Made by a program: the position numbers and the translations under genes. The notes under the pieces were generated by a model, which saw only the letters and a list, made by a program, of their open reading frames with translations, searched no databases and had not been told where the DNA came from. This document shows positions 1 to 64,000 of a DNA stretch of 64,000 nt, piece by piece. Every line of letters starts with the position of its first letter. Positions within the stretch are counted from its first letter, which is position 1. This stretch comes from Companilactobacillus allii (GTDB lineage Bacteria > Bacillota > Bacilli > Lactobacillales > Lactobacillaceae), in assembly GCF_001971585.1 (NCBI RefSeq), contig NZ_CP019323.1, positions 1,168,053 through 1,232,052 of the forward strand, given 5' to 3'.

Positions 1-1
1 T

Positions 2-256
2 TTAAATATTTATGATAAAACGGGAAAAATTGTAGCAACAGGAATTAAGGGAGCAACAACAGCGGCAATCACAGAACTATCAGCGGGAACGGTGGTTAAC
101 GCTGGAGATTACAAAGTTTCATTCACCGATGCAACTTCAAAAATTGAATCTGAAAAGATTGATGTCCCAGTATTTACAGTTCTTTTAGCGACTGATGCGC
201 CATCAGAAGTTAAGACAACAGCAACTAAAGATGGCGCAACAATTTCAGTAGAATAG
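2..256 (+). CDS. phage major tail protein, C-terminal part (partial)
   Basis: Reading frame open from the left edge to a TAG at 254-256, giving 84 residues rich in Thr, Ala and Val with alternating hydrophobic residues, as in a beta-sandwich (Ig-like) C-terminal domain of a siphovirus tail-tube protein. It sits directly upstream of the tail-assembly chaperone and tape measure genes, where the major tail protein is normally found. The start lies outside the window. The family call rests mainly on gene order; the sequence alone only shows a beta-rich, acidic C-terminus. Confidence 0.6.
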   Translation, partial: LNIYDKTGKIVATGIKGATTAAITELSAGTVVNAGDYKVSFTDATSKIESEKIDVPVFTVLLATDAPSEVKTTATKDGATISVE

Positions 257-324
257 TTTAAAAATGAGCATACTCACTCGGTGAGCGGTGGTGGACGGAA
301 GTTAAATTAAAGGGAGAAATCGTA

Positions 325-792
325 ATGATTCAATTAACAATCAAAAAAAATAATGTACAACCAGATTATAATTTTAGACTTTATAAAAATATCGTTGGTT
401 CAAAAAAAGAACAACAAGACGAAAATTTTAGTAATTTTATTCAAGGTTTGTGCGATGACAATCCCGATGCAATTATTGATTTTGGAGTGGCTGTTTCAGG
501 ACATGAATTGACTGACGTTGCGGTTGCTGATCAGTTTGGTGAACAAGGCATGTTTGATGACGTTGAAGCAACTTCAAACGAAATTATTGATGGGTTGTTA
601 TCAAACGGTTTTTTAGCAGCGAAAGTAAAAATGTTCTTGAATTCCGAAAAGTTATCAATCAAGAGAATGAAGCAAGCTCAAGAAATTGGTACATTGAAAG
701 ATTCAGACAAAACGGAAATGGAAATGACAATCAAAATGACGGAAGATTCTCAGAAAATTCACGAAAAGAAATTGAGCAAGAAAAGCAAATAA
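325..792 (+). CDS. phage tail assembly chaperone (gpG-like)
   Basis: 155-aa acidic protein with ATG start after the SD GGGAGA. Its position, between the major tail protein and the tape measure gene, and its size match the lambda gpG class, which coats the tape measure protein during tail-tube assembly and is absent from the virion. The end is Lys/Glu-rich. The following frame (-1) is open upstream of 816 and has no ribosome site of its own, so part of the product probably continues as a G-T fusion by -1 frameshifting. I do not see a sequence signature; the call is by synteny and architecture. Confidence 0.7.
   Translation: MIQLTIKKNNVQPDYNFRLYKNIVGSKKEQQDENFSNFIQGLCDDNPDAIIDFGVAVSGHELTDVAVADQFGEQGMFDDVEATSNEIIDGLLSNGFLAAKVKMFLNSEKLSIKRMKQAQEIGTLKDSDKTEMEMTIKMTEDSQKIHEKKLSKKSK
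765..768 (+). promoter_or_regulatory. candidate -1 ribosomal frameshift site (A_AAG)
   Basis: In the upstream frame the codons here read GAA AAG AAA. The tetramer A_AAG would let a Lys-tRNA slip back one base onto AAA, moving ribosomes into the frame that runs on to 1130. Slippage must occur upstream of the stop at 790-792. The exact position is inference; other A-rich codons nearby could serve. Confidence 0.35.
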
Positions 793-815
793 AGCCGGCA
801 TTTGATTTTGATGAT

Positions 816-1130
816 TTGTTAATTGAATCGCGCCGAACAATTGGTATTGTTGATGTTGATGATTTTTATAAATTAACTCCTAACGAATTTAAAGACTTAA
901 AAAAGGGCGCTCAATTAGCAATTTACGATGATCTTGTTTATTCACAAATTAAAGCAGGAATGGTAAAACCAATTGCTCTAATCGATGATGTTAAAAGTCA
1001 ATCCGAAAACATCACTCAAGTATTGGAACAGTTTAAAAATGATATTGAAAATGATGGAACTCAAGCAAAACACAGTGTTGATATGAATCGATTATACGAT
1101 TTACTTTTGAGGAAAGGAGGAAAAAAATAA
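816..1130 (+). CDS. tail assembly chaperone extension (gpT-like, reached by -1 frameshift)
   Basis: About 104 residues from a TTG at 816, but the frame is open upstream past 740 and no SD precedes 816, which argues that this segment is translated as the T part of a G-T fusion and not on its own. In the phage lambda type the T extension binds the tape measure protein and recruits tail-tube subunits. The reading across the junction (QIKPAFDFDDLLIESRRT) looks like continuous protein. It ends just before the tape measure gene, whose SD AAAGGAGG lies inside its last codons. Confidence 0.65.
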   Translation: MLIESRRTIGIVDVDDFYKLTPNEFKDLKKGAQLAIYDDLVYSQIKAGMVKPIALIDDVKSQSENITQVLEQFKNDIENDGTQAKHSVDMNRLYDLLLRKGGKK

Positions 1131-4100
1131 TTGCCTGACATTGTTGTTAACAAAATAATTAAATATAGTGCTGAGGACGCTTTGACGCCTGTTGCTAATC
1201 GATTAAAGAGTGTAATTGATAATTTTACTAAAAATCATACAACAAAGTTTGATGGAACATTTGATGATACTAAAATCAAATCGTTTAAACAAGAAATCAA
1301 TGGTTTACCAAAAGAAGCCAAAACAGAATTAAATGCAATGGCTGAGCAAAGTGGTTTCAGGAATTTTAATCAATATTTGAAGTCATTACCTAAAATTCAA
1401 CAAACAAAACTTGAAGCAATGATCAACAAAAGTGGTTTTACAGCTTTTAAAGCAGAATACAAATCGTTGCCTAATTCTAAGAAAACAGAATTACAATCAA
1501 TTGCTAAAATTGAAGGTTTTAAGAATTTTGATGATATGTACAGAAAAGTTCCGAAAGAAGCAACAACTAAACTAAAAGTTGTTTCTAACAAAAATTCTAT
1601 AAATCAATTTGAAAATGCCATTAAGAAAATTCCTGATAAACATAAGACGACACTAACGGCACAAGATAATACTGGTGGTGTTTTTTCACGATTATTTGGT
1701 AATCTTAGAAAATCACGAGATGAAGCGACCAAAACACACGGTATTTTTGGGTCAGTATTTGGAGCTTCGATAATATCGTCGGCGGCAATAAGTGGATTTG
1801 GTACCTTAAAGAATGCAATATCAAGTGCCAAAGATGAAGCTGTACAATATGCACATGATCAGCAAACAATGAATGCAACCTGGTTAACTTTGACTGGTAA
1901 TGCTGACAAAGGTAAAAAGATGGTTGATATCACCAATCAAATGGCAAGCGCTGCTAACAACTCTGTCAAAATGGTTGATGAGTTAAACCAAAAATTTTAT
2001 TCGGTAACTGATAATGTCGGATTAACTAAGAATTTGACTAACTCTGTTTTAACGTTGCAAGATGCCTTTGGTAAAACCGATGACGCAGTTATGAATTTCG
2101 GAACGCAATGGGGTCAAATGGAAGCAAATGGCAAAGTTTCCGCACAAGACATGATGTCGTTTGTTAACGTGTTTCCTAAAATTCGTCAAGAACTATTAAA
2201 AACAGAACAAAAAATGACCGGTAATAGTAACTTAACTATGCAGCAAATGAACGATATGATGTCTGCAGGGAAGATCTCCAGCGACACAATGAATAAAGTG
2301 TTAACGGGAATGGCTGGCAAATATGGTGATGCTACCAAGAATTTCGGTTCAACAATCGATGGAATGGGTAGAACTATCAAAACACAAGTTCCATTATTGC
2401 TATCATCATTTACGAAACCGTTTGTTAACGCTGAAAGTCCTATTTACAAAGCTGTTTCCGATTGGATTAGTGATCCGAAAACTAAAAGTAAGTTTGCTGA
2501 TTTGGGTACCACTGTATCAACTGGAATGAATAATGTTATGAAGGCATTTTCTGGCGGATCTAGCTCAAAGGATATTTCTAAAGGCATGAATAATGCTATT
2601 GATAATATTCAAGCTGGATTTAAGTCATTTTTTGAATACATAGCAAAACATGCCGATGATATTAAAACGGTAGCTAAATCATTAGGAACAATTTTGAGTA
2701 TTATTGGTAATACTGTTTTTAAAACTGCCGGAATTGTTTTTGAGACAATTGCTGATTCGCTCGGATTAATGTCTAGCAATTCTAAAAAGTCTAATGATCC
2801 TTTAAAAACTTTCGCTGATATTATGGGAAATATAGCAAAACATCAGACAGCTATTAAAGTAATTACCACTTCATTATTAGCACTTTTTGCAGCTAAAAAA
2901 ATTTCGAGTTTTGCGTCAAGTCTTGGTGTTATTAAAGATAATTTAGGTAAAATTGCAGGAACAAAACTTACAAATTTAGGCGGATTGAAGGACGCAAATA
3001 CATATCTTGGTGCCGAAGCATTAAAACCGTCAAACGCAAAAGCAACCGTTGGAATGAGAATGGAAACAATGTCAACGGCAGGCAAAGTTGCTACCGGAGC
3101 CGTTGGTGTCGGCATTGCAGCAAGTGCCGGGATTGATATTTACAAAGCAATAAAAACCAAAAATCCTACAAAGAAATTTGAAGAGTTTGGTAAAGCAACC
3201 GGTACAGTTGTTGGTGGCGGTATTGGATTTATGCTAGGTGGACCAGCAGGTGCAGCAATCGGATCACAAATCGGGGGTGTTTTAGGCAAAGCCGGTGGTA
3301 ACGCCGCCAAACAATTTGGTGATGAATGGGGTAAAGCTGGTAAAAAAGATGCTAAACCGCCAGATGGATTGGTACCTAAGGCAAGTTATTATGCTCGTAA
3401 AGCAGTAGATGGAATGACTGCTTGGGGACGTGGTATAGCTGATTGGGTCAAAAAGCATAAAGAAGAATTAATTTTAACTATGGTTAATCCATTTTTAGGT
3501 ATAGCTGATTGGTTGTTGAAAGACACTAAATCAGGTAAAAAGTTTCAAAAATGGGTATCGAAGATTGTAAAAGATATTCAATCTGGATTTAAATCATTCA
3601 ATAAAAAAGCCGAAAAAATTGGCAGTAACATAGTAGATGGAATTGTTAAGGGAATGAAGGGCTTTGGTAAATTAGCACTTTACGCTTTAGCATTACCAGT
3701 CGGAATAGTTGCTACTATTATGAAGCCGTTGTCGAAACCACTTAAAAAAGTAATGACGTCGTTAAGCAAAGATTTAAAGAAGGATTGGAAAGGCTTCACA
3801 AGCTGGTTAGGCGATATTTTTGACCCAATAGCAAAAATCTGGGATAAATCTTGGAAGAAAATATCTAAAGTTATTAAGCCAGACACTATTTCGAAAAACG
3901 TTTCTAATGAGCTCGGAAAAATGTCAAAAGATGTTAAAAAGTCTAAATGGGCTCAAGATTTAGGCAATGATTTTGATAAAGCTAAAAAGACGGCCAATAC
4001 TTGGGGATCTAACATGGGCTCATGGTGGTCAGACTTTAGCTCTGATTTTAGCAAAAGTTGGAATTCTACTTGGTCGAACGCAAGTACTCATATGAGCAAA

Positions 4101-5630
4101 AAATTTAGTGGTTTGAAAAAATGGTATGGTGACTTTTCAGGTGGCATGAATTCATGGTGGTCACAATTTAGTTCTAGTTTTTCAAAAAGCTGGAAATCTG
4201 TTTGGCAAGGTATATCAGATACATTTAAAGATATATTTGATGGATTAAAAAAAATTGCCAAGAATTCTTGGAATGGCATAATTACCGTTATCAACAATGG
4301 TATAGGGGCAATTAATGGAGTGATTACTACGTTTGGAGGCAGCAAACTAGGAACCATTAAAAAACTTGAAACTGGTAGCAATTATCATCCAGGTGGTTTA
4401 GCGAGAATTAATGATGCTAATTCACCTGTTTATCGAGAAATTGTTAAAAACAAAGATGGGCATATGTATTCACCTATCGGTAGAAACGTAGTTGTTCCAC
4501 TTGAAGCTGGATCATCCGTTTTACCAGCCCAGCAATCAAGGCCTTATGTTGAATCTGGCATGATTCCAGCGTATGAAAACGGTATCGGTGATAACCTTTC
4601 TAATTTCTTTGATTCAGCGACTGGAGGAATTTCCGACAAATTAAGTGATGCCGGTTCGTGGGTAACAAGCAAAGTTAAAGATATCGGTGGAGACATTGAA
4701 AAGGGAATTAAGTTCGCTGCTGATTTTATTAAAGACCCTATTGGGAATTTAACCAAAGCGTTTGAATCTGTTACGGATGGCAAGTTTGCTAAAGAAGAAT
4801 TTTCTTCAAAAATGGGTCCAGCGACCGGAAAAGGAATAGTTAAAGGTATATCTGACAAAGTTAAATCTTTAGCTACATCATTTAAAAAGTCACTTGAATC
4901 TGTCACAAGTTCAAGCGGTTCAATGCCAGCAGGTTCTTATGGTTCGATGATTAGAGCAGCTGCAGCATATATGCATCAAAGCGTTACTGATTTTAATGTT
5001 GACATGATTGAACGAATTATCGGTAATGAATCTGGTGGAAATCCTAAGGCCATTAATTTAACTGATAGTAATGCAAAGGCGGGACACCCTTCAAAAGGAA
5101 TCCTTCAATACATTGATGGAACTTTTAAGAATTATGCAATGCCTGGTCACACCGATATTTGGAATCCAATGGATCAATTAATTGCTTTATTTAATGATGC
5201 TACATGGCGTTCTGATATGGGTATGGGTTACAACGGCAAGTATGGTGAATGGCGTGGCTCTGCTTCAGGACCATCAGGACCAAGACTAATGGCTGAGGGA
5301 GCACATGTTTGGAATGCTACCAATGCAATTATTGGAGAATCTGGAGACGAGTTTGCTATTAATCCAAGCAAAGCTAGCGCATTGCCATTAACAGCTTCAC
5401 TAATTAATCGTTTAAGCGATTTTCATCCACAATTGAAGACTTCAAGTTTAACTTCAAATTTGACATCAAACGTTGGAGATAAATTAACAGCAGTGATCAA
5501 CTTATTGAGTTCAATTAACGATAAGGATTATCAACCACAACTAAGTTTGACGAGAACTTCGTCAGATATGAATCAACAAAATAAACGTGATACTGATATC
5601 TATGCATATCAACAAGGAAGGAGACAATAA
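1131..5630 (+). CDS. phage tape measure protein with C-terminal lytic transglycosylase-like domain
   Basis: 1499 aa, TTG start with SD AAAGGAGG about 10 bases upstream. Determines tail length. Residues about 59-166 are four 27-residue repeats. A Gly/Ala-rich hydrophobic stretch at about 205-225 is followed by helix-rich sequence, and Trp/Ser repeats (SWWSDFSSDFSKSW type) lie around 960-1030. Near residues 1281-1380 is a lysozyme-like fold: IERIIGNESGGNPKAIN with a plausible catalytic Glu in GNESGG, then KGILQYIDGTFKNY, typical of SLT/GEWL-like domains that open the wall during DNA injection. Residues 1385-1420 resemble the usual phage-tail 'GEWRG..GP' trailer. The domain calls are by motif; activity is inferred. 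Confidence 0.9.
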   Translation: MPDIVVNKIIKYSAEDALTPVANRLKSVIDNFTKNHTTKFDGTFDDTKIKSFKQEINGLPKEAKTELNAMAEQSGFRNFNQYLKSLPKIQQTKLEAMINKSGFTAFKAEYKSLPNSKKTELQSIAKIEGFKNFDDMYRKVPKEATTKLKVVSNKNSINQFENAIKKIPDKHKTTLTAQDNTGGVFSRLFGNLRKSRDEATKTHGIFGSVFGASIISSAAISGFGTLKNAISSAKDEAVQYAHDQQTMNATWLTLTGNADKGKKMVDITNQMASAANNSVKMVDELNQKFYSVTDNVGLTKNLTNSVLTLQDAFGKTDDAVMNFGTQWGQMEANGKVSAQDMMSFVNVFPKIRQELLKTEQKMTGNSNLTMQQMNDMMSAGKISSDTMNKVLTGMAGKYGDATKNFGSTIDGMGRTIKTQVPLLLSSFTKPFVNAESPIYKAVSDWISDPKTKSKFADLGTTVSTGMNNVMKAFSGGSSSKDISKGMNNAIDNIQAGFKSFFEYIAKHADDIKTVAKSLGTILSIIGNTVFKTAGIVFETIADSLGLMSSNSKKSNDPLKTFADIMGNIAKHQTAIKVITTSLLALFAAKKISSFASSLGVIKDNLGKIAGTKLTNLGGLKDANTYLGAEALKPSNAKATVGMRMETMSTAGKVATGAVGVGIAASAGIDIYKAIKTKNPTKKFEEFGKATGTVVGGGIGFMLGGPAGAAIGSQIGGVLGKAGGNAAKQFGDEWGKAGKKDAKPPDGLVPKASYYARKAVDGMTAWGRGIADWVKKHKEELILTMVNPFLGIADWLLKDTKSGKKFQKWVSKIVKDIQSGFKSFNKKAEKIGSNIVDGIVKGMKGFGKLALYALALPVGIVATIMKPLSKPLKKVMTSLSKDLKKDWKGFTSWLGDIFDPIAKIWDKSWKKISKVIKPDTISKNVSNELGKMSKDVKKSKWAQDLGNDFDKAKKTANTWGSNMGSWWSDFSSDFSKSWNSTWSNASTHMSKKFSGLKKWYGDFSGGMNSWWSQFSSSFSKSWKSVWQGISDTFKDIFDGLKKIAKNSWNGIITVINNGIGAINGVITTFGGSKLGTIKKLETGSNYHPGGLARINDANSPVYREIVKNKDGHMYSPIGRNVVVPLEAGSSVLPAQQSRPYVESGMIPAYENGIGDNLSNFFDSATGGISDKLSDAGSWVTSKVKDIGGDIEKGIKFAADFIKDPIGNLTKAFESVTDGKFAKEEFSSKMGPATGKGIVKGISDKVKSLATSFKKSLESVTSSSGSMPAGSYGSMIRAAAAYMHQSVTDFNVDMIERIIGNESGGNPKAINLTDSNAKAGHPSKGILQYIDGTFKNYAMPGHTDIWNPMDQLIALFNDATWRSDMGMGYNGKYGEWRGSASGPSGPRLMAEGAHVWNATNAIIGESGDEFAINPSKASALPLTASLINRLSDFHPQLKTSSLTSNLTSNVGDKLTAVINLLSSINDKDYQPQLSLTRTSSDMNQQNKRDTDIYAYQQGRRQ
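1305..1628 (+). repeat. four tandem 27-codon repeats in the tape measure gene
   Basis: The dipeptide LP/VP/IP recurs at residues 59, 86, 113, 140 and 167, exactly 27 residues (81 bp) apart. Each unit follows LPxxxKTxLxxxxxxxGFxxFxxxxKS. Conservation is at protein level, decaying towards the fourth unit, so the array is old and not a recent DNA duplication. A helical ruler segment is a likely role, by inference. Confidence 0.8.
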
Positions 5631-5631
5631 T

Positions 5632-6558
5632 TTGACAGAAAGAGTATTTAAGGACGATTTAGCGACAGCCAAACCACATGCTTATGGGTTTTCACACGGT
5701 CATGACAGGCCAGGATTGCCAACTGAGCCGATTGAGGTAGCGATAAGTTCAAATGGTGAAAATTGGCAATCGTATTATGATAATGATGAATTTGGAAGAA
5801 CATTCTGTTATGACTGGGATATTCCTTTAGTAAATCCAGTTGAACAATTTCAAAAGATTAATACTCGCGATGGCCAAAATTTGAATTCTTCTTCGTTTGA
5901 TAGTAGAGATATAACAACGACATGGATAATTGATAGCAATAGCAAGGCTGAATTTCTTCAAAGATTTCATGAAATTCAAAAGTTTTTCATGTCACGCGAT
6001 GGATTTTGGTTATCGTTTGGTAATCAACCTGCATATAAGTATCGCGTTAAAACACGAGTATTTACTCCAACATATTTTAATGACCGTTCTGCCAGTATTT
6101 CAATTATTTTCAACAACTATACCGGCATGAAAGAATCCACAGGAACTTCATTAGAAATATTTGATAGTACTAAAGATTTCTTCGATTTTGGTATGGGAAT
6201 CCCCAATACTGATAATTTAAAATGGAAATTTAATACTAACAATTTCAATGTATTCAATCCTTCAGATCTAGTCATTGACCCATTATCACAACATCATTTT
6301 TTAAAAATACATATTAAAGGTGTTGGAATACCAACTATTGTTAATAAGACGACGGGGGAAACTTTTTCTTATAGTAAATATTTAAGTGGAAATGATGAAT
6401 TAGTTGTTGATGGCGTTGATCCTGTTATTAATGGGATAGCTGACGGAATTAATTCAAATCATGGAACAATCAGTTTAAATCGCGGTTACAACGAATTTGA
6501 TATTTCTGGTTTATCAAATTTTGAAGTATCCTTTGAATTCTACTTCATATATTTCTAA
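5632..6558 (+). CDS. phage distal tail protein (Dit-like)
   Basis: 308 aa from TTG 5632, chosen because GGAAGGAG lies just upstream and overlaps the end of the tape measure gene; a farther in-frame ATG at 5587 lies inside that gene without SD. Dit proteins form the hexameric hub between tail tube and baseplate. Residues 95-160 (DGFWLSFGNQPAYKYRVKTR region) match the expected N-terminal belt, followed by a galectin-like C-terminal half. Position between tape measure and tail-tip protein supports this. The stop overlaps the next start by one base. Confidence 0.75.
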   Translation: MTERVFKDDLATAKPHAYGFSHGHDRPGLPTEPIEVAISSNGENWQSYYDNDEFGRTFCYDWDIPLVNPVEQFQKINTRDGQNLNSSSFDSRDITTTWIIDSNSKAEFLQRFHEIQKFFMSRDGFWLSFGNQPAYKYRVKTRVFTPTYFNDRSASISIIFNNYTGMKESTGTSLEIFDSTKDFFDFGMGIPNTDNLKWKFNTNNFNVFNPSDLVIDPLSQHHFLKIHIKGVGIPTIVNKTTGETFSYSKYLSGNDELVVDGVDPVINGIADGINSNHGTISLNRGYNEFDISGLSNFEVSFEFYFIYF

Positions 6559-8363
6559 TGAATGGGCATAAATTATTTGTCAAGTCAGCTGACAATCAGA
6601 ACGAAGAATGGCTAACTTGCATTAATGAAGATACCTTTCAACTTTCAAGCCAGATAAGTGATAATTTTCAAATAAGTTTTACGGCGTGGCTGTCAGATGA
6701 TGCGAAAGTGTCTTTCGACATGCTTCAAGGTGAATCTTATGTCATTTATGACGGACAAAAATATGTGATTAAACAATGTATTCAAAAATATGTTGATGAT
6801 CTAGTAACCAAAGATATAACCGCAGTTCATGAGATATTTGGGATACAAAATTTTAGACAATTTAAAATCAATAGTGGAAGTGATTCATATTCGATTGATA
6901 GCATGCTGAAGTTTATATTTGATAGTCCTTACAACACCGAGGGCTTTGACTATAAAATAATTGGGACATTTTCTAAAGTTGATATAATTGATTGGGGAAA
7001 TTGCTCTGGACTTGACGCAATACAAAAAGCCGTTGATAGTTATGGAGCTAAGTGGCTGCCAAATGGTAAGACCGTGATTTTGTATGATTCTAATAGTTAT
7101 AAGAATCCAACAAACAAGCAATACATTTGGGCTCATAATACAAATGATATTGAATTATCTGTGGATTATACATCGATTCAAAATGGTGCAATGCTTTATG
7201 GAGCTACAAAAGATGATAGTCATACACAAACGCCAGATAGCAACACTGTAATTGATAGTGCTGGTATTTCGATGACAGCAACTCCAACGGGCAAAGACAC
7301 CAAAGGAACTATTTCAAGTATGTCCGGAGCACCTGTTTACAGTTCACCAACAAAGAAAATAGCAACTGGCCAAATTCTTGATAATGGAACTACTTGGAAA
7401 ATCAGTAAGCAAGTCACAGTTGATGGAACGATTTGGTATCGTGTTGCAACTAATGGATGGGTCTCTGAAAAGTACTTTCGCTTTGATCAACCTGATGATG
7501 TTAAACCGGAAACTCATTCAATTAATTTGGTTTATGGCCAAGGGACAATTAAAATGGATGATTCAGATTCATCTGATGATGACAATTCGACATCAGAAAC
7601 AACAACCGGACCAGCATCGGGCACAATTTCAACTATGGAAACTGATGGGGCACCCGTTTATAGCGACCCATCTGATTTAACGTCGATTGTTGATCATTTA
7701 GCAAACGGAACATCGTGGGCAATATTTAGCAAAAAAACAATTAAAGATGTTGTTTATTACAAAGTAGGAGTTAACGAATGGGTTTCTGGAAAATATATTC
7801 CATTTGATAAAGATGGAGACGTTAAACCGGAAGACCACACAATTCAAAAGGTTTCAGGTCAAGGAACCATCAAATCAGATGATACTGTTTACGTTTATGA
7901 TTCTGCATTCACTCCTCAAAATAAAACTGGTGTAGAACTAGCAAAGGGAACACAATGGAAAATCAGTAGTTCGGTATCTGATGGCGCTCAAGGGAAATCG
8001 TGGTATTTAATTGGAACCAATCAATGGGTATCTCAAGACATGTTCGATTTTAGTGGTAAAACCGATGTTGAACCAGTAGAAGTTGTGACTCCATCAAAGG
8101 GAGCTGAAGTTTTTAATTCTCCATTTACACCTCAAAAAGTCATCAGATATCTTTTTGATGGCACTCAATGGAAAATTAATGGCTCGGTGTCTGATGGTGC
8201 AAACGGAAATTCATTTTATCGAGTAGCAACTAACGAATGGGTTAATCAATCGAATTTTGATTTTAGTGGTGCTACTGATGTTGAACCCACCGAAACTGAT
8301 GGAACTGACGGAACTGATGGAGACAAAGAAAATTATGTTTTTACACCGTTTTTTTTATTTTAA
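6558..8363 (+). CDS. tail-tip / tail endopeptidase-like protein with SLAP-like array, interrupted by frameshift
   Basis: 601 aa up to a stop at 8361. Residues 1-240 resemble the N-terminal part of siphoviral Tal/prophage tail endopeptidase proteins, which sit at the tail tip under Dit. Residues about 251-335, 354-433, 434-510 and 511-585 are four SLAP-like wall-binding modules with the recurring pattern 'VYxS...L.xGTxWKI...YRVATNxWVS'. The frame then enters a run of eight Ts (8349-8356) and stops. With seven Ts it would read on into the next frame as ...PFFYFNSQSRSEFGLK, joining the downstream segment into one protein of about 744 aa. Whether this is a mutation, slippage site, phase switch or sequencing error cannot be told here. 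Confidence 0.75.
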   Translation: MNGHKLFVKSADNQNEEWLTCINEDTFQLSSQISDNFQISFTAWLSDDAKVSFDMLQGESYVIYDGQKYVIKQCIQKYVDDLVTKDITAVHEIFGIQNFRQFKINSGSDSYSIDSMLKFIFDSPYNTEGFDYKIIGTFSKVDIIDWGNCSGLDAIQKAVDSYGAKWLPNGKTVILYDSNSYKNPTNKQYIWAHNTNDIELSVDYTSIQNGAMLYGATKDDSHTQTPDSNTVIDSAGISMTATPTGKDTKGTISSMSGAPVYSSPTKKIATGQILDNGTTWKISKQVTVDGTIWYRVATNGWVSEKYFRFDQPDDVKPETHSINLVYGQGTIKMDDSDSSDDDNSTSETTTGPASGTISTMETDGAPVYSDPSDLTSIVDHLANGTSWAIFSKKTIKDVVYYKVGVNEWVSGKYIPFDKDGDVKPEDHTIQKVSGQGTIKSDDTVYVYDSAFTPQNKTGVELAKGTQWKISSSVSDGAQGKSWYLIGTNQWVSQDMFDFSGKTDVEPVEVVTPSKGAEVFNSPFTPQKVIRYLFDGTQWKINGSVSDGANGNSFYRVATNEWVNQSNFDFSGATDVEPTETDGTDGTDGDKENYVFTPFFLF

Positions 8364-8793
8364 TTCACAATCACGTAGCGAATTTGGATTAAAGATAGGC
8401 GAAGATATTACTAATGATCAAATCAAAGATGTCGAAGCAATGAAGAAATATGCTGATTCAAATATGCAAACAGAACCAGTTGTTGAATTGTCTGTTAATG
8501 TGTCTTATCAAGATGACGACATGAAAATAGGTGATACAAGTTATTTAAATGCAGAGCCTCTCGGAATTCAAACAATGATCACATTGAATGGAATCAGCGG
8601 GAATCCATTAACAAATGATAGTCCTATGACAATATCATTAGACAATTCAAAATTATCACACAAAAATATTAATTATGAGATTTCCGATAAATTACGATTA
8701 TCGGAAAGGAATAATAACTTATTGAATAAAACAATAAAAAAGCTAACTTCAAGAATTAATATGCTTGAAGTTAACCAAAATGAGGAGGCGTAG
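8356..8793 (+). CDS. C-terminal part of the tail-tip protein, out of frame
   Basis: 145 codons in the frame one base ahead of the upstream gene, starting right at the poly-T run and lacking a start codon with SD. It reads YFNSQSRSEFGLKIGEDI and ends in a helical region with Leu spacing (ERNNNLLNKTIKKLTSRI), as expected for the C-terminus of tail endopeptidase-like proteins. The segment following the SLAP array continues the type of fold left off near residue 240, suggesting the array was inserted into an older tail protein. The next gene's SD GAGGAGG overlaps its end. Confidence 0.7.
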   Translation, partial: YFNSQSRSEFGLKIGEDITNDQIKDVEAMKKYADSNMQTEPVVELSVNVSYQDDDMKIGDTSYLNAEPLGIQTMITLNGISGNPLTNDSPMTISLDNSKLSHKNINYEISDKLRLSERNNNLLNKTIKKLTSRINMLEVNQNEEA

Positions 8794-8795
8794 CA

Positions 8796-9509
8796 ATGAC
8801 ATACGATGGTACTCAACAATTTTATTCAAGTGATCCGTTTAAAAATTTACAATTGATTGAATATGGTCGAGATCCAAATAGTCAAATTAGTTCAGCGAGT
8901 GAAACCGGAACTACTTATGTAGACAAATCTGGTAATAAGATCATCAAAATTGTTGGCAAAGATAGTAATGGAAATGTAGTTACTAAGCAATATCAATTAA
9001 TGGATATTGCTAACGAAATCAATGTACCTAAATTGCAGCAAATTTCTGGTTTTGATGGGCAACAAATTCATTTAGATAAATTAACCCAAGAGTCGATTGG
9101 CTCATCAATGTTTCATGCTCAAAATTATAATCTCGATGAAATTGAGAAAGCAATTAATTTATTACTTCAAAATCAAGCTATTACAACAAATAATCAAAAT
9201 AAAATCATCGATTTTTTTAACGGATTATCGCAAGAAGAAATTACGCAAATCTCTATTAACTTGTCTACCGCAATTGAAAAAGATTTTTATAAAAAATCAG
9301 ATGTAGATATTAAAATAAATAATTTAGAACGTGAATTAGAAAATATTCAAAGCAAAATTCAATATAAGCCAAATGCTGGTGGTGTTTTCCCTCCAAGTTA
9401 TACAGGAGATAAGGCATCGAATATTGATATTAATGATGACATTACGGATTATAAAACATCAGTCAAAATTGATGAATTAAATAATAATATTATAAAGGAA
9501 GGGGACTAA
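8796..9509 (+). CDS. phage tail/baseplate protein of unknown function
   Basis: 237 aa, ATG with SD GAGGAGG. N-terminal half small and polar with a beta-like segment (KIIKIVGKDSNGNVVTKQYQ); residues 120-195 are helical and likely coiled coil. The last about 25 residues (TSVKIDELNNNIIKEGD) match the ends of the next two proteins. No family recognised. Its place between tail-tip and BppU-like genes makes a baseplate or fibre adaptor role likely, but this is inference. Confidence 0.6.
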   Translation: MTYDGTQQFYSSDPFKNLQLIEYGRDPNSQISSASETGTTYVDKSGNKIIKIVGKDSNGNVVTKQYQLMDIANEINVPKLQQISGFDGQQIHLDKLTQESIGSSMFHAQNYNLDEIEKAINLLLQNQAITTNNQNKIIDFFNGLSQEEITQISINLSTAIEKDFYKKSDVDIKINNLERELENIQSKIQYKPNAGGVFPPSYTGDKASNIDINDDITDYKTSVKIDELNNNIIKEGD

Positions 9510-9512
9510 ATT

Positions 9513-10541
9513 ATGGTAGATCTTGGAATGACAACAGAAAATGGAATGTCAGTTACACCGCCTCTTCAAAATCCAGCTAGTCCAAATTATGAGAAGTTAA
9601 ATACAGATATACCACTAGAACAACCACTAATTTTCTATTTGGATAACTCTAAAACGTTTTACTTGCCTCACGAATCAACAACAGATGAGGACGTTCATTC
9701 GCCACAAAATGTTGTTAACACATTAACGAAAGAGCGCATATTTGAACAAGTTAACATTCGACAAGGTCAATCTGGAATGCAACATATTAATTGCTTGTTT
9801 CTCACAAAAGATGGTCCAGTTGATTTAACGAATATTGTTATACGTTTTGCTGGTAAAGACGCGAGTGAAGCAGAAATTTCAGATGATGAAATATTTGACA
9901 CAACCCAAGCAAGTTTAGGACGACTAACTTGGAAACCAAGTGCAGTGATCTCTCAGGTCGCAGGAAGGTACAAGACGGCTCATTTTGTTATTGAGAATGC
10001 TGACAGAACTAAAATTTTAACAACATTAGATTTTACAATTAATATTATTGCCAATGACGTGAGCTATCCACGTGCATTGGCTTTTTATATGTCTGAATAT
10101 CAGCGAGCCTTATTTCACATAAAGGAAATGGAAACCAATGCAGATAAGCAACTAAATTATTTGTTGAATTTTGAATCTGTTGTTATTTCTGATTCGTTAA
10201 ACAATTTAAAGATTCAAGTCCAAGAATCAATTGACGATGCAAATGAAAAATTGAAAGCAGGAACTGATAAAGTTGATCAATTTATTAGCATTTCAAATAA
10301 TAAATTAACCGCTGTTAATGCAAGTATTGACGATGCTCAAAAAAGAATGGATGGAATTGATTCTCAAATTAAAAGTAACAATATTTTAACAAACGATACT
10401 GTTATTGGAACAATGCAATCTGCTTTGGATAGTGGGCAGATAACTATCAACGTTGATAATTTGATATTAGACCATGTTGTGTCGGCTAGAATCGATGAGT
10501 TAAATGACTACATAACTGAGTCAGAAGGAGGAATTGCCTAA
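9513..10541 (+). CDS. baseplate upper protein (BppU N-terminal family-like)
   Basis: 342 aa, SD GGAAGGGG. Residues about 75-195 have the look of the BppU N-terminal domain: IRQGQSGMQHINCLF, then 'GPVDLTNIVIRFAGKD' and 'AGRYKTAHFVIE..TTLDFTINI', typical of lactic phage baseplate proteins that link the Dit ring to receptor-binding proteins. The rest is long helical/coiled-coil sequence (210-300) as in a fibre stalk, ending VSARIDELNDYITESE, the C-terminal motif shared with both neighbours. Overlaps the next gene at TAATG. Confidence 0.75.
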   Translation: MVDLGMTTENGMSVTPPLQNPASPNYEKLNTDIPLEQPLIFYLDNSKTFYLPHESTTDEDVHSPQNVVNTLTKERIFEQVNIRQGQSGMQHINCLFLTKDGPVDLTNIVIRFAGKDASEAEISDDEIFDTTQASLGRLTWKPSAVISQVAGRYKTAHFVIENADRTKILTTLDFTINIIANDVSYPRALAFYMSEYQRALFHIKEMETNADKQLNYLLNFESVVISDSLNNLKIQVQESIDDANEKLKAGTDKVDQFISISNNKLTAVNASIDDAQKRMDGIDSQIKSNNILTNDTVIGTMQSALDSGQITINVDNLILDHVVSARIDELNDYITESEGGIA

Positions 10542-10816
10542 TGAATATGTTAACCAAAGTGGGGAAGCTGGCAACTCGATTAATTACGGGAGCTTACTAT
10601 ACAAAATCTGATGGTACTAAAGTATATTTGAAAAAAGATGATAAAAATTTTTTAAATCTTTCAACTGCATTTTTAACAAAAGAAGAATCACAGACAACAA
10701 TTTCTGATGTTGTTGATAAATTAGATACCAGTGATAATTTCGATGATGCAACGGTTTCAACCAAAATAGACACTTTAAATTCAGCAATTGACGAGTCAGA
10801 AAAGGCAGGTAATTAA
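10541..10816 (+). CDS. small phage tail protein, adaptor-like
   Basis: 91 aa, ATG overlapping the previous stop, SD GAAGGAGG. Its N-terminus (TKVGKLATRLITGAYYT) resembles the N-terminus of the next protein (NKLTRTARVASHAFLSAQY), and its end (VSTKIDTLNSAIDESE) resembles the ends of the two preceding proteins. It therefore consists of two modules found in its neighbours and little else. No known family recognised. A linking role in the baseplate is inference. Confidence 0.6.
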   Translation: MNMLTKVGKLATRLITGAYYTKSDGTKVYLKKDDKNFLNLSTAFLTKEESQTTISDVVDKLDTSDNFDDATVSTKIDTLNSAIDESEKAGN

Positions 10817-10818
10817 AC

Positions 10819-12708
10819 ATGGCTACATCAAATAAGCTAACAAGAACGGCAAGAGTTGCATCACATGCGTTTTTGTCAGCGCAATACGAAGATAAAAAAG
10901 GAAATGTTGTTGTATCAAAGCCAGTTGGCGATGGCAATACTCTTGATTTAGCAACCATTTTTAAAAACTCGGGATTTAGTGGTGGTACCAGTGGAGGAAA
11001 TAGTGGTACCGGAGGTAATGATGGGGGCGATGATATAAATCCACCATCAGCTGGCGATGATATTTATCCAGGCGATGTTACAAAAGGTGAAGTAACTAAA
11101 CGATATCCAATTTGGTCAGGAAATCAAAATATTACTGAAACAACGCCTATTGAAGTTAATCAGCCACTTGATCAAGTATTTGCTAACTACGATGGATTGC
11201 AATTTGACGTATCGCTTAATAAAGTAACTCATTTAGGAGATTCAAGTTCTGATTCAATCAATGTTCAACCAACAAACACTGATAATCAAGATAATCAATT
11301 TAGTACGTCAATTCCTATTCCAATTTCAATTGAGTCAAATACTTTTTTAAATAAGAAAAAGGTAACCATTCCTTTGACTGGAAATGCTGATAATAAGATA
11401 ATTCATGTTTCGAAGCTTACTAATACAGGAATAATTCCTATAACCGCTGCAGAATTACAATCTGAATCAACAGTTCCTGGTTTGGGTGCTGGATATACCA
11501 ATATGCCTAAAACAACAAACGTTAGTATATCAGCAACTGCTGTGTATAGGAATTTGACTTCTATTACAGAAAATGCTGACAGATCTAGTGAAGAGATTGT
11601 TGTATATAAAGACGATGTCATTTACAGTGTAGGGCAACCAGGATGCCAATTTATGACAATCGATGGGTTAATTCCGAACACTAATTATGCTTCGAATCAA
11701 TTTTCGTTTTGTTACAGAAACTCAATCAGTAAAATTGAAAGCACTCATGTTGGTATTCAAGCATTTACTACAAGAGAGATCACTAATGTGAGTGCAATTC
11801 CAGCAACGATAGTATTTGATACTGTTAATATCAAAAGCTATTCATATGCACATGGTTTTGGCTTTTTCTATCAGCAATTACAACAAGGATATTCATTAGC
11901 ACTTTTTGACGCTGATAATAAAATTATTGCTAAAGGTATTCCAGGAGTACCTTTTGTGTCTATTGATGGATTAGATGCTGAGTCTTCTTATAAAGGATTA
12001 GGAATTTCGGTTGGTTTAATATGTTCAGAAGATTTGCCTAAAGATTCAGTTGTCAGTGCTCCATCGATTACCATCGAATATACTAACGACCAATCTTTAA
12101 CAATTTCATCAACAAATGGAATAACAAAATTGGCTGATGGAACTGATAAACAAGATTATTCCGTTTCACTAAGTGGTATCAACACTTTCAAAAAACAAAG
12201 TTCAGTTTCACAAATGGCCAATTCATATCTTTTTGTTGGTAATTCAGATAAAGTTGATTTCACTAATATAGATTCAAATTTTGACAATATTGATGATGGG
12301 TTGGAAATTTGTTTGGTAGAAAAAATTGTAACGGCCCCCGGATATAGAACCACTTTGGATGAGTTAGGATTGCCAAGTAAATTTCGTATATCGAAGAAAA
12401 AATTGTTGTCAGCAATGAATTCTTATGATTTATTTGATAAATATTTTGCTATGGAAAAAGCTCATTATCCAAAATCAATTGAATCATTAGAAAATGGAAT
12501 TTGGAAGAGTTATAGTGGGGACGTAAATGTTGGTATTGCTGGAACGAAGTGCAACCTTAAAATTAGTAATAGTACGTTAACAATCGATAGTGATTTTAAG
12601 GCTGCTACTTCTGTCATGAGTCCAAATTTAAGTAGTATATTAAATTCGTCAAATGCGGTTCAATTCAAAATTGCATCAGTTAAAACATATAAAGAGGAGG
12701 CAAAATAA
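10819..12708 (+). CDS. putative receptor-binding / tail fibre protein
   Basis: 629 aa. Short N-terminal module like the preceding 91-aa protein, then a Gly/Ser/Asp linker (residues about 54-85), then about 530 residues of predicted beta-rich sequence with Thr, Ser and Asn. This layout (anchor, flexible linker, beta domain) is usual for phage receptor-binding proteins or fibre tips. I recognise no enzymatic motif. Placed after BppU and before XkdX, where adsorption proteins lie. The ATG start has only a weak SD (CAGGT), suggesting translational coupling to the upstream gene 2 bases away. Confidence 0.6.
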   Translation: MATSNKLTRTARVASHAFLSAQYEDKKGNVVVSKPVGDGNTLDLATIFKNSGFSGGTSGGNSGTGGNDGGDDINPPSAGDDIYPGDVTKGEVTKRYPIWSGNQNITETTPIEVNQPLDQVFANYDGLQFDVSLNKVTHLGDSSSDSINVQPTNTDNQDNQFSTSIPIPISIESNTFLNKKKVTIPLTGNADNKIIHVSKLTNTGIIPITAAELQSESTVPGLGAGYTNMPKTTNVSISATAVYRNLTSITENADRSSEEIVVYKDDVIYSVGQPGCQFMTIDGLIPNTNYASNQFSFCYRNSISKIESTHVGIQAFTTREITNVSAIPATIVFDTVNIKSYSYAHGFGFFYQQLQQGYSLALFDADNKIIAKGIPGVPFVSIDGLDAESSYKGLGISVGLICSEDLPKDSVVSAPSITIEYTNDQSLTISSTNGITKLADGTDKQDYSVSLSGINTFKKQSSVSQMANSYLFVGNSDKVDFTNIDSNFDNIDDGLEICLVEKIVTAPGYRTTLDELGLPSKFRISKKKLLSAMNSYDLFDKYFAMEKAHYPKSIESLENGIWKSYSGDVNVGIAGTKCNLKISNSTLTIDSDFKAATSVMSPNLSSILNSSNAVQFKIASVKTYKEEAK

Positions 12709-13148
12709 TGACGAAAGTAGCATTAATGCTAGATGATAATCGTAATATTACTAATTTTGCAGAATATCCGTATTCATTAAATCAAGATACGTCAAAAGGT
12801 TGGATTCTCGTTGAGAGTGATCCAGCCTTTAATATTTCAGACATATCAAATTGGACAATTCGAGGCTCTGACAACAAGTTAGTTCATATCTCAAGCAATC
12901 AAACCCCTGATGAAGAGAATCAAAACGCAATCACTGAATTGACAAAGCAAGGTTTAAATCAAGTTTTGACAGTTGGACAAATTCAATCAGCAGTCACAGA
13001 AGTTACCAAGCAAAATTTAGATTTAGCTCGAGACAATATTCAACTTAAGCAGGACAAGACAGACATGCAATCGGCTATAACCGAATTAACTAAGCAAGTT
13101 ATTACATTATCAACGCCAGTGTCAACAACAGAAACTACAACTAAATAG
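12708..13148 (+). CDS. phage tail-associated protein, N-terminal beta plus coiled coil
   Basis: 146 aa, ATG overlapping the previous stop, SD GAGGAGG. Residues 1-60 form a compact beta unit (MTKVALMLDDNRNITNFAEY, WILVESDPAF) of the kind seen in small proteins preceding XkdX in Gram-positive phages; residues 70-135 hold repeated AITELTKQ / AVTEVTKQ units suggesting a trimeric coiled coil. Function unknown; a fibre or baseplate part is likely from context. Confidence 0.6.
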   Translation: MTKVALMLDDNRNITNFAEYPYSLNQDTSKGWILVESDPAFNISDISNWTIRGSDNKLVHISSNQTPDEENQNAITELTKQGLNQVLTVGQIQSAVTEVTKQNLDLARDNIQLKQDKTDMQSAITELTKQVITLSTPVSTTETTTK

Positions 13149-13160
13149 GAGGAAGAAATT

Positions 13161-13292
13161 ATGATCAACTTACTAAAAATGGAATTCGGATGGGGAACTT
13201 TAAAGAAGGAAGATATTACTGGATATATTCCAGCTGTCATTTCAAAGGAAGATTTTAAAACCATCACAGGTGACGATTTCACAGACGACTAG
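13161..13292 (+). CDS. XkdX family phage protein
   Basis: 43 aa, start ATG after SD AGGAGG. Contains the XkdX pattern: W at the front (EFGWGTLKKEDI), then ISKEDFKTITGDDF, where 'I..edf..ITG.d' is the family signature. XkdX-like proteins are short, follow the tail fibre gene and precede the lysis genes in many Gram-positive siphoviruses and myoviruses; function is not known. The stop lies inside a small hairpin. Confidence 0.85.
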   Translation: MINLLKMEFGWGTLKKEDITGYIPAVISKEDFKTITGDDFTDD

Positions 13293-13308
13293 CGTAAGCT
13301 AGCCTTTT
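13289..13308 (+). terminator. weak hairpin after xkdX
   Basis: CTAGC-GTAA-GCTAG followed by CCTTTTT. The stem is only five pairs and begins inside the stop codon; at most partial termination or RNA processing between the tail and lysis parts of the operon. Confidence 0.35.
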
Positions 13309-13329
13309 TAATTTAAAGAGGTGATTAAA

Positions 13330-13713
13330 TTGAGATACATAAGGCAGAATCGCTTATGGTTTTTCACAGGACTTGAAACTCTGGCACTGGGCATTTGCTT
13401 TGCGATGTCAGATAACTTTGTTGACAGACCACCGCATGCTCCTGAAATAATCGATACGGTTAATAAACCGTTTTTTGCGATTGTTTTAATTTTGATTGGA
13501 ATATTTGTAAGCATCATGTCGAATAGCCCGTTTGATGGAAAAATGCGATCAATAATCATATTTCTGTTGTCATTAGTTTGGGTCTTTTATTCGATAATTT
13601 TTTTGATTCACGATTATTACGCGCCAATATTCGTACCACATTTAGACACGATATTAATCATATTTGTGGCCACACGAATCACTTTTGAATCAGCTTGGAG
13701 TGATCATCGATGA
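13330..13713 (+). CDS. phage membrane protein of the lysis region
   Basis: 127 aa from TTG 13330, chosen because AAAGAGGTGA precedes it at correct spacing; the GTG at 13321 lies within that SD. Three to four hydrophobic segments (residues about 8-22, 43-60, 71-92, 98-112), no soluble domain. It lies between xkdX and the holin and overlaps the next start by four bases. Could be an accessory holin or a membrane cargo protein; I do not recognise a family. Confidence 0.6.
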   Translation: MRYIRQNRLWFFTGLETLALGICFAMSDNFVDRPPHAPEIIDTVNKPFFAIVLILIGIFVSIMSNSPFDGKMRSIIIFLLSLVWVFYSIIFLIHDYYAPIFVPHLDTILIIFVATRITFESAWSDHR

Positions 13714-14024
13714 CGGATATTGTGGTAGCTGTAGTCTCGGCGATTGGCGGTGGTGTCATGACCGGATTCTTTAATGTTTGGCAAGCTAAGCTTAAAAATC
13801 AAGGCTCAAATGAGAGCGTATATGCTGATCATACGAAAGAACTATTTGAAAGATTAGATCAGATAACACAGGAGAGAGATGATTTAAAGGATCAAGTCAA
13901 TGACTTGCAGCTGAAAATTGATTATCAAAGTAATATCATTGAAAAACAAGGTAAAACAATTGATGCTTTAAACAAGCAAATGGGTGAATTAAACAGTAAG
14001 TTTGATTTATGGGAGGAAAGTTAA
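13710..14024 (+). CDS. phage membrane-anchored coiled-coil protein
   Basis: 104 aa. N-terminal hydrophobic segment (VVAVVSAIGGGVMTGFFNVW), then residues 35-100 heptad-rich (LFERLDQITQERDDLKDQV), a typical coiled coil. Start overlaps the previous stop (ATGA), and its end overlaps the holin start (TAATG). Similar one-TM plus coiled-coil proteins accompany holins in lactobacillus phages; a spanin- or antiholin-like role is only a guess. Confidence 0.6.
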   Translation: MTDIVVAVVSAIGGGVMTGFFNVWQAKLKNQGSNESVYADHTKELFERLDQITQERDDLKDQVNDLQLKIDYQSNIIEKQGKTIDALNKQMGELNSKFDLWEES

Positions 14025-14314
14025 TGGATATAATTCAAAATTTAAATTTAATCAATGCAACAGAATTAATACTGATTGCATTAATATGCTACGGTTTAAC
14101 TCAAGCAGCTAAGCAATCCAAACTTAAAAGCACCTACATGCCATTCATATCAATGGTTGTAGGTGCTTTTGTCGGCATAATTGTTGCATTAATTATGCAC
14201 GATTCAGAACTTGGAAAAGCTGGAATCGTCGGTTTCTTAGTTGGTGGTTGGACGTCGGGTTTATTTACTGGCGTCAAAGCTGTTATTAATGATAAGAAGG
14301 AGATACTTAAATAA
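14024..14314 (+). CDS. phage holin
   Basis: 96 aa from ATG 14024 (SD GGGAGG; an ATG at 14009 in the same frame lies upstream of that SD). Three hydrophobic segments: TELILIALICYGLTQAA, PFISMVVGAFVGIIVALIM and GIVGFLVGGWTSGLFTGV, charged C-terminus KKEILK. Size, topology and position directly before the endolysin fit a class I holin that opens the membrane for the lysin. Confidence 0.8.
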   Translation: MDIIQNLNLINATELILIALICYGLTQAAKQSKLKSTYMPFISMVVGAFVGIIVALIMHDSELGKAGIVGFLVGGWTSGLFTGVKAVINDKKEILK

Positions 14315-15301
14315 ATGTTTAATCCAAACGTAATTAAAATGAACCATGTGCTATCTGGTGATCAAGGCGATGCACGAGTTGCTCAAAAAAAATATATCAT
14401 TGTGCATGAATCGGGTAATGACAAGGATACTAAATACGCTGACATGTTATCGAATGAAGTAACATTTATGCATAACAATTATTCAAGTGCCTATACAACA
14501 CATTTTGTTGGATACATGGATACTTCTAATGAAGCTCAAATCTACCAAATTGGGACACCAGGTTATGTAAGTTGGGGTGCTTTATCAGCAAACCCATACG
14601 CCCCAGTACAAATTGAATTCGCACGTGTTTATCAAAATGATAGAGCTAAATTTAAACAAGCATATCACCTATATATAGAAGCAATTCGATATTATGCAGG
14701 TTTGTATGAAATTCCGTTGAAACTAGATGAAGCTGGTAATGGCGTTAAATCTCATCAGTGGATTACCAATAATTATGGTGGTGATCACCAAGACCCCTAT
14801 GCATATTTTGCTTCGATGGGTATTTCAAAATCGCAATTTAAACACGACGTTGAAAATGGGATTGATGAAGTTGTTCAAGATACTAAAGTTAATCGAACCA
14901 CGATCACTATTCAAAATGGACCTAAAAGTGGTATAGCCGGTTGGACATTGGAAGGTAAAATCATCCCTGGATCTAATTCAAAATTGGTTAATGGTAGTTC
15001 TTGGTTATCTAACGGTTTAAAGAAAATTAACGGATTGCCAATGTACAAAATTGCTAACGATGAATACATTCCCAAAAAGTACACCGACCAAGCAGGAATC
15101 GTGACAATCAACGGTGTTGGTGGGATTAGTTCGGTTACATCAACAGGCGAAAAGAATATAGGCAGCGAAAGTAAGTTTCAAGATTTAACTCAGTGGAAGA
15201 CAACGGATAAGTTGTATCAAATCGCAGGACGATATTATTTTAAAGTTGCTACAGATGAATACATTGATGCCTTCTACACAATTGGAGGCGGAAATAAATA
15301 A
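14315..15301 (+). CDS. endolysin: N-acetylmuramoyl-L-alanine amidase with SLAP-like repeats
   Basis: 328 aa, start one base after the holin stop, SD AAGGAG. Residues 25-180 are an Amidase_2 (PGRP-like) domain: IIVHESGN with zinc ligand candidate His31, His63 in TTHFVGY, His147 (SHQWITNNYGG), and DHQDP at 157-161 with a further ligand, followed by the usual SxxxF helix. It cleaves the MurNAc-L-Ala bond of peptidoglycan. Residues about 195-325 are two SLAP-like modules (WTLEGKIIPGSN...YKIANDEYIP; ...KVATDEYIDAFY), related to those in the tail-tip protein. A strong terminator follows. Confidence 0.9.
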   Translation: MFNPNVIKMNHVLSGDQGDARVAQKKYIIVHESGNDKDTKYADMLSNEVTFMHNNYSSAYTTHFVGYMDTSNEAQIYQIGTPGYVSWGALSANPYAPVQIEFARVYQNDRAKFKQAYHLYIEAIRYYAGLYEIPLKLDEAGNGVKSHQWITNNYGGDHQDPYAYFASMGISKSQFKHDVENGIDEVVQDTKVNRTTITIQNGPKSGIAGWTLEGKIIPGSNSKLVNGSSWLSNGLKKINGLPMYKIANDEYIPKKYTDQAGIVTINGVGGISSVTSTGEKNIGSESKFQDLTQWKTTDKLYQIAGRYYFKVATDEYIDAFYTIGGGNK

Positions 15302-15303
15302 AA

Positions 15304-15341
15304 AGAGCTCTCAACCGTTTCGGTTGGGGGCTTATTTTTTT
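15304..15341 (+). terminator. rho-independent terminator after the lysis operon
   Basis: AGCTCTCAACCG pairs (with G-U pairs) with CGGTTGGGGGCT around a short TT loop, followed by a T-rich run. Three bases after the endolysin stop; ends the phage late transcript. Confidence 0.85.
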
Positions 15342-15361
15342 GTGTTCTAATAAATATCGGC

Positions 15362-15421
15362 TGTAAATAATATATATTAATTGTAAATAATCTTTACAAA
15401 GTGTAAATGATGTTATATACA
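15362..15421 (+). promoter_or_regulatory. promoter with iterated operator repeats for the prophage cargo unit
   Basis: TGTAAATAAT at 15362 and 15382 and TGTAAATGAT at 15402 are direct repeats at exactly 20-bp steps. The third overlaps a perfect inverted repeat TTTACA-AAG-TGTAAA (15393-15407), whose left half doubles as a -35 box; a -10 TATACA (15416-15421) follows at 17 bp. The layout suggests a repressor or activator binding cooperatively on one DNA face. Which protein binds is unknown. Confidence 0.6.
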
Positions 15422-15548
15422 ACGTATTTCACTAGCAAAATGGATAAATAAAAATTGGAGGTCATTAAATTTATAAAAGAAGTAGAAATAATTGAAACTT
15501 TAAACAAGTTGTTGAATAATGTATAATTCATAGAAGGAGGTGACGATT

Positions 15549-15803
15549 ATGACTAAATTATTCAAAGGATTAAACAATATTATTTTTAATGTAAACAAGC
15601 AAGTATCAAGTATAGCTTTTGATACGTTACGAATTACGAAATCTGATAATAGTAGTCTTAAAAGCCATATTGTCATTAATTCTTCTTATTCTAATAGCAA
15701 ACAAAAAGAAAAAAATGCAATAAAATCTGACTTTGATGCTATTGGGAAGGATCTTTTCAAGTCTTTGAAACAATATGAAAAATCAAAATTCAATGGAGCA
15801 TAA
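15549..15803 (+). CDS. unknown prophage cargo protein
   Basis: 84 aa from ATG 15549 with SD GAAGGAGG; the in-frame GTG at 15540 lies inside that SD. Basic, Lys/Ser/Asn-rich (TKLFKGLNNIIFNVNKQVSS), no membrane segment, no family recognised. First gene of a two-gene unit behind its own promoter, between the lysis terminator and the host aldo/keto reductase. This position commonly carries lysogenic-conversion genes. Its last codons overlap the next gene. Confidence 0.6.
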   Translation: MTKLFKGLNNIIFNVNKQVSSIAFDTLRITKSDNSSLKSHIVINSSYSNSKQKEKNAIKSDFDAIGKDLFKSLKQYEKSKFNGA

Positions 15804-16302
15804 AGAAAATAGTACCGAGACGGATGACGCTACTGTCACTGATAATGCTGATGAAAGTACAGTCAATAGTGAAATAAAAGCCACGGTTGATAATTTTGAA
15901 AAACTTGCGCCGAAGCAGAGAGAACAAGTTATTTCAAAACTTGAGATGTATAGTGGTCCCATACCACATCCTGATATTTTAAAAAAATATGATGATATGT
16001 ATAATGGTGCAGCACAGGAGATAATAGACAACGGAGTGCAAGAGTCAGTTCATAGAAGATCTATGGAAAGCGAGTATTTAAAACAAAATACAGTACGAAA
16101 TCGCAGACGCGATTGGATGGGCTTTCTTATTGGAACTCTTGGCATCGTATTTGGATTCTATCTACTATATCTCGGTCATACCGTTGTAGGAAGTATATTT
16201 TCTGGAGGAACTTTAGTAACCTTGGTATCTGTCTTTGCTTCAAATAATAATTCTGAATCTTCTGAAGAAGAAGATAATGATGGTAAAGATTCTGAGAATT
16301 AA
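15775..16302 (+). CDS. DUF2335-family membrane protein
   Basis: 175 aa; overlaps the preceding gene by 29 bases, with an alternative ATG at 15793; neither has a strong SD, so translational coupling is likely. Acidic N-terminus; residues 45-75 carry PKQREQVISKL..YSGPIPHPDILKKYDDM..GAAQEII, the recognisable DUF2335 core ('sGPlPpPe.L..Y....PGaa..I'), then two hydrophobic segments (about 114-155) and a Glu/Asp-rich cytoplasmic tail. The family has no established function; many members lie in phages and mobile regions. In this prophage it may serve the lysogen, by inference. Confidence 0.75.
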   Translation: MKNQNSMEHKENSTETDDATVTDNADESTVNSEIKATVDNFEKLAPKQREQVISKLEMYSGPIPHPDILKKYDDMYNGAAQEIIDNGVQESVHRRSMESEYLKQNTVRNRRRDWMGFLIGTLGIVFGFYLLYLGHTVVGSIFSGGTLVTLVSVFASNNNSESSEEEDNDGKDSEN

Positions 16303-16475
16303 TAATCTCTACCAATAACAAATATCACTATTATTTTTAGTCAAAATACCGTAAATAATTTTTAAAATTAAATAGAACAGAAACACTTTGCACTAATTTA
16401 GCACAATAACACTATGAACGTTGATATAACAGCATTTGTAAATCCTGCAGATGGCACTTTAGAATGTAGAAGAAT
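16303..16475. other. AT-rich junction between prophage cargo and host gene
   Basis: No gene found. The prophage right end (attR) should lie here or nearby, but without the left end I cannot identify the duplicated core. Contains GTTGATATAACAGCATTT at 16420-16437, matched 17 of 18 bases at 26111. Confidence 0.4.
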
Positions 16476-16528
16476 AAATAAACCCTCTAGTTTGGATATT
16501 ACGTCCAAGCTGGAGGGTTTATTTTTTT
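16476..16528. terminator. bidirectional terminator between prophage end and aldo/keto reductase
   Basis: AAATAAACCCTC..AGTTTGGA pairs with TCCAAGCTGGAGGGTTTATTT; A-run on one side and T-run on the other, so it can stop transcription both ways. It ends 7 bases before the stop of the minus-strand gene. Confidence 0.9.
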
Positions 16529-16534
16529 ACCACC

Positions 16535-17530
16535 TTATTTAATCAACATGTTGATTTCTTCAACTTCATTTGAAGAGAATTCAAGATTATTCAAAGCTTG
16601 AAGATTCTCATCTAGGTGGTCATTGTTAGTAGTACCAATAATAACGCTGGCAACAACAGGATCTCGTAATAACCAAGCAAGTGACATCTGACTTAGTGTT
16701 TGGTCACGGTTCTTGGCCAATTCATTGAGTTTATTCAATTTAGCAACTAAGGCGTCACTTCCGTTATCCAAGAGGCTCTTATTAGTATGATGAATATTGA
16801 AGCTATCAGGGATACCTTTGAGATAGCGCTCAGACAATAGTCCTTCACACAATGGTCCGTAAGCAATTACTCCGGCACCATTGTCCTTAAGTAATTGCGA
16901 TAGGCCACTAGTTTCAACGTGATTATTCAATAAGTTCATACTCATTTGATCAAGAACAAATGGAGTATTGAGCTTTTTGAACATCGCAATTGCCTTTTTT
17001 AGTTCGGGTACTTCGTAGTTAGATACACCAACGTACAGGGCTTTACCTGATTTGACTACGTCATTTAAGGCTGTGACGGTCTCTTCGATCGGTGTAGCAT
17101 CATCATAACGATGTGCGTAATAAACATCAACGTAATCTAGGTTCAATCTTTGAAGCGAGTCGTTGATACCTTGGATGATTGACTTACGAGAAGTTCCAAT
17201 ACCGTAGGGTCCGTCATGTATTTCATAGCCGACCTTAGTAGAAATAACTAGTTCATCACGATATGATTTCAAGTCGTCCTTTAGGATTTGACCAAGAAGT
17301 TCTTCAGAAGTACCAAAGCCAGTTTGTCCATCACCATAATGATTAGCAACGTCAAAGTGAAAGATTCCTTTGTCAAAGGCGTGTAAGATCACATCACGTC
17401 TATCACTTAATGGATCGGCACTACCAAAATGGCGCCATAATCCTAGAGAAATCGGTGGTAACATCAAGCCGGTATTACCAGCGTGTCTAATAAAATTATT
17501 TGTATAACGATTATCTGATGCAGAATACAT
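16535..17530 (-). CDS. aldo/keto reductase (YghZ/L-glyceraldehyde-3-phosphate reductase-like)
   Basis: 331 aa, ATG preceded by AGGAGGTCATT on the minus strand. TIM-barrel NADPH-dependent reductase; catalytic tetrad visible as Asp60 and Tyr65 (FHFDVANHYGDG), Lys99 (VISTKVGY) and His140 (VYYAHRYD). The insert YEIHDGPYGIGTSRKSI and 'GLWRHFG' start resemble the YghZ subgroup, which reduces methylglyoxal or L-glyceraldehyde 3-phosphate; the true substrate is not set by sequence. Single gene with its own promoter and an upstream cre-like box. Confidence 0.85.
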   Translation of the reverse strand: MYSASDNRYTNNFIRHAGNTGLMLPPISLGLWRHFGSADPLSDRRDVILHAFDKGIFHFDVANHYGDGQTGFGTSEELLGQILKDDLKSYRDELVISTKVGYEIHDGPYGIGTSRKSIIQGINDSLQRLNLDYVDVYYAHRYDDATPIEETVTALNDVVKSGKALYVGVSNYEVPELKKAIAMFKKLNTPFVLDQMSMNLLNNHVETSGLSQLLKDNGAGVIAYGPLCEGLLSERYLKGIPDSFNIHHTNKSLLDNGSDALVAKLNKLNELAKNRDQTLSQMSLAWLLRDPVVASVIIGTTNNDHLDENLQALNNLEFSSNEVEEINMLIK

Positions 17531-17562
17531 TGTAATGACCTCCTAATTACTCATATCCTTTA

Positions 17563-17612
17563 ATAATAAGGCAACACGGATGGTTACTCAAGCAAGATGG
17601 TAAGCGCTATCT
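17563..17612 (-). promoter_or_regulatory. promoter and cre box of the aldo/keto reductase
   Basis: On the minus strand: -35 TTGAGT (17586-17591), 17-bp spacer, -10 TATTAT (17563-17568). Just upstream of -35 lies GGTAAGCGCTATCT (17599-17612, plus-strand reading), matching the CcpA consensus TGWAARCGYTWNCW at 13 of 14 positions. The upstream placement would suit activation as well as repression. Confidence 0.55.
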
Positions 17613-17636
17613 AATTTGTATAATAAAAAAAGTCCA

Positions 17637-17682
17637 AAAAAAATAAGCCTGTCTCTTGGGGGGACGGGCTTAATTTTTTGCT
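17637..17682. terminator. terminator-like hairpin in the akr-nox intergenic region
   Basis: TAAGCCTGTCTC pairs with GGGACGGGCTTA around TTGGG, with A-rich and T-rich flanks. No gene upstream on either strand within 100 bases, so it may be left from a lost gene or terminate a small transcript. Confidence 0.7.
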
Positions 17683-18289
17683 ACACACACTGTGTAACGG
17701 GTTACCAGTAGTGTTAGAGAATAGATATGGGTTGTGAGGTTTCCAAATTTGTCAAAAATAGAGAGGGATTTTATTAATTAATTGAAAGCATTCAATCAGT
17801 GATCATCGAAACGTGAAAATGGGAACTGACGAAACTTTAACTTAATAAATGGAAAATTGATTGAGGGGGGCAATTTTCATTTACATGAGTCAAAAATGGA
17901 AGTTGTAACGATATGAGGATGTATATCGCAACTAATCCATTTATTTAATAAAAGGAAGGAATTGCATTGGCAACCATATCTATATCTCTTTCACAACTAA
18001 GAGTATACAACATATGTTTAAACAGTTCTATCCATTTTAGACAAAAATTTTTATTTGTTTTTAATATCACAAATCGATGGTTTTGTATGATAATATAAGT
18101 ACTTCTCAGATTGCGGTCAAAAATTGGTATTTGGTTAGTGAGGGGAAGCAAAACATTACTGTTGCAACATTTCGGGTGCTTTGATTATTGAGGCATATTT
18201 TTTTAGTAAGTTTAGTTAAGCGCTTACAGTGCTAGACACTTTGTCAACAGCAATAGTTTTAGTTATCACAAAAAAGGATGGTAGATACT
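17683..18289. other. 600-bp region without a convincing gene, upstream of NADH oxidase
   Basis: No open frame here has both a start with SD and plausible protein composition. The region holds G-runs (TTGAGGGGGGCAATTTTC), and the 3' end carries the cre-like palindrome at 18215. It may contain the nox promoter and an upstream regulatory RNA or a decayed gene; I see no firm evidence for either. Confidence 0.4.
18215..18228 (-). promoter_or_regulatory. cre-like box upstream of NADH oxidase
   Basis: Minus-strand TGTAAGCGCTTAAC, 12 of 14 matches to the CcpA consensus and nearly palindromic, about 60 bases before the gene. The same 14-mer occurs at 63075. Confidence 0.45.
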
Positions 18290-19627
18290 ATGAAGGTTAG
18301 TATTATTGGTTGTACACATGCAGGTACATTTTCAGCAATGAATATTTTGAAGGCACATCCAGATTGGGAAGTCTCAGTTTTTGAAAGAAATGATAACTTA
18401 TCATTTCTATCATGTGGTATTGCCCTTTGGGTAAGTGATCGTGTTTCAGATCCAAATAAAATGTTCTACTCAAGTCCCGATGATTTAGCAAAACTAGGTG
18501 CAAAAATGCATATGTTGCATGATGTAACTAGTATTGACTTTGATAATAAAAAACTACACGTTAAGAATCTTGAGAATAATGAAGATTTCGAACAAGATTA
18601 TGATAAATTAGTCCTTACTACAGGTTCCTCACCGATCGTACCAAATATTCCCGGAATCAATTCCAGTAGAGTTCAATTATGCAAGAACTGGACAAATGCT
18701 ACAGAGTTGAAAGAGAATGCTAAGAATATTAATAGTGCAATCGTTATCGGTGCCGGCTATATTGGTGCTGAATTAGCTGAAGGTTATGCTACTCTTGGCA
18801 AGAAGACGACATTGATCGATGCACTTCCAGATGTTTTGGCAAAGAATTTTGATAAGAATATGTCTAAAGTAGCCGAAAAAGATTATATCGATAATGGCGT
18901 AACACTTGGACTTGGCGAGAAAGTTCAAGCGTTCGAAGAAGTAGAAGATGGCGTTATTGTTAAAACAGATAAGAACGAATACAAGGCTGATGTTGCAGTT
19001 ATGAGCGTTGGATTCCGTCCTAACACAGATATGTACAAAGACGAGTTCGAAACACTACCAAATGGTGCGTTGATCGTTGATAAGTATATGCACACAAGCA
19101 AACCAGATGTATTCTCAGCCGGAGATGCTGCATCAGTATTTTATAATCCAACAAATGATAATCAATATATTCCATTGGCAACCAATGCAGTTAGACAAGG
19201 TATCTTAGTTGGAGCTAATATCGAAAAAGATACAGCAGAATATATTGGTACACAATCATCATCTGCCGTTGAATTGTTTGGCAGAACATATGCCGCAAGT
19301 GGTTTAACAGCTGGACATGCAAAAGCTCTAGGTAAAAAAGTTGAAACAGTATCACTTGAAGACAACTATCGTCCTGAATTCATGTTGTCAACTACACCAG
19401 TATTGATGAACTTAGTATGGGATCCAGAGACAAGAGTAATAGTCGGAGGAGCTTTGACAAGTATGTATGATGTATCTCAATCAGCTAATTTGTTGTCATT
19501 AGCCATTCAAAAGAAAGTCACAATTGATGAGTTATCAATGGTAGACTTCTTCTTCCAACCAAACTTTGATAAACCAGTTAACTATGTAAGTGCTTTGGCA
19601 ATTGCAGCAGTTGAGAAAGCAAACTAG
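18290..19627 (+). CDS. nox: NADH oxidase, water-forming type (FAD-dependent)
   Basis: 445 aa from ATG 18290; AAAAGGATGG gives the SD, so the in-frame ATG at 18278 is too close. FAD-binding start (KVSIIGCTHAGTFSAM), redox-active Cys42 in FLSCGIALWV as in Nox/Npx enzymes, NADH-binding AIVIGAGYIGAELAEGY near residue 150, second FAD motif FSAGDAASV, and a C-terminal dimerisation domain. It reoxidises NADH with O2, probably to water via a Cys-sulfenic acid, and spares pyruvate for acetate. A repeated hairpin element begins just after the stop. Confidence 0.9.
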   Translation: MKVSIIGCTHAGTFSAMNILKAHPDWEVSVFERNDNLSFLSCGIALWVSDRVSDPNKMFYSSPDDLAKLGAKMHMLHDVTSIDFDNKKLHVKNLENNEDFEQDYDKLVLTTGSSPIVPNIPGINSSRVQLCKNWTNATELKENAKNINSAIVIGAGYIGAELAEGYATLGKKTTLIDALPDVLAKNFDKNMSKVAEKDYIDNGVTLGLGEKVQAFEEVEDGVIVKTDKNEYKADVAVMSVGFRPNTDMYKDEFETLPNGALIVDKYMHTSKPDVFSAGDAASVFYNPTNDNQYIPLATNAVRQGILVGANIEKDTAEYIGTQSSSAVELFGRTYAASGLTAGHAKALGKKVETVSLEDNYRPEFMLSTTPVLMNLVWDPETRVIVGGALTSMYDVSQSANLLSLAIQKKVTIDELSMVDFFFQPNFDKPVNYVSALAIAAVEKAN

Positions 19628-19628
19628 A

Positions 19629-19740
19629 GCGATACAAAACACGGTTAATTTCCGAGCATTAACATAATATAGGGTGCCATTCACGAATGTGAATGACGCC
19701 CTATATTACGTTAAGCGGAAGAAATTGTGTTTTGTATCGC
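19629..19740 (+). repeat. structured repeat element, copy 1 (after nox)
   Basis: Outer stem of 14 perfect pairs (19629-19642 with 19727-19740), an inner conserved asymmetric stem AATTTCCG / CGGAAGAAATT with a 3-nt bulge, and an about 26-bp inner hairpin closing on TTCAC-GAAT-GTGAA. Starts two bases after the nox stop. Same architecture as copies at 27700 and 42943 although most stem bases differ. No T-run follows, so it is not a plain terminator. Confidence 0.8.
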
Positions 19741-19806
19741 GTTTCAGCAAGTTTGAGGATAAAAAAGAAAAGCACAAATTCTTTTGACCAGAAAAAAATA
19801 AGAAGA

Positions 19807-19834
19807 GAAGAAATTGTGTTTTGTATCGCGTTTC
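19807..19834 (+). repeat. partial duplicate of the right arm of copy 1
   Basis: 28 bases identical to 19718-19745, followed by similar sequence (CGGCAAGTTTAGGCAGAAA versus CAGCAAGTTTGAGGATAAA). The left arm at 19629 can therefore pair with either right arm. The left half is not duplicated. Confidence 0.8.
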
Positions 19835-19973
19835 GGCAAGTTTAGGCAGAAACAAATACAACTGAAACCAAATTCACAAATTATTCCATATTTACGCGGA
19901 ATTACTTCATATTATCAAAGTACTATATGTATATGGTCAAAAACGAAAAGGCCAAATCAAAGAGGTGAATCAT

Positions 19974-20075
19974 ATGAAGAGACATCCATTTTTAGCCATT
20001 GCCGGAGTTTCAGTCCTCGCAACTGTATGTGGCAGAGCGGTTAAGAACTATAACGCAAAGAAACTATTCAACTAA
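19974..20075 (+). CDS. small hydrophobic peptide (33 aa)
   Basis: ATG with SD AGAGGTGA. Sequence has a basic start (MKRHPF), one hydrophobic segment (LAIAGVSVLATVCG) and a basic end (AVKNYNAKKLFN). Too short for family assignment; composition fits a single-span membrane peptide. It lies between the copy-1 repeat region and another possible micro-gene. Could be a stress or toxin-like peptide, but nothing proves it is expressed. Confidence 0.45.
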   Translation: MKRHPFLAIAGVSVLATVCGRAVKNYNAKKLFN

Positions 20076-20130
20076 AACTTAAAAGTAAAATAACAAAAAC
20101 AATCAAAATAAAAATAAAGAGGTATCGATT

Positions 20131-20205
20131 ATGTCTAATAAAAAGATCAAAGGCTTGCGTCAGCAAGCCTTTTTTGGTGTAATCGGCTTGATTATATGGT
20201 ATTAA
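20131..20205 (+). CDS. possible 24-aa micro-peptide overlapping a terminator
   Basis: ATG with SD AAAGAGG; MSNKKIKGLRQQAFFGVIG then LIIWY: basic front, hydrophobic tail. A good hairpin with T-run (20151-20175) lies inside the frame, so either the frame is chance or the RNA is read through. Low confidence. Confidence 0.25.
   Translation: MSNKKIKGLRQQAFFGVIGLIIWY
20151..20175 (+). terminator. rho-independent terminator
   Basis: AGGCTTGC-GTCA-GCAAGCCT followed by TTTTT. Perfect 8-bp stem, ends the short transcript carrying the 33-aa peptide. Confidence 0.85.
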
Positions 20206-20245
20206 TTATTAGAATGAAGAGTAGCGTTTTACGGGAGTTTACTTG

Positions 20246-22801
20246 ATGATTAAAAAAAATCGTATCTTATATTATATAGGTGCTTTTGGTATAAATTTGG
20301 CCATAATATCAGTTATCTTTTGGATCAATGGGTTAGTTCCATTTGGAAATTATAACTTTTTGACCAGTGACTTGGGGACACAATACATTGCGTTTTTGAC
20401 AGAGTTAAGACGTCAATTGGTCAGTGGTAATTTTCATTTGTATTTATTCAGCCAATCCTTAGGAGATAATTTCTTTCCTATAATCAGTTATTATTTATTA
20501 TCGCCGTTTAATTTGTTACTGGTCTTTTTCAAAGCCCAAAGTGTACCGATCGCAGCTGATGTCATAATCATGTTGAAGATATCGACCATGGGTGTGACAA
20601 TGGCGTATTTCTTCAAACAATATTTCAAACAGTCGAATCCGTCCAACTACATATTCACCGTGGCTTACGGCTTTTGTGGATTTGTTGCTTCGTATTTTTA
20701 TGATCTCATGTGGCTAGATGCTTTAATTATGTTGCCGATTGTTGCCGTTGGAGTTATGCGAGTTATTCAACAGCATAAGTATGTTTTATATTATTTTTCG
20801 ATATTATTATCTATTATATTTAATTATTACTTAGGATATATGTTATGTATCTTCTCAGTTTGTTTCTTTATTTACTTGGCATTAGAGAACAATTTAATGA
20901 AGCAAAGTAATCGTTTCGTGATAATTAGGAATTATCTTATCACCTCAATATTGGCTGGGCTTAGTTCAGCAGTCGTACTCGTACCAACTTTTGCTGGGAT
21001 GTTGAAAACGGCGAAGACTTCGTTTGATGGCTTCAATTATTTACCATCAGCCAGTTTTGGATTTGAGGCATTTACTCAACTTGGCATAGGTGGCAATACC
21101 TTTACCCAGAGATTACAACATGGACCATCAGTTTTTATGACATCGACAATTCTGATTTTGTTGTTGAGTTATTTCTTTAGTGACCGTGTCGAAAAAATCG
21201 ACAAGAATCATTCGTTATTCTTAATAGGGATTTTATTAGCCAGTATGTTTATTACGACCTTCAACACAATATGGCATATGTTTCAAAATCCAGCCGGATT
21301 CCCGTTTCGAAATAGCTTTATCTTTTCATTTGCTTGCATATTTATAGCAAGAAAAGCCTTCTCGGCTGGTGTGTTTAAAGATACTTCAACAATTATTAAA
21401 GCTACTTGTACTGCCGGAGGACTAATTAGTATTGGATACGCTACTGAATGGTTGATTCCACGTTTTATTGAGAGAATGGGTTATGAAAGACCTGATAACG
21501 AATACAATAGCTATTATTTCTGGCTGAGTTTGATATGTATTGTCATATCGGGATTTTTGATCTATCTGTTCCAGAAGAATCATTACTTTGGAATTTTGAT
21601 TTTATTGATGGTTTCATTTGAAGGATTCTCCAATTTTAATTCGGTGTTGGGGACTGCTTATTTGGGTGATCAACGAGTATACAGTCATCAGTATTCACGT
21701 GAAAATGATATTTTAGAGGACGTAAAGCACAGTAGTCATCCGGGACACAGAATAGTTGTCTCTAAATCTGGATTGAATAAGGCTTTTCCAGAACAATACA
21801 ATAATTATAATGATCCAATATTGTTTAATATCAATGGATTGAGTCTTTATAGTTCGACACTCAATCAGGATACGATGATGATGATGAATAACTTAGGCTA
21901 TTTTAGCTTAAATGTTAGACGTGTGAGTTATTTTGGTGGGACAGCACTGACCAATGCACTTTATGGTGTTTATTTTGATGTAAGTCAGTTGAATAAGCTA
22001 TACAAGGTCAACGAGAATTACGATGCACCAACTTTGGGCTTTCTTGTTAACAAAGATGTCTACGATTTTCAGATGATACCAAATCGTGCCTTAGATAATC
22101 AGAATCGATTATGGCAGGATTTGAATGGAAATAATACTGAATATTTGAAGAATGCTTCGATCCAGAATATGTCGCAAGAAGATGTCAAAAAGAGAACAAA
22201 GTACATTTATCAGCTGAAAACTGAAGCAAGAGGACCGTTATACTTCTACGTTTCTCCATTCAATTACTATAGCTCAAAAATATACGTGAATGGTAAGCGT
22301 ATCAGCACTCCTCAAATCAAAGTTCAAAAGTCTGCCGTTATGGACTTGGGTGATTTTAAGAAAAATGAATCAGTCAAAGTTGAAATACTGACTAGCAATC
22401 CACTTGAAATCAATCCTAGCTACTTTAGGACCTTGGATTCAAAAGTATTTGAACCTACTGTTGATAAGTTTAGAGCCAATTCAATGAAAATATCGTCTGA
22501 TTTGAATCATGATACGATCAAAGGAACTATTAAAGTTAAGGATGCTTCACCGTTATTATTGAGTGTGCCATATGATAACGGTTGGAGCGCATATGATAAT
22601 GGAAGAAAAGTCGAAATACACAAGGTTGTCAGTGATTTGATGGCGATTGATCTTAGTAAGGGATATCATAAGATAGAGTTGAAATACCAAGTTCCTGGAT
22701 TGAAGTTGGGATGGATTATTTCAATTACTTCAATGATCACTTTTGCCTTATATTTTGGTTATGATAAATATAAGAATAAGAACAAAAGTCAAGTGAAATA
22801 A
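20246..22801 (+). CDS. YfhO-family multi-pass membrane protein (polymer glycosylation)
   Basis: 851 aa from ATG 20246 (SD GGGAG; a TTG at 20243 is adjacent). About 12 hydrophobic segments in residues 1-470, with polar loop TSDLGTQYIAFLTELRRQ after TM1 as in GT-C type enzymes, a large extracytoplasmic part at 480-820 and one last TM (about 823-842). YfhO proteins act with a GtrB/CsbB-type undecaprenyl-phosphate sugar transferase to move sugars onto lipoteichoic acid or other wall polymers outside the membrane. A GtrB-like gene is at 37386. Family call strong; acceptor is inferred. Confidence 0.85.
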   Translation: MIKKNRILYYIGAFGINLAIISVIFWINGLVPFGNYNFLTSDLGTQYIAFLTELRRQLVSGNFHLYLFSQSLGDNFFPIISYYLLSPFNLLLVFFKAQSVPIAADVIIMLKISTMGVTMAYFFKQYFKQSNPSNYIFTVAYGFCGFVASYFYDLMWLDALIMLPIVAVGVMRVIQQHKYVLYYFSILLSIIFNYYLGYMLCIFSVCFFIYLALENNLMKQSNRFVIIRNYLITSILAGLSSAVVLVPTFAGMLKTAKTSFDGFNYLPSASFGFEAFTQLGIGGNTFTQRLQHGPSVFMTSTILILLLSYFFSDRVEKIDKNHSLFLIGILLASMFITTFNTIWHMFQNPAGFPFRNSFIFSFACIFIARKAFSAGVFKDTSTIIKATCTAGGLISIGYATEWLIPRFIERMGYERPDNEYNSYYFWLSLICIVISGFLIYLFQKNHYFGILILLMVSFEGFSNFNSVLGTAYLGDQRVYSHQYSRENDILEDVKHSSHPGHRIVVSKSGLNKAFPEQYNNYNDPILFNINGLSLYSSTLNQDTMMMMNNLGYFSLNVRRVSYFGGTALTNALYGVYFDVSQLNKLYKVNENYDAPTLGFLVNKDVYDFQMIPNRALDNQNRLWQDLNGNNTEYLKNASIQNMSQEDVKKRTKYIYQLKTEARGPLYFYVSPFNYYSSKIYVNGKRISTPQIKVQKSAVMDLGDFKKNESVKVEILTSNPLEINPSYFRTLDSKVFEPTVDKFRANSMKISSDLNHDTIKGTIKVKDASPLLLSVPYDNGWSAYDNGRKVEIHKVVSDLMAIDLSKGYHKIELKYQVPGLKLGWIISITSMITFALYFGYDKYKNKNKSQVK

Positions 22802-22863
22802 CTAATTATTATAAATAAGGCGTATAGTTTTCAATAATTGGTTATTTATTATAGAATTTCAGT

Positions 22864-22877
22864 ATGAAACGCTTACA
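22864..22877 (-). promoter_or_regulatory. cre box upstream of glpK
   Basis: Minus-strand TGTAAGCGTTTCAT, 13 of 14 matches to TGWAARCGYTWNCW, 22 bases before the glpK start and downstream of a possible -10 (TATAGA, 22850). That position fits CcpA roadblock repression of glycerol use on glucose. Confidence 0.65.
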
Positions 22878-22889
22878 TTAAAGAGATGA

Positions 22890-24407
<1,518 letters not shown>

Positions 24408-24441
24408 AAGTTAATAATACTGGCTAAATGTGAGGATAAAA

Positions 24442-25947
24442 ATGGATAAAGAACAATATGTGTTAGCAATAGATGAGGGTACAACAACAACAAGGGCAAT
24501 TATCTTTGATCATACTGGTAAGAAAATAGTTGCGGCTAGACATCCAATTAGACAGATCATGCCAAATCCTGGTTGGGTCGAACATGATGCGACTGAGATC
24601 TGGAATGCGGTTCAAACTACTATTGCAACGGCGCTGATCGAATCAGGTATTAAACCTGACCAGATCAATTCGATCGGTATCGCCAGTCAACGTGAAACTA
24701 GTGTAATTTGGGACAAGAAGACAGGATTGCCAATTCACAACGCAATTGTTTGGCAAAGTCGTCAGACTTCAAAGCTTGCCAATGAATTGATCAAGGATGG
24801 TTATGAAGATGAGATTCATCAAAAGACCGGCTTGATCGTTAGTCCATATTTCTCTGCAACGAAGATTCGTTGGATTCTAGACCATGTGGATGGTGCGCAA
24901 GAACGTGCCGAAAATGGTGAATTATTATTTGGGACTATCAATACTTGGTTGTTGTGGCAATTAACTGATGGACAGAGCTTTTTAACGGACTATTCTAATG
25001 CGAGTCGTACGATGTTATTTAATATTAATGACTTGAAATGGGATACTAGCTTGTTAAAATTGTTCAATATTCCTGAAAAGATGCTTCCTGAAGTCCGTTC
25101 TAATTCAGAATTATTTGGAACTACTAAGAATTATCACTTCTATGGTTCAGAAGTTCCAATCACTGGGATGATCGGTTCTCAACAAGCTTCGTTGTTTGGA
25201 CAGATGGCCTTTGAGCCGGGGATGGTTAAGAATACTTATGGAACTGGTGCTTTCGCTGTTATGAACACTGGAAATAAACCGGCTCTTTCAGATAATAATC
25301 TTCTTACTACTATTGCTTATGGAATTAATGGAGAAATAAAATACGCTCTAGAAGGTAGTATCTTTGTGGCCGGTGGTGCACTTCAATGGCTTCGTGATGG
25401 AATGAGAATGATCAAGAATACTCCTGATACTGATGCCTTTGCGAAGAAATCCACTAGTCAAGATGAAGTATATGTTGTTCCGGCATTTTCTGGATTAGGT
25501 GCACCTTATTGGGATGACGCAGCTCATGGTACTGTGTTTGGAATTACTCGTGGTACAACAAACGATGATTTCATTAAGGCCACTTTACAAGCCATTGCCT
25601 ACCAAACTAAAGATATTATCGACACGATGAATTCGGATTCTGGTATACCGATCGAGGTCTTGAAGGTCGATGGGGCCGCCACTAAGAACGATTATCTGAT
25701 GAAATTCCAATCTGATCTATTAGGAATTCCGCTACAAGTGTCATCTGAATTAGAGACGACGTCTCTTGGTGCCGCATTCTTAGCCGGTCTAGGTAATGGA
25801 TATTGGAAAGATATCGAAGACATTAAAAAGAATTACAAAACTGGCACAGTTTATGAACCTGATATGGATGAGAAAACTAGAGATAACTTATATGATGGTT
25901 GGAAAGAAGCCGTGAATGCCACTATGGCCTTCAAACATCATAGATAG
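24442..25947 (+). CDS. glycerol kinase paralogue lacking the catalytic aspartate
   Basis: 501 aa from ATG 24442 (SD GTGAGGA; in-frame upstream ATA/GTG positions lie in the SD). Close paralogue of the preceding glpK over its whole length, with phosphate motif [12 protein letters not shown], Arg84-Glu85, Trp104 and Tyr136 kept. The residue matching catalytic Asp245 is Ser246 ([13 protein letters not shown]), from TCT at 25177-25179, and KVDGGAANN has become KVDGAATKN. The frame is intact, so selection on another role (regulatory, altered substrate or hetero-oligomer) is possible. Likely co-transcribed with glpK; 34-base gap. Confidence 0.85.
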
Positions 25948-26074
25948 AGATAGATGGTACTTTTACTGACAAAAGTCAGTCCTATATTATGCTTCAAATT
26001 CAAGTAAACTTGACTTTATTCACACGTTTATTGGTAATTGAACTGCTTTTTTCAGAAAATTGAATAATTACATA
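25948..26074. other. intergenic region after the glpK pair
   Basis: A short hairpin ACTGAC-AAAA-GTCAGT (25965-25980) lacks a T-run. No open frame of interest. Confidence 0.4.
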
Positions 26075-26110
26075 AATAAGAGCTTATATTAAAAGACTCT
26101 TATTTTTTTT
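26075..26110 (+). terminator. terminator upstream of the peptide transporter
   Basis: AATAAGAGCTT and AAGACTCTTATT form an imperfect stem followed by eight Ts. Likely ends the glpK transcript. Confidence 0.75.
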
Positions 26111-26151
26111 GTTGATATAACAACATTTCTGATTTAAATATTAAAAAAGTT

Positions 26152-26180
26152 TTGACAGATTATCTATAAGAGCTTAATAT
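26152..26180 (+). promoter_or_regulatory. promoter of the POT transporter
   Basis: TTGACA (26152-26157), 17-bp spacer, TAATAT (26175-26180); a consensus -35 and near-consensus -10, about 38 bases before the start codon. Confidence 0.8.
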
Positions 26181-26217
26181 AAGTCTATCGTTGTGTAATG
26201 TGAGGAGAGAATTTTTA

Positions 26218-27693
26218 ATGGATGATAAGAAGAAGGACCGAGGTTTCTTCGGACAACCTATAGGTCTGCGAACTTTATTCTTAACTGAATTCTGGGAAAG
26301 ATTCAGTTATTATGGTATGCGAGCCATCTTACTTTTCTATATGTACTATGCAATAGATAAGGGTGGACTTGGTATGAACCAAGTCACGGCCGCATCAGTT
26401 ATGTCTATATACGGATCACTTGTTTATATGTCCAGTGTTATTGGTGGATATATCAGTGATAGAATCTTAGGTGCCAGAAGGACTGTCTTCTGGGGTGGGG
26501 TATTGATCATGCTTGGTCATATCGCATTATCATTCCCATTAGGGGAATCTGGATTATTCCTTTCAATTGGATTGATCACTATTGGTACTGGTTTATTGAA
26601 ACCAAATGTTTCTGAAATGGTCGGTGGATTATATACAGATGATGATCCTCGTCGTGATTCTGGATTTAGTATTTATGTCATGGGTATCAACTTGGGTTCA
26701 CTTATTGCACCACAAGCTGTTAGTGTAATGTGGCATAGTTTTAGTTTCCACGCTGGATTCTCATTGGCCGCCATTGGTATGTTTATCGGACTTATTGTTT
26801 ACTGGTGGGATGGTAAGAACCTTCCAGATACAAGTTTGAAAGCTCCAGATCCAATTTCTGGACCAGAATTAAAACAATTTTATAGACGTGTGACATATGG
26901 AGTAGTTGCAATTATTATTATTGTTGCTATCATGGCATTCGCTAGTGCATTAACTGTTGATAACTTTATTATTATCTTGAGTGTTCTTGGTATTGCCTTG
27001 CCAGTTGGTTACTTTGTAATGATGCTGACAAGTAAAAAGGTAACAAAGATCGAACGCTCACGTGTTGTTGCTTATATCCCATTATTTATTGCTGCTGCAA
27101 TTTTTTGGGCAATTGAAGAACAAGGTTCAGTTGTTTTGGCATTATTTGCCGCAGAACAAACACAACTACACTTTGCAAACTTCAGTATTTCAGCACCACA
27201 ATTCCAGATGCTTAACCCATTTTTCATCATCATTTATTCACCAATATTTGCATGGTTATGGCTTAAGTTAGGTAAGAGACAACCATCTTCACCTTCTAAG
27301 TTCTGGATGGGTCTTGTAGCCACAGCTGTTTCATACTTTGTACTTATGATTCCTCTAGTTGGCTTAAGTCCAGCAGGGAAAGTTAATCCGCTATGGTTAG
27401 TTCTAAGTTGGGGTATTATTGAAATTGGTGAAATGTTGATTTCTCCAGTTGGTTTGTCAGCTACTACTAAATTAGCTCCTAAGGCATTCTCGTCACAAAT
27501 GATGAGTATGTGGTTCTTAGCTGATTCAGCCGGACAAGCAGCTAATGCTCAACTTGTTAAATTATTCGAACCTGGTAACCCAAGTAACGAAATGATGTTC
27601 TTTGGTGTTACTGGTATCGTTACTCTTGTTGTAGGTGTTCTTTTGGCTATCTTAGTTCCTAAGATCAAACCACTTATGAAGGGTGTTAATTAA
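26218..27693 (+). CDS. dtpT: POT-family di-/tripeptide:proton symporter (DtpT-like)
   Basis: 491 aa from ATG 26218 with SD GTGAGGAGA. The family E..ER motif is visible as EFWERFSYYGMRAILLFYMY on TM1, and a second POT signature around residues 75-165 (GGYISDRILGARRTVFWG, GTGLLKPNVSEMVGGLY). About 14 hydrophobic segments; EEQGS on TM7 is a conserved proton/peptide site. Imports di- and tripeptides for this amino-acid-auxotrophic type of bacterium. Single gene with its own strong promoter; a structured repeat follows the stop. Confidence 0.92.
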   Translation: MDDKKKDRGFFGQPIGLRTLFLTEFWERFSYYGMRAILLFYMYYAIDKGGLGMNQVTAASVMSIYGSLVYMSSVIGGYISDRILGARRTVFWGGVLIMLGHIALSFPLGESGLFLSIGLITIGTGLLKPNVSEMVGGLYTDDDPRRDSGFSIYVMGINLGSLIAPQAVSVMWHSFSFHAGFSLAAIGMFIGLIVYWWDGKNLPDTSLKAPDPISGPELKQFYRRVTYGVVAIIIIVAIMAFASALTVDNFIIILSVLGIALPVGYFVMMLTSKKVTKIERSRVVAYIPLFIAAAIFWAIEEQGSVVLALFAAEQTQLHFANFSISAPQFQMLNPFFIIIYSPIFAWLWLKLGKRQPSSPSKFWMGLVATAVSYFVLMIPLVGLSPAGKVNPLWLVLSWGIIEIGEMLISPVGLSATTKLAPKAFSSQMMSMWFLADSAGQAANAQLVKLFEPGNPSNEMMFFGVTGIVTLVVGVLLAILVPKIKPLMKGVN

Positions 27694-27699
27694 ATCAGA

Positions 27700-27811
27700 G
27701 TGTTAAAATGCACGGGTAATTTCCGAGCATTAACGTAAATAGTTTCGGTATTCACGAAAGTGAATATCGGAATTATTTTTGTTAAGCGGAAGAAATTGTG
27801 CATTTTCACAC
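27700..27811 (+). repeat. structured repeat element, copy 2 (after the POT transporter)
   Basis: Outer arms 27700-27713 and 27798-27811 pair at 13 of 14 positions. The inner motif TAATTTCCGAGCATTAAC / GTTAAGCGGAAGAAATT is nearly identical to copy 1, and the inner hairpin closes on TTCAC-GAAA-GTGAA, a GNRA loop. Differences inside the inner stem are mostly G-U compatible. Begins 6 bases after the gene's stop. Confidence 0.8.
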
Positions 27812-27939
27812 GTTTTCAATGCAAACTTGAGTGAAAACAAGGTTTCATCACAACTTTTTTTATTTGTAAAAAAATTATTTTAAAAATACTTGAAATGTAT
27901 AAATATTTTCGGTAATATTATTAAGTCGAGTAAAGACAT

Positions 27940-28022
27940 GGAGGGGTAGCGAAGTCTGGCTAAACGCGGCGGACTGTAAATCCGCTCCTTCGGGTTCGGT
28001 GGTTCGAATCCACTCCCCTCCA
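27940..28022 (+). tRNA. tRNA-Tyr (GTA)
   Basis: Acceptor GGAGGGG pairs with CCCCTCC, discriminator A; anticodon loop CTGTAAA gives GTA; long variable arm TCCGCTCCTTCGGGTTCGGT region; T-loop GGTTCGAATCC. 83 nt, CCA not encoded. Confidence 0.97.
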
Positions 28023-28027
28023 TTAAT

Positions 28028-28099
28028 TGGGTTATAGCCAAGCGGTAAGGCAATGGACTTTGACTCCATCATGCGCTGGTTCGAATCCAGCTAACCCAA
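28028..28099 (+). tRNA. tRNA-Gln (TTG)
   Basis: Acceptor TGGGTTA pairs with TAACCCA; anticodon loop CTTTGAC gives TTG; T-arm TGGTTCGAATCCA. 72 nt, five bases after tRNA-Tyr. In this lineage it is charged first with Glu and amidated by GatCAB, encoded at 57-60 kb. Confidence 0.97.
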
Positions 28100-28106
28100 T
28101 ATGGTT

Positions 28107-28138
28107 AAAGGACTGATAAAATATCAGTCCTTTTTTTT
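28107..28138 (+). terminator. terminator of the tRNA pair
   Basis: AAGGACTGATA-AAA-TATCAGTCCTT followed by a run of Ts. Perfect stem. Confidence 0.92.
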
Positions 28139-28207
28139 ATTATTTGGCAAAACTACTGTATAATCATAACTAATAGTGCGATCAACTGCTCAAAGGAGAA
28201 ATTCAAA

Positions 28208-28909
28208 ATGAGAGTTCCAGTTTACATTCAAATACATAATAGAATAAAAAAAGAAATCGAATCAGGTAAGTGGGCAGTCGGTGAAAGAATTCCTTCTGAA
28301 CGTAAATTAGCTGAGGATTTTGATGTGAGCCGAATGACTCTTAGACAAGCAATCCAAACGCTAGTAGATGAAGGTATCTTACAACGACAAGTTGGTTCAG
28401 GTACTTATGTTTCTAGCAGTAAAGTTCAAGAGAAAATGTTTGGAACAACTAGTTTTACTGAAATCACTGAAGGACAGGGTAAGAAACCATCTAGTAAGAC
28501 AGTTTCCTATCATACAGCAGACCCTTCAATGAGTGAGATGGAAAAGTTAAAATTGGCTGATGGTGATCAAGTCTTACGAATGGAAAGAATTCGTTATGCT
28601 GATGATCAACCAATCTGTTTTGAAGTCACAACAATTCCCTTGTCTATTGTTAGCAACCTAAATAAAGAAGACATAACATCTTCATTGTATAAAGCACTTG
28701 AAAACAAAGCAGAATTAAGACTTGGCAGTGCTACTCAAACAGTTTCAGCAATGCTTGCCTCTGAAAAGATTGCAACTTTGTTGAGTGTTAAACGTGGATC
28801 TGCTATCCTTCGTTTACGCCAAGTAACAACGCTAGATGATGGTCGTCCGTTTGAATATGTTCGTTCACAATATGCAGGCGACAGATTTGAGTTTTATCTA
28901 GAAAGATAA
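28208..28909 (+). CDS. GntR/HutC-family transcriptional regulator
   Basis: 233 aa. Residues 5-70 form a GntR winged helix (IHNRIKKEIESGKWAVGERI, PSERKLAEDFDVSRMTLRQA, GILQRQVGSGTYV); residues 85-230 are a UTRA ligand domain, as in the NagR/YvoA and TreR type. Effector not evident; members of this branch often sense amino-sugar phosphates. A TATAAT box is at 28159-28164. The gene is alone between the tRNA terminator and a membrane protein gene, so target genes may be elsewhere. Confidence 0.85.
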   Translation: MRVPVYIQIHNRIKKEIESGKWAVGERIPSERKLAEDFDVSRMTLRQAIQTLVDEGILQRQVGSGTYVSSSKVQEKMFGTTSFTEITEGQGKKPSSKTVSYHTADPSMSEMEKLKLADGDQVLRMERIRYADDQPICFEVTTIPLSIVSNLNKEDITSSLYKALENKAELRLGSATQTVSAMLASEKIATLLSVKRGSAILRLRQVTTLDDGRPFEYVRSQYAGDRFEFYLER

Positions 28910-28987
28910 AGTCAGTTATTCTTTTAATACGTAATTTAGAGTAATATTGAAACAACTTGTTTCAAAATATTTAGCTAGGAGTCATTT

Positions 28988-30382
28988 ATGCAAAGTTTTG
29001 TAAAAAAATACAGTATCTTTTTGATGCTATATATTGTATTTCAACCAATATTAGATTCAATCACAGGATTAATGATGCGTTTGAATATGGATGTTACTTT
29101 TGGAGTGTTCATTCGTATGATCGTCATGGCGGTCACCGTATTTTATCTATTGATTTATTTGATATTGAATCTTGATAATAAAAGAGGATTCATGATTATT
29201 GGATACTTTGTGCTCTTGGCATTGATGTCCGTAATAAATCTGTATATTAACTATAGAACAAAGACTTTATTTGTGGCTTCACTTGAGATAACAACATTAG
29301 CTAAAAGCTTATATTACCCAATCATGTTATTAGGCTATTTCTTTACGTTTGAGGAATTGGCTGAAGATAGGGTAATCAACAAGTATTTTCCAAAGGTGAT
29401 TTTTTATGCTGTTAATTTGATTACTATTATTATGATAGTAGCTCACTTTACTAATACTGCGTTTAGTTCATATTCATATTACAAACTAGGTGAAAGTGGC
29501 TGGTTCTATGCCGCTAATGAGTTAAGTGCGATTGTGTCCATTACCATTCCTATTATGATTTGGTATGCACTCGAAAAAATCGACACTCTTACACGTGTAT
29601 ATTATTGGATAACGATCATCTTAGCTGTTTATTCAGCCTTGCTGATTGGTACTAAGGGTTCTTTAATAGCCATCATCTGTGGTATTTGTATGGGAATCTT
29701 GGCAACAGTTGTTCAATTCTTTAGACGTGGTTCAAATAAGAAGCTGTTGGCAGGATTGTGTGGATTATTAGTGATTACCTTAGGTGGTATATTTGTCGCT
29801 TATCCAGCAATGGCTGTATCTAGAACTGCTGAATTACACACTGAAATGATAAAGTATAAGAAGAAACAAGCTAAGACCAAAAAGGGTATAACCAAAGATC
29901 AAGAGAAATACGTCAAGACTAATAAGACGGTATCTTATCTGTTGAGTGGTAGAACGGTTTACTTTGAAACTGCTGCACACAACTTCCAAAAGGCAACTCC
30001 TGCACAGAAGATATTTGGTATGGGATATGCTACTAACTTTAAGAAGGTCAAAGATGCTAAGTTAGTTGAGATGGATTACATTGATATTTTCTTCCAGTTT
30101 GGTTTCTTAGGAACGATTGTCTATATGGCACCACTTGTTTACTGTTTGGTTTATCTCATTGGATTATTCTTTAGAAAATTCAAGTATATGTGGTCGTTCA
30201 AATGGTCATTATTGGTGGCTAGTGTAGCGTTAGGATTTGGTATGGCACTACTAACCGGACACGTTATTGAAGCTCCATCAGTAAGTATTTATTTTGTAAC
30301 AATACTTGCTTATGCAATGTTCAATGCTAGGGTGTTCTTTAGAACAAATGAGGATCCGGATACTATCGGAGTCGAGAAATAA
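28988..30382 (+). CDS. O-antigen ligase-like polytopic membrane protein
   Basis: 464 aa, SD TAGGAG. About 11 hydrophobic segments with a large extracytoplasmic loop at about 290-350 (KKQAKTKKGITKDQEKYVKT, then SGRTVYFETAAHNFQKATPA), the Wzy/WaaL layout where the loop holds catalytic Arg and His. Such proteins polymerise or attach surface polysaccharides. Neighbours encode a TagA-type transferase and a GT4, supporting a cell-surface role. Exact substrate unknown. Confidence 0.7.
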   Translation: MQSFVKKYSIFLMLYIVFQPILDSITGLMMRLNMDVTFGVFIRMIVMAVTVFYLLIYLILNLDNKRGFMIIGYFVLLALMSVINLYINYRTKTLFVASLEITTLAKSLYYPIMLLGYFFTFEELAEDRVINKYFPKVIFYAVNLITIIMIVAHFTNTAFSSYSYYKLGESGWFYAANELSAIVSITIPIMIWYALEKIDTLTRVYYWITIILAVYSALLIGTKGSLIAIICGICMGILATVVQFFRRGSNKKLLAGLCGLLVITLGGIFVAYPAMAVSRTAELHTEMIKYKKKQAKTKKGITKDQEKYVKTNKTVSYLLSGRTVYFETAAHNFQKATPAQKIFGMGYATNFKKVKDAKLVEMDYIDIFFQFGFLGTIVYMAPLVYCLVYLIGLFFRKFKYMWSFKWSLLVASVALGFGMALLTGHVIEAPSVSIYFVTILAYAMFNARVFFRTNEDPDTIGVEK

Positions 30383-30383
30383 T

Positions 30384-30424
30384 AAAAAGAACGTGGAAAA
30401 TTAATTTTCCGCGTTCTTTTTTTC
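30384..30424. terminator. bidirectional terminator between convergent genes
   Basis: AAAGAACGTGGAAAATTAA and the complementary TTTTCCGCGTTCTTT, with A and T runs on both sides. It overlaps the last codons of the minus-strand gene. Confidence 0.9.
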
Positions 30425-31132
30425 TTTCTTTATTAATCTCATGTACTTGGGAATTGCTAACATACGTCCGATTCTTGTTGGTTCTTTGATCAATCGATAT
30501 AACCATTCCAAATTTAGTTTTTGAAAGATACCAGGTGCACGTTTCTTCGTTCCAGAGAAAACGTCAAAGCTTCCACCAACACCGATCCAGATGGCATCGA
30601 TATTCTTGCGATACTCATCGATAAAGAATTCTTGTTTAGGATATCCAAGAGCAACCAAGATAACATTTGGTTTCTTTTGAACGATTTCATCAATGACAAT
30701 TTGATTATCTTTGAAATATCCATCGTGATATCCTACCAAGTCTATTTGTGGATATTCTCTTTCGATACGTTTGGCACTAGCCTTTATGACTTCTTCTTTT
30801 GCGCCGAGTAAATAAACTTTCAGTTGCTTACGATTAGCTGTTTTAATTAAATACATCAAAGTATCAAATCCAGTGATACGCTCATGCATAGGTGTTCCTA
30901 ATGTTTTTGCGCCCTTAATTATTCCGATGCCATCTGGAATAACATAATCAGCACTATTGATCACTTTTGAAAATTTGGGATTTTTTTGAGCTGAAAGGAC
31001 CATTTCTGGATTAGCGGTAACGATGAATTTGTTAGATCTGGCATCCATGTCATCACTTAAGTACTTTTGAAATTGTTTTTCAGTGAAGTTGTCAAACTCT
31101 GTACCCAAAATATTTATTCTATTCTTGTGCAT
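30401..31132 (-). CDS. tagA: WecG/TagA/CpsF-family glycosyltransferase (GT26)
   Basis: 243 aa from ATG 31132, chosen for SD AAAGGAGA on the minus strand; a longer frame to 31162 has none. Characteristic GT26 features: FIVTANPEMVLSAQK, DYVIPDGIGIIKGAKTLG, ERITGFDTL, YLLGAKEEVI and VALGYPKQEFFI near residue 170, and GVGGSFDVFSGTKKRAP. TagA adds ManNAc to GlcNAc-PP-undecaprenol, the linkage unit of wall teichoic acid. Convergent with the upstream gene and divergent from GT4; C-terminus overlaps the terminator. Confidence 0.9.
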   Translation of the reverse strand: MHKNRINILGTEFDNFTEKQFQKYLSDDMDARSNKFIVTANPEMVLSAQKNPKFSKVINSADYVIPDGIGIIKGAKTLGTPMHERITGFDTLMYLIKTANRKQLKVYLLGAKEEVIKASAKRIEREYPQIDLVGYHDGYFKDNQIVIDEIVQKKPNVILVALGYPKQEFFIDEYRKNIDAIWIGVGGSFDVFSGTKKRAPGIFQKLNLEWLYRLIKEPTRIGRMLAIPKYMRLIKKEKKNAEN

Positions 31133-31190
31133 ACCGTTCTCCTTTACTGTATTATTATACACGAGAAAAGATTATTTTGAGAGGTGCGCT

Positions 31191-32255
31191 ATGAGGGTTT
31201 TACATATTAATGCTGGTAATGAAGACGGCGGAGCTAGAACTTATATTGTTAATTTAATGAAAGGTCAACAAGTGACCCATACAGAGTCTAGCTTGCTTAC
31301 TTTCGAAGATGGGCCTGTTGCCAAGATGGCACGTGAAAATGGCTTGAAGGTGGCTGTAATGCCACAGAAGCAACGTTTTGATTTATCAATACTAAAACCG
31401 CTAGTTACATATATTAATAACAACCAAATCGACATTGTTCACACCCACGGTCCTCGTGCCAATTATATTGTTTCGATGATCCACAAAAAAATCAACGCTA
31501 AGTGGGCTATTACGGTTCACTCAGATCCAAGAATCGATTTTTCAGGCTTGAAAGGTAAGGTCATGCTTAACTTGAATCTTCACGCTTTGAAAAAAGCTGA
31601 CTTTTTATTCTACATGAATCCAGATTTGAAGCTATACTTTGAAAAGTTGAAGATCCCAGACAATAAGTTATTTGAAGTATTTAATGCTATTGATTTTTCT
31701 CATTCTAATCCACTACCAATCAAACATCTGACATTTTCCATTTTGGAAGTCGCACGTTTGGTTGAAGTTAAGAATCATGAATTGTTGTTAAATGCTCTGA
31801 GTAAGGTGAAGTTCAATTACAGGCTTACTTTGGTTGGTGATGGTCCAAGGATGTCTGAATTACAGAAAATGTCTAAGGACTTAGGAATTGACGACAAAGT
31901 GGATTTTGTCGGTTTCAAAGAACACACTGGCGATTATTATGAAGACTGTGATATTTCAGTTTTGACTTCTAGATCTGAGAGTTTACCAACTGTTTATCTA
32001 GAGTCAGCCTATTATGGTCGTCCAGTTATTGCTACAAATGTTGGTGCTACTAATAAGATCATCAACAATGAAACTGGCTGGTTGATCGATTCTGAGAATG
32101 AAGAACAACTTATAGATGCATTGTATGATGCATATACAAATTGGAAAAACGACACATTGAATCAATTAGGATTGGCGCTGTATCAAGAGAGTCGTGAGAA
32201 CTATTCGATTGAGAAATTAGCCGAATTGGTAGACCAAGGATACAAGCAAATTTAG
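31191..32255 (+). CDS. glycosyltransferase family 4
   Basis: 354 aa from ATG 31191 (SD GAGAGGTG; a longer frame begins inside the divergent gene region). GT-B fold: N-terminal MRVLHINAGNEDGGARTYI, then HTHGPRANYIVSM, donor-domain ILEVARLVEVKNHELLLNAL near residue 185, YRLTLVGDGPRMSEL, and the E-x7-E type motif SRSESLPTVYLESAYYGRPV. Works on surface polysaccharide precursors; sugar unknown. Shares a divergent promoter region with tagA. Confidence 0.85.
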   Translation: MRVLHINAGNEDGGARTYIVNLMKGQQVTHTESSLLTFEDGPVAKMARENGLKVAVMPQKQRFDLSILKPLVTYINNNQIDIVHTHGPRANYIVSMIHKKINAKWAITVHSDPRIDFSGLKGKVMLNLNLHALKKADFLFYMNPDLKLYFEKLKIPDNKLFEVFNAIDFSHSNPLPIKHLTFSILEVARLVEVKNHELLLNALSKVKFNYRLTLVGDGPRMSELQKMSKDLGIDDKVDFVGFKEHTGDYYEDCDISVLTSRSESLPTVYLESAYYGRPVIATNVGATNKIINNETGWLIDSENEEQLIDALYDAYTNWKNDTLNQLGLALYQESRENYSIEKLAELVDQGYKQI

Positions 32256-32312
32256 TTTTCGTGTTAAAATAAAAACTGTAAATTTTATACCATCAAAAAT
32301 CAAGGAGATATG

Positions 32313-33785
32313 ATGACTCAATACCAAGACGAAGGTTTGACTTTACATACAGATTATTATGAATTGAATATGATGTATACATATTGGAAGAAGGGATTAC
32401 ATAATCGAAATGCCGTTTTTGAATGCTTTTTCAGAAGCTTACCATTTGATAATGGATTCGCTATATTTGCTGGATTAGATCACGTTATCGATTATTTGAA
32501 TAATCTGAAGTTTTCAGATTCAGATATCGAATACTTACGTGAATACGGTGAGTTCGATGAAGAGTTTCTATCTTGGCTAAAGGATTTTAAATTCAGCTGT
32601 ACAATTCGTTCTGCAAAAGAGGGGGATTTGGTTTTCAATGAAGAACCAATTTTCCAAGTGGAAGGACCCCTTGCACAATGTCAGTTAATCGAAACAGCTG
32701 TATTAAATATGATCAATTATCAAACTCTAGTTGCTACTAAAGCTGCTCGTATCAAGACAGTTTGTGGGGATGATCCTGTATTGGAGTTTGGTTCTAGACG
32801 TGCTCAAGAAGTTGATGCAGCACTTTGGGGTAGTCGTGCTTCATATATCGGTGGATTTGATGCAACAAGTAATGTTCTTGCCGGTAAGTTGTTCGGTATT
32901 CCTATCTCAGGTACACATGCACATGCGCTAGTACAGACTTATCGTAACGAGTATGAAGCGTTTAAGGCATATGCAGAGACCCATAAGAACTGTGTATTCT
33001 TAGTTGATACATATGACACGTTAAAGAGCGGTGTTCCGAATGCAATCAAGGTTGCTAAGGAAATGGGCGATAGGATCAATTTTCAAGGTGTTCGAATTGA
33101 TTCAGGTGATATGGCTTATATTTCTAAGCGTGTCCGTGAACAATTGGACGAAGCTGGATTCACTGATGCTAAGGTCTATGCTTCAAATGACCTAGATGAA
33201 AAGACGATTCTTAACTTGAAGATGCAAGGTGCCAAGATCGATGTTTGGGGTATTGGTACTAAGAATATCACGGCATTTGATCAACCTGCTCTAGGTGCTG
33301 TATACAAGTTGGTAAGTATTGAAGATGATCGTGGTAACATGATGGATACTTTGAAATTATCAAGTAATGCAGTTAAGATTTCTACACCTGGTAAGAAACA
33401 AGTGTGGAGAATAACTAATAATGAGAAGAATAATAAATCCGAAGGTGATTACGTTACACTTTGGAATGAGAACCCTAGAGAACACTCATCTCTATATATG
33501 TTCCACCCTCAATATACATATATCAATAAGACCGTTGAGGATTTCCAAGCTGAGCCATTACTACATGATATATTTGAAGATGGTAAGCAGATTTATACAA
33601 GTCCTAGTGTGCAGGATATCAGAGATTACTGTGCCAAGAATCTAGATTCGCTGTGGGATGAGTATAAGCGTATTTTGAATCCTCAAGTATATCCAGTCGA
33701 CTTGTCATCTAAGCTTTACAGTCATAAAATGAAATATATTGAAAAGATTAGAAATGATGTAAATAACATTAGAATAGGTGACTAA
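32313..33785 (+). CDS. pncB: nicotinate phosphoribosyltransferase
   Basis: 490 aa from the second ATG of a pair (SD AAGGAG). Converts nicotinate and PRPP with ATP to nicotinate mononucleotide in NAD salvage. Visible: N-terminal LHTDYYELNMMYTYWKKG, EFGSRRAQEVDAALWGSR (phosphoribosyl site), the auto-phosphorylated His region SGTHAHALV, and DSGDMAYISK with YASNDLDE. Length fits the long PncB type. The next gene nadE starts 4 bases after, so the two form an NAD salvage operon. Confidence 0.95.
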   Translation: MTQYQDEGLTLHTDYYELNMMYTYWKKGLHNRNAVFECFFRSLPFDNGFAIFAGLDHVIDYLNNLKFSDSDIEYLREYGEFDEEFLSWLKDFKFSCTIRSAKEGDLVFNEEPIFQVEGPLAQCQLIETAVLNMINYQTLVATKAARIKTVCGDDPVLEFGSRRAQEVDAALWGSRASYIGGFDATSNVLAGKLFGIPISGTHAHALVQTYRNEYEAFKAYAETHKNCVFLVDTYDTLKSGVPNAIKVAKEMGDRINFQGVRIDSGDMAYISKRVREQLDEAGFTDAKVYASNDLDEKTILNLKMQGAKIDVWGIGTKNITAFDQPALGAVYKLVSIEDDRGNMMDTLKLSSNAVKISTPGKKQVWRITNNEKNNKSEGDYVTLWNENPREHSSLYMFHPQYTYINKTVEDFQAEPLLHDIFEDGKQIYTSPSVQDIRDYCAKNLDSLWDEYKRILNPQVYPVDLSSKLYSHKMKYIEKIRNDVNNIRIGD

Positions 33786-33788
33786 TTA

Positions 33789-34607
33789 ATGAGACCACTT
33801 CAAAAGGAAATTATTGCATACGAAGGAACTAAGCCTGTAATTGATGTTGACGAAGAAATCCGTCGCTCAGTCGACTTTTTAAAGAATTATTTATTAAAAA
33901 ACAAAGGATTAAAATCTCTAGTATTAGGTATTTCCGGAGGACAAGATTCAACCTTGGCTGGACGTTTATCACAGATTGCTATGACAGAACTCCGTGATGA
34001 AACAGGAGATAGCGATTACAAGTTTATAGCAGTCAGACTTCCTTATGGTGAACAAGCTGATGAGTCAGATGCGATGCAAGCTATCGAGTGGATGCAAGCA
34101 GATGTTGTCTCACGAGTTAATATCAAAGCTAGCGTTGATGCTTTAGTGCGAGCTGTTGAAGAGAATAATTATAATATTACAGATTTTAACAAGGGTAATA
34201 TCAAAGCCCGTACGAGAATGATTGCACAATATGCAATTGCAGGTGATAATAAGGGTGTAGTGGTTGGAACTGATCATGCAGCTGAAAATATCACTGGATT
34301 CTTTACTAAATTTGGTGACGGTGCTGCTGATATTACACCGTTATTTCGTCTAGATAAACGTCAAGGACGTGCTTTGTTAGAGAGACTAAATGCTCCAAAG
34401 AACCTTTATGAGAAGACACCAACGGCTGATCTTGAAGAGGACCGTCCAAGCCTTCCTGATGAATTAGCTCTTGGTGTTTCTTATACAGATATCGATAATT
34501 ATCTTGAAGGAAAAGATATTCCTGAAAAGAGTGCAGAGATCATTGAGAATTGGTATAAGAAAACTGCACATAAGCGTAGAAATCCCTATACAGTATTTGA
34601 TAAGTAA
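33789..34607 (+). CDS. nadE: NAD synthetase, ammonia-dependent
   Basis: 272 aa. Amidates deamido-NAD to NAD. ATP pyrophosphatase P-loop [16 protein letters not shown] near residue 46-61, [29 protein letters not shown], and [20 protein letters not shown] with the NaAD/metal residues; ends in a typical [10 protein letters not shown]. No glutaminase domain, so it uses free ammonia. Terminal gene of the pncB-nadE pair with a strong terminator. Confidence 0.95.
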
Positions 34608-34643
34608 AAAATTGGACATTCGTTTTTGGAATGTCCAATTTTT
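34606..34643 (+). terminator. terminator after nadE
   Basis: AAAAATTGGACATT pairs with AATGTCCAATTTTT around CGTTTTTGG. Starts at the nadE stop codon. Confidence 0.9.
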
Positions 34644-34703
34644 AAAAATGATTAAAATATAGTACGCAAGTATGTTAAGATATGCGCAAAGAGGTGTTTA
34701 AAC

Positions 34704-35897
34704 ATGAAGAAAAATTTAATTTCATTAATGAAACCAGAAGTTTTGGCTCTAAAACAACAGGATATCTTTAAGTTTAATGCACGCGCTAAGGGTATTCCTA
34801 ATGTTATCAATATGACTATTGGTGAACCTAATTTTCCAACACCAGATCATGTGAAATTGGGTGCAATCAAGGCAATTGAAGAGAACAAAACTCATTACAC
34901 AGTTCCAGAAGGTAATCACGAACTATTAGCTGCTGTAGCGAATTATTTGAATGTTAAATATGGACTAGATTATGATCCATTGACTCAAATCGTTGCTACA
35001 ACTGGTGTAACGGAAGGCGTTTTCTCTGCGTTTAATGCAATATTACAACCAGGTGATGAAGTATTGATTCCTTCACCATCATTCACTATTTATGGTCCAG
35101 ATGCTAGTTTTAATAAAGCAACTCCTGTTTATATAGATACTTCTAAGACAGGCTTTAAAGTTACTCCAGAAGTATTGGATCAGATTATGACGACCCATCC
35201 AAAAATCAAGATATTTTTGATAAACTTCCCAAGTAATCCGACTGGTGTCAGCTATACTCATGATGAGTTAGTTGAGTTATCAGACATACTAAGAAAATAT
35301 GATGTTTTTGTTTTAAGTGACGAAATTTATAGTGAATTAACGTATAATTATAAGCATGAATCATTCGCAAGCTTCTTGCCAGAACAGACTATTTTACTCA
35401 ATGGGCTTTCTAAGTCTCATGCAATGACAGGATGGCGTTTTGGTGTAGTGTGTGGTCCAGCTGATATCGTGGCTCAAATTAATAAGATTCACGAGTTAGC
35501 AACGACTTCTATTACTTCAATTACTCAAGCTGCTGCACTGGAAGCATATACGAATGGATTCGATGATCCTATTGCTATGCGCGAACAATACTGTGCGAGA
35601 AGGGATGTCTTAGAGGCTGGTTTAACTAAACTTGGCTTCAAGTGTCCAGATCCAGATGGAGCCTTCTATTTATTTGGTAAGATTCCTGACGGATTAGATC
35701 AAGACGATGTGCAGTTATGCAATGATATTCTAGATGAAGAACATCTGGCAATTTTACCGGGTAGTTTCTTTGGAGTTGGTGGAGCTGGTTATATTCGTTT
35801 CAGCTATGCATCAAGTATGGAGAATATCAATGGTTGTATTTCTAAGTTAGGTGACTTTATCAAGAATCATACTCACGCTAACGAAACTACTGCGTAA
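34704..35897 (+). CDS. class I/II aminotransferase (PLP-dependent; aromatic/aspartate-type)
   Basis: 397 aa, SD AAAGAGGTG. Fold-type I enzyme: TIGEPNFPTPDHVK, ATTGVTEGVFSAF, INFPSNPTGVSYTHDEL, LSDEIYSELTY and the PLP lysine motif GLSKSHAMTGWRFG near residue 237. Closest in outline to the PatA / aromatic aminotransferase group of lactobacilli, which can also make N-acetyl-LL-diaminopimelate; the motif set does not settle substrate. Separated from nadE by a terminator and 60 bases. Confidence 0.88.
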   Translation: MKKNLISLMKPEVLALKQQDIFKFNARAKGIPNVINMTIGEPNFPTPDHVKLGAIKAIEENKTHYTVPEGNHELLAAVANYLNVKYGLDYDPLTQIVATTGVTEGVFSAFNAILQPGDEVLIPSPSFTIYGPDASFNKATPVYIDTSKTGFKVTPEVLDQIMTTHPKIKIFLINFPSNPTGVSYTHDELVELSDILRKYDVFVLSDEIYSELTYNYKHESFASFLPEQTILLNGLSKSHAMTGWRFGVVCGPADIVAQINKIHELATTSITSITQAAALEAYTNGFDDPIAMREQYCARRDVLEAGLTKLGFKCPDPDGAFYLFGKIPDGLDQDDVQLCNDILDEEHLAILPGSFFGVGGAGYIRFSYASSMENINGCISKLGDFIKNHTHANETTA

Positions 35898-35932
35898 AAA
35901 GCAAAATCAACAAGGATTATTAAGAGGGAAAT

Positions 35933-37384
35933 ATGCTTAACAAATTTCAAGATATTATAAGTAAAATTTTATTGATCTGTGTTGCTATATTTACTTCAGT
36001 AGTGTTTGTTCAAATGATAATTTATTACAGTAAAACTTATTTATCGTATGAACCAGTATTTAATGTACTGGTTCTTATTTGTGCAATCATTTTGACACTT
36101 TTAGCGGCACTAGTTCTTATCAGGATTTCTGATGAGAATAAAATAAAGAATAGATTAGTTCTATACACATTGATTGCAATATTTGCAATCGTAGCAATTA
36201 TTTGGATAAATGTGGTCCCTAGCACTCAAATAAGTGATTTTAGTGCTTTTTGGCAATATTCAGCAAAGGCTCTATCCGGGAAGCCAATTACGATCACTGA
36301 CAATGATTACTTTGCTAAATGGGCCTATCAAACTGGATTCTTAGTATACGTGATGGCTGTTGTAAAGGTATTTGGCCAACATATTATAGCTATCCAGTTA
36401 TTGAATGTCTTATATCAATCATTAATATTAGTGATGATCTATAAGCTAGTTGTAAAAATATTCAATAATATCAAGATGGCTCGTTTGGCAGTATTATTAC
36501 TGATGATCGATCTCGATTGGTTTGCTTTGAATAGTCAAGCTTGTAATCAATACCTAGGAACACTGTTGTTCTTAGTCACTTTTTATCTAGTCATGTTCAA
36601 TAAATATTGGTCTTATGTACTGGCTGGTGTAACATTAGCTATTGGTAGTATTATTAGACCAATTGGTCCAGTTATTATAGCTGGAATAGTAGTGTATGGA
36701 ATTATTTATATGCTAATTAAAAATAATAAGTTTGATATTCATGCAATCTGGAAGTTATTAATAACTCTAGCCATATATTTTGCGATATTCAGTGGAGCCA
36801 GTGGACTGATCAAAGCTACAGGACTTAATGAATATGGATTAACTAATCGCGATTCCGAATGGAAATTCGTGACCGGATTGGACTATAATTCTAAGGGTGT
36901 TTATGATCAAACTATGGTGGACCAATTTGATTTGAATGCTAGTCGTAGCCAGATGAGTAAAAAAGAATATCAAATTATTGATAAACAAGTTAAGTTTCTA
37001 AATGAAAGTCCGAAGAGATGGATCAGTTTATTCTGGGCTAAAAACGCCACTTTGTGGGCTAAGCGGTCAACGGCCACGGACTTTACGGAGTTTGTGAAGA
37101 TTCATTCAGCACGTGCTACCAATATAATGAATCTATTAGCTTATGTCGGAAGTATAATTTTGATAATTTTCTCATGGATCGGTTCATTAGAATTATTCAA
37201 GAAAAAGTTTAGTAAACGTATTTATTTGTTATTATTAACATTGATGGCATATGCTGTAGTTCAATTATTGATCGAGGTTCAAGGAAGATATCGAATTGAA
37301 TTGTTACCAGTTATCACAATCCTTGGTAGCGTTGGGTTATATAAAGTAGTGAAATGGATTGACACAAAATTGAGGAGTCGATAA
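35933..37384 (+). CDS. GT-C-type membrane glycosyltransferase (ArnT/PMT-like)
   Basis: 483 aa, SD AGAGGG. About 11-12 hydrophobic segments; first extracytoplasmic loop has the acidic pair DFSAFWQYSAKALSG as expected for polyprenyl-phosphate-sugar dependent GT-C enzymes, and the second half has a soluble tail-loop (KKEYQIIDKQVKFLNESPKRW). The next gene, one base after its stop, encodes a polyprenyl-phosphate sugar transferase that would make its donor. Together they probably decorate a wall polymer. Substrate not known. Confidence 0.75.
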   Translation: MLNKFQDIISKILLICVAIFTSVVFVQMIIYYSKTYLSYEPVFNVLVLICAIILTLLAALVLIRISDENKIKNRLVLYTLIAIFAIVAIIWINVVPSTQISDFSAFWQYSAKALSGKPITITDNDYFAKWAYQTGFLVYVMAVVKVFGQHIIAIQLLNVLYQSLILVMIYKLVVKIFNNIKMARLAVLLLMIDLDWFALNSQACNQYLGTLLFLVTFYLVMFNKYWSYVLAGVTLAIGSIIRPIGPVIIAGIVVYGIIYMLIKNNKFDIHAIWKLLITLAIYFAIFSGASGLIKATGLNEYGLTNRDSEWKFVTGLDYNSKGVYDQTMVDQFDLNASRSQMSKKEYQIIDKQVKFLNESPKRWISLFWAKNATLWAKRSTATDFTEFVKIHSARATNIMNLLAYVGSIILIIFSWIGSLELFKKKFSKRIYLLLLTLMAYAVVQLLIEVQGRYRIELLPVITILGSVGLYKVVKWIDTKLRSR

Positions 37385-37385
37385 A

Positions 37386-38357
37386 TTGTTTAAGCTAAGT
37401 ATTGTTGTACCTTGTTATAACGAACAGGAAGTACTTCATGAGACAACAAAGGAATTAACACAAATCGTTAACAACCTTATTAATGAGAAAAAAATAACGG
37501 CTACCAGTAAAGTGGTGTTCGTTGATGATGGTAGTAGAGATAAGACTTGGAGTTTAATTGATGAGTATTCCAGCGAAAATGATCTGATCAGTGGTGTTAA
37601 ATTGAGTCGTAATTTTGGACATCAAGGAGCACTACTCGCTGGTGTAACAGCTGCTTCTAAGGATTCTGATGCAGTTATCACTATTGATGCTGATCTGCAA
37701 GATGATGTTAATGCGATTCCTAAAATGGTCGATAAATTTATCGAGGGCTCAGAAGTTGTCTATGGCGTTCGTAATAATCGTGATACAGATAGTTCGTTTA
37801 AACGTGGTACAGCTGAACTCTTCTACAAGTTCATGGGATGGTTAGGTGTTAAACTGGTACCTGATTCTGCTGACTTCCGCTTGATGAGTAAGCGAGCCTG
37901 TGAAGTGTTATTGAGTTATAAGGAAACGAATTTATTTTTGCGTGGAATCGTTCCAATGGTTGGTTTCAAGTCTGATAAAGTATATTATGCGAGAAAAGAA
38001 AGATTCGCTGGAGAATCAAAATATCCACTAAAAAAGATGATAAAGTTTGCGGCAGACGGAATTACGTCATTTTCAATTGTTCCTATTAAGATGATAATGG
38101 GATTAGGATTTTTTATAGTGTTGATCAGTATCTTCTTACTGATATATACCATTGTCCAAAAGATAAACGGACAAGTTGTATCTGGTTGGCCATCAATGAT
38201 GATCTCGATTTGGGCACTTGGTGGAGTACAACTGATCTGTATTAGTGTGATTGGTGAGTACGTTGGTAAGATATTCAGTGAAGTTAAGCACCGTCCAAGA
38301 TTTACTATTGAACGAGATATTTATACAGAGAAAACTTTGAAAGAAAATAAGAGGTAG
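37386..38357 (+). CDS. GT2 polyprenyl-phosphate glycosyltransferase (GtrB/CsbB-like)
   Basis: 323 aa, TTG start with SD GAGGAG. Cytoplasmic GT-A domain: LSIVVPCYNEQEVL, VFVDDGSRDKTW, DADLQDDVNAIPKM with the metal-binding DAD, SADFRLMSKRA, ERFAGESKYPLKKM. Two C-terminal TM segments (about 238-260 and 272-296). Transfers a sugar from UDP-sugar to undecaprenyl phosphate for flipping and use by GT-C or YfhO-type partners, as the adjacent gene and the one at 20246. Confidence 0.9.
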   Translation: MFKLSIVVPCYNEQEVLHETTKELTQIVNNLINEKKITATSKVVFVDDGSRDKTWSLIDEYSSENDLISGVKLSRNFGHQGALLAGVTAASKDSDAVITIDADLQDDVNAIPKMVDKFIEGSEVVYGVRNNRDTDSSFKRGTAELFYKFMGWLGVKLVPDSADFRLMSKRACEVLLSYKETNLFLRGIVPMVGFKSDKVYYARKERFAGESKYPLKKMIKFAADGITSFSIVPIKMIMGLGFFIVLISIFLLIYTIVQKINGQVVSGWPSMMISIWALGGVQLICISVIGEYVGKIFSEVKHRPRFTIERDIYTEKTLKENKR

Positions 38358-38363
38358 TTATTT

Positions 38364-38795
38364 ATGAATGCAGCACAAAAGAAGGCCATGGTTTATGGCA
38401 ATTTGATCAATAACACAGTTCAATCTATTCAAGATGAACAAGACAAGTTGAATCCAGAATTTGAAACATTGAGAAAAGCCTTGGATCGTGATCAGATCGA
38501 ACGTATTGATTCTGTTGAATATACAAAGATTATGCATGACTTCAAAAAGGGAACAGATTCTTATCAAGATCTATTGACCAAACTACAAAAGGCCAAGGCA
38601 CCAGCAAGATACATGGGAACACACATGTCTTTAGTAGCAGCGTTCAAAAAGTACGTTGAAGGTTGTACTGAAATGACTGAAAGTATTGGTGAAGATCAAA
38701 AAATCGATCGTGAGAAATTCAATAATGCTGAGAAAGTCCAAGATGAAAACATGGACAAGTTCTCTAAGTACATGCAAAAGATGACTGAAATTTAA
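38364..38795 (+). CDS. conserved hypothetical helical protein
   Basis: 143 aa, charged and almost entirely helical, with Lys/Glu-rich heptads; no signal peptide or TM. Contains PARYMGTHMSLVAAFKKYVE and a Met-rich tail. No family recognised. Six bases after the GT2 stop and overlapping the SprT-like gene by one base, so co-expressed with both; function cannot be inferred from that. Confidence 0.7.
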   Translation: MNAAQKKAMVYGNLINNTVQSIQDEQDKLNPEFETLRKALDRDQIERIDSVEYTKIMHDFKKGTDSYQDLLTKLQKAKAPARYMGTHMSLVAAFKKYVEGCTEMTESIGEDQKIDREKFNNAEKVQDENMDKFSKYMQKMTEI

Positions 38796-39256
38796 TGAAC
38801 AATGAAGATCTAACTAGATTAATACAAAAGGTTTCCCAAGATAATTTTGGGAAACCTTTTGTTCACAAAGCCTTTTTTAATAATAGATTGCGTACTACCG
38901 GTGGAAGGTTTCATTTGAAAGATCGGCATATAGATATTAATCCTAAGGTGTATCAACAATATGGAACAGAAGAGTTAGTTGGTGTTATTAAACATGAACT
39001 GTGCCATTATCACTTGTATAACGCAGGGATGCCATCACAACACAAAAGCCGAGAATTCAAAGTTTTGTTGAAGCAAGTGGGTGGATCTAGATTTGCACCA
39101 CCATTGAATAATTCGAATAAACATAAGACCCTTCATATATATGAGTGTTCCAATTGCCATACAGTTTATCAACGTGTTAGAAAGATAGATACTAGACGAT
39201 TCGTCTGTGGAAAATGCCGTGGTAAATTAAAATTCATTAAAGATATCAATATTTAA
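38795..39256 (+). CDS. SprT-like zinc metalloprotein
   Basis: 153 aa. HExxH motif HELCH at 67-71 after the typical TTGGRFHLKDRHIDINPKVY, followed by HYHLYNAGMPSQHKSREFK, and a C-terminal zinc ribbon with CSNC and CGKC. The SprT family (YdcK in Bacillus) is related to Spartan proteases; the bacterial role is poorly known. ATG overlaps the previous stop. Length agrees with the lactobacillus family. Confidence 0.9.
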   Translation: MNNEDLTRLIQKVSQDNFGKPFVHKAFFNNRLRTTGGRFHLKDRHIDINPKVYQQYGTEELVGVIKHELCHYHLYNAGMPSQHKSREFKVLLKQVGGSRFAPPLNNSNKHKTLHIYECSNCHTVYQRVRKIDTRRFVCGKCRGKLKFIKDINI

Positions 39257-39317
39257 TTACTTTAATTAAACTTATACTTGATATTGAAATTAATGAACTG
39301 TAGAATATTACTTGTAC

Positions 39318-39403
39318 GCGGGTATGGCGGAATTGGCAGACGCGCAAGACTAAGGATCTTGTGGAGAATTATCTCCGTGGAAGTTCGAATCTTCTTACCC
39401 GCA
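39318..39403 (+). tRNA. tRNA-Leu (AAG)
   Basis: Acceptor GCGGGTA pairs with TACCCGC, discriminator A; anticodon loop CTAAGGA gives AAG, which needs A34-to-inosine editing; long type II variable arm; T-loop AGTTCGAATCT. 86 nt, no encoded CCA. Confidence 0.95.
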
Positions 39404-39418
39404 TAAATAAGTATTAAA

Positions 39419-39452
39419 AGAGACTTACTATATTAAAGTAAGTCTTTTTTTT
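39419..39452 (+). terminator. terminator after tRNA-Leu
   Basis: AGACTTACT / AGTAAGTCT with a 7-nt AT loop, followed by eight Ts. Confidence 0.9.
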
Positions 39453-39578
39453 ATATCCAAAATGTACAATAATTATAATATTAAAGCAAATATTTAATTT
39501 GTTGTATACATATTTTTTGTATTTTGACATTATCCTGTCTAATATTGATTGTAGTCTAAGATAAAGGAAGACAGAAAA

Positions 39579-40088
39579 GTGAAAAATAAAACTATTATTA
39601 CAATGATAATAGCTTTTCTCGTTATGAGCTTTTCTTCACTACAGTATAATACGGTGCAAGCTGAATCAGTAACTGGTGCAGGTTATCTTGCCGAAGTAAG
39701 TTCAAACCCAGGAAAGCTATATAATTCTTCAGATGAATATATTGGGAAAACATTACCGTATGGCAGCAAATGGAAGGTAGGTAAAGTCTTAGATGTCAAT
39801 GGAATACAATTATTTAGAGTTGGATATGATGAATATCTAAGTTCAAAAGACAGTTATCGTTATCAATTACGCCCAGAAGTAATTGAAGTGGAAGATCCTA
39901 GTGGTGAGGTTGATGTTTATAATCACAACTTTGTTGAAAGCACATCCTTAGCATTGAAATCGGACACTTATTGGTATTCTGATACTGTTATCTACACATC
40001 TTCTGGTATGCCATTTGTCAGAGTAGCTACAGGTGAGTATGTTCCAATGTATGAAGTTATCTCACAGAGTTTTACTGAGTCATTTTAA
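39579..40088 (+). CDS. small secreted SLAP-like surface protein A
   Basis: 169 aa, GTG start. Signal peptide residues 1-28 (TIITMIIAFLVMSFSS, cleavage after VQA). The mature part holds two SLAP-like units: 'KLYNSSDEYIGKTL..GSKWKV..FRVGYDEYLS' and 'VDVYNHNFVES..L.SDTYWYS..FVRVATGEYVPM'. Such modules bind wall polymers in S-layer-associated proteins. About 40% alike over its length to the next gene's product, with identical order of motifs (RPEVIEV, VYNHNF, YTSSGMPF). Own terminator downstream. Confidence 0.8.
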   Translation: MKNKTIITMIIAFLVMSFSSLQYNTVQAESVTGAGYLAEVSSNPGKLYNSSDEYIGKTLPYGSKWKVGKVLDVNGIQLFRVGYDEYLSSKDSYRYQLRPEVIEVEDPSGEVDVYNHNFVESTSLALKSDTYWYSDTVIYTSSGMPFVRVATGEYVPMYEVISQSFTESF

Positions 40089-40117
40089 ATCTAATAAAAA
40101 AATAAAATTAAATAATA

Positions 40118-40160
40118 AAAAAGCATGAAATCGTTTTAAATTGCGATTTCATGCTTTTTA
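40118..40160 (+). terminator. terminator after SLAP-like gene A
   Basis: AAAAAGCATGAAATCG pairs with CGATTTCATGCTTTTT, loop TTTTAAATTG. Symmetric, so may work in both directions. Confidence 0.9.
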
Positions 40161-40399
40161 ATTCAAATTATTAAAAAATTAATAATAATAAGTAGACCGT
40201 TTGTATTGTAATTGTTTAGTAAATTTTGTACTATAAGGGTAACAATAATATAAGGCAAAATGCCAATTGCCAACAAATAGTTATTGTGTGTGATTTGCTT
40301 AAGTTTTAAGTTCTATGCCAGTAGAACTTTTTGTGTACTTGAATTTGTGTGTTTTTTTAATATCTAAAAATAAAATAATATATATACGGGGAAACTATT
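40161..40399. other. intergenic region between SLAP-like genes
   Basis: AT-rich, with the hairpin at 40308 and an apparent SD GGGGAAA before 40400. No open frame of interest. The promoter of gene B must lie here or upstream. Confidence 0.4.
40308..40334 (+). terminator. hairpin with TGCCAG loop, copy A
   Basis: AAGTTCTA-TGCCAG-TAGAACTT followed by TTT. Located about 65 bases upstream of SLAP-like gene B, so it could be a leader attenuator. Same hairpin recurs at 40986. Confidence 0.6.
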
Positions 40400-40915
40400 A
40401 TGAAAAAAAATGCGATTGTTTTATTAGCTATGGCATTATTTAGTACAAGTGCTGCAGTTGTGCCAGCAACTACAACAGAAGCTAAGAGCGTTAGCTCTAG
40501 TTATAAGGTCGAAGTAAGTACAGATTCTGATTCCGATGCTACTTTATATAATGCATCAGGTGACCAGACAAGTAATACTGTATCTGACAGCAGCAAGTGG
40601 TCAGTAAGTAACATTTCCAATATTAACGGTAAAGATTATTACAAAGTTTCATCAGACGGTTATATCAGTTCCGATGATAGCTTTTTATACAAAAAACGCC
40701 CCGAAGTTATAAAGGTAGCCACAGACCATGAGGTCTCTGTTTACAATCATAAGTTCGAGGAGAGTACTAAAGTCAAATTAGAAGCAGGTAGTAAGTGGTA
40801 CTCAGATAGTTCTATTTATACATCTGCCGGTATGCCATTCTTAAGAGTAGCTCCGGATACATATGTCGCTATGTTTGATGTTGTTGAACAATCATTTACT
40901 TCTTCTGTAAATTAA
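40400..40915 (+). CDS. small secreted SLAP-like surface protein B
   Basis: 171 aa, ATG after GGGGAAA. Signal peptide to about residue 28 (AIVLLAMALFSTSAAVVPA, cleavage TEA/K). Two SLAP-like units as in protein A (YKVSSDGYISS; VYNHKFEES...FLRVAPDTYVAMF). The first unit is Ser/Asp-rich. Tandem paralogue of the 39579 gene, with its own leader and terminators, so probably regulated separately. Confidence 0.8.
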   Translation: MKKNAIVLLAMALFSTSAAVVPATTTEAKSVSSSYKVEVSTDSDSDATLYNASGDQTSNTVSDSSKWSVSNISNINGKDYYKVSSDGYISSDDSFLYKKRPEVIKVATDHEVSVYNHKFEESTKVKLEAGSKWYSDSSIYTSAGMPFLRVAPDTYVAMFDVVEQSFTSSVN

Positions 40916-40944
40916 TTTAATTTCTATTTATGTTTTGTGTGTGT

Positions 40945-40980
40945 GATATTCACAGTGCCAGCTGTGAATATCTTTTTTTT
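40945..40980 (+). terminator. terminator after SLAP-like gene B, TGCCAG loop
   Basis: GATATTCACAG-TGCCAG-CTGTGAATATC with a following T-run of eight or more. Perfect 11-bp stem, with the same hexaloop as the flanking hairpins. Confidence 0.9.
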
Positions 40981-40985
40981 TGCTT

Positions 40986-41011
40986 AAGTTCTATGCCAGT
41001 AGAACTTTTGA
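40986..41011 (+). terminator. hairpin with TGCCAG loop, copy B
   Basis: AAGTTCTA-TGCCAG-TAGAACTT-TT, identical to copy A at 40308, preceded by TGCTTAAG and followed by ATTTGTGTGTTT in both. Five bases after the preceding terminator's T-run. Confidence 0.7.
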
Positions 41012-41279
41012 TGTATCTCTTATTTGTGTGTTTATATATACGAGGTATCTATCTTTATTACAGTTACTATAGTACTATCATTTGCTCGATAGTTTTGTTC
41101 ACATTTTGTAAGAGACTTTTTCCTAAAGTGAAATAAATATAAAATCCCTTATTCGGAAGATAAATATAAGAGTTTCTTATAATGTTCTTAGCTTATTTTA
41201 AATACATAAATATAAATTGTATATTATTATTTACGGGGAACGGGAAATTCTAAGTTAAAAACGAGAGGGAGTATACAAA
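41012..41279. other. intergenic region upstream of the arylsulfotransferase gene
   Basis: AT-rich; no plausible gene seen. A frame at 40930-41136 is Cys/Leu-rich and overlaps two terminators, so it is not taken as real. The SD AGAGGGAG precedes the next start. Confidence 0.4.
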
Positions 41280-42938
41280 TTGAGGAAGAAGCTAGCTTTT
41301 ATAGCTACTTTTTTGGCGTGCTTTTCGCTAATTGCAGTAGCCTGCTCTAAAACTAGTTCTAAAAGTGACAATGGTAAGATTTTGAGTACTGCTCAGATTA
41401 AGAAGAATATTGGCTCAAAGCTGATTACGACCAGAGAGAGTGCGCAGGATCCTTTAACCAAGAAGTATAAGAAAATCGTTAAGGATACATCTTACACGTT
41501 TGATAATCCATATGTTAAGTTGAATCCATACAAGACTTCACCACTGACTGCATTGGTTATCTTTTACACTGATAAGAATGCCAAAGTAAGCTATACAGTT
41601 GAAGGCGAAAGTGACGATACTAGTATCACAAATACAGTGAATGGTGATTATTCAAAGACTCATCAAGTTCCAGTAGTTGGTTTATATGCGAACAAAACTA
41701 ACAAAGTTACTGTAAATATTACATATGAAGATGGAACTACTGATAGTAAAGAAATAGAAATCAAGACGGATTCACTTCCTAAGTATGTTAAGAATGCAAC
41801 TATCACAGTTAAGAATACTGATAAGTCCAAGATGGATATTGGTGACAATAAGTTGACTATTATTAATAGAACAACTAAGGAACCGTTTGCCATTGATGCT
41901 GATGGAAACGTTAGATGGTATTCAACTAATTATTCACAACATACAATAGAACAAATCTCTAATGGTCATATGTTGATTTTGACTAAGAAAAAGGAAAGTT
42001 CAAAAGTTTACAATGATTTAATTGAAACTGATGTTCTAGGAAGAGTTTATAAGGAATACAGTTTTGACCCCGGTACAAAATATAATGATAGTGGTAATTC
42101 CAAAGATGAAACAACTGTGATCCATCACGATTTGGTGGAATTACCAAACCACGACATCCTAGCAACTGTTAGTGACGGATCCAAGTACAAAGAAGATGTC
42201 ATGGTTCAGATCTCTCATAAGACGGGTAAAGTAGTCAAAGTTATTGACCTTAAAAAGATACTACCTAGTTCAATGTATAAGAATTATAAAGCCGGATCTG
42301 ATAACAAGGTTGACTGGTTCCATCAAAATGCAGTCGATTATGATTCTTCCGATAACAGTATTATGATATCTGGTCGTAATCAGGATATGATCATGAAACT
42401 TGATTATAAGACTGATAAGATTATTTGGATTTATAGTGGTAAGAAAAAAGCCACTTGGCCAAAGAAATATCGTGATAAGATATTGACCCCAACACAAGGA
42501 ACAACAATCACCGGCGGTCAACATGGATTGTATCTATTGAAACATGATGGTGACAGTGAAGATATTATTCTTTATGACAACAATATCGATGTTACAAATG
42601 GAAATAAGAAGACATCTGGTAAGTATTCACAGGCAGTTGAATATAATATTGATACTAAGAATATGACAATCGATCAAACTTGGTCATATGGTAAGAGTCT
42701 AGGCAAAGCTAACTTTACAAGTATCATTGGTTATGCCGAAAGAGAATCAAATGGTAATACGTTGGTTGACTTCGGATTTAAAGATAATGGTAAGGAAAGT
42801 AATATTATCGAAGTAGATTCATCAGGTAATCAAGTGTTTAATGTGACTGTTAAAAATTCCGCTTCCAAAGCATATGCTTATCGTGCATATAGAGTTCCGT
42901 TCTATTCATCAAGTTATGTCTTTGATGTTAATGATTAA
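41280..42938 (+). CDS. lipoprotein of the arylsulfotransferase (ASST) family
   Basis: 552 aa, TTG start after GAGAGGGAG. Signal peptide with lipobox IAVAC, Cys22. Residues 70-170 are an N-terminal beta domain (KVSYTVEGESDDTS, NKVTVNITYEDGTTDSKEI); the rest is a six-bladed propeller of the ASST type with His motifs VIHHDLVELPNHDI, DWFHQNAVDYDSSDN, ISGRNQDMIMKLDY and TTITGGQHGLYLL. ASSTs move sulfate between phenolic compounds; the catalytic His cannot be assigned with certainty. Surface-anchored. Single gene, followed by structured repeat copy 3. Confidence 0.82.
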   Translation: MRKKLAFIATFLACFSLIAVACSKTSSKSDNGKILSTAQIKKNIGSKLITTRESAQDPLTKKYKKIVKDTSYTFDNPYVKLNPYKTSPLTALVIFYTDKNAKVSYTVEGESDDTSITNTVNGDYSKTHQVPVVGLYANKTNKVTVNITYEDGTTDSKEIEIKTDSLPKYVKNATITVKNTDKSKMDIGDNKLTIINRTTKEPFAIDADGNVRWYSTNYSQHTIEQISNGHMLILTKKKESSKVYNDLIETDVLGRVYKEYSFDPGTKYNDSGNSKDETTVIHHDLVELPNHDILATVSDGSKYKEDVMVQISHKTGKVVKVIDLKKILPSSMYKNYKAGSDNKVDWFHQNAVDYDSSDNSIMISGRNQDMIMKLDYKTDKIIWIYSGKKKATWPKKYRDKILTPTQGTTITGGQHGLYLLKHDGDSEDIILYDNNIDVTNGNKKTSGKYSQAVEYNIDTKNMTIDQTWSYGKSLGKANFTSIIGYAERESNGNTLVDFGFKDNGKESNIIEVDSSGNQVFNVTVKNSASKAYAYRAYRVPFYSSSYVFDVND

Positions 42939-42942
42939 AAGA

Positions 42943-43056
42943 GTGTGAAAATACGCGTTTAACTTTCGAGTATAATGCAAAAAGCAAGTAGATATTCACG
43001 TAAGTGGATGTCTACTTGCTTTTTTATTAAACGGAAAAAGTTGCGTTTTTTCACAC
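42943..43056 (+). repeat. structured repeat element, copy 3 (after the ASST gene)
   Basis: Outer arms 42943-42956 and 43043-43056 pair at 13 of 14. Inner motif AACTTTCG / CGGAAAAAGTT corresponds to the bulged stem of copies 1 and 2. The inner hairpin is the longest of the three, with GCAAGTAGA..TTCAC-GTAA-GTGGA..TCTACTTGC, closing on a GNRA loop, and its right arm ends in six Ts, so here it can also act as a terminator between the two convergent genes. Confidence 0.8.
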
Positions 43057-43105
43057 GTTTTCACTGCAAGTTTGAGTAGAAAAATTGTTCTGTCGCACTC
43101 TCTTT

Positions 43106-44479
43106 TTATTTATTAATTTTACTTTGAACCTGTTTATCAAAGGCATACATGAAAAAGTAATTAGATTTATATTTGCTCTTGTTTACGATTTTTAATGCGT
43201 CAGTCCAGTCAGCGTAACTGATGGGCTTAACTGGATTATCTTTGTGTATTATATAATAAGCTTTAAACATCGGATCATTAGAAGTGTCATTAGACCAGAT
43301 ATAATCAGTGTTTTTATACGAAGGTATGTAATACGTCTTACGATTTGCGGTTGTCTGAAATCCGGAATAGTTTATAGCAATATTGAAGGTATTGCCGTAA
43401 TCATTTGCAATATAATCAAATTTTAATCCGACGGCGATCAAGGCAATGGTGATAATAGGGAAGAGATATTTTTGATAGGCATCTAGTAAGATATCCAGAT
43501 TGATTGCTACTAGTGCAGTACCAAAAGCGTAGGCTGCAAAGATACATCTTGAACCAAATGGAGAGATGACTATAAAGGGAACAACAGAAACTACACCAGA
43601 TAGGATCAATCCAATATTTGTGATGGCTTGTTTTTTATTGCTTAAGCGATATGAGAAAAATGCTGCCACTAATGCTGCAATAATAATTATTCCAAAGCCG
43701 ATAATGATATGAGAAGCTGAAAAATAGTTCTGGAAATAAGTTAAAAGGGTATCTTCCGTACCATTGACGTGTCGATAAGCGTCACTACCAATTAGGATTT
43801 TTAGGTAGGCTCCATTGATGAACATTAAGATAGCGCCTAAAAAGTTACCACCCATAATCACATAAATGATTTTTTTGAATGAAGCACTGAATCTTTTTCT
43901 GAATAATAACCAAACGAGTAAGATATTGAAGCAATTTAGTAAGGTAATATGTTCGGCAAAAAATTGAGCAAATAGTGCAGCAAAGAAAATCAGAAGTGTC
44001 GATGTTCTTAGGTATTTGCTATTTTTATTATCGATATTTTTAACGACTAAATATAATAGAAATAATGGGAAAACCACACTAGGTACGTAGTTAGCAAATC
44101 CTGAGTGCCAACCCCAAATTTGTCTGAAGATCAACTTTGGTGCTAGTAGGAACATTAATGTTGTGATTCCGGCTGAAATCAATCCAATATTATTAGTAGG
44201 ACGGATCTCTTCACGTATTTTTTGAATTAAATAAATAATCAATGTTGGGAAAGTTCCGTAAGCTAGAAACGCGATGAACTTGAATTTCATCATGGAGATT
44301 ATCAATAGATCTCCCAGGTATCTACCATCGTAATATGTGAAATTACCACTCTGGAAGTATTGTCTACCCCAGCCACTCCACCAGTTTAAGTCATCTCCAA
44401 CCATAGGCATCCAATAACCAATCAAGGCAAAAATCAAGAAAATAATAACATAAAAGCTCAATCTAACAGTTCTTTTCAT
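43106..44479 (-). CDS. polytopic membrane protein (DUF6056-like)
   Basis: 457 aa from ATG 44479; an in-frame ATG nine bases upstream is too near the SD AAGGATGG. About 10-11 TM segments; after TM1 comes GYWMPMVGDDLNWWSGWGRQ with the acidic pair typical of GT-C-like 'DUF6056' proteins, then YYDGRYLGDLL. The C-terminal about 80 residues are extracytoplasmic. Glycosyltransferase-like function is possible from fold; no direct evidence. Convergent to the ASST gene. Confidence 0.7.
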   Translation of the reverse strand: MKRTVRLSFYVIIFLIFALIGYWMPMVGDDLNWWSGWGRQYFQSGNFTYYDGRYLGDLLIISMMKFKFIAFLAYGTFPTLIIYLIQKIREEIRPTNNIGLISAGITTLMFLLAPKLIFRQIWGWHSGFANYVPSVVFPLFLLYLVVKNIDNKNSKYLRTSTLLIFFAALFAQFFAEHITLLNCFNILLVWLLFRKRFSASFKKIIYVIMGGNFLGAILMFINGAYLKILIGSDAYRHVNGTEDTLLTYFQNYFSASHIIIGFGIIIIAALVAAFFSYRLSNKKQAITNIGLILSGVVSVVPFIVISPFGSRCIFAAYAFGTALVAINLDILLDAYQKYLFPIITIALIAVGLKFDYIANDYGNTFNIAINYSGFQTTANRKTYYIPSYKNTDYIWSNDTSNDPMFKAYYIIHKDNPVKPISYADWTDALKIVNKSKYKSNYFFMYAFDKQVQSKINK

Positions 44480-44583
44480 AGTGTCCATCCTTGCATATTT
44501 TAACTAAATACTATTATCAACATCATAGCTGTTAATTTGAACTCAAGCAATAATTGTTTTATTGATATGCATCATATTAATAA

Positions 44584-44630
44584 TTGAATAATTTTATTCG
44601 TATGTTAGAATACTATTGCAAACGATTACA
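44584..44630 (+). promoter_or_regulatory. promoter and LacI/CcpA-type operator of rbsDK
   Basis: -35 TTGAAT (44584), 16-bp spacer, -10 TAGAAT (44606). TGCAAACGATTACA at 44617-44630 matches the cre consensus at 12 of 14 and lies at the likely start site, so CcpA or an RbsR-type repressor could block here. Confidence 0.55.
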
Positions 44631-44648
44631 GAAAAAGGTGAAGATTTC

Positions 44649-45044
44649 ATGAAAAAAACAAGAGTTATTAATTCAGATATATCACGCGTCATTTCTCAAA
44701 TGGGACATTTTGACACAATCGGTATTGGGGATGCAGGAATGCCTGTACCTTCAGATACTGAAAAGATCGACTTGGCACTAGAGGCCGGAATTCCTAGTTT
44801 CATGCAAGTTCTTGAAAATGTCTTGAGTGAACTACAAGTTCAAAAAGTCTATCTAGCTGAAGAAATCAAAGTTCAAAATCCAGAACAATTGGCCGCAGTT
44901 AAAAAAGTTGTTGGGGATATTCCTATTGAATACATGCCTCATGAACAAATGAAGAAGGACTTAAGCGACACTAAGGCATTCATTCGTACTGGAGAGGAAA
45001 CTCCATATTCTAATATTTTGCTTGAGAGTGGAGTAGTTTTTTAG
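44649..45044 (+). CDS. rbsD: D-ribose pyranase
   Basis: 131 aa from ATG 44649 (SD AAAGGTG). Converts beta-pyranose to furanose forms of ribose before phosphorylation. Full-length signature: [20 protein letters not shown] with the catalytic His, [27 protein letters not shown], and [19 protein letters not shown] at the C-terminus. First gene of rbsD-rbsK; no ribose transporter in the window. Confidence 0.95.
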
Positions 45045-45074
45045 ATTAATTTAAGAGAAGGAAAAACATTATTT

Positions 45075-45986
45075 ATGAAGAAAATTGTAGTTCTTGGGTC
45101 AATTAACGTTGATACAATACTAAACATTGCTAGACTACCACTTCCTGGTGAAACGATGGCTATGAGAGACCGTTCTGTTGCAGGTGGTGGTAAAGGTGCC
45201 AACCAAGCGATTGCTGCTGTTAGAGCTGGTGCAGAGACTTCATTCATCAGTAAAGTTGGTAAGGATCATGCATCTGACTTTATGATGGATACATTCAAAA
45301 ATGATAATTTAAATGTTGATCATGTTACAGAGGATGAAAAAGCTGGAACTGGTAAAGCATATATTTTATTAGATGAAAAAGGCCAAAATAGTATCTTGGT
45401 TTATGGTGGTGCCAATCAAACGATTACTGCTGAAGATATTCATGAAGCTGAGGAATCAATTAGTGCAGCAGATTGTGTTATTGCACAGTTTGAAACACCA
45501 ATACCTGCAACCATTGAAATGTTCAAGATTGCTAGGAAAAATGGTGTAACAACTATTTTGAATCCAGCGCCAGCCAATGGTGATATTCCTAAGGAATTAT
45601 TGGAGAATACTGATATTATTACTCCTAACGAAATAGAGGCTGAAGCAATAACTGGAGTTAAAGTTACTGATGTCGATTCTATGAAGGCAGCCTCTGAAGA
45701 ATTTCATAAGTTGGGTGTTAAAACAGTAATTATTACGGTTGGATCCAAAGGATCATTTTACTCATTAGTTGACAATAAGTATGGCTTTGTAAATGCATTC
45801 AAAGTCAAAGCTGTTGATACAACTGCAGCAGGGGACACGTTTATCGGATACCTTGCCGCAAACTTGAATAAGGATTTGAGCAACTTGGAAGAAGCAATGA
45901 CTATCGCAAGTAAAGCGTCTTCATTCACTGTTCAGGTACAAGGAGCTCAGAATTCTATACCTTATAAAAAACAAGTTAAATTGTAA
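45075..45986 (+). CDS. rbsK: ribokinase
   Basis: 303 aa. PfkB family; phosphorylates D-ribose to ribose 5-phosphate. N-terminal VVLGSINVDTILNIARLPLP, substrate motif RSVAGGGKGANQAIAAVRAG, ILNPAPANG, ITPNEIEAE, and the ATP/catalytic DTTAAGDTFIGYLAA near residue 249 with Asp as base. 30 bases after rbsD. Confidence 0.96.
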   Translation: MKKIVVLGSINVDTILNIARLPLPGETMAMRDRSVAGGGKGANQAIAAVRAGAETSFISKVGKDHASDFMMDTFKNDNLNVDHVTEDEKAGTGKAYILLDEKGQNSILVYGGANQTITAEDIHEAEESISAADCVIAQFETPIPATIEMFKIARKNGVTTILNPAPANGDIPKELLENTDIITPNEIEAEAITGVKVTDVDSMKAASEEFHKLGVKTVIITVGSKGSFYSLVDNKYGFVNAFKVKAVDTTAAGDTFIGYLAANLNKDLSNLEEAMTIASKASSFTVQVQGAQNSIPYKKQVKL

Positions 45987-46027
45987 TTTTTTATAGAAAT
46001 TTACTTAAACAGATTTAGTTGGACAAT

Positions 46028-46056
46028 TTGAAATGATGACGGATACATGTTAATAT
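46028..46056 (+). promoter_or_regulatory. promoter of the cold-shock gene
   Basis: TTGAAA (46028-46033), 17-bp spacer, TAATAT (46051-46056). Predicts an about 108-nt leader before the start codon, as is usual for cold-shock mRNAs whose leaders refold with temperature. Confidence 0.65.
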
Positions 46057-46170
46057 AGGTATGTATTTTTGAATGGTAAGTGGTTCGATTGGTTTTATTT
46101 AATAAAGGCTTTCTTCCATGATGTACCACGAGATAATGCACAAATATTAGTTATCAGGAGGAACAGTCTG

Positions 46171-46371
46171 ATGGAACATGGAACAGTAAAATGGTTTAAC
46201 GCAGAAAAGGGTTATGGTTTTATTACTCGTGAAGATGGTAGTGATGTATTCGTACATTTCTCAGCCATCCAAGGTGACGGTTATAAGACACTTGAAGAAG
46301 GTCAAGCCGTAACATTCGATATCGAAGATAGCGATCGTGGACCACAAGCTTCAAACGTTGTTAAGAACTAA
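46171..46371 (+). CDS. cold-shock protein (CspA family)
   Basis: 66 aa, ATG with SD AGGAGGA. Complete [23 protein letters not shown] (RNP1), DVFVHFSAI (RNP2), and the final [10 protein letters not shown]. Single-stranded nucleic acid-binding RNA chaperone. Own promoter, long leader and own terminator. The frame extends upstream to 46069, but the family length and SD fix this start. Confidence 0.96.
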
Positions 46372-46387
46372 TAACATTTAAAGTCAG

Positions 46388-46416
46388 AAGCCAACTCGAA
46401 AAGAGTTGGCTTTTTT
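46388..46416 (+). terminator. terminator after csp
   Basis: AGCCAACTC-GAAAA-GAGTTGGCT followed by TTTTT. Confidence 0.95.
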
Positions 46417-46516
46417 AGTACAATTTTTTTGACTATACAAAAAATTTACAATAAAGAAACATAAAATTTACATTGATTCGATACAATTAATATTTAGTTA
46501 AAGGAGTGTTGAAGTG

Positions 46517-47728
46517 ATGCAGCAAAATACTGTCAATTGGAGAAAAAATTTTAAAATAGTATGGTTTGGCAGTATGATTACTGATCTTGGAAATGCTATG
46601 ACTCTGCCTTTTATTGTTTTGTATATTGATACATTAGGCAATTTTACTAATTCTGAATTGAATATTTTGGGAGCCTTAGCATTTTCACTTACATATTTTG
46701 CCAAAGCAATCGTATCTCCATTATGGGGAAGATTGGCTGATCAAAAGGGACGAAAGTTGATGTGTCTTCGAGCTTCTGGAATAATGACGATTACGATATT
46801 TTTGGTAGGACTTTCACCTAATATTTGGTTTTTGTTATTTTTTAGAACACTTCAGGGGGCGTTTTCTGGATATATAAATAACGCCAATGCGCTTATATCA
46901 GTGGAAGCTCCTGTTGATAAACGTGGCAAAGTAATGAGCAAATTGATAACTGGTAGTATAACTGGGACACTAATGGGACCGCTTCTGGGTGGAATTTTAG
47001 CAAGCACAGTTGGTTATAGGGGATCTTTTTTTGTAACTAGTTTATTGATGGCAGTAGTATTTGTAACTACATTATTCGGAGTAAATGAAGAGTTTGTTCC
47101 TATAAAAAGGGATGATTTGAAGCCCGTAATTCCAATTATGAAAAAAATAGGTAGCGGATTTTTTATCTCTTTATTTGTTTCACTACTGACGATTCAAGCT
47201 ACAACTAATGCAATTACACCAATGATAAGTTTGTTTGTGAAGGAGATAGCTCCTAATAGTCATAATTTGAATATCTTAACTGGTATTGTTTCGTCTGCAC
47301 CGGGATTTGCCACTATAATAATGGCAGGATCAGTGGGTGGTTTGATTGATAAATTCGGTGCTCAGAGTATATTGATGACATTTTTGATCCTAGCAATATT
47401 TACTTTGTTTTTAACAAGCTTTATACAAAATGTTTGGCAATTTGCGACGTTACGATTTGTTCTCGGCATTGCTGACGCGGCACTACTTCCGGCCATTCAG
47501 ATCTTGACTGTCCAAAATGTCCCACAAGATATTTTCGGGCGGATATTTAGTTATAACCAATCAGCACAAGCTATGGGAAGTGTTATTGGACCAATAATAG
47601 CAGCAACGATCGCCAATGGTTTGGGATATCGTAGCATCTTCTTATTTACTGGTGGATTGGAAATTATCGCTTTGTTATGTTGGCTAAGATATTATCGTGG
47701 TAAGAAGCAATTACAAAGAAAAGATTAA
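46517..47728 (+). CDS. MFS transporter, DHA1 drug-efflux type
   Basis: 403 aa from ATG 46517; GTG at 46514 is equally possible by its 7-base spacing to AAGGAG. Twelve hydrophobic segments, motif A in loop 2-3 as GRLADQKGRKLMCL, motif C-like LMGPLLGGILAS on TM5. Resembles the PmrA/MdtG branch of proton antiporters exporting drugs. Substrate cannot be told. Single gene; no terminator seen immediately downstream. Confidence 0.82.
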   Translation: MQQNTVNWRKNFKIVWFGSMITDLGNAMTLPFIVLYIDTLGNFTNSELNILGALAFSLTYFAKAIVSPLWGRLADQKGRKLMCLRASGIMTITIFLVGLSPNIWFLLFFRTLQGAFSGYINNANALISVEAPVDKRGKVMSKLITGSITGTLMGPLLGGILASTVGYRGSFFVTSLLMAVVFVTTLFGVNEEFVPIKRDDLKPVIPIMKKIGSGFFISLFVSLLTIQATTNAITPMISLFVKEIAPNSHNLNILTGIVSSAPGFATIIMAGSVGGLIDKFGAQSILMTFLILAIFTLFLTSFIQNVWQFATLRFVLGIADAALLPAIQILTVQNVPQDIFGRIFSYNQSAQAMGSVIGPIIAATIANGLGYRSIFLFTGGLEIIALLCWLRYYRGKKQLQRKD

Positions 47729-47806
47729 GTAAGGTCCCTTCGTCATATTTTTTTCAAATATATCAGCTATAATAGAAAATAATGACAAAAAAGGGATATT
47801 AAACAA

Positions 47807-48451
47807 TTGCCGCAAAAAAGAAGATCCACTAGCCGTAAGAATTATCGGCGCCGAAAGAAAAATAATAATACATCTGTAATTACTGTGTTAATAATAGTTG
47901 CTGTAATTCTTGTGGGATTTTTTGGTTATCGTCGTTATACACAATATCGAGAAGAAACTAGAGTAGAAGAGGTTCATCAAGAACGTAATACTTTTGTAAA
48001 AAAAATCTCACCTTACGCAGTCACTTTAGGTAATGAATATGGCGTATTACCAAGTATTACTATTGCACAAGCTATATTAGAGAGTGATTGGGGCAACAGC
48101 ACCTTAGCAAAGGATTATAATAATTACTATGGTGTAAAGGGAGATGATCCCAGCAATACCAAGGTATTACAAACAAAAGAGTATACAAATGGACAATGGA
48201 TCACAATAAATGGACGTTTTAGAGTGTATGCGAATTTTAGAGAATCAATGAAGGATCATGCGGAGCTATTAGTAAATGGAACCACTTGGAATTCCGAACA
48301 ATATAAACAAGTCATACAATCAAAGGATTATATTGATGCTGCTGTGGCACTTCAAACAGATGGATATGCGACTGATCCGGGTTACACAAGTAAAATTATT
48401 CGGATTATACAAAAATATAATCTAAAAAAGTACGATGAAGGTATCAAGTGA
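47807..48451 (+). CDS. membrane-anchored N-acetylglucosaminidase (FlgJ/LytG-type)
   Basis: 214 aa, TTG start after AAAAGGGAT. Very basic N-terminus (KRRSTSRKNYRRRKK), one TM (22-40), then a glucosaminidase domain (GH73) at about 65-210: ILESDWGNSTLAKDYNNYYG with likely catalytic Glu92, FRVYANFRESMKDHAELL, and YATDPGYTSKIIRII. Cleaves GlcNAc-MurNAc bonds in peptidoglycan during growth. No separate wall-binding repeats. Upstream of xpt with a 50-base gap. Confidence 0.85.
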   Translation: MPQKRRSTSRKNYRRRKKNNNTSVITVLIIVAVILVGFFGYRRYTQYREETRVEEVHQERNTFVKKISPYAVTLGNEYGVLPSITIAQAILESDWGNSTLAKDYNNYYGVKGDDPSNTKVLQTKEYTNGQWITINGRFRVYANFRESMKDHAELLVNGTTWNSEQYKQVIQSKDYIDAAVALQTDGYATDPGYTSKIIRIIQKYNLKKYDEGIK

Positions 48452-48486
48452 AAAACAAAATATGATAGACTCTAATTATTCTATAA

Positions 48487-49083
<597 letters not shown>

Positions 49084-49117
49084 AGGTACAAGCGCTACTT
49101 CATAGGAAGGTGGATTT

Positions 49118-50248
49118 ATGACTTTTATTGCGCCTGGTAAAACGCTAGGAATAATTGGCGGTGGCAGTGAAACTTATTTATTTGAATTGGAGGCCAAAAG
49201 AATGGGGTTTAGAACCATGCTTTTGACTTTTGAAGATGATGATATAGCTACACAAGCCGCGGATAATTACATAGTTGGTGAATTAGAAAACATCGAGAAT
49301 TTAAGTGAATTAGGCCATAGAAGTGACCTTCTTTTGTATATGGATGAGAATTTCAACAGTGACTTATTAAAGCAACTAGAAGTTGAGTTCAATGTTGCTC
49401 AAGGTTCAGAGCTATTGTCCATTGCACAAGATAGGTACATTGAACGCACATTCTTAAATGATTTGAATATTAATGTACCGCCCTTTTTCTCAATTGTAAC
49501 GACTGAGGATATTAAAAAGGCGGTAAAAGAAATTGGATTTCCTTGTATTTTGAAACCAATTCAAAAGAATCAAACGATTCTTAAACGACATGTCATTTAC
49601 AATTATGAAGATGTGGATAAACTTACTAAGTTATTGGCAAATGGGACATATATTCTAGAAGCTTGGATTGACACCAAGACAGAATATTCTGTTATGGTTA
49701 GCAAGAGTAAGAATGAAAAAATTCATACTTTCCCAATGATCAAAGAAATTTATGATGGATCAAATCTTATGAGTTCTTATTTATTCAAGAAGAATGATCC
49801 TGATATTGAAGCAGAAATGCAAAGAGTGGCGTTAAAAGTTGCTAATAAATTAAGCTACGTTGGAATTTTTGGAATTGGCTTCTTGGTATCTCAATCAGGG
49901 GTATTGTACGTTAAAAGGATTTTTCCAGGAATTAATTATTCAGCTAATGTTTATCAAGAGGCTGCTAGAGTTTCGCAATTTGAGCTACACATTCGAGCAA
50001 TATGTGATTGGCCGATCCCAGAGATCTATCCTATGGTAAATGCTTCAACGCTTAAGATTGTTGAGGGTAACTTGCCACAAAGTTTAGATTTATTACAGGA
50101 AAAGGCACAATGGAAATTCAATTACTACACGGGTTTTAAAGCTAAGAATGAAGCTAACCGTGATGTTGGATATATATCAGTAATTTCAGATGATGCAGAT
50201 GAATTAAAAGAAGATATCTTATCAACTAATATTTGGAGAGTAGAATAA
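49118..50248 (+). CDS. PurK-like ATP-grasp protein lacking catalytic motifs
   Basis: 376 aa, SD GGAAGGTGG. N-terminal domain like PurK (TLGIIGGGSETYLFELEAKR, AAD..IVG) and a central ATP-grasp part (IAQDRYIERTFL). Residues that define N5-CAIR synthase are replaced: the Gly-rich ATP loop after ILK reads PIQKNQTILKR at about 143-153, the metal-binding Glu motif is GIFGIGFLV (about 248-256), and the NE-APRPHNSGH motif is KRIFPGINYSANVY (about 267-280). The C-terminal RVSQFELHIRAI is kept. Frame intact, between xpt and purB where purK normally lies. Probably no longer a CAIR synthase. Confidence 0.85.
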   Translation: MTFIAPGKTLGIIGGGSETYLFELEAKRMGFRTMLLTFEDDDIATQAADNYIVGELENIENLSELGHRSDLLLYMDENFNSDLLKQLEVEFNVAQGSELLSIAQDRYIERTFLNDLNINVPPFFSIVTTEDIKKAVKEIGFPCILKPIQKNQTILKRHVIYNYEDVDKLTKLLANGTYILEAWIDTKTEYSVMVSKSKNEKIHTFPMIKEIYDGSNLMSSYLFKKNDPDIEAEMQRVALKVANKLSYVGIFGIGFLVSQSGVLYVKRIFPGINYSANVYQEAARVSQFELHIRAICDWPIPEIYPMVNASTLKIVEGNLPQSLDLLQEKAQWKFNYYTGFKAKNEANRDVGYISVISDDADELKEDILSTNIWRVE

Positions 50249-50251
50249 CTT

Positions 50252-51547
50252 ATGATTGACAGATATGTAACTAAAAAAATGAGCCCCATTTGGACAGACC
50301 AAAATAGATTTCAAGCATGGCTAGAAGTCGAAATTGCTGCGACACAAGCATGGAGCAAATTAGGTGAAGTTCCTGTTGCAGATGCAGAGTTGGTTGCTAA
50401 GAATGCTAAATTTAATGTTGAAGAAATCAAAGAAATAGAAAAAGAAACAAAACATGATGTAGTTGCTTTTACAAGAGATGTATCGAGATATCTAGGACCA
50501 GAGAAAAAGTGGGTTCATTTTGGACTTACTTCAACAGATGTTGTTGATACAGCTTATGGTTACTTAATGAAACAAGCCAATGACATTATTAGAGAAGATT
50601 TGGATACTTTCTTAGAAGTAGTTAAAGAAAAGGCACTCGAATATAAAGACACTGTCATGATTGGACGTACCCATGGTGTACATGCAGAACCTACAACCTT
50701 TGGTTTGGTATTAGCTAATTGGTATTCAGAAATCAAACGTGATATAGAGCGTTTCGATCATGCAGCTAAGGGTGTTGAAGCAGGTAAAATCAGTGGTGCT
50801 GTTGGTAGTTTTGCCAATGTTCCACCTAAGGTTGAAGAATTAGTATGTGCTAAGTTGGGTATTCGTGCTCAAGAGATTTCTACACAAGTTCTTCCACGTG
50901 ATTTACATGCTGAATATATTCAAACTATGGCGCTGATTGCTACTTCAATTGAGCGATTTGCTTTGGAAGTAAGACATTTACAAAGAACCGAGGTTCGTGA
51001 AGCCGAGGAGTATTTTGCAGCTGGTCAAAAAGGATCATCAGCAATGCCTCATAAACGTAATCCTATTGGATCTGAAAATGTTACTGGATTGGCACGTGTC
51101 ATCAGAGGACATGCGTTCACTGCACTGGAAGATGTTCCATTGTGGCATGAAAGAGATATTTCACATAGTTCCGCAGAACGTATAATAATTCCTGATACAA
51201 CTGAGTTATTGGATTATATTTTGACTCGTTTTACTAAGATAACTAAGGATCTAACCGTATTCCCAGATAAAATGATGGAAGATATGAATATTACACATGG
51301 ATTGATCTTCTCACAACGTGTAATGCTCAAACTTGTTGAAAGTGGTCTTAGCCGTGAACAAGCTTATGACATCGTTCAACCCAAGACAGCTATGGTTTGG
51401 GATGAGAAAAAGGATTTCCGTACATTACTAGAAGCCGATAGTCGTGTTACTGATAAACTTTCAAAAGATGATATCGACGATGCATTTGATTATCATTGGC
51501 ATTTAAAACATGTTGATGATATTTTCAAACGTGTAGGATTAGAATAA
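50252..51547 (+). CDS. purB: adenylosuccinate lyase
   Basis: 431 aa, start 3 bases after the PurK-like stop. Splits adenylosuccinate to AMP and fumarate (and SAICAR to AICAR). Visible: [45 protein letters not shown] with active-site His, and the fumarase-superfamily signature [15 protein letters not shown]. Full family length. Ends the xpt-purK-like-purB group, followed by a terminator. Confidence 0.97.
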
Positions 51548-51560
51548 TAATTTCGTTAAG

Positions 51561-51590
51561 AGATATTTGCATATGCAGATATCTTTTTTT
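51561..51590 (+). terminator. terminator after purB
   Basis: AGATATTTGCATATGCAGATATCT is almost fully palindromic and is followed by seven Ts. Confidence 0.88.
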
Positions 51591-51703
51591 GCATCTTTTT
51601 GAGGTACTCTAAATAGTATTATTGTTATTAAAAATTTGCTACAATGTAAAATAGATGTTTTTTGATAAATGTTGATAGATTAAGGATTTGAGGGATTAAA
51701 AAA

Positions 51704-53953
51704 TTGGAAGATGCAATGTTAAAAAGTATGAATACAGAACAACAAGAGGCAGTTATTGCAACACAAGGCCCATTGCTTATCATGGCTGGTGCTGGAAGTG
51801 GAAAAACACGTGTATTAACACATCGTGTTGCATATTTGATTGAAAACAAAAACGTAATGCCTTGGCATGTTTTGGCCATCACTTTCACTAATAAAGCTGC
51901 CAAAGAGATGAAAGAAAGAATAAGTAAACTACTTGGCGAGTCTGCAAATGATGTCTGGGTCTCAACCTTTCATTCACTTTGTGTACGTATATTAAGACGT
52001 GACATTGATAAGATGGGCAAGTCCAGATCATTTACAATCTCAGATCCTTCAGAGCAACGTACTTTGATGAAGCAGATTGTTCAAAGAATGAACTTAGATC
52101 CAAAGCAATATGATCCAAGGGCAATTCTTGGGGCAATAAGTAATGCCAAAAATGACTTACTTACGCCAGCAGATTTTGCTCAAAATGCAAAATCTCCATT
52201 CGAACAAATCGTCGCTAATTGTTATGATGCATATGCCAAAGAAATGGAAAAGAATCAGGCTATGGATTTTGACGATTTGATTATGCAGACAAATATCTTG
52301 TTCGAGCAATGTCCTGATGTATTAGATTATTATCAAACAAAATTTCAGTATATTCACGTCGATGAATATCAGGATACCAATGAAGCTCAATATAAATTGG
52401 TTCAACAATTGGGTGCCAAGTATCGTAATGTTTGTGTTGTTGGTGATGCTGATCAGAGTATTTATGGTTGGCGTGGAGCTAATGTGAAGAATATTATGAA
52501 CTTCGAGAAGGATTATCCTGAAGCGATAACTATTAAGTTGGAACAAAATTATCGTTCAACTAAGACAATTCTTGATGCAGCTAATGAAGTTATAAATAAT
52601 AACTCTGAAAGAAAACCTAAGAACCTATGGACTGATAATGCAAAGGGTGACGATATTAACTTTTATCGTGGACAAAATGAGTCTGATGAAGCACTGTATG
52701 TGGTATCACAAATTAGAGACTTACTATTACAGAATTATAATTATGGTGATTTTGCAATATTGTATCGAACAAATGCTCAATCACGTGCTTTTGAAGAGAA
52801 ATTCTTACAAGCCAATATTCCATATAAGATCATTGGTGGACACAAGTTCTATGATCGTAAAGAAATCAAAGATATTATGGCTTATTTGAGACTTGTTGCT
52901 AACCGCGATGACTCTATGAGTTTTCAGAGAATAATAAATAGTCCTAAACGTGGTATTGGACCAGGTACGATTGAAAAACTGCAAAGATATGCAGATGAAC
53001 ATGGTTGGTCATTACTTGAAGCATCTGAAAATATTGAATTATCATCCCTTCCTGCTAAACCAAGGAAGACCTTTGCTGCATTTGCAAAGTTGATCGATGA
53101 TCTAGCTAAAGAGGCTAAGACGATTTCAATGACAGACTTGATGGATCATTTACTTGATAAGTCAGATTATGTTGATGAATTGAAACAACAAAACAACCTT
53201 GAATCACAAACTAGAATTGAGAATATCGAAGAACTCTTGACTGTTACAACTCAATTCGATCAATCATATGAACCAGATCCTGATATTGATGAAACTAGAT
53301 TAGATTCATTTTTAACTGAATTATCACTAGTAAGTGATCAAGATGATTTAGAAGAAGATCAACAAGAAGTTACTTTAATGACACTACATGCTGCTAAGGG
53401 ATTGGAATTTCCAGTTGTCTTCTTAGTAGGTATGGAAGAAGGAATCTTCCCATTAGGTCGTTCATTAATGAAACAAGAGGATCTAGAAGAAGAGCGAAGA
53501 TTGGCATATGTTGGTATTACTCGTGCCGAAAAGAAATTGTATTTAACAAATGCCTACAGCCGTATGCTTTATGGCCGCCTTCAAACAAATCAAGTATCGC
53601 GATTTGTTGAAGAAATCGACGATAAACATATTAATTGGGTCAATAAAAATGCTGGTGGTATTTCGACAAGTACTACAAAGAATGAATCGAGTCTTCCATT
53701 TTCAAAACGTCGTCGTGCTTCAGCTTATCATTCAAGTTACAAGGTTGATGAAGCCCAAAAGGCGAGTGGTGCTCAAGGTGCTGAAAATGTCAGTTGGAAT
53801 ATTGGTGACAAGGTCGATCATAAGAAGTGGGGACAAGGAACTGTTGTCAAAGTTAATGGTAAGGGCAAAGATGCTGAGTTAGACGTTGCATTTGATAATG
53901 AAGGTATCAAGCGTCTGTTAGCCGAATTCGCTCCTATCAAGAAATCTGAATAA
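51704..53953 (+). CDS. pcrA: ATP-dependent DNA helicase PcrA
   Basis: 749 aa, TTG start with GAGGGA eight bases before; an internal ATG at 51716 is the alternative. SF1A 3'-5' helicase of repair and rolling-circle replication. Motif I GAGSGKTRVL, Ia ITFTNKAAKEMKER, II VDEYQDTN, III VVGDADQSIYGWRGA, IV EQNYRST, V MTLHAAKGLEFPVVF, VI RRLAYVGITRA. C-terminal Tudor-like tail WGQGTVVKVNGKG typical of PcrA/UvrD in Firmicutes. Followed by ligA, 25 bases on. Confidence 0.97.
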   Translation: MEDAMLKSMNTEQQEAVIATQGPLLIMAGAGSGKTRVLTHRVAYLIENKNVMPWHVLAITFTNKAAKEMKERISKLLGESANDVWVSTFHSLCVRILRRDIDKMGKSRSFTISDPSEQRTLMKQIVQRMNLDPKQYDPRAILGAISNAKNDLLTPADFAQNAKSPFEQIVANCYDAYAKEMEKNQAMDFDDLIMQTNILFEQCPDVLDYYQTKFQYIHVDEYQDTNEAQYKLVQQLGAKYRNVCVVGDADQSIYGWRGANVKNIMNFEKDYPEAITIKLEQNYRSTKTILDAANEVINNNSERKPKNLWTDNAKGDDINFYRGQNESDEALYVVSQIRDLLLQNYNYGDFAILYRTNAQSRAFEEKFLQANIPYKIIGGHKFYDRKEIKDIMAYLRLVANRDDSMSFQRIINSPKRGIGPGTIEKLQRYADEHGWSLLEASENIELSSLPAKPRKTFAAFAKLIDDLAKEAKTISMTDLMDHLLDKSDYVDELKQQNNLESQTRIENIEELLTVTTQFDQSYEPDPDIDETRLDSFLTELSLVSDQDDLEEDQQEVTLMTLHAAKGLEFPVVFLVGMEEGIFPLGRSLMKQEDLEEERRLAYVGITRAEKKLYLTNAYSRMLYGRLQTNQVSRFVEEIDDKHINWVNKNAGGISTSTTKNESSLPFSKRRRASAYHSSYKVDEAQKASGAQGAENVSWNIGDKVDHKKWGQGTVVKVNGKGKDAELDVAFDNEGIKRLLAEFAPIKKSE

Positions 53954-53966
53954 TTTGTAAACCTAA

Positions 53967-55997
<2,031 letters not shown>

Positions 55998-56007
55998 GAG
56001 AAAAGTT

Positions 56008-57144
56008 TTGAAAAAATTCATAAAAGCTACAGCGCTAGTAATAATGTGCTCACTTCTTTTAACTGCTTGTGGTAATTTACAAGATTCAGGATTGTCATCT
56101 GGAGGCAGTGATAGCAGCAGTAAGAGTACTGTTCAAACAGCAAGTTCATCGGATACAAGTTCTTATGATGTCTTGATGAGCAATGGTAAGTATAAAACAA
56201 GTGCAATTTCTGGAATAACAGCTTCTGATAACAGCAACACTTTCAATAGTCGTAGTTTTGAAAGCGGACTTTTGAATTTGTCGAAGCAACAATTCTCAAC
56301 TAATTCATATGTTTTCCAAGAAGGACAGGTCTTGTCTGCAGCTACTGTTACTGATTGGTTAGGACGTAAGTCTAAGAAGAATCCAACTGGATTGAACCCT
56401 GCTTCAAATGGTTCAAAGAGTGAGACAAAGAGAGCACCTATGTATTTCCAACAAATGCTTGAAGAAGACTATCTTCAAAAACAAGATGGTAAGTACAAGT
56501 TAGCTGGTATATCAATCGGTATTGCTATGAATAAGATTGATTATTATCAAAAGAAGCAATATGGTGCAACTTATCAAACAACTATTACCAGAGAAGAACA
56601 AAAGACTGAAGGCCAACGTGTTGCTAAAGAAGTAGTTAAACGACTACGTAAGAGAAGTAATGTTGGAAATATCCCAATTACCGTTGGACTTTATTCAGTA
56701 GCACCTGAAGATACTTTGGTTGGTGGAACGTATTTCCAATACTCAGTAAGTAAGAGTGGAGATCTTGGTAATTTTAAGGATCTAGGCTATAAGAATCAAG
56801 TATTGCCAGTGGTAAACGATGAAACTGCGATCAATAGTGGAGATTCGGATTCATTTAGTAATTTCAAGGATAATATCCAAGATTACTTCCCTAACTTGTC
56901 TGGTGTTACAGCACAAGCTCATTATGATGGGACAACTTTGAAGTCAATGGATATTACGATCAATACTCAATTTGATGGATTAGCACAAGTAACTAGTTTT
57001 ACGCAGTTTGTACAACAAAGTGCTTCTAAATACTTACCAACCAATGTAGATTTGGATATCAATATTCAAACTGTAGATAGCCAACAAGCCGTTGTTACAC
57101 GTACTAATAATAAATTTTATACACATGTTTTAGATGCGGATTAA
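56008..57144 (+). CDS. CamS family lipoprotein (sex pheromone precursor-like)
   Basis: 378 aa from TTG 56008, SD TAGGAGAAA; the frame upstream lies within ligA. Signal peptide with lipobox LLTAC (Cys21), Ser-rich linker to about residue 55, then the CamS domain with AVTDWLGRKSKKNPTGLNP-like and APMYFQQMLEEDYL motifs. In enterococci and staphylococci a signal-peptide fragment acts as a mating pheromone; the lipoprotein's own role is unknown. The gene order ligA-camS-gatC is common in lactobacilli. Confidence 0.9.
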   Translation: MKKFIKATALVIMCSLLLTACGNLQDSGLSSGGSDSSSKSTVQTASSSDTSSYDVLMSNGKYKTSAISGITASDNSNTFNSRSFESGLLNLSKQQFSTNSYVFQEGQVLSAATVTDWLGRKSKKNPTGLNPASNGSKSETKRAPMYFQQMLEEDYLQKQDGKYKLAGISIGIAMNKIDYYQKKQYGATYQTTITREEQKTEGQRVAKEVVKRLRKRSNVGNIPITVGLYSVAPEDTLVGGTYFQYSVSKSGDLGNFKDLGYKNQVLPVVNDETAINSGDSDSFSNFKDNIQDYFPNLSGVTAQAHYDGTTLKSMDITINTQFDGLAQVTSFTQFVQQSASKYLPTNVDLDINIQTVDSQQAVVTRTNNKFYTHVLDAD

Positions 57145-57166
57145 TAAGCCTTAAAGGAGAATTTTA

Positions 57167-57466
57167 ATGATTTCAAAAAGTGAAACGCTACACGTAGCTG
57201 AATTAGCAAACCTGAAATTAAAAGATGACGAAGTTGATAGTTTTGTAAGTCAACTTGGTAAGATCGTTGATATGGAAAGTAACTTGGCTTCTGTTGATAC
57301 AGAAGGTGTGAAACCTACTTATAACATGGGAGACACAAGCACGACATTCCGTGAAGATAAGGGAATTCGTACCCAAACTAGAGAGCAAATGTTTGAGAAT
57401 GTTCCTGAATCAGAAGATAACTTGATCAAAGTACCTACAATTGTTGAAAAGGAGGAAGATGAATAG
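57167..57466 (+). CDS. gatC: Asp/Glu-tRNA amidotransferase subunit C
   Basis: 99 aa, SD AAAGGAG. Short helical Gat[21 protein letters not shown], then VKPTYNM and [18 protein letters not shown], which wrap around GatA and contact GatB. Overlaps gatA by one base. Confidence 0.96.
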
Positions 57467-58923
57467 TGAATTATTTAAATGAAACTATTGATTCTTTGCA
57501 CAAGAAGTTAGCTAATAAAGAATTAACTTCCAAAGAATTAACGGATCAAACAATAGATGGAATCAAAGATAAAGAAAAAGATATCGCAGCCTTTATTACA
57601 GTCAATGATTCAGCTAGTAAAATTGCTGAAGGAATTGATAAGGATGGCATCAAGAATTCTTTGTCAGGTATCCCAATTGCAATTAAGGATAATATTGTAA
57701 GTAATGGTATTAAGACCACTGCAGCAAGTAAGATTCTCTATAACTTCATGCCTGTATATAGTGCAACAGTTCTAGAAAAACTAGAAGCTAGTGGTGCCAT
57801 CAATATTGGTAAAACAAACATGGATGAATTCGCTATGGGTTCATCAACTGAGACATCTTTCTTTGGTGATACACATAATCCTTGGAATTTAGATAAAGTA
57901 CCTGGTGGTTCGTCAGGTGGTTCTGCAGCCGCAGTTGCTTCAGGTGAAGTCATTGCTGCACTTGGAACAGATACTGGTGGTTCAATCAGACAACCTGCAT
58001 CATTTAATGGTATTTTCGGAATCAAGCCAACATATGGTCGTGTATCTCGCTGGGGTGTTATCGCCTTTGCATCAAGTCTTGATCAAGTAGGTGTTATGTC
58101 TAAGCGTGTTGAAGATTCAGCAGAAGTTTTATCAACGATTGCTGGTCATGATGAACACGATAGTACTAGTTCTGAAAAAGAAGTTCCTGATTACCGTGCT
58201 GATCTAAACAAAGATATGACTGGTGTAAGAATTGCTGTTCCTAAGGAATTCTGGCATGAAGGAACAAATCCTGAAGTTATCAAAAAAGTTAATGAAGCAA
58301 TTGAAACATATAAAAAACTCGGTGCAAGTGTTGATGAAGTGAGTCTTCCAGCATTGAAACACGCCGTTGAAGTTTATTATGTTTTGGCTTCAAGTGAGGC
58401 ATCATCTAACCTACAAAGATACGATGGTGTTCGTTATGGATTCCGTGCTAAAGATGTTAAAAATATCAAAGACTTGTTTGTTAATTCAAGATCTGAAGGA
58501 TTTGGTACTGAAGTTAAACGTCGTATTATGTTAGGTACATTCTCACTTTCTGCAGGAGCATATGATGCTTACTTTAAGAAGGCTGCTCAAGTAAGAACAC
58601 TCTTCATTGAAGAAATGAGTAAAGTACTAGAAGACCACGACTTGATCATGGGACCTTCAACTACATCGACTGCTTTCAAGATCGGTGATAAGATCGATGA
58701 TCCTCTAGCAATGTACATGAATGATATTTTGACTATTCCTGCTAACTTAGCTGGATTACCAGCTGCATCAGTACCAGCCGGATTAGCTGAAGGTATGCCA
58801 GTTGGACTACAAATAATGGCCAAACCATTCAATGAACAAGCTATTTTTAACGCTGCATATGCATTACAAGAAGAAAATAAATTCTATGAACAAATACCAA
58901 CTGCATTAAAGGGGGAAGACTAA
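57466..58923 (+). CDS. gatA: Asp/Glu-tRNA amidotransferase subunit A
   Basis: 485 aa, GTG start. Amidase-signature glutaminase that delivers ammonia to GatB. Ser-cisSer-Lys triad: Lys in [12 protein letters not shown] (about 74), Ser motif [17 protein letters not shown], and [17 protein letters not shown] with the nucleophile. Ends overlapped by gatB. Confidence 0.97.
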
Positions 58924-60353
58924 TGAATTTTGAAACTACTATCGGTCTGGAAGTTCACGTTGAGCTTAAGACAAAGTCAAAAATGTTTAGTCCTTCGCCA
59001 GTTGCTTATGGTGCTGAATCAAATATTAATACCAATGTTATTGATTTTGGTTTTCCAGGAACATTACCAACTGTAAATAAAGAAGGATATAGATTAGGTA
59101 TTATGGTTGCTTTAGCTTTGAATGCACAAGTTGAAAACCATACACACTTTGATCGTAAAAACTATTTCTACCCAGATAATCCTAAGGCATATCAATTAAC
59201 TCAAAGTGATAAGCCACTTGCACATGATGGATATATTGAAATAAATGTTGACGGCAAGAAGAAAAAAATCGGAATTGCGGAACTTCATGTTGAAGAAGAT
59301 GCTGGTAAAAATACTCACGGAACAGACGGCTATTCATATGTCGATCTTAACCGTCAAGGAACACCACTTATCGAAATCGTTTCAAGAGCTGACATGCATT
59401 CACCTGAGGAAGCATATCAATATCTAGAAAAGCTTCGTCAAATCGTTCAATTTACTGGTGCTTCTGACGTTAAGATGGAAGAAGGTTCAATGCGTGTTGA
59501 TACTAATATTTCTATCACACCAGTTGGATCAGATACATATGGTACTAAAGTTGAGTTGAAGAACTTGAACTCATTTAATTATGTAAAACTAGGTTTAGCA
59601 TACGAAGAAAAACGTCAAGCTGCTGTATTAAAAAACGGTGGAAAAATTGAACAAGAAACAAGACGTTTTGATGAGAAGTCTGGAGAAACAGTCTTGATGC
59701 GTGTTAAATCTGGTGCTGATGACTATCGTTATTTCCCAGAACCAGATCTACCTGATTTTGAAATCAAACCAGAATGGGTCGAAGAAATTGAGGCTACATT
59801 ACCAGAACCTGCTCAAGAACGTAGAGAACGTTATATTAAGGATCTTGGAATTCCTGAATATGATGCTGGTGTTATAACAGATACTAAGGAAATGTCAGAT
59901 TTCTTTGATGACGCCGTAAGTTTCGGCGCAAATCCAAAATTAATTTCTAACTGGTTAATGGGCGAAGTGAACGCTTATTTGAACGAAAAGAGAGTTGGAT
60001 TGCTTGATACTAAGTTGACACCAGAGCACTTATCAACGATGATTAAGTTAATTTCTGATGGAACTATTTCTTCTAAGATTGCTAAAAAAGTCTTCCAAGA
60101 AACTATTAGTAATGGAACAGAGCCTGAAGGATGGGTTAAAGAAAAGGGAATGGTTCAAGAATCAGACCCAGCAGTATTGAAGCCAATGATTATGGGTATT
60201 TTAGATAATAACCAACAATCGATCGATGACTTTAAGAATGGTAAGGATCGTGCCGTCGGTTTCTTAATTGGACAAATTATGAAGCAAACACATGGTCAAG
60301 CTAACCCTAAAGTTGTTAATAAGATCCTAATGGCCGAGCTAAACAATCGTTAG
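58923..60353 (+). CDS. gatB: Asp/Glu-tRNA amidotransferase subunit B
   Basis: 476 aa. Kinase/transamidase subunit: [62 protein letters not shown], and a C-terminal YqeY/tail helical domain that binds tRNA. Converts Glu-tRNA-Gln to Gln-tRNA-Gln; the window's own tRNA-Gln is at 28028. One-base overlap with gatA. Confidence 0.98.
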
Positions 60354-60366
60354 TGAGGAGAACTTT

Positions 60367-61356
60367 ATGCGTGCAAGGTTGATATATAATCCTAGCTCAG
60401 GACATGAAACGCTGAGAAATAATGTAGGGGATATTTTAAATATCATTGAGAAAGCCGGCTATGAAGCCAGTGCTTTTCGTACTACTCCAAAAGATAATTC
60501 TGCTCAGGATGAAGCTAACCGTGTGGCCAAGGAAGGCTTTGATTTGATCATTGCTGCTGGTGGTGACGGAACCATTAATGAGGTTGTTAATGGAATATCT
60601 GGATTAGAGAAACGTCCAGAATTAGCAATAATCCCTGCTGGTACAACAAATGACTATGCTCGTGCATTAAAGATTCCACGTGATGATGTTGTTGAGGCCG
60701 CTAAGGTTATCTTGAAGGGTCAAAAAATGCCGATTGATGTCGGTAAAGCTGGTAAGAATTATTTTATAAATATCGCCGGTGGTGGTTCGATGACCGAATT
60801 AACTTATGAAGTACCATCAGCTTATAAGTCAATTCTTGGTTACTTAGCTTATCTAGTTAAGGGGGCAGAGATGCTTCCTAGAATCAGTCCTATCGATATG
60901 CATATCGAATATGACGAAGGTGTATTTGATGGTAAAGCCACTATGTTCTTAATTGGATTAACTAATTCAATTGGTGGTATGGAACAGATTGCTCCTAACT
61001 CAGTTATTGGTGATGGAACTTTTTCACTGATCATTGTCAAGGAGACCAATCTACGAGACTTGGTACATTTGATTGCTTTGGTTTTAAATGGTGGACGTCA
61101 CGTTTATAACCCTAAGATCATTTATACTAAGACTAAGAATCTCAGTGTCAAAGCCAATGATGATAATCGCATCATGGTTAATCTTGATGGTGAATATGGT
61201 GGGGATGCACCTATGGAATTTACTAACTTACATAGACATTTGAATGTTTATGCAAACGTTGATTCAATTCCACTAAAGGCATTAGATATTCCAACCCTTG
61301 CCGAAAAAGATGCCGGTGAAAAGATTATTGAAGAAGAAAAAAAATTAGACGAATAA
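60367..61356 (+). CDS. dagK: diacylglycerol kinase (DgkB/DagK)
   Basis: 329 aa, SD GAGGAG. DAGK catalytic domain: RLIYNPSSGHETLRNNV, AAGGDGTINEVVNG, IIPAGTTNDYARALKIPRD, FINIAGGGSMTELTYEVP; the C-terminal part has NLDGEYGGDAPMEF. Recycles diacylglycerol from lipoteichoic acid synthesis to phosphatidic acid. Likely in the gat operon, 13-base gap. Confidence 0.96.
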   Translation: MRARLIYNPSSGHETLRNNVGDILNIIEKAGYEASAFRTTPKDNSAQDEANRVAKEGFDLIIAAGGDGTINEVVNGISGLEKRPELAIIPAGTTNDYARALKIPRDDVVEAAKVILKGQKMPIDVGKAGKNYFINIAGGGSMTELTYEVPSAYKSILGYLAYLVKGAEMLPRISPIDMHIEYDEGVFDGKATMFLIGLTNSIGGMEQIAPNSVIGDGTFSLIIVKETNLRDLVHLIALVLNGGRHVYNPKIIYTKTKNLSVKANDDNRIMVNLDGEYGGDAPMEFTNLHRHLNVYANVDSIPLKALDIPTLAEKDAGEKIIEEEKKLDE

Positions 61357-61361
61357 TTGCT

Positions 61362-61400
61362 AAAAGGGCGGCTTAAAATTATTGACAGCTACCCTTTTTT
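61362..61400 (+). terminator. terminator-like hairpin after dagK
   Basis: AAAAGGGCGGCT and AGCTACCCTTTT form an imperfect stem, followed by TT. Lies just before rlmD; leaky at best. Confidence 0.55.
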
Positions 61401-61417
61401 GGCGTAAAGGATGAAAT

Positions 61418-62773
61418 ATGGAAAAACCAAATATTAATAAGAACGACAGACTAGAATTAACTATTCAAGACTTATCATACGAGGGTAAGGGTGTTGCTAA
61501 AGTTGATGATTTTACCTTGTTTGTTGATAATGCATTACCAGGCGAAGTTGTTAACGCCGTTATTTTAAAGGTCGGTAAGAGCTATGGATTTGCCAAGGCA
61601 CTTGATATTATCAAGAAGTCTCCAAACCGTGTAGAAGATATTGATAATGTCTATGTAAGAACTGGAATCGCCCCTTTGAGCCATTTGAAGTATTCAGAAC
61701 AATTGAAATTCAAGCAAAAACAAATCCAAGTAGACTTTGAAAAAGCCGGATTAGATATTGATGTTAACGAAACACTTGGCATGGATGATCCATTCCATTA
61801 TCGTAATAAAGCACAAGTACCAGTACGCCAAATTGACGGACAATTAACATCAGGCTTTTATCGTAGGCACTCACATGATTTGATTCCTATGGATAACTTC
61901 TTGATTCAGGATGAAAAAATCGATGCTGAAATCACGCGTGTTCGTGATATTTTACGTAAGTACAAAGTTAGAGGATTTGATGAAGCAAAGAACAAGGGGC
62001 AAATTCGTACAATTATGGTTCGTCGTGCATATTACACAAATGAAATGATGGTTGTTCTAGTTTCACGTGTTCGCGATGTGTCACATTATAAGGCTATTGC
62101 AGAAGAGATAATGGCAAACAAAGAAGTTAAGTCATTGTACTTAAATATCAACTCAAAGGTAACTAATGTAATCTTGGGTAGAGATATGTTGCTTCTTGCT
62201 GGTAGTCCTTATATTGACGATGAGATTCTTGGTCATACATACAGAATCTCACCACGCTCTTTCTACCAAGTTAACCCTACACAGACACAACGTTTGTACA
62301 AGTTAGCAGTTGATAAGGCTGAATTAACTGGCAAAGAGATTGTTGTGGATGCTTACTCTGGTATCGGAACGATCGGATTGTCACTAGCTGATAAGGCAAA
62401 GCAAGTTACAGGTATTGAAATGGTAGCTGACGCTGTTAAAGATGCTAAACAAAATGCTGAAATCAATGATATTAAGAATGCTGACTTCATTGTTGGTAAG
62501 ACTGAATCAGTCTTGAATGATTGGGCTAAGGATAAGAAGAAAGTTGATGTATTGATGGTCGATCCACCTCGTAAGGGATTGGACAATTCATTGATTGAAT
62601 CAATCAATAATATTAAACCAAAGAAAATTGTCTATATTAGTTGTAACCCTGCTACTTTAGCAAGAGACTTGAAGTTGTTGAGTGATACATACGAAATTGG
62701 GGATGCTACTCCAGTTGATATGTTCCCAATGACAAATCATATAGAATCTGTAACAAAATTAACTAGAAAATGA
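61418..62773 (+). CDS. rlmD: 23S rRNA (uracil-5-)-methyltransferase, RlmD/RlmCD type
   Basis: 451 aa, SD AAAGGATG. TRAM domain at the N-terminus (residues 10-65), then the RumA-type methyltransferase: SPRSFYQVNPTQTQRLY, VVDAYSGIGTIGLSLADKA, MVDPPRKGLDNSLI and the nucleophile motif YISCNPATLARDL. The Fe-S cysteine cluster region that in RumA reads CxxCGGC is here VYVRTGIAPLSHLKY, without Cys. Adds m5U to 23S rRNA. Confidence 0.92.
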   Translation: MEKPNINKNDRLELTIQDLSYEGKGVAKVDDFTLFVDNALPGEVVNAVILKVGKSYGFAKALDIIKKSPNRVEDIDNVYVRTGIAPLSHLKYSEQLKFKQKQIQVDFEKAGLDIDVNETLGMDDPFHYRNKAQVPVRQIDGQLTSGFYRRHSHDLIPMDNFLIQDEKIDAEITRVRDILRKYKVRGFDEAKNKGQIRTIMVRRAYYTNEMMVVLVSRVRDVSHYKAIAEEIMANKEVKSLYLNINSKVTNVILGRDMLLLAGSPYIDDEILGHTYRISPRSFYQVNPTQTQRLYKLAVDKAELTGKEIVVDAYSGIGTIGLSLADKAKQVTGIEMVADAVKDAKQNAEINDIKNADFIVGKTESVLNDWAKDKKKVDVLMVDPPRKGLDNSLIESINNIKPKKIVYISCNPATLARDLKLLSDTYEIGDATPVDMFPMTNHIESVTKLTRK

Positions 62774-62775
62774 TC

Positions 62776-62820
62776 AATAGTGAGATTAAGGCGATATGTC
62801 CTTGACCTCACTATTTTTTT
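62776..62820 (+). terminator. terminator after rlmD
   Basis: AATAGTGAG and CTCACTATT frame a 22-base loop containing a small inner pairing (TTAAGG / CCTTGA), then a T-run. Confidence 0.88.
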
Positions 62821-62865
62821 ACGTCAAAATGTAGTTATGAGTTAATCCTGAGGGGGGTTACTATT

Positions 62866-63063
62866 TTGGGTCGTACGTTTATAGCAGTAGGAATGTTGAT
62901 TATTGCATTCTGGCAATTATTTGCTTCGATTGGGTATTTTACTGTACCTAAGAAAAGCGTTTCCACAAAAATATCTATATTTGATGTTCTAGCATCTTGG
63001 TTCGGATTTGTTGGCGGATCAATGTTTGTTGGTGCCATTTTGATGCTCATGGAAGTATTTTGA
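62866..63063 (+). CDS. small membrane protein
   Basis: 65 aa, TTG start with SD GAGGGGGT. Two hydrophobic segments (FIAVGMLIIAFWQLFASIGYF; WFGFVGGSMFVGAILML) joined by a polar loop PKKSVSTKIS. No known family; stand-alone gene between the rlmD terminator and the minus-strand kinase. Confidence 0.65.
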   Translation: MGRTFIAVGMLIIAFWQLFASIGYFTVPKKSVSTKISIFDVLASWFGFVGGSMFVGAILMLMEVF

Positions 63064-63074
63064 TTTGCGTTTGA

Positions 63075-63088
63075 TGTAAGCGCTTAAC
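63075..63088 (+). promoter_or_regulatory. cre-like palindrome
   Basis: TGTAAGCGCTTAAC, the same 14-mer as the minus-strand site at 18215. It lies between two 3' ends, with no promoter visible near, so a regulatory role is doubtful here. Confidence 0.25.
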
Positions 63089-63100
63089 TAAAAGGCAAAT

Positions 63101-63123
63101 AAAAAAGGAAGCCTAAACTTCCT
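63101..63123 (-). terminator. terminator of the histidine kinase gene (minus strand)
   Basis: On the minus strand GGAAG-TTTAGG-CTTCC then TTTTTT; overlaps the stop codon. Confidence 0.75.
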
Positions 63124-64000
63124 GATTTTGTAGCACGATAAGAGTCATCATAATGTAGTTGTTGACTATTTTGGTATCCATAAATAAATTAGATGAATTA
63201 TCAGTAATATTTGAGACATTAGCTAGACCGTATCCTTGATGGTCACTTTTAGTTGAATATCCAGTTTTGAATATCTGATTAATATTGATTGCATCAGCCA
63301 ATTGATTAGCAATAGTTATTTCAATAGTCTCTGAAGATTTCATGAAGGCACAGGTGAAGTCTTTTTTGTCGATAGTTTGTACGTATTCGATAGCATTATC
63401 AATGAGTATACCAACAATACGAATGATAGAAAGGTCATTTTCCTTAATTTCATAATCAGAATCGTTTAACTCAAAGTGGATATTGATTCCTTTGGACTTA
63501 GCAATGAAAAACTTTTGCGTTAAAAGACTTTGTAGCGGTTTGCTTTTGATGCTTTGTAATTCTCGCAATTTACTAGTTTGGACTATTTTAAAATTGGACT
63601 GTTGATTCATTAATTCATGGTAATATCGTTTTATTTCCTCTGAACTTTGACCATCGACAACTTGTCCCAATGAAAGTAGGATGTTTTGGAAGTCATGTTT
63701 GAACTTTCTTAGTTCTTCATACTGTTGTTGAGATCCAGTTAAATAATCATCTAATTCTTTGATTCTTTCGGTAGCCTCAACTGCTTCTTTTCGCATTGTA
63801 TATGATTGGATCGCAATGATGGTTTGCAAATAGGTGAACATTGTCATAAAGGTGAATGACAAGATCATGCTCATTTTAATTAAGGGGGTTACCTTTTGAA
63901 TATCACTGATAATAAGGATAGTCATGAATATCAACAATAATATAAATAACGATATAAAGATTCTTTTGCCCAATTGATAACGTAAGATATCATTTTGTAT
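63113..64000 (-). CDS. sensor histidine kinase, AgrC/ComD (HPK10) type, partial
   Basis: Frame is open through the right edge (about 295 codons seen), so the start and most of the sensor membrane domain lie outside; a TTG at 63973 is unlikely to be the start. Two hydrophobic segments come first (FISLFILLLIFMTILIISDI; MSMILSFTFMTMFTYLQTII), then a coiled linker, the phospho-acceptor motif FKHDFQNILLSLGQ (His codon near 63696), and a GHKL ATPase with IRIVGILIDNAIEY (N box) and HQGYGLANV (G box). Such kinases sense secreted autoinducing peptides. The response regulator and peptide genes would be upstream, beyond the window. Confidence 0.88.
   Translation of the reverse strand: MQNDILRYQLGKRIFISLFILLLIFMTILIISDIQKVTPLIKMSMILSFTFMTMFTYLQTIIAIQSYTMRKEAVEATERIKELDDYLTGSQQQYEELRKFKHDFQNILLSLGQVVDGQSSEEIKRYYHELMNQQSNFKIVQTSKLRELQSIKSKPLQSLLTQKFFIAKSKGINIHFELNDSDYEIKENDLSIIRIVGILIDNAIEYVQTIDKKDFTCAFMKSSETIEITIANQLADAININQIFKTGYSTKSDHQGYGLANVSNITDNSSNLFMDTKIVNNYIMMTLIVLQNQEV

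What the first reader, a model, noticed from the sequence alone, without database searches (positions are those of the whole stretch)
19629..43056. Three dispersed double-hairpin elements with compensatory base changes, each directly after an unrelated gene
Seen in sequence: 19629-19740, 27700-27811 and 42943-43056 share one plan. A 14-bp outer stem (arms GCGATACAAAACAC, GTGTTAAAATGCAC, GTGTGAAAATACGC, each with its own complement), a conserved bulged inner stem (AATTTCCG with CGGAAGAAATT; AACTTTCG with CGGAAAAAGTT), and a long apical hairpin closing on CAC-GAAT/GAAA/GTAA-GTG. Sequences of the outer arms and apical stems differ strongly yet stay paired, including G-U changes, which is what selection on RNA structure produces. 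All start 2-6 bases after a stop codon (nox, POT transporter, ASST), and a conserved about 20-nt tail follows (CGTTTTCACTGCAAGTTTGA type). Only copy 3 has a proper T-run, so termination alone does not explain the conservation. It could be a mobile palindromic repeat, a 3'-UTR stability or processing element, or a small RNA family. Weinberg-type Lactobacillales motifs (Lacto-1, -2, -3) are possible known relatives; I could not compare.
Basis: partly seen in the sequence, partly recalled or inferred. Interest (0 to 1): 0.8.

Follow-up and report, generated by a model that had tools for sequence, protein, structure and literature searches.

The report
Dispersed hairpin elements at gene ends
The three odd hairpins belong to a large family of short repeats in lactic acid bacteria, absent from the RNA-family library searched, that usually sit right behind the stop codon of unrelated genes, where a related species has ordinary transcription stop signals.

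Summary
The three elements belong to a family with at least 141 matches, a few partial, in this 2.53 Mb genome, 34 of 36 genomes of the genus, own included, and 126 of 301 genomes of the family in 19 of 40 genera. Named carriers are Lactobacillaceae. Covariation is very strong (0.760 against 0.203 in shuffles). No Rfam 15 family matches.

Placement is the main finding. In 106 of 137 copies a same-strand gene stops within -15..+10 nt of the element (background 2.8%; antisense 11 of 137); in 59 the stop codon lies inside the element. At 19 sites compared with one related species, that species has a predicted ordinary terminator at 14 and, by eye, another subtype of element at 2; none of the 14 terminator sequences is found here.

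Best explanation: a dispersing double-hairpin element that takes over the terminator slot of genes. In this genome it usually carries a terminator-like hairpin itself (117 of 137). Outside the genus the T-run is mostly absent (12 of 83), so termination does not define the family. How it spreads is unknown; RAYT-type transposase and reverse transcriptase genes do not track it within the genus.

The parts
19625..19744 (+). copy 1, full double hairpin; its first bases complete the TAG stop codon of the oxidoreductase gene 18278-19627
19629..19642 (+). copy 1 outer 5' arm GCGATACAAAACAC
19727..19740 (+). copy 1 outer 3' arm GTGTTTTGTATCGC (14 of 14 paired)
19665..19708 (+). copy 1 apical hairpin; no T-run of 4 or more, no internal terminator by script
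19741..19762 (+). copy 1 conserved tail GTTTCAGCAAGTTTGAGGATAA
19807..19846 (+). downstream repeat of copy 1's 3' half with the same private arm
27696..27815 (+). copy 2, full double hairpin, behind the POT transporter gene 26191-27693
27700..27713 (+). copy 2 outer 5' arm
27798..27811 (+). copy 2 outer 3' arm (13 of 14 paired)
27736..27780 (+). copy 2 apical hairpin with T-tract, terminator-like by script (-20.8 kcal/mol) though not in the simple scan
27812..27833 (+). copy 2 conserved tail
42939..43060 (+). copy 3, full double hairpin, between the arylsulfotransferase gene 41280-42938 (+) and a convergent gene 43106-44488 (-)
42943..42956 (+). copy 3 outer 5' arm
43043..43056 (+). copy 3 outer 3' arm (13 of 14 paired)
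42979..43025 (+). copy 3 apical hairpin with A-tract and T-run, terminator-like (-26.6 kcal/mol)
43057..43078 (+). copy 3 conserved tail

Best explanation
This is a family of short (about 120 nt plus tail), non-coding, dispersing double-hairpin elements of Lactobacillaceae that take over the terminator slot of genes: the few bases around and just behind the stop codon, mostly in sense orientation. Shown here: the shared plan, the covariation, the genome- and family-wide dispersal, the stop-codon-adjacent sense placement of most copies, and that a relative has predicted ordinary terminators, or another subtype of element, at most of the compared places. Inferred: in this genus the apical hairpin with its A- and T-tracts ends transcription in both directions, and the outer and inner stems form in any read-through RNA and shape or protect the mRNA 3' end. 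Inferred: copies spread by an unidentified trans-acting or replication-based process that recognises or rebuilds hairpins, and are kept mainly where they leave a gene with a usable 3' end. Outside the genus the hairpin usually lacks a T-run, and 26 of 65 last-in-array copies have a separate predicted terminator within 200 nt, so there it would be a 3'-UTR double hairpin.
For: Family size: 141 matches in the genome, 34 of 36 genus genomes, 126 of 301 family genomes. Covariation: 45 own copies 97.4% of cells paired, score 0.460 against 0.139 in shuffles; 114 distinct rows of other species 91.7% paired, 0.760 against 0.203; sliding the partners collapses both. G.U exceeds A.C on the sense strand: outer stem 42:16 here and 44:21 elsewhere, apical stem 92:47 here and 147:17 elsewhere. 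Placement: 106 of 137 sense, 11 of 137 antisense (10 of these also sense), background 2.8%; the stop codon of 59 genes lies in the element. Independent annotation: in a Pediococcus damnosus plasmid a degenerate copy follows the TAA of an annotated ABC-transporter gene directly and is itself followed by an ordinary terminator-like hairpin (borders by eye). Exchange: of 19 sites compared with G012, G012 has a terminator at 14 by script and another element subtype at 2 by eye; no terminator sequence is found here beyond 9-10-nt hits. Turnover: at nox 2 of 30 genomes have a sense element at the stop; at asnS 6 of 30 by model, plus one and two remnants by eye. Terminator-like hairpin inside the element: 117 of 137.
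Against: No RNA data; termination is predicted only. 31 of 137 own copies have no qualifying sense stop at the element. Relatives also carry copies that break the rule: behind nox, antisense matches in G018, G028 and G032 and a sense match about 330 nt away in G002. 20 of 137 own copies have no internal terminator by my criterion; of the 19 compared sites three have neither an internal nor a nearby one (504351, 531473, 637167). A scan with other settings found a T-run hairpin inside 103 of 137 and neither inside nor nearby in 32. The simple window scan reported only copy 3 as terminator-like. T-runs are rare outside the genus (12 of 83). The inverse link between an apical T-run and a separate terminator is weak (27 of 140 against 34 of 97, p = 0.01 pooled, not significant within any of the three groups). 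No movement, target-site duplication or mobilising gene was seen; the direction of the exchange is argued only from other genomes. G.U/A.C p-values are not corrected for kinship, and G.T is also better tolerated than A.C in DNA hairpins (recalled).
Confidence: 0.7

Rival explanations
1. Purely selfish palindromic repeat (MITE- or REPIN-like): the hairpin is conserved because a transposase needs it as single-stranded or cruciform DNA, and the position behind genes only reflects where insertions are tolerated.
For: Many copies, subfamilies with near-identical members at unrelated sites (97% between 1187672 and 2382674), tandem copies, lineage-specific presence, and antisense copies in some relatives.
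Against: Outer arms vary widely between copies, unlike fixed terminal repeats (110 distinct arm pairs among 139 rows). Sense placement is 106 of 137 against 11 of 137 antisense, tighter than tolerance alone suggests. The RAYT/Y1 domain is found in 18 of 36 genus genomes and is absent from element-rich G012, G023, G024, G032 and G034. No target duplication was recognised, though borders could not be read well.
Confidence: 0.35
2. RNA-level 3'-UTR element: the double hairpin protects or processes the mRNA 3' end (for example an RNase III or exonuclease-blocking structure), termination being incidental.
For: G.U over A.C on the sense strand, T-run mostly absent outside the genus, full or partial element upstream of a separate terminator-like hairpin in some relatives (G010 and G018 at asnS, G012 behind the POT gene, a Pediococcus plasmid, by eye).
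Against: No RNA data; here most copies carry their own T-run hairpin, so termination would stop before the 3' arm is made.
Confidence: 0.35
3. Arm complementarity is produced by mutation (template switching within quasi-palindromes at replication), not by selection.
For: Each copy has its own arms; 19 of 113 elements have an exact downstream copy of their 3' arm unit (a few of these belong to tandem full elements), showing local copying.
Against: Conserved bulges inside the stem are not erased; G.U exceeds A.C, which a strand-symmetric process does not predict.
Confidence: 0.15
4. The element is the ancestral 3' end and ordinary terminators in relatives are its deletion products.
For: Deletion remnants at asnS in G018 and G027 (by eye) and an antisense remnant in G032 behind nox.
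Against: At nox 2 of 30 genomes carry a sense element at the stop, at asnS 6 of 30 by model.
Confidence: 0.1

Closest known systems
SPRITE repeats of Streptococcus pneumoniae (PMC3049150; passages read)
   Same: Dispersed terminator-like repeats near the 3' ends of genes; [quoted passage not shown]
   Different: SPRITE is described as an 18-bp duplex with a U-rich tract, 30 copies in the genome analysed; here a nested double hairpin with conserved bulges and covarying arms, at least 141 matches, spread over a whole bacterial family.
BOX and RUP repeats of pneumococcus (same paper, passages)
   Same: Small interspersed repeats that fold tightly with paired ends; BOX is modular.
   Different: The paper gives BOX and RUP terminal repeats and target duplications; none was recognised here, and placement here is mostly stop-codon adjacent and sense.
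REP/BIME palindromes of enterobacteria (PMC2965389; passages read)
   Same: Palindromic repeats between genes; the paper cites work in which BIMEs act as bidirectional terminators.
   Different: REP elements are tied to RAYT transposases (recalled); here that domain does not track the element. No sequence relation was tested.
MRSC-65-2 motif (PMC11109978; passages read)
   Same: Single long covarying stem, dozens of copies per genome, thought there to be a selfish element.
   Different: Reported from diverse phyla with a UYCCGG repeat; ours was found in one family of the order, apart from 2 marginal apical-only hits. Sequences were not compared.
Inverted DNA uptake sequences used as terminators (named in passages)
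   Same: A repeat doubling as terminator behind genes.
   Different: Those are 10-bp words; no such word was looked for here.

Membership tests
Rfam families including the Lacto motifs | score at or above the curated threshold | tested here: not met
   Only three tRNAs in the window; 23 listed matches in 5 element loci at E<=10 are all below their thresholds and none is a Lacto motif
REPIN/REP with RAYT | RAYT/Y1 transposase in the genome, tracking copy number | tested here: not met
   PF01797 in 18 of 36 genus genomes, one match in this genome, absent from element-rich G012, G023, G024, G032, G034 (element counts)
MITE | fixed terminal inverted repeats shared among copies | tested here: not met
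   110 distinct arm pairs among 139 rows; only the very ends AGAG and CGTTT are largely shared
MITE | target-site duplication | tested here: inconclusive
   At compared sites the native terminator is missing, so borders cannot be read
Intrinsic (Rho-independent) terminator | stable hairpin followed by T-run | tested here: met
   Own genome 117 of 137; not so family-wide: T-run of 4 or more in 12 of 83 copies outside the genus
Intrinsic terminator | RNA 3' ends at the T-run | not testable with these tools
   No transcript data
SPRITE-type terminator-like repeat | sequence homology with SPRITE | not tested
   No SPRITE sequence was fetched
Element mobilised by a resident reverse transcriptase | reverse transcriptase in the genome | tested here: not met
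   PF00078: 0 matches in this genome, 12 of 36 genomes in the genus
Integron attC site | integron integrase and attC core sites | not tested
   Considered from memory because of hairpins behind genes; no integrase search was run

The most novel reading that the evidence does not exclude
A new class of mobile 3'-end cassette: structure-recognised hairpins, free to change sequence as long as they pair, that repeatedly invade the stop codon/terminator junction of genes in sense orientation and exchange one terminator for another, spreading by a mechanism that is neither RAYT- nor resident-RT-based.
Probability: 0.3. Interest if true: 0.85.

Novelty: new variant of a known kind. Interest (0 to 1): 0.66.

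Why it matters
If true, gene 3' ends in a major group of food and gut bacteria are a moving part: terminators are swapped by a dispersing hairpin family that also rewrites the last codons of some genes. It would give a natural, covarying set of more than a hundred copies in one genome for testing how terminators, 3'-UTR hairpins and mRNA decay work together, and it poses a clear open question of what moves it. It also shows that a common structured element family found no match in Rfam 15.

Tried and rejected
Rfam kinship: none. Mobilising partner: RAYT/Y1 domain and reverse transcriptase do not track the element; no other transposase family was searched. Phage or plasmid origin: copy 1 gave no match in plasmids or phages by blastn and a core pattern none in viral contigs; a copy of genus g14 (L174) gave none in plasmids or phages; a copy of genus g38 (L165) hit 3 Pediococcus damnosus plasmids at 75.6% over 70% of the query. 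Exact core pattern in genome contigs: nothing at first; a looser one gave 24 stretches. A translation-coupled switch (a ribosome at the stop covering the 5' arm) was considered; ordinary terminators in G012 begin at similar distances by eye, so the spacing needs no such idea. My first terminator finder for relatives was too strict (0 of 23 and 1 of 83) and was replaced, where shuffled flanks gave 2 of 60. For asnS most other genomes' genes are only about 50% identical to this one, so that comparison is about the site, not close kinship. My first eye reading of the nox region missed antisense copies in G018 and G028, found with the model. Dropped rows: one of 20 blocks (936212, a paralogue), leaving 19; 11 of 150 rows and 8 of 119, overlapping mostly antisense matches; 5 more identical copies (106 of 111 used). 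One search kept all 119 rows (114 distinct), antisense rows included. In one search, 113 of the full copies were used, those whose 3' arm a pattern could locate.
Full report
Check of the observation. Each folds as one long hairpin with z-scores of -12.7, -11.0 and -9.8. The genes in front are a pyridine-nucleotide-disulphide oxidoreductase, a POT-family transporter and an arylsulfotransferase, so they are unrelated. Small corrections are given in the observation check. No Rfam 15 family matches the window beyond three tRNAs; five element loci at E<=10 gave 23 listed matches, all below their family thresholds.

Size of the family. blastn with copy 1 found 61 places in the genome, full copies and downstream half copies. 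A covariance model from 45 own copies (R1) gives 141 matches at E<=0.001 in the genome, a few of them partial; 150 of 1454 candidates were scored, so this is a lower bound. It matches 34 of 36 genomes of the genus, own included, 126 of 301 of the family in 19 of 40 genera, and all 30 genomes from 18 other genera that I picked because they had already matched. In 295 genomes of the order 16 match; 14 are of this family and the other two match only the apical hairpin, marginally; how many of the 295 are outside the family is not shown. Named carriers are Lapidilactobacillus achengensis, L. luobeiensis, L. gannanensis, Ligilactobacillus salitolerans and one uncultured Lactobacillus, and Pediococcus damnosus plasmids; these genera are Lactobacillaceae.

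Anatomy. Consensus in this genome: AGAGYG, a variable arm, CACG, a short bulge, AATTTCCGAGCATTAAC, a variable apical hairpin, GTTAAGCGGAAGAAATTG, the complementary arm, CGCGTTT, then a tail. The inner segment is recognisable across genera. Downstream, 38 of the 113 elements whose 3' arm could be located have another copy of the 3' arm unit at 80% identity or more within about 320 nt (0 of 113 with shuffled flanks); in 29 of the 38 the element's own arm fits better than the best of 15 arms of other elements. Some of these are tandem full elements, others half copies. One 5' arm could therefore pair with more than one 3' arm. What that does is unknown.

Structure is maintained. On 45 own copies 97.4% of cells pair and 32 of 44 pairs show two-sided changes, covariation 0.460 against 0.139 in shuffles. 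On 114 distinct rows from other species and genera 91.7% pair and 41 of 44 pairs show two-sided changes, 0.760 against 0.203; sliding the partner by one to three columns destroys this. The second alignment was fitted to the model, which favours it, but the slid and shuffled controls are far away. Wobble pairs exceed their mirror image: outer stem G.U 42 to A.C 16 over 110 distinct arm pairs here and 44 to 21 over 101 elsewhere; apical stem 92 to 47 here and 147 to 17 elsewhere. This favours constraint on the sense strand. It is not corrected for kinship, and single-stranded DNA would show the same direction.

Placement. Of 137 full copies, 106 have a same-strand reading frame of at least 70 codons ending within -15..+10 nt of the element start; 2.8% of positions in the held sequence satisfy this. 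The mirror arrangement on the other strand occurs in 11, of which 10 also have the sense gene; 31 of 137 lack a qualifying sense stop. In 59 the stop codon lies wholly or partly inside the element, 37 of them as the TAG formed by a T in front of the element's AG. Among other members of the genus 15 of 23 and in other genera 26 of 83 are so placed; some of the rest are second or later copies of tandem arrays, others have no adequate frame in the stretch held. In a Pediococcus damnosus plasmid a degenerate copy follows the TAA of an annotated ABC-transporter gene on the same strand and is followed by an ordinary terminator-like hairpin (borders by eye; the blastn match itself begins 15 nt after the gene).

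Exchange with ordinary terminators. I compared 19 element sites with the orthologous sites in G012, the genome with the most similar nox (95%) (20 blocks, one paralogue dropped). By script G012 has a terminator hairpin at 14; two more (490766, 577708) look like terminators by eye but fell under the T-run rule; 1210991 shows neither. At two sites (531473 and window copy 2) G012 carries, by eye, a different subtype of element at the same place. None of the 14 terminator sequences is found in this genome's flank beyond hits of 9-10 nt; at 590388 the G012 terminator is, by eye, the apical part of an antisense element remnant. Of six sites where the element's first bases form the stop, four begin inside the codon that is TAA in G012, at 531473 both species have TAG, and at nox the element cut off the last codons instead (by eye). 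With the model, elements in sense orientation directly at the stop of nox are found in G000 and G021 of 30 genomes; G018, G028 and G032 have antisense matches in the neighbourhood and G002 a sense match about 330 nt away. At asnS the model finds one in 6 of 30 genomes (G000, G008, G010, G031, G032, G034), by eye also in G021, with deletion remnants in G018 and G027. So presence turns over fast compared with the genes.

Termination. By a folding criterion 117 of 137 own copies contain a terminator-like hairpin; shuffled flanks give 2 of 60. 28 of 137 have a separate one within 200 nt downstream. Outside the genus a T-run of 4 or more is present in 12 of 83 copies, and 26 of 65 last-in-array copies have a separate terminator. 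The element is therefore a likely terminator here but not by definition.

What moves it. Nothing found. PF01797 transposases are missing from several element-rich genomes; reverse transcriptase is absent from this genome. No viral contig or phage record matched the queries tried.

Literature. Seven searches listed no paper that I recognised as being on this family. Passages read: PMC2267715 (its L. johnsonii family Lac-1 is said to lie within coding sequences), PMC3049150 on SPRITE, BOX and RUP, PMC2965389 on mobile attenuators and BIMEs, PMC11109978 on MRSC-65-2.

Verdict. A real, large, structurally constrained, dispersing element family that mostly occupies the terminator slot of genes in Lactobacillaceae; a new variant of the known kind of small interspersed palindromic repeats, with an unusually precise placement and an unexplained way of spreading.

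Noticed in passing
own genome 900-1000 kb (partly L041-L044): 20 of the 141 matches lie in the 900-1000 kb bin and none between 1.6 and 1.8 Mb: a patchy distribution not explained.
   Followed up: no
own genome 841067, 843357, 914546, 1352202: The last residues of four otherwise different reading frames (KSVTERE, ESVTERE, ESVTTRE, KSVTTRG) are encoded by the element.
   Followed up: partly
G012 stretches L295 about 8.5 kb and L301 about 10.2 kb; also behind nox in G010, G011, G034: A second dispersed GC-rich repeat (GCTTCCGGT...GAGCCGA...CTCGA type) stands behind genes in relatives (by eye).
   Followed up: no
L212 (G032, behind nox) and L258, L259 (G027, G018, behind asnS): Apparent deletion derivatives in which the element's core is missing and the arms are joined or truncated.
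   Followed up: partly
L224, L233 (G018, G028, behind nox): Copies in antisense orientation behind a gene, an exception to the sense placement.
   Followed up: partly
own genome 820845-821225, 298723-299081, 1023805-1024067; L174, L283: Head-to-tail tandem arrays of two or three elements, overlapping or separated by a few bases.
   Followed up: no
window 27940-28099: Copy 2 stands between the POT gene and two tRNA genes, so a terminator there would also shield the tRNAs.
   Followed up: no
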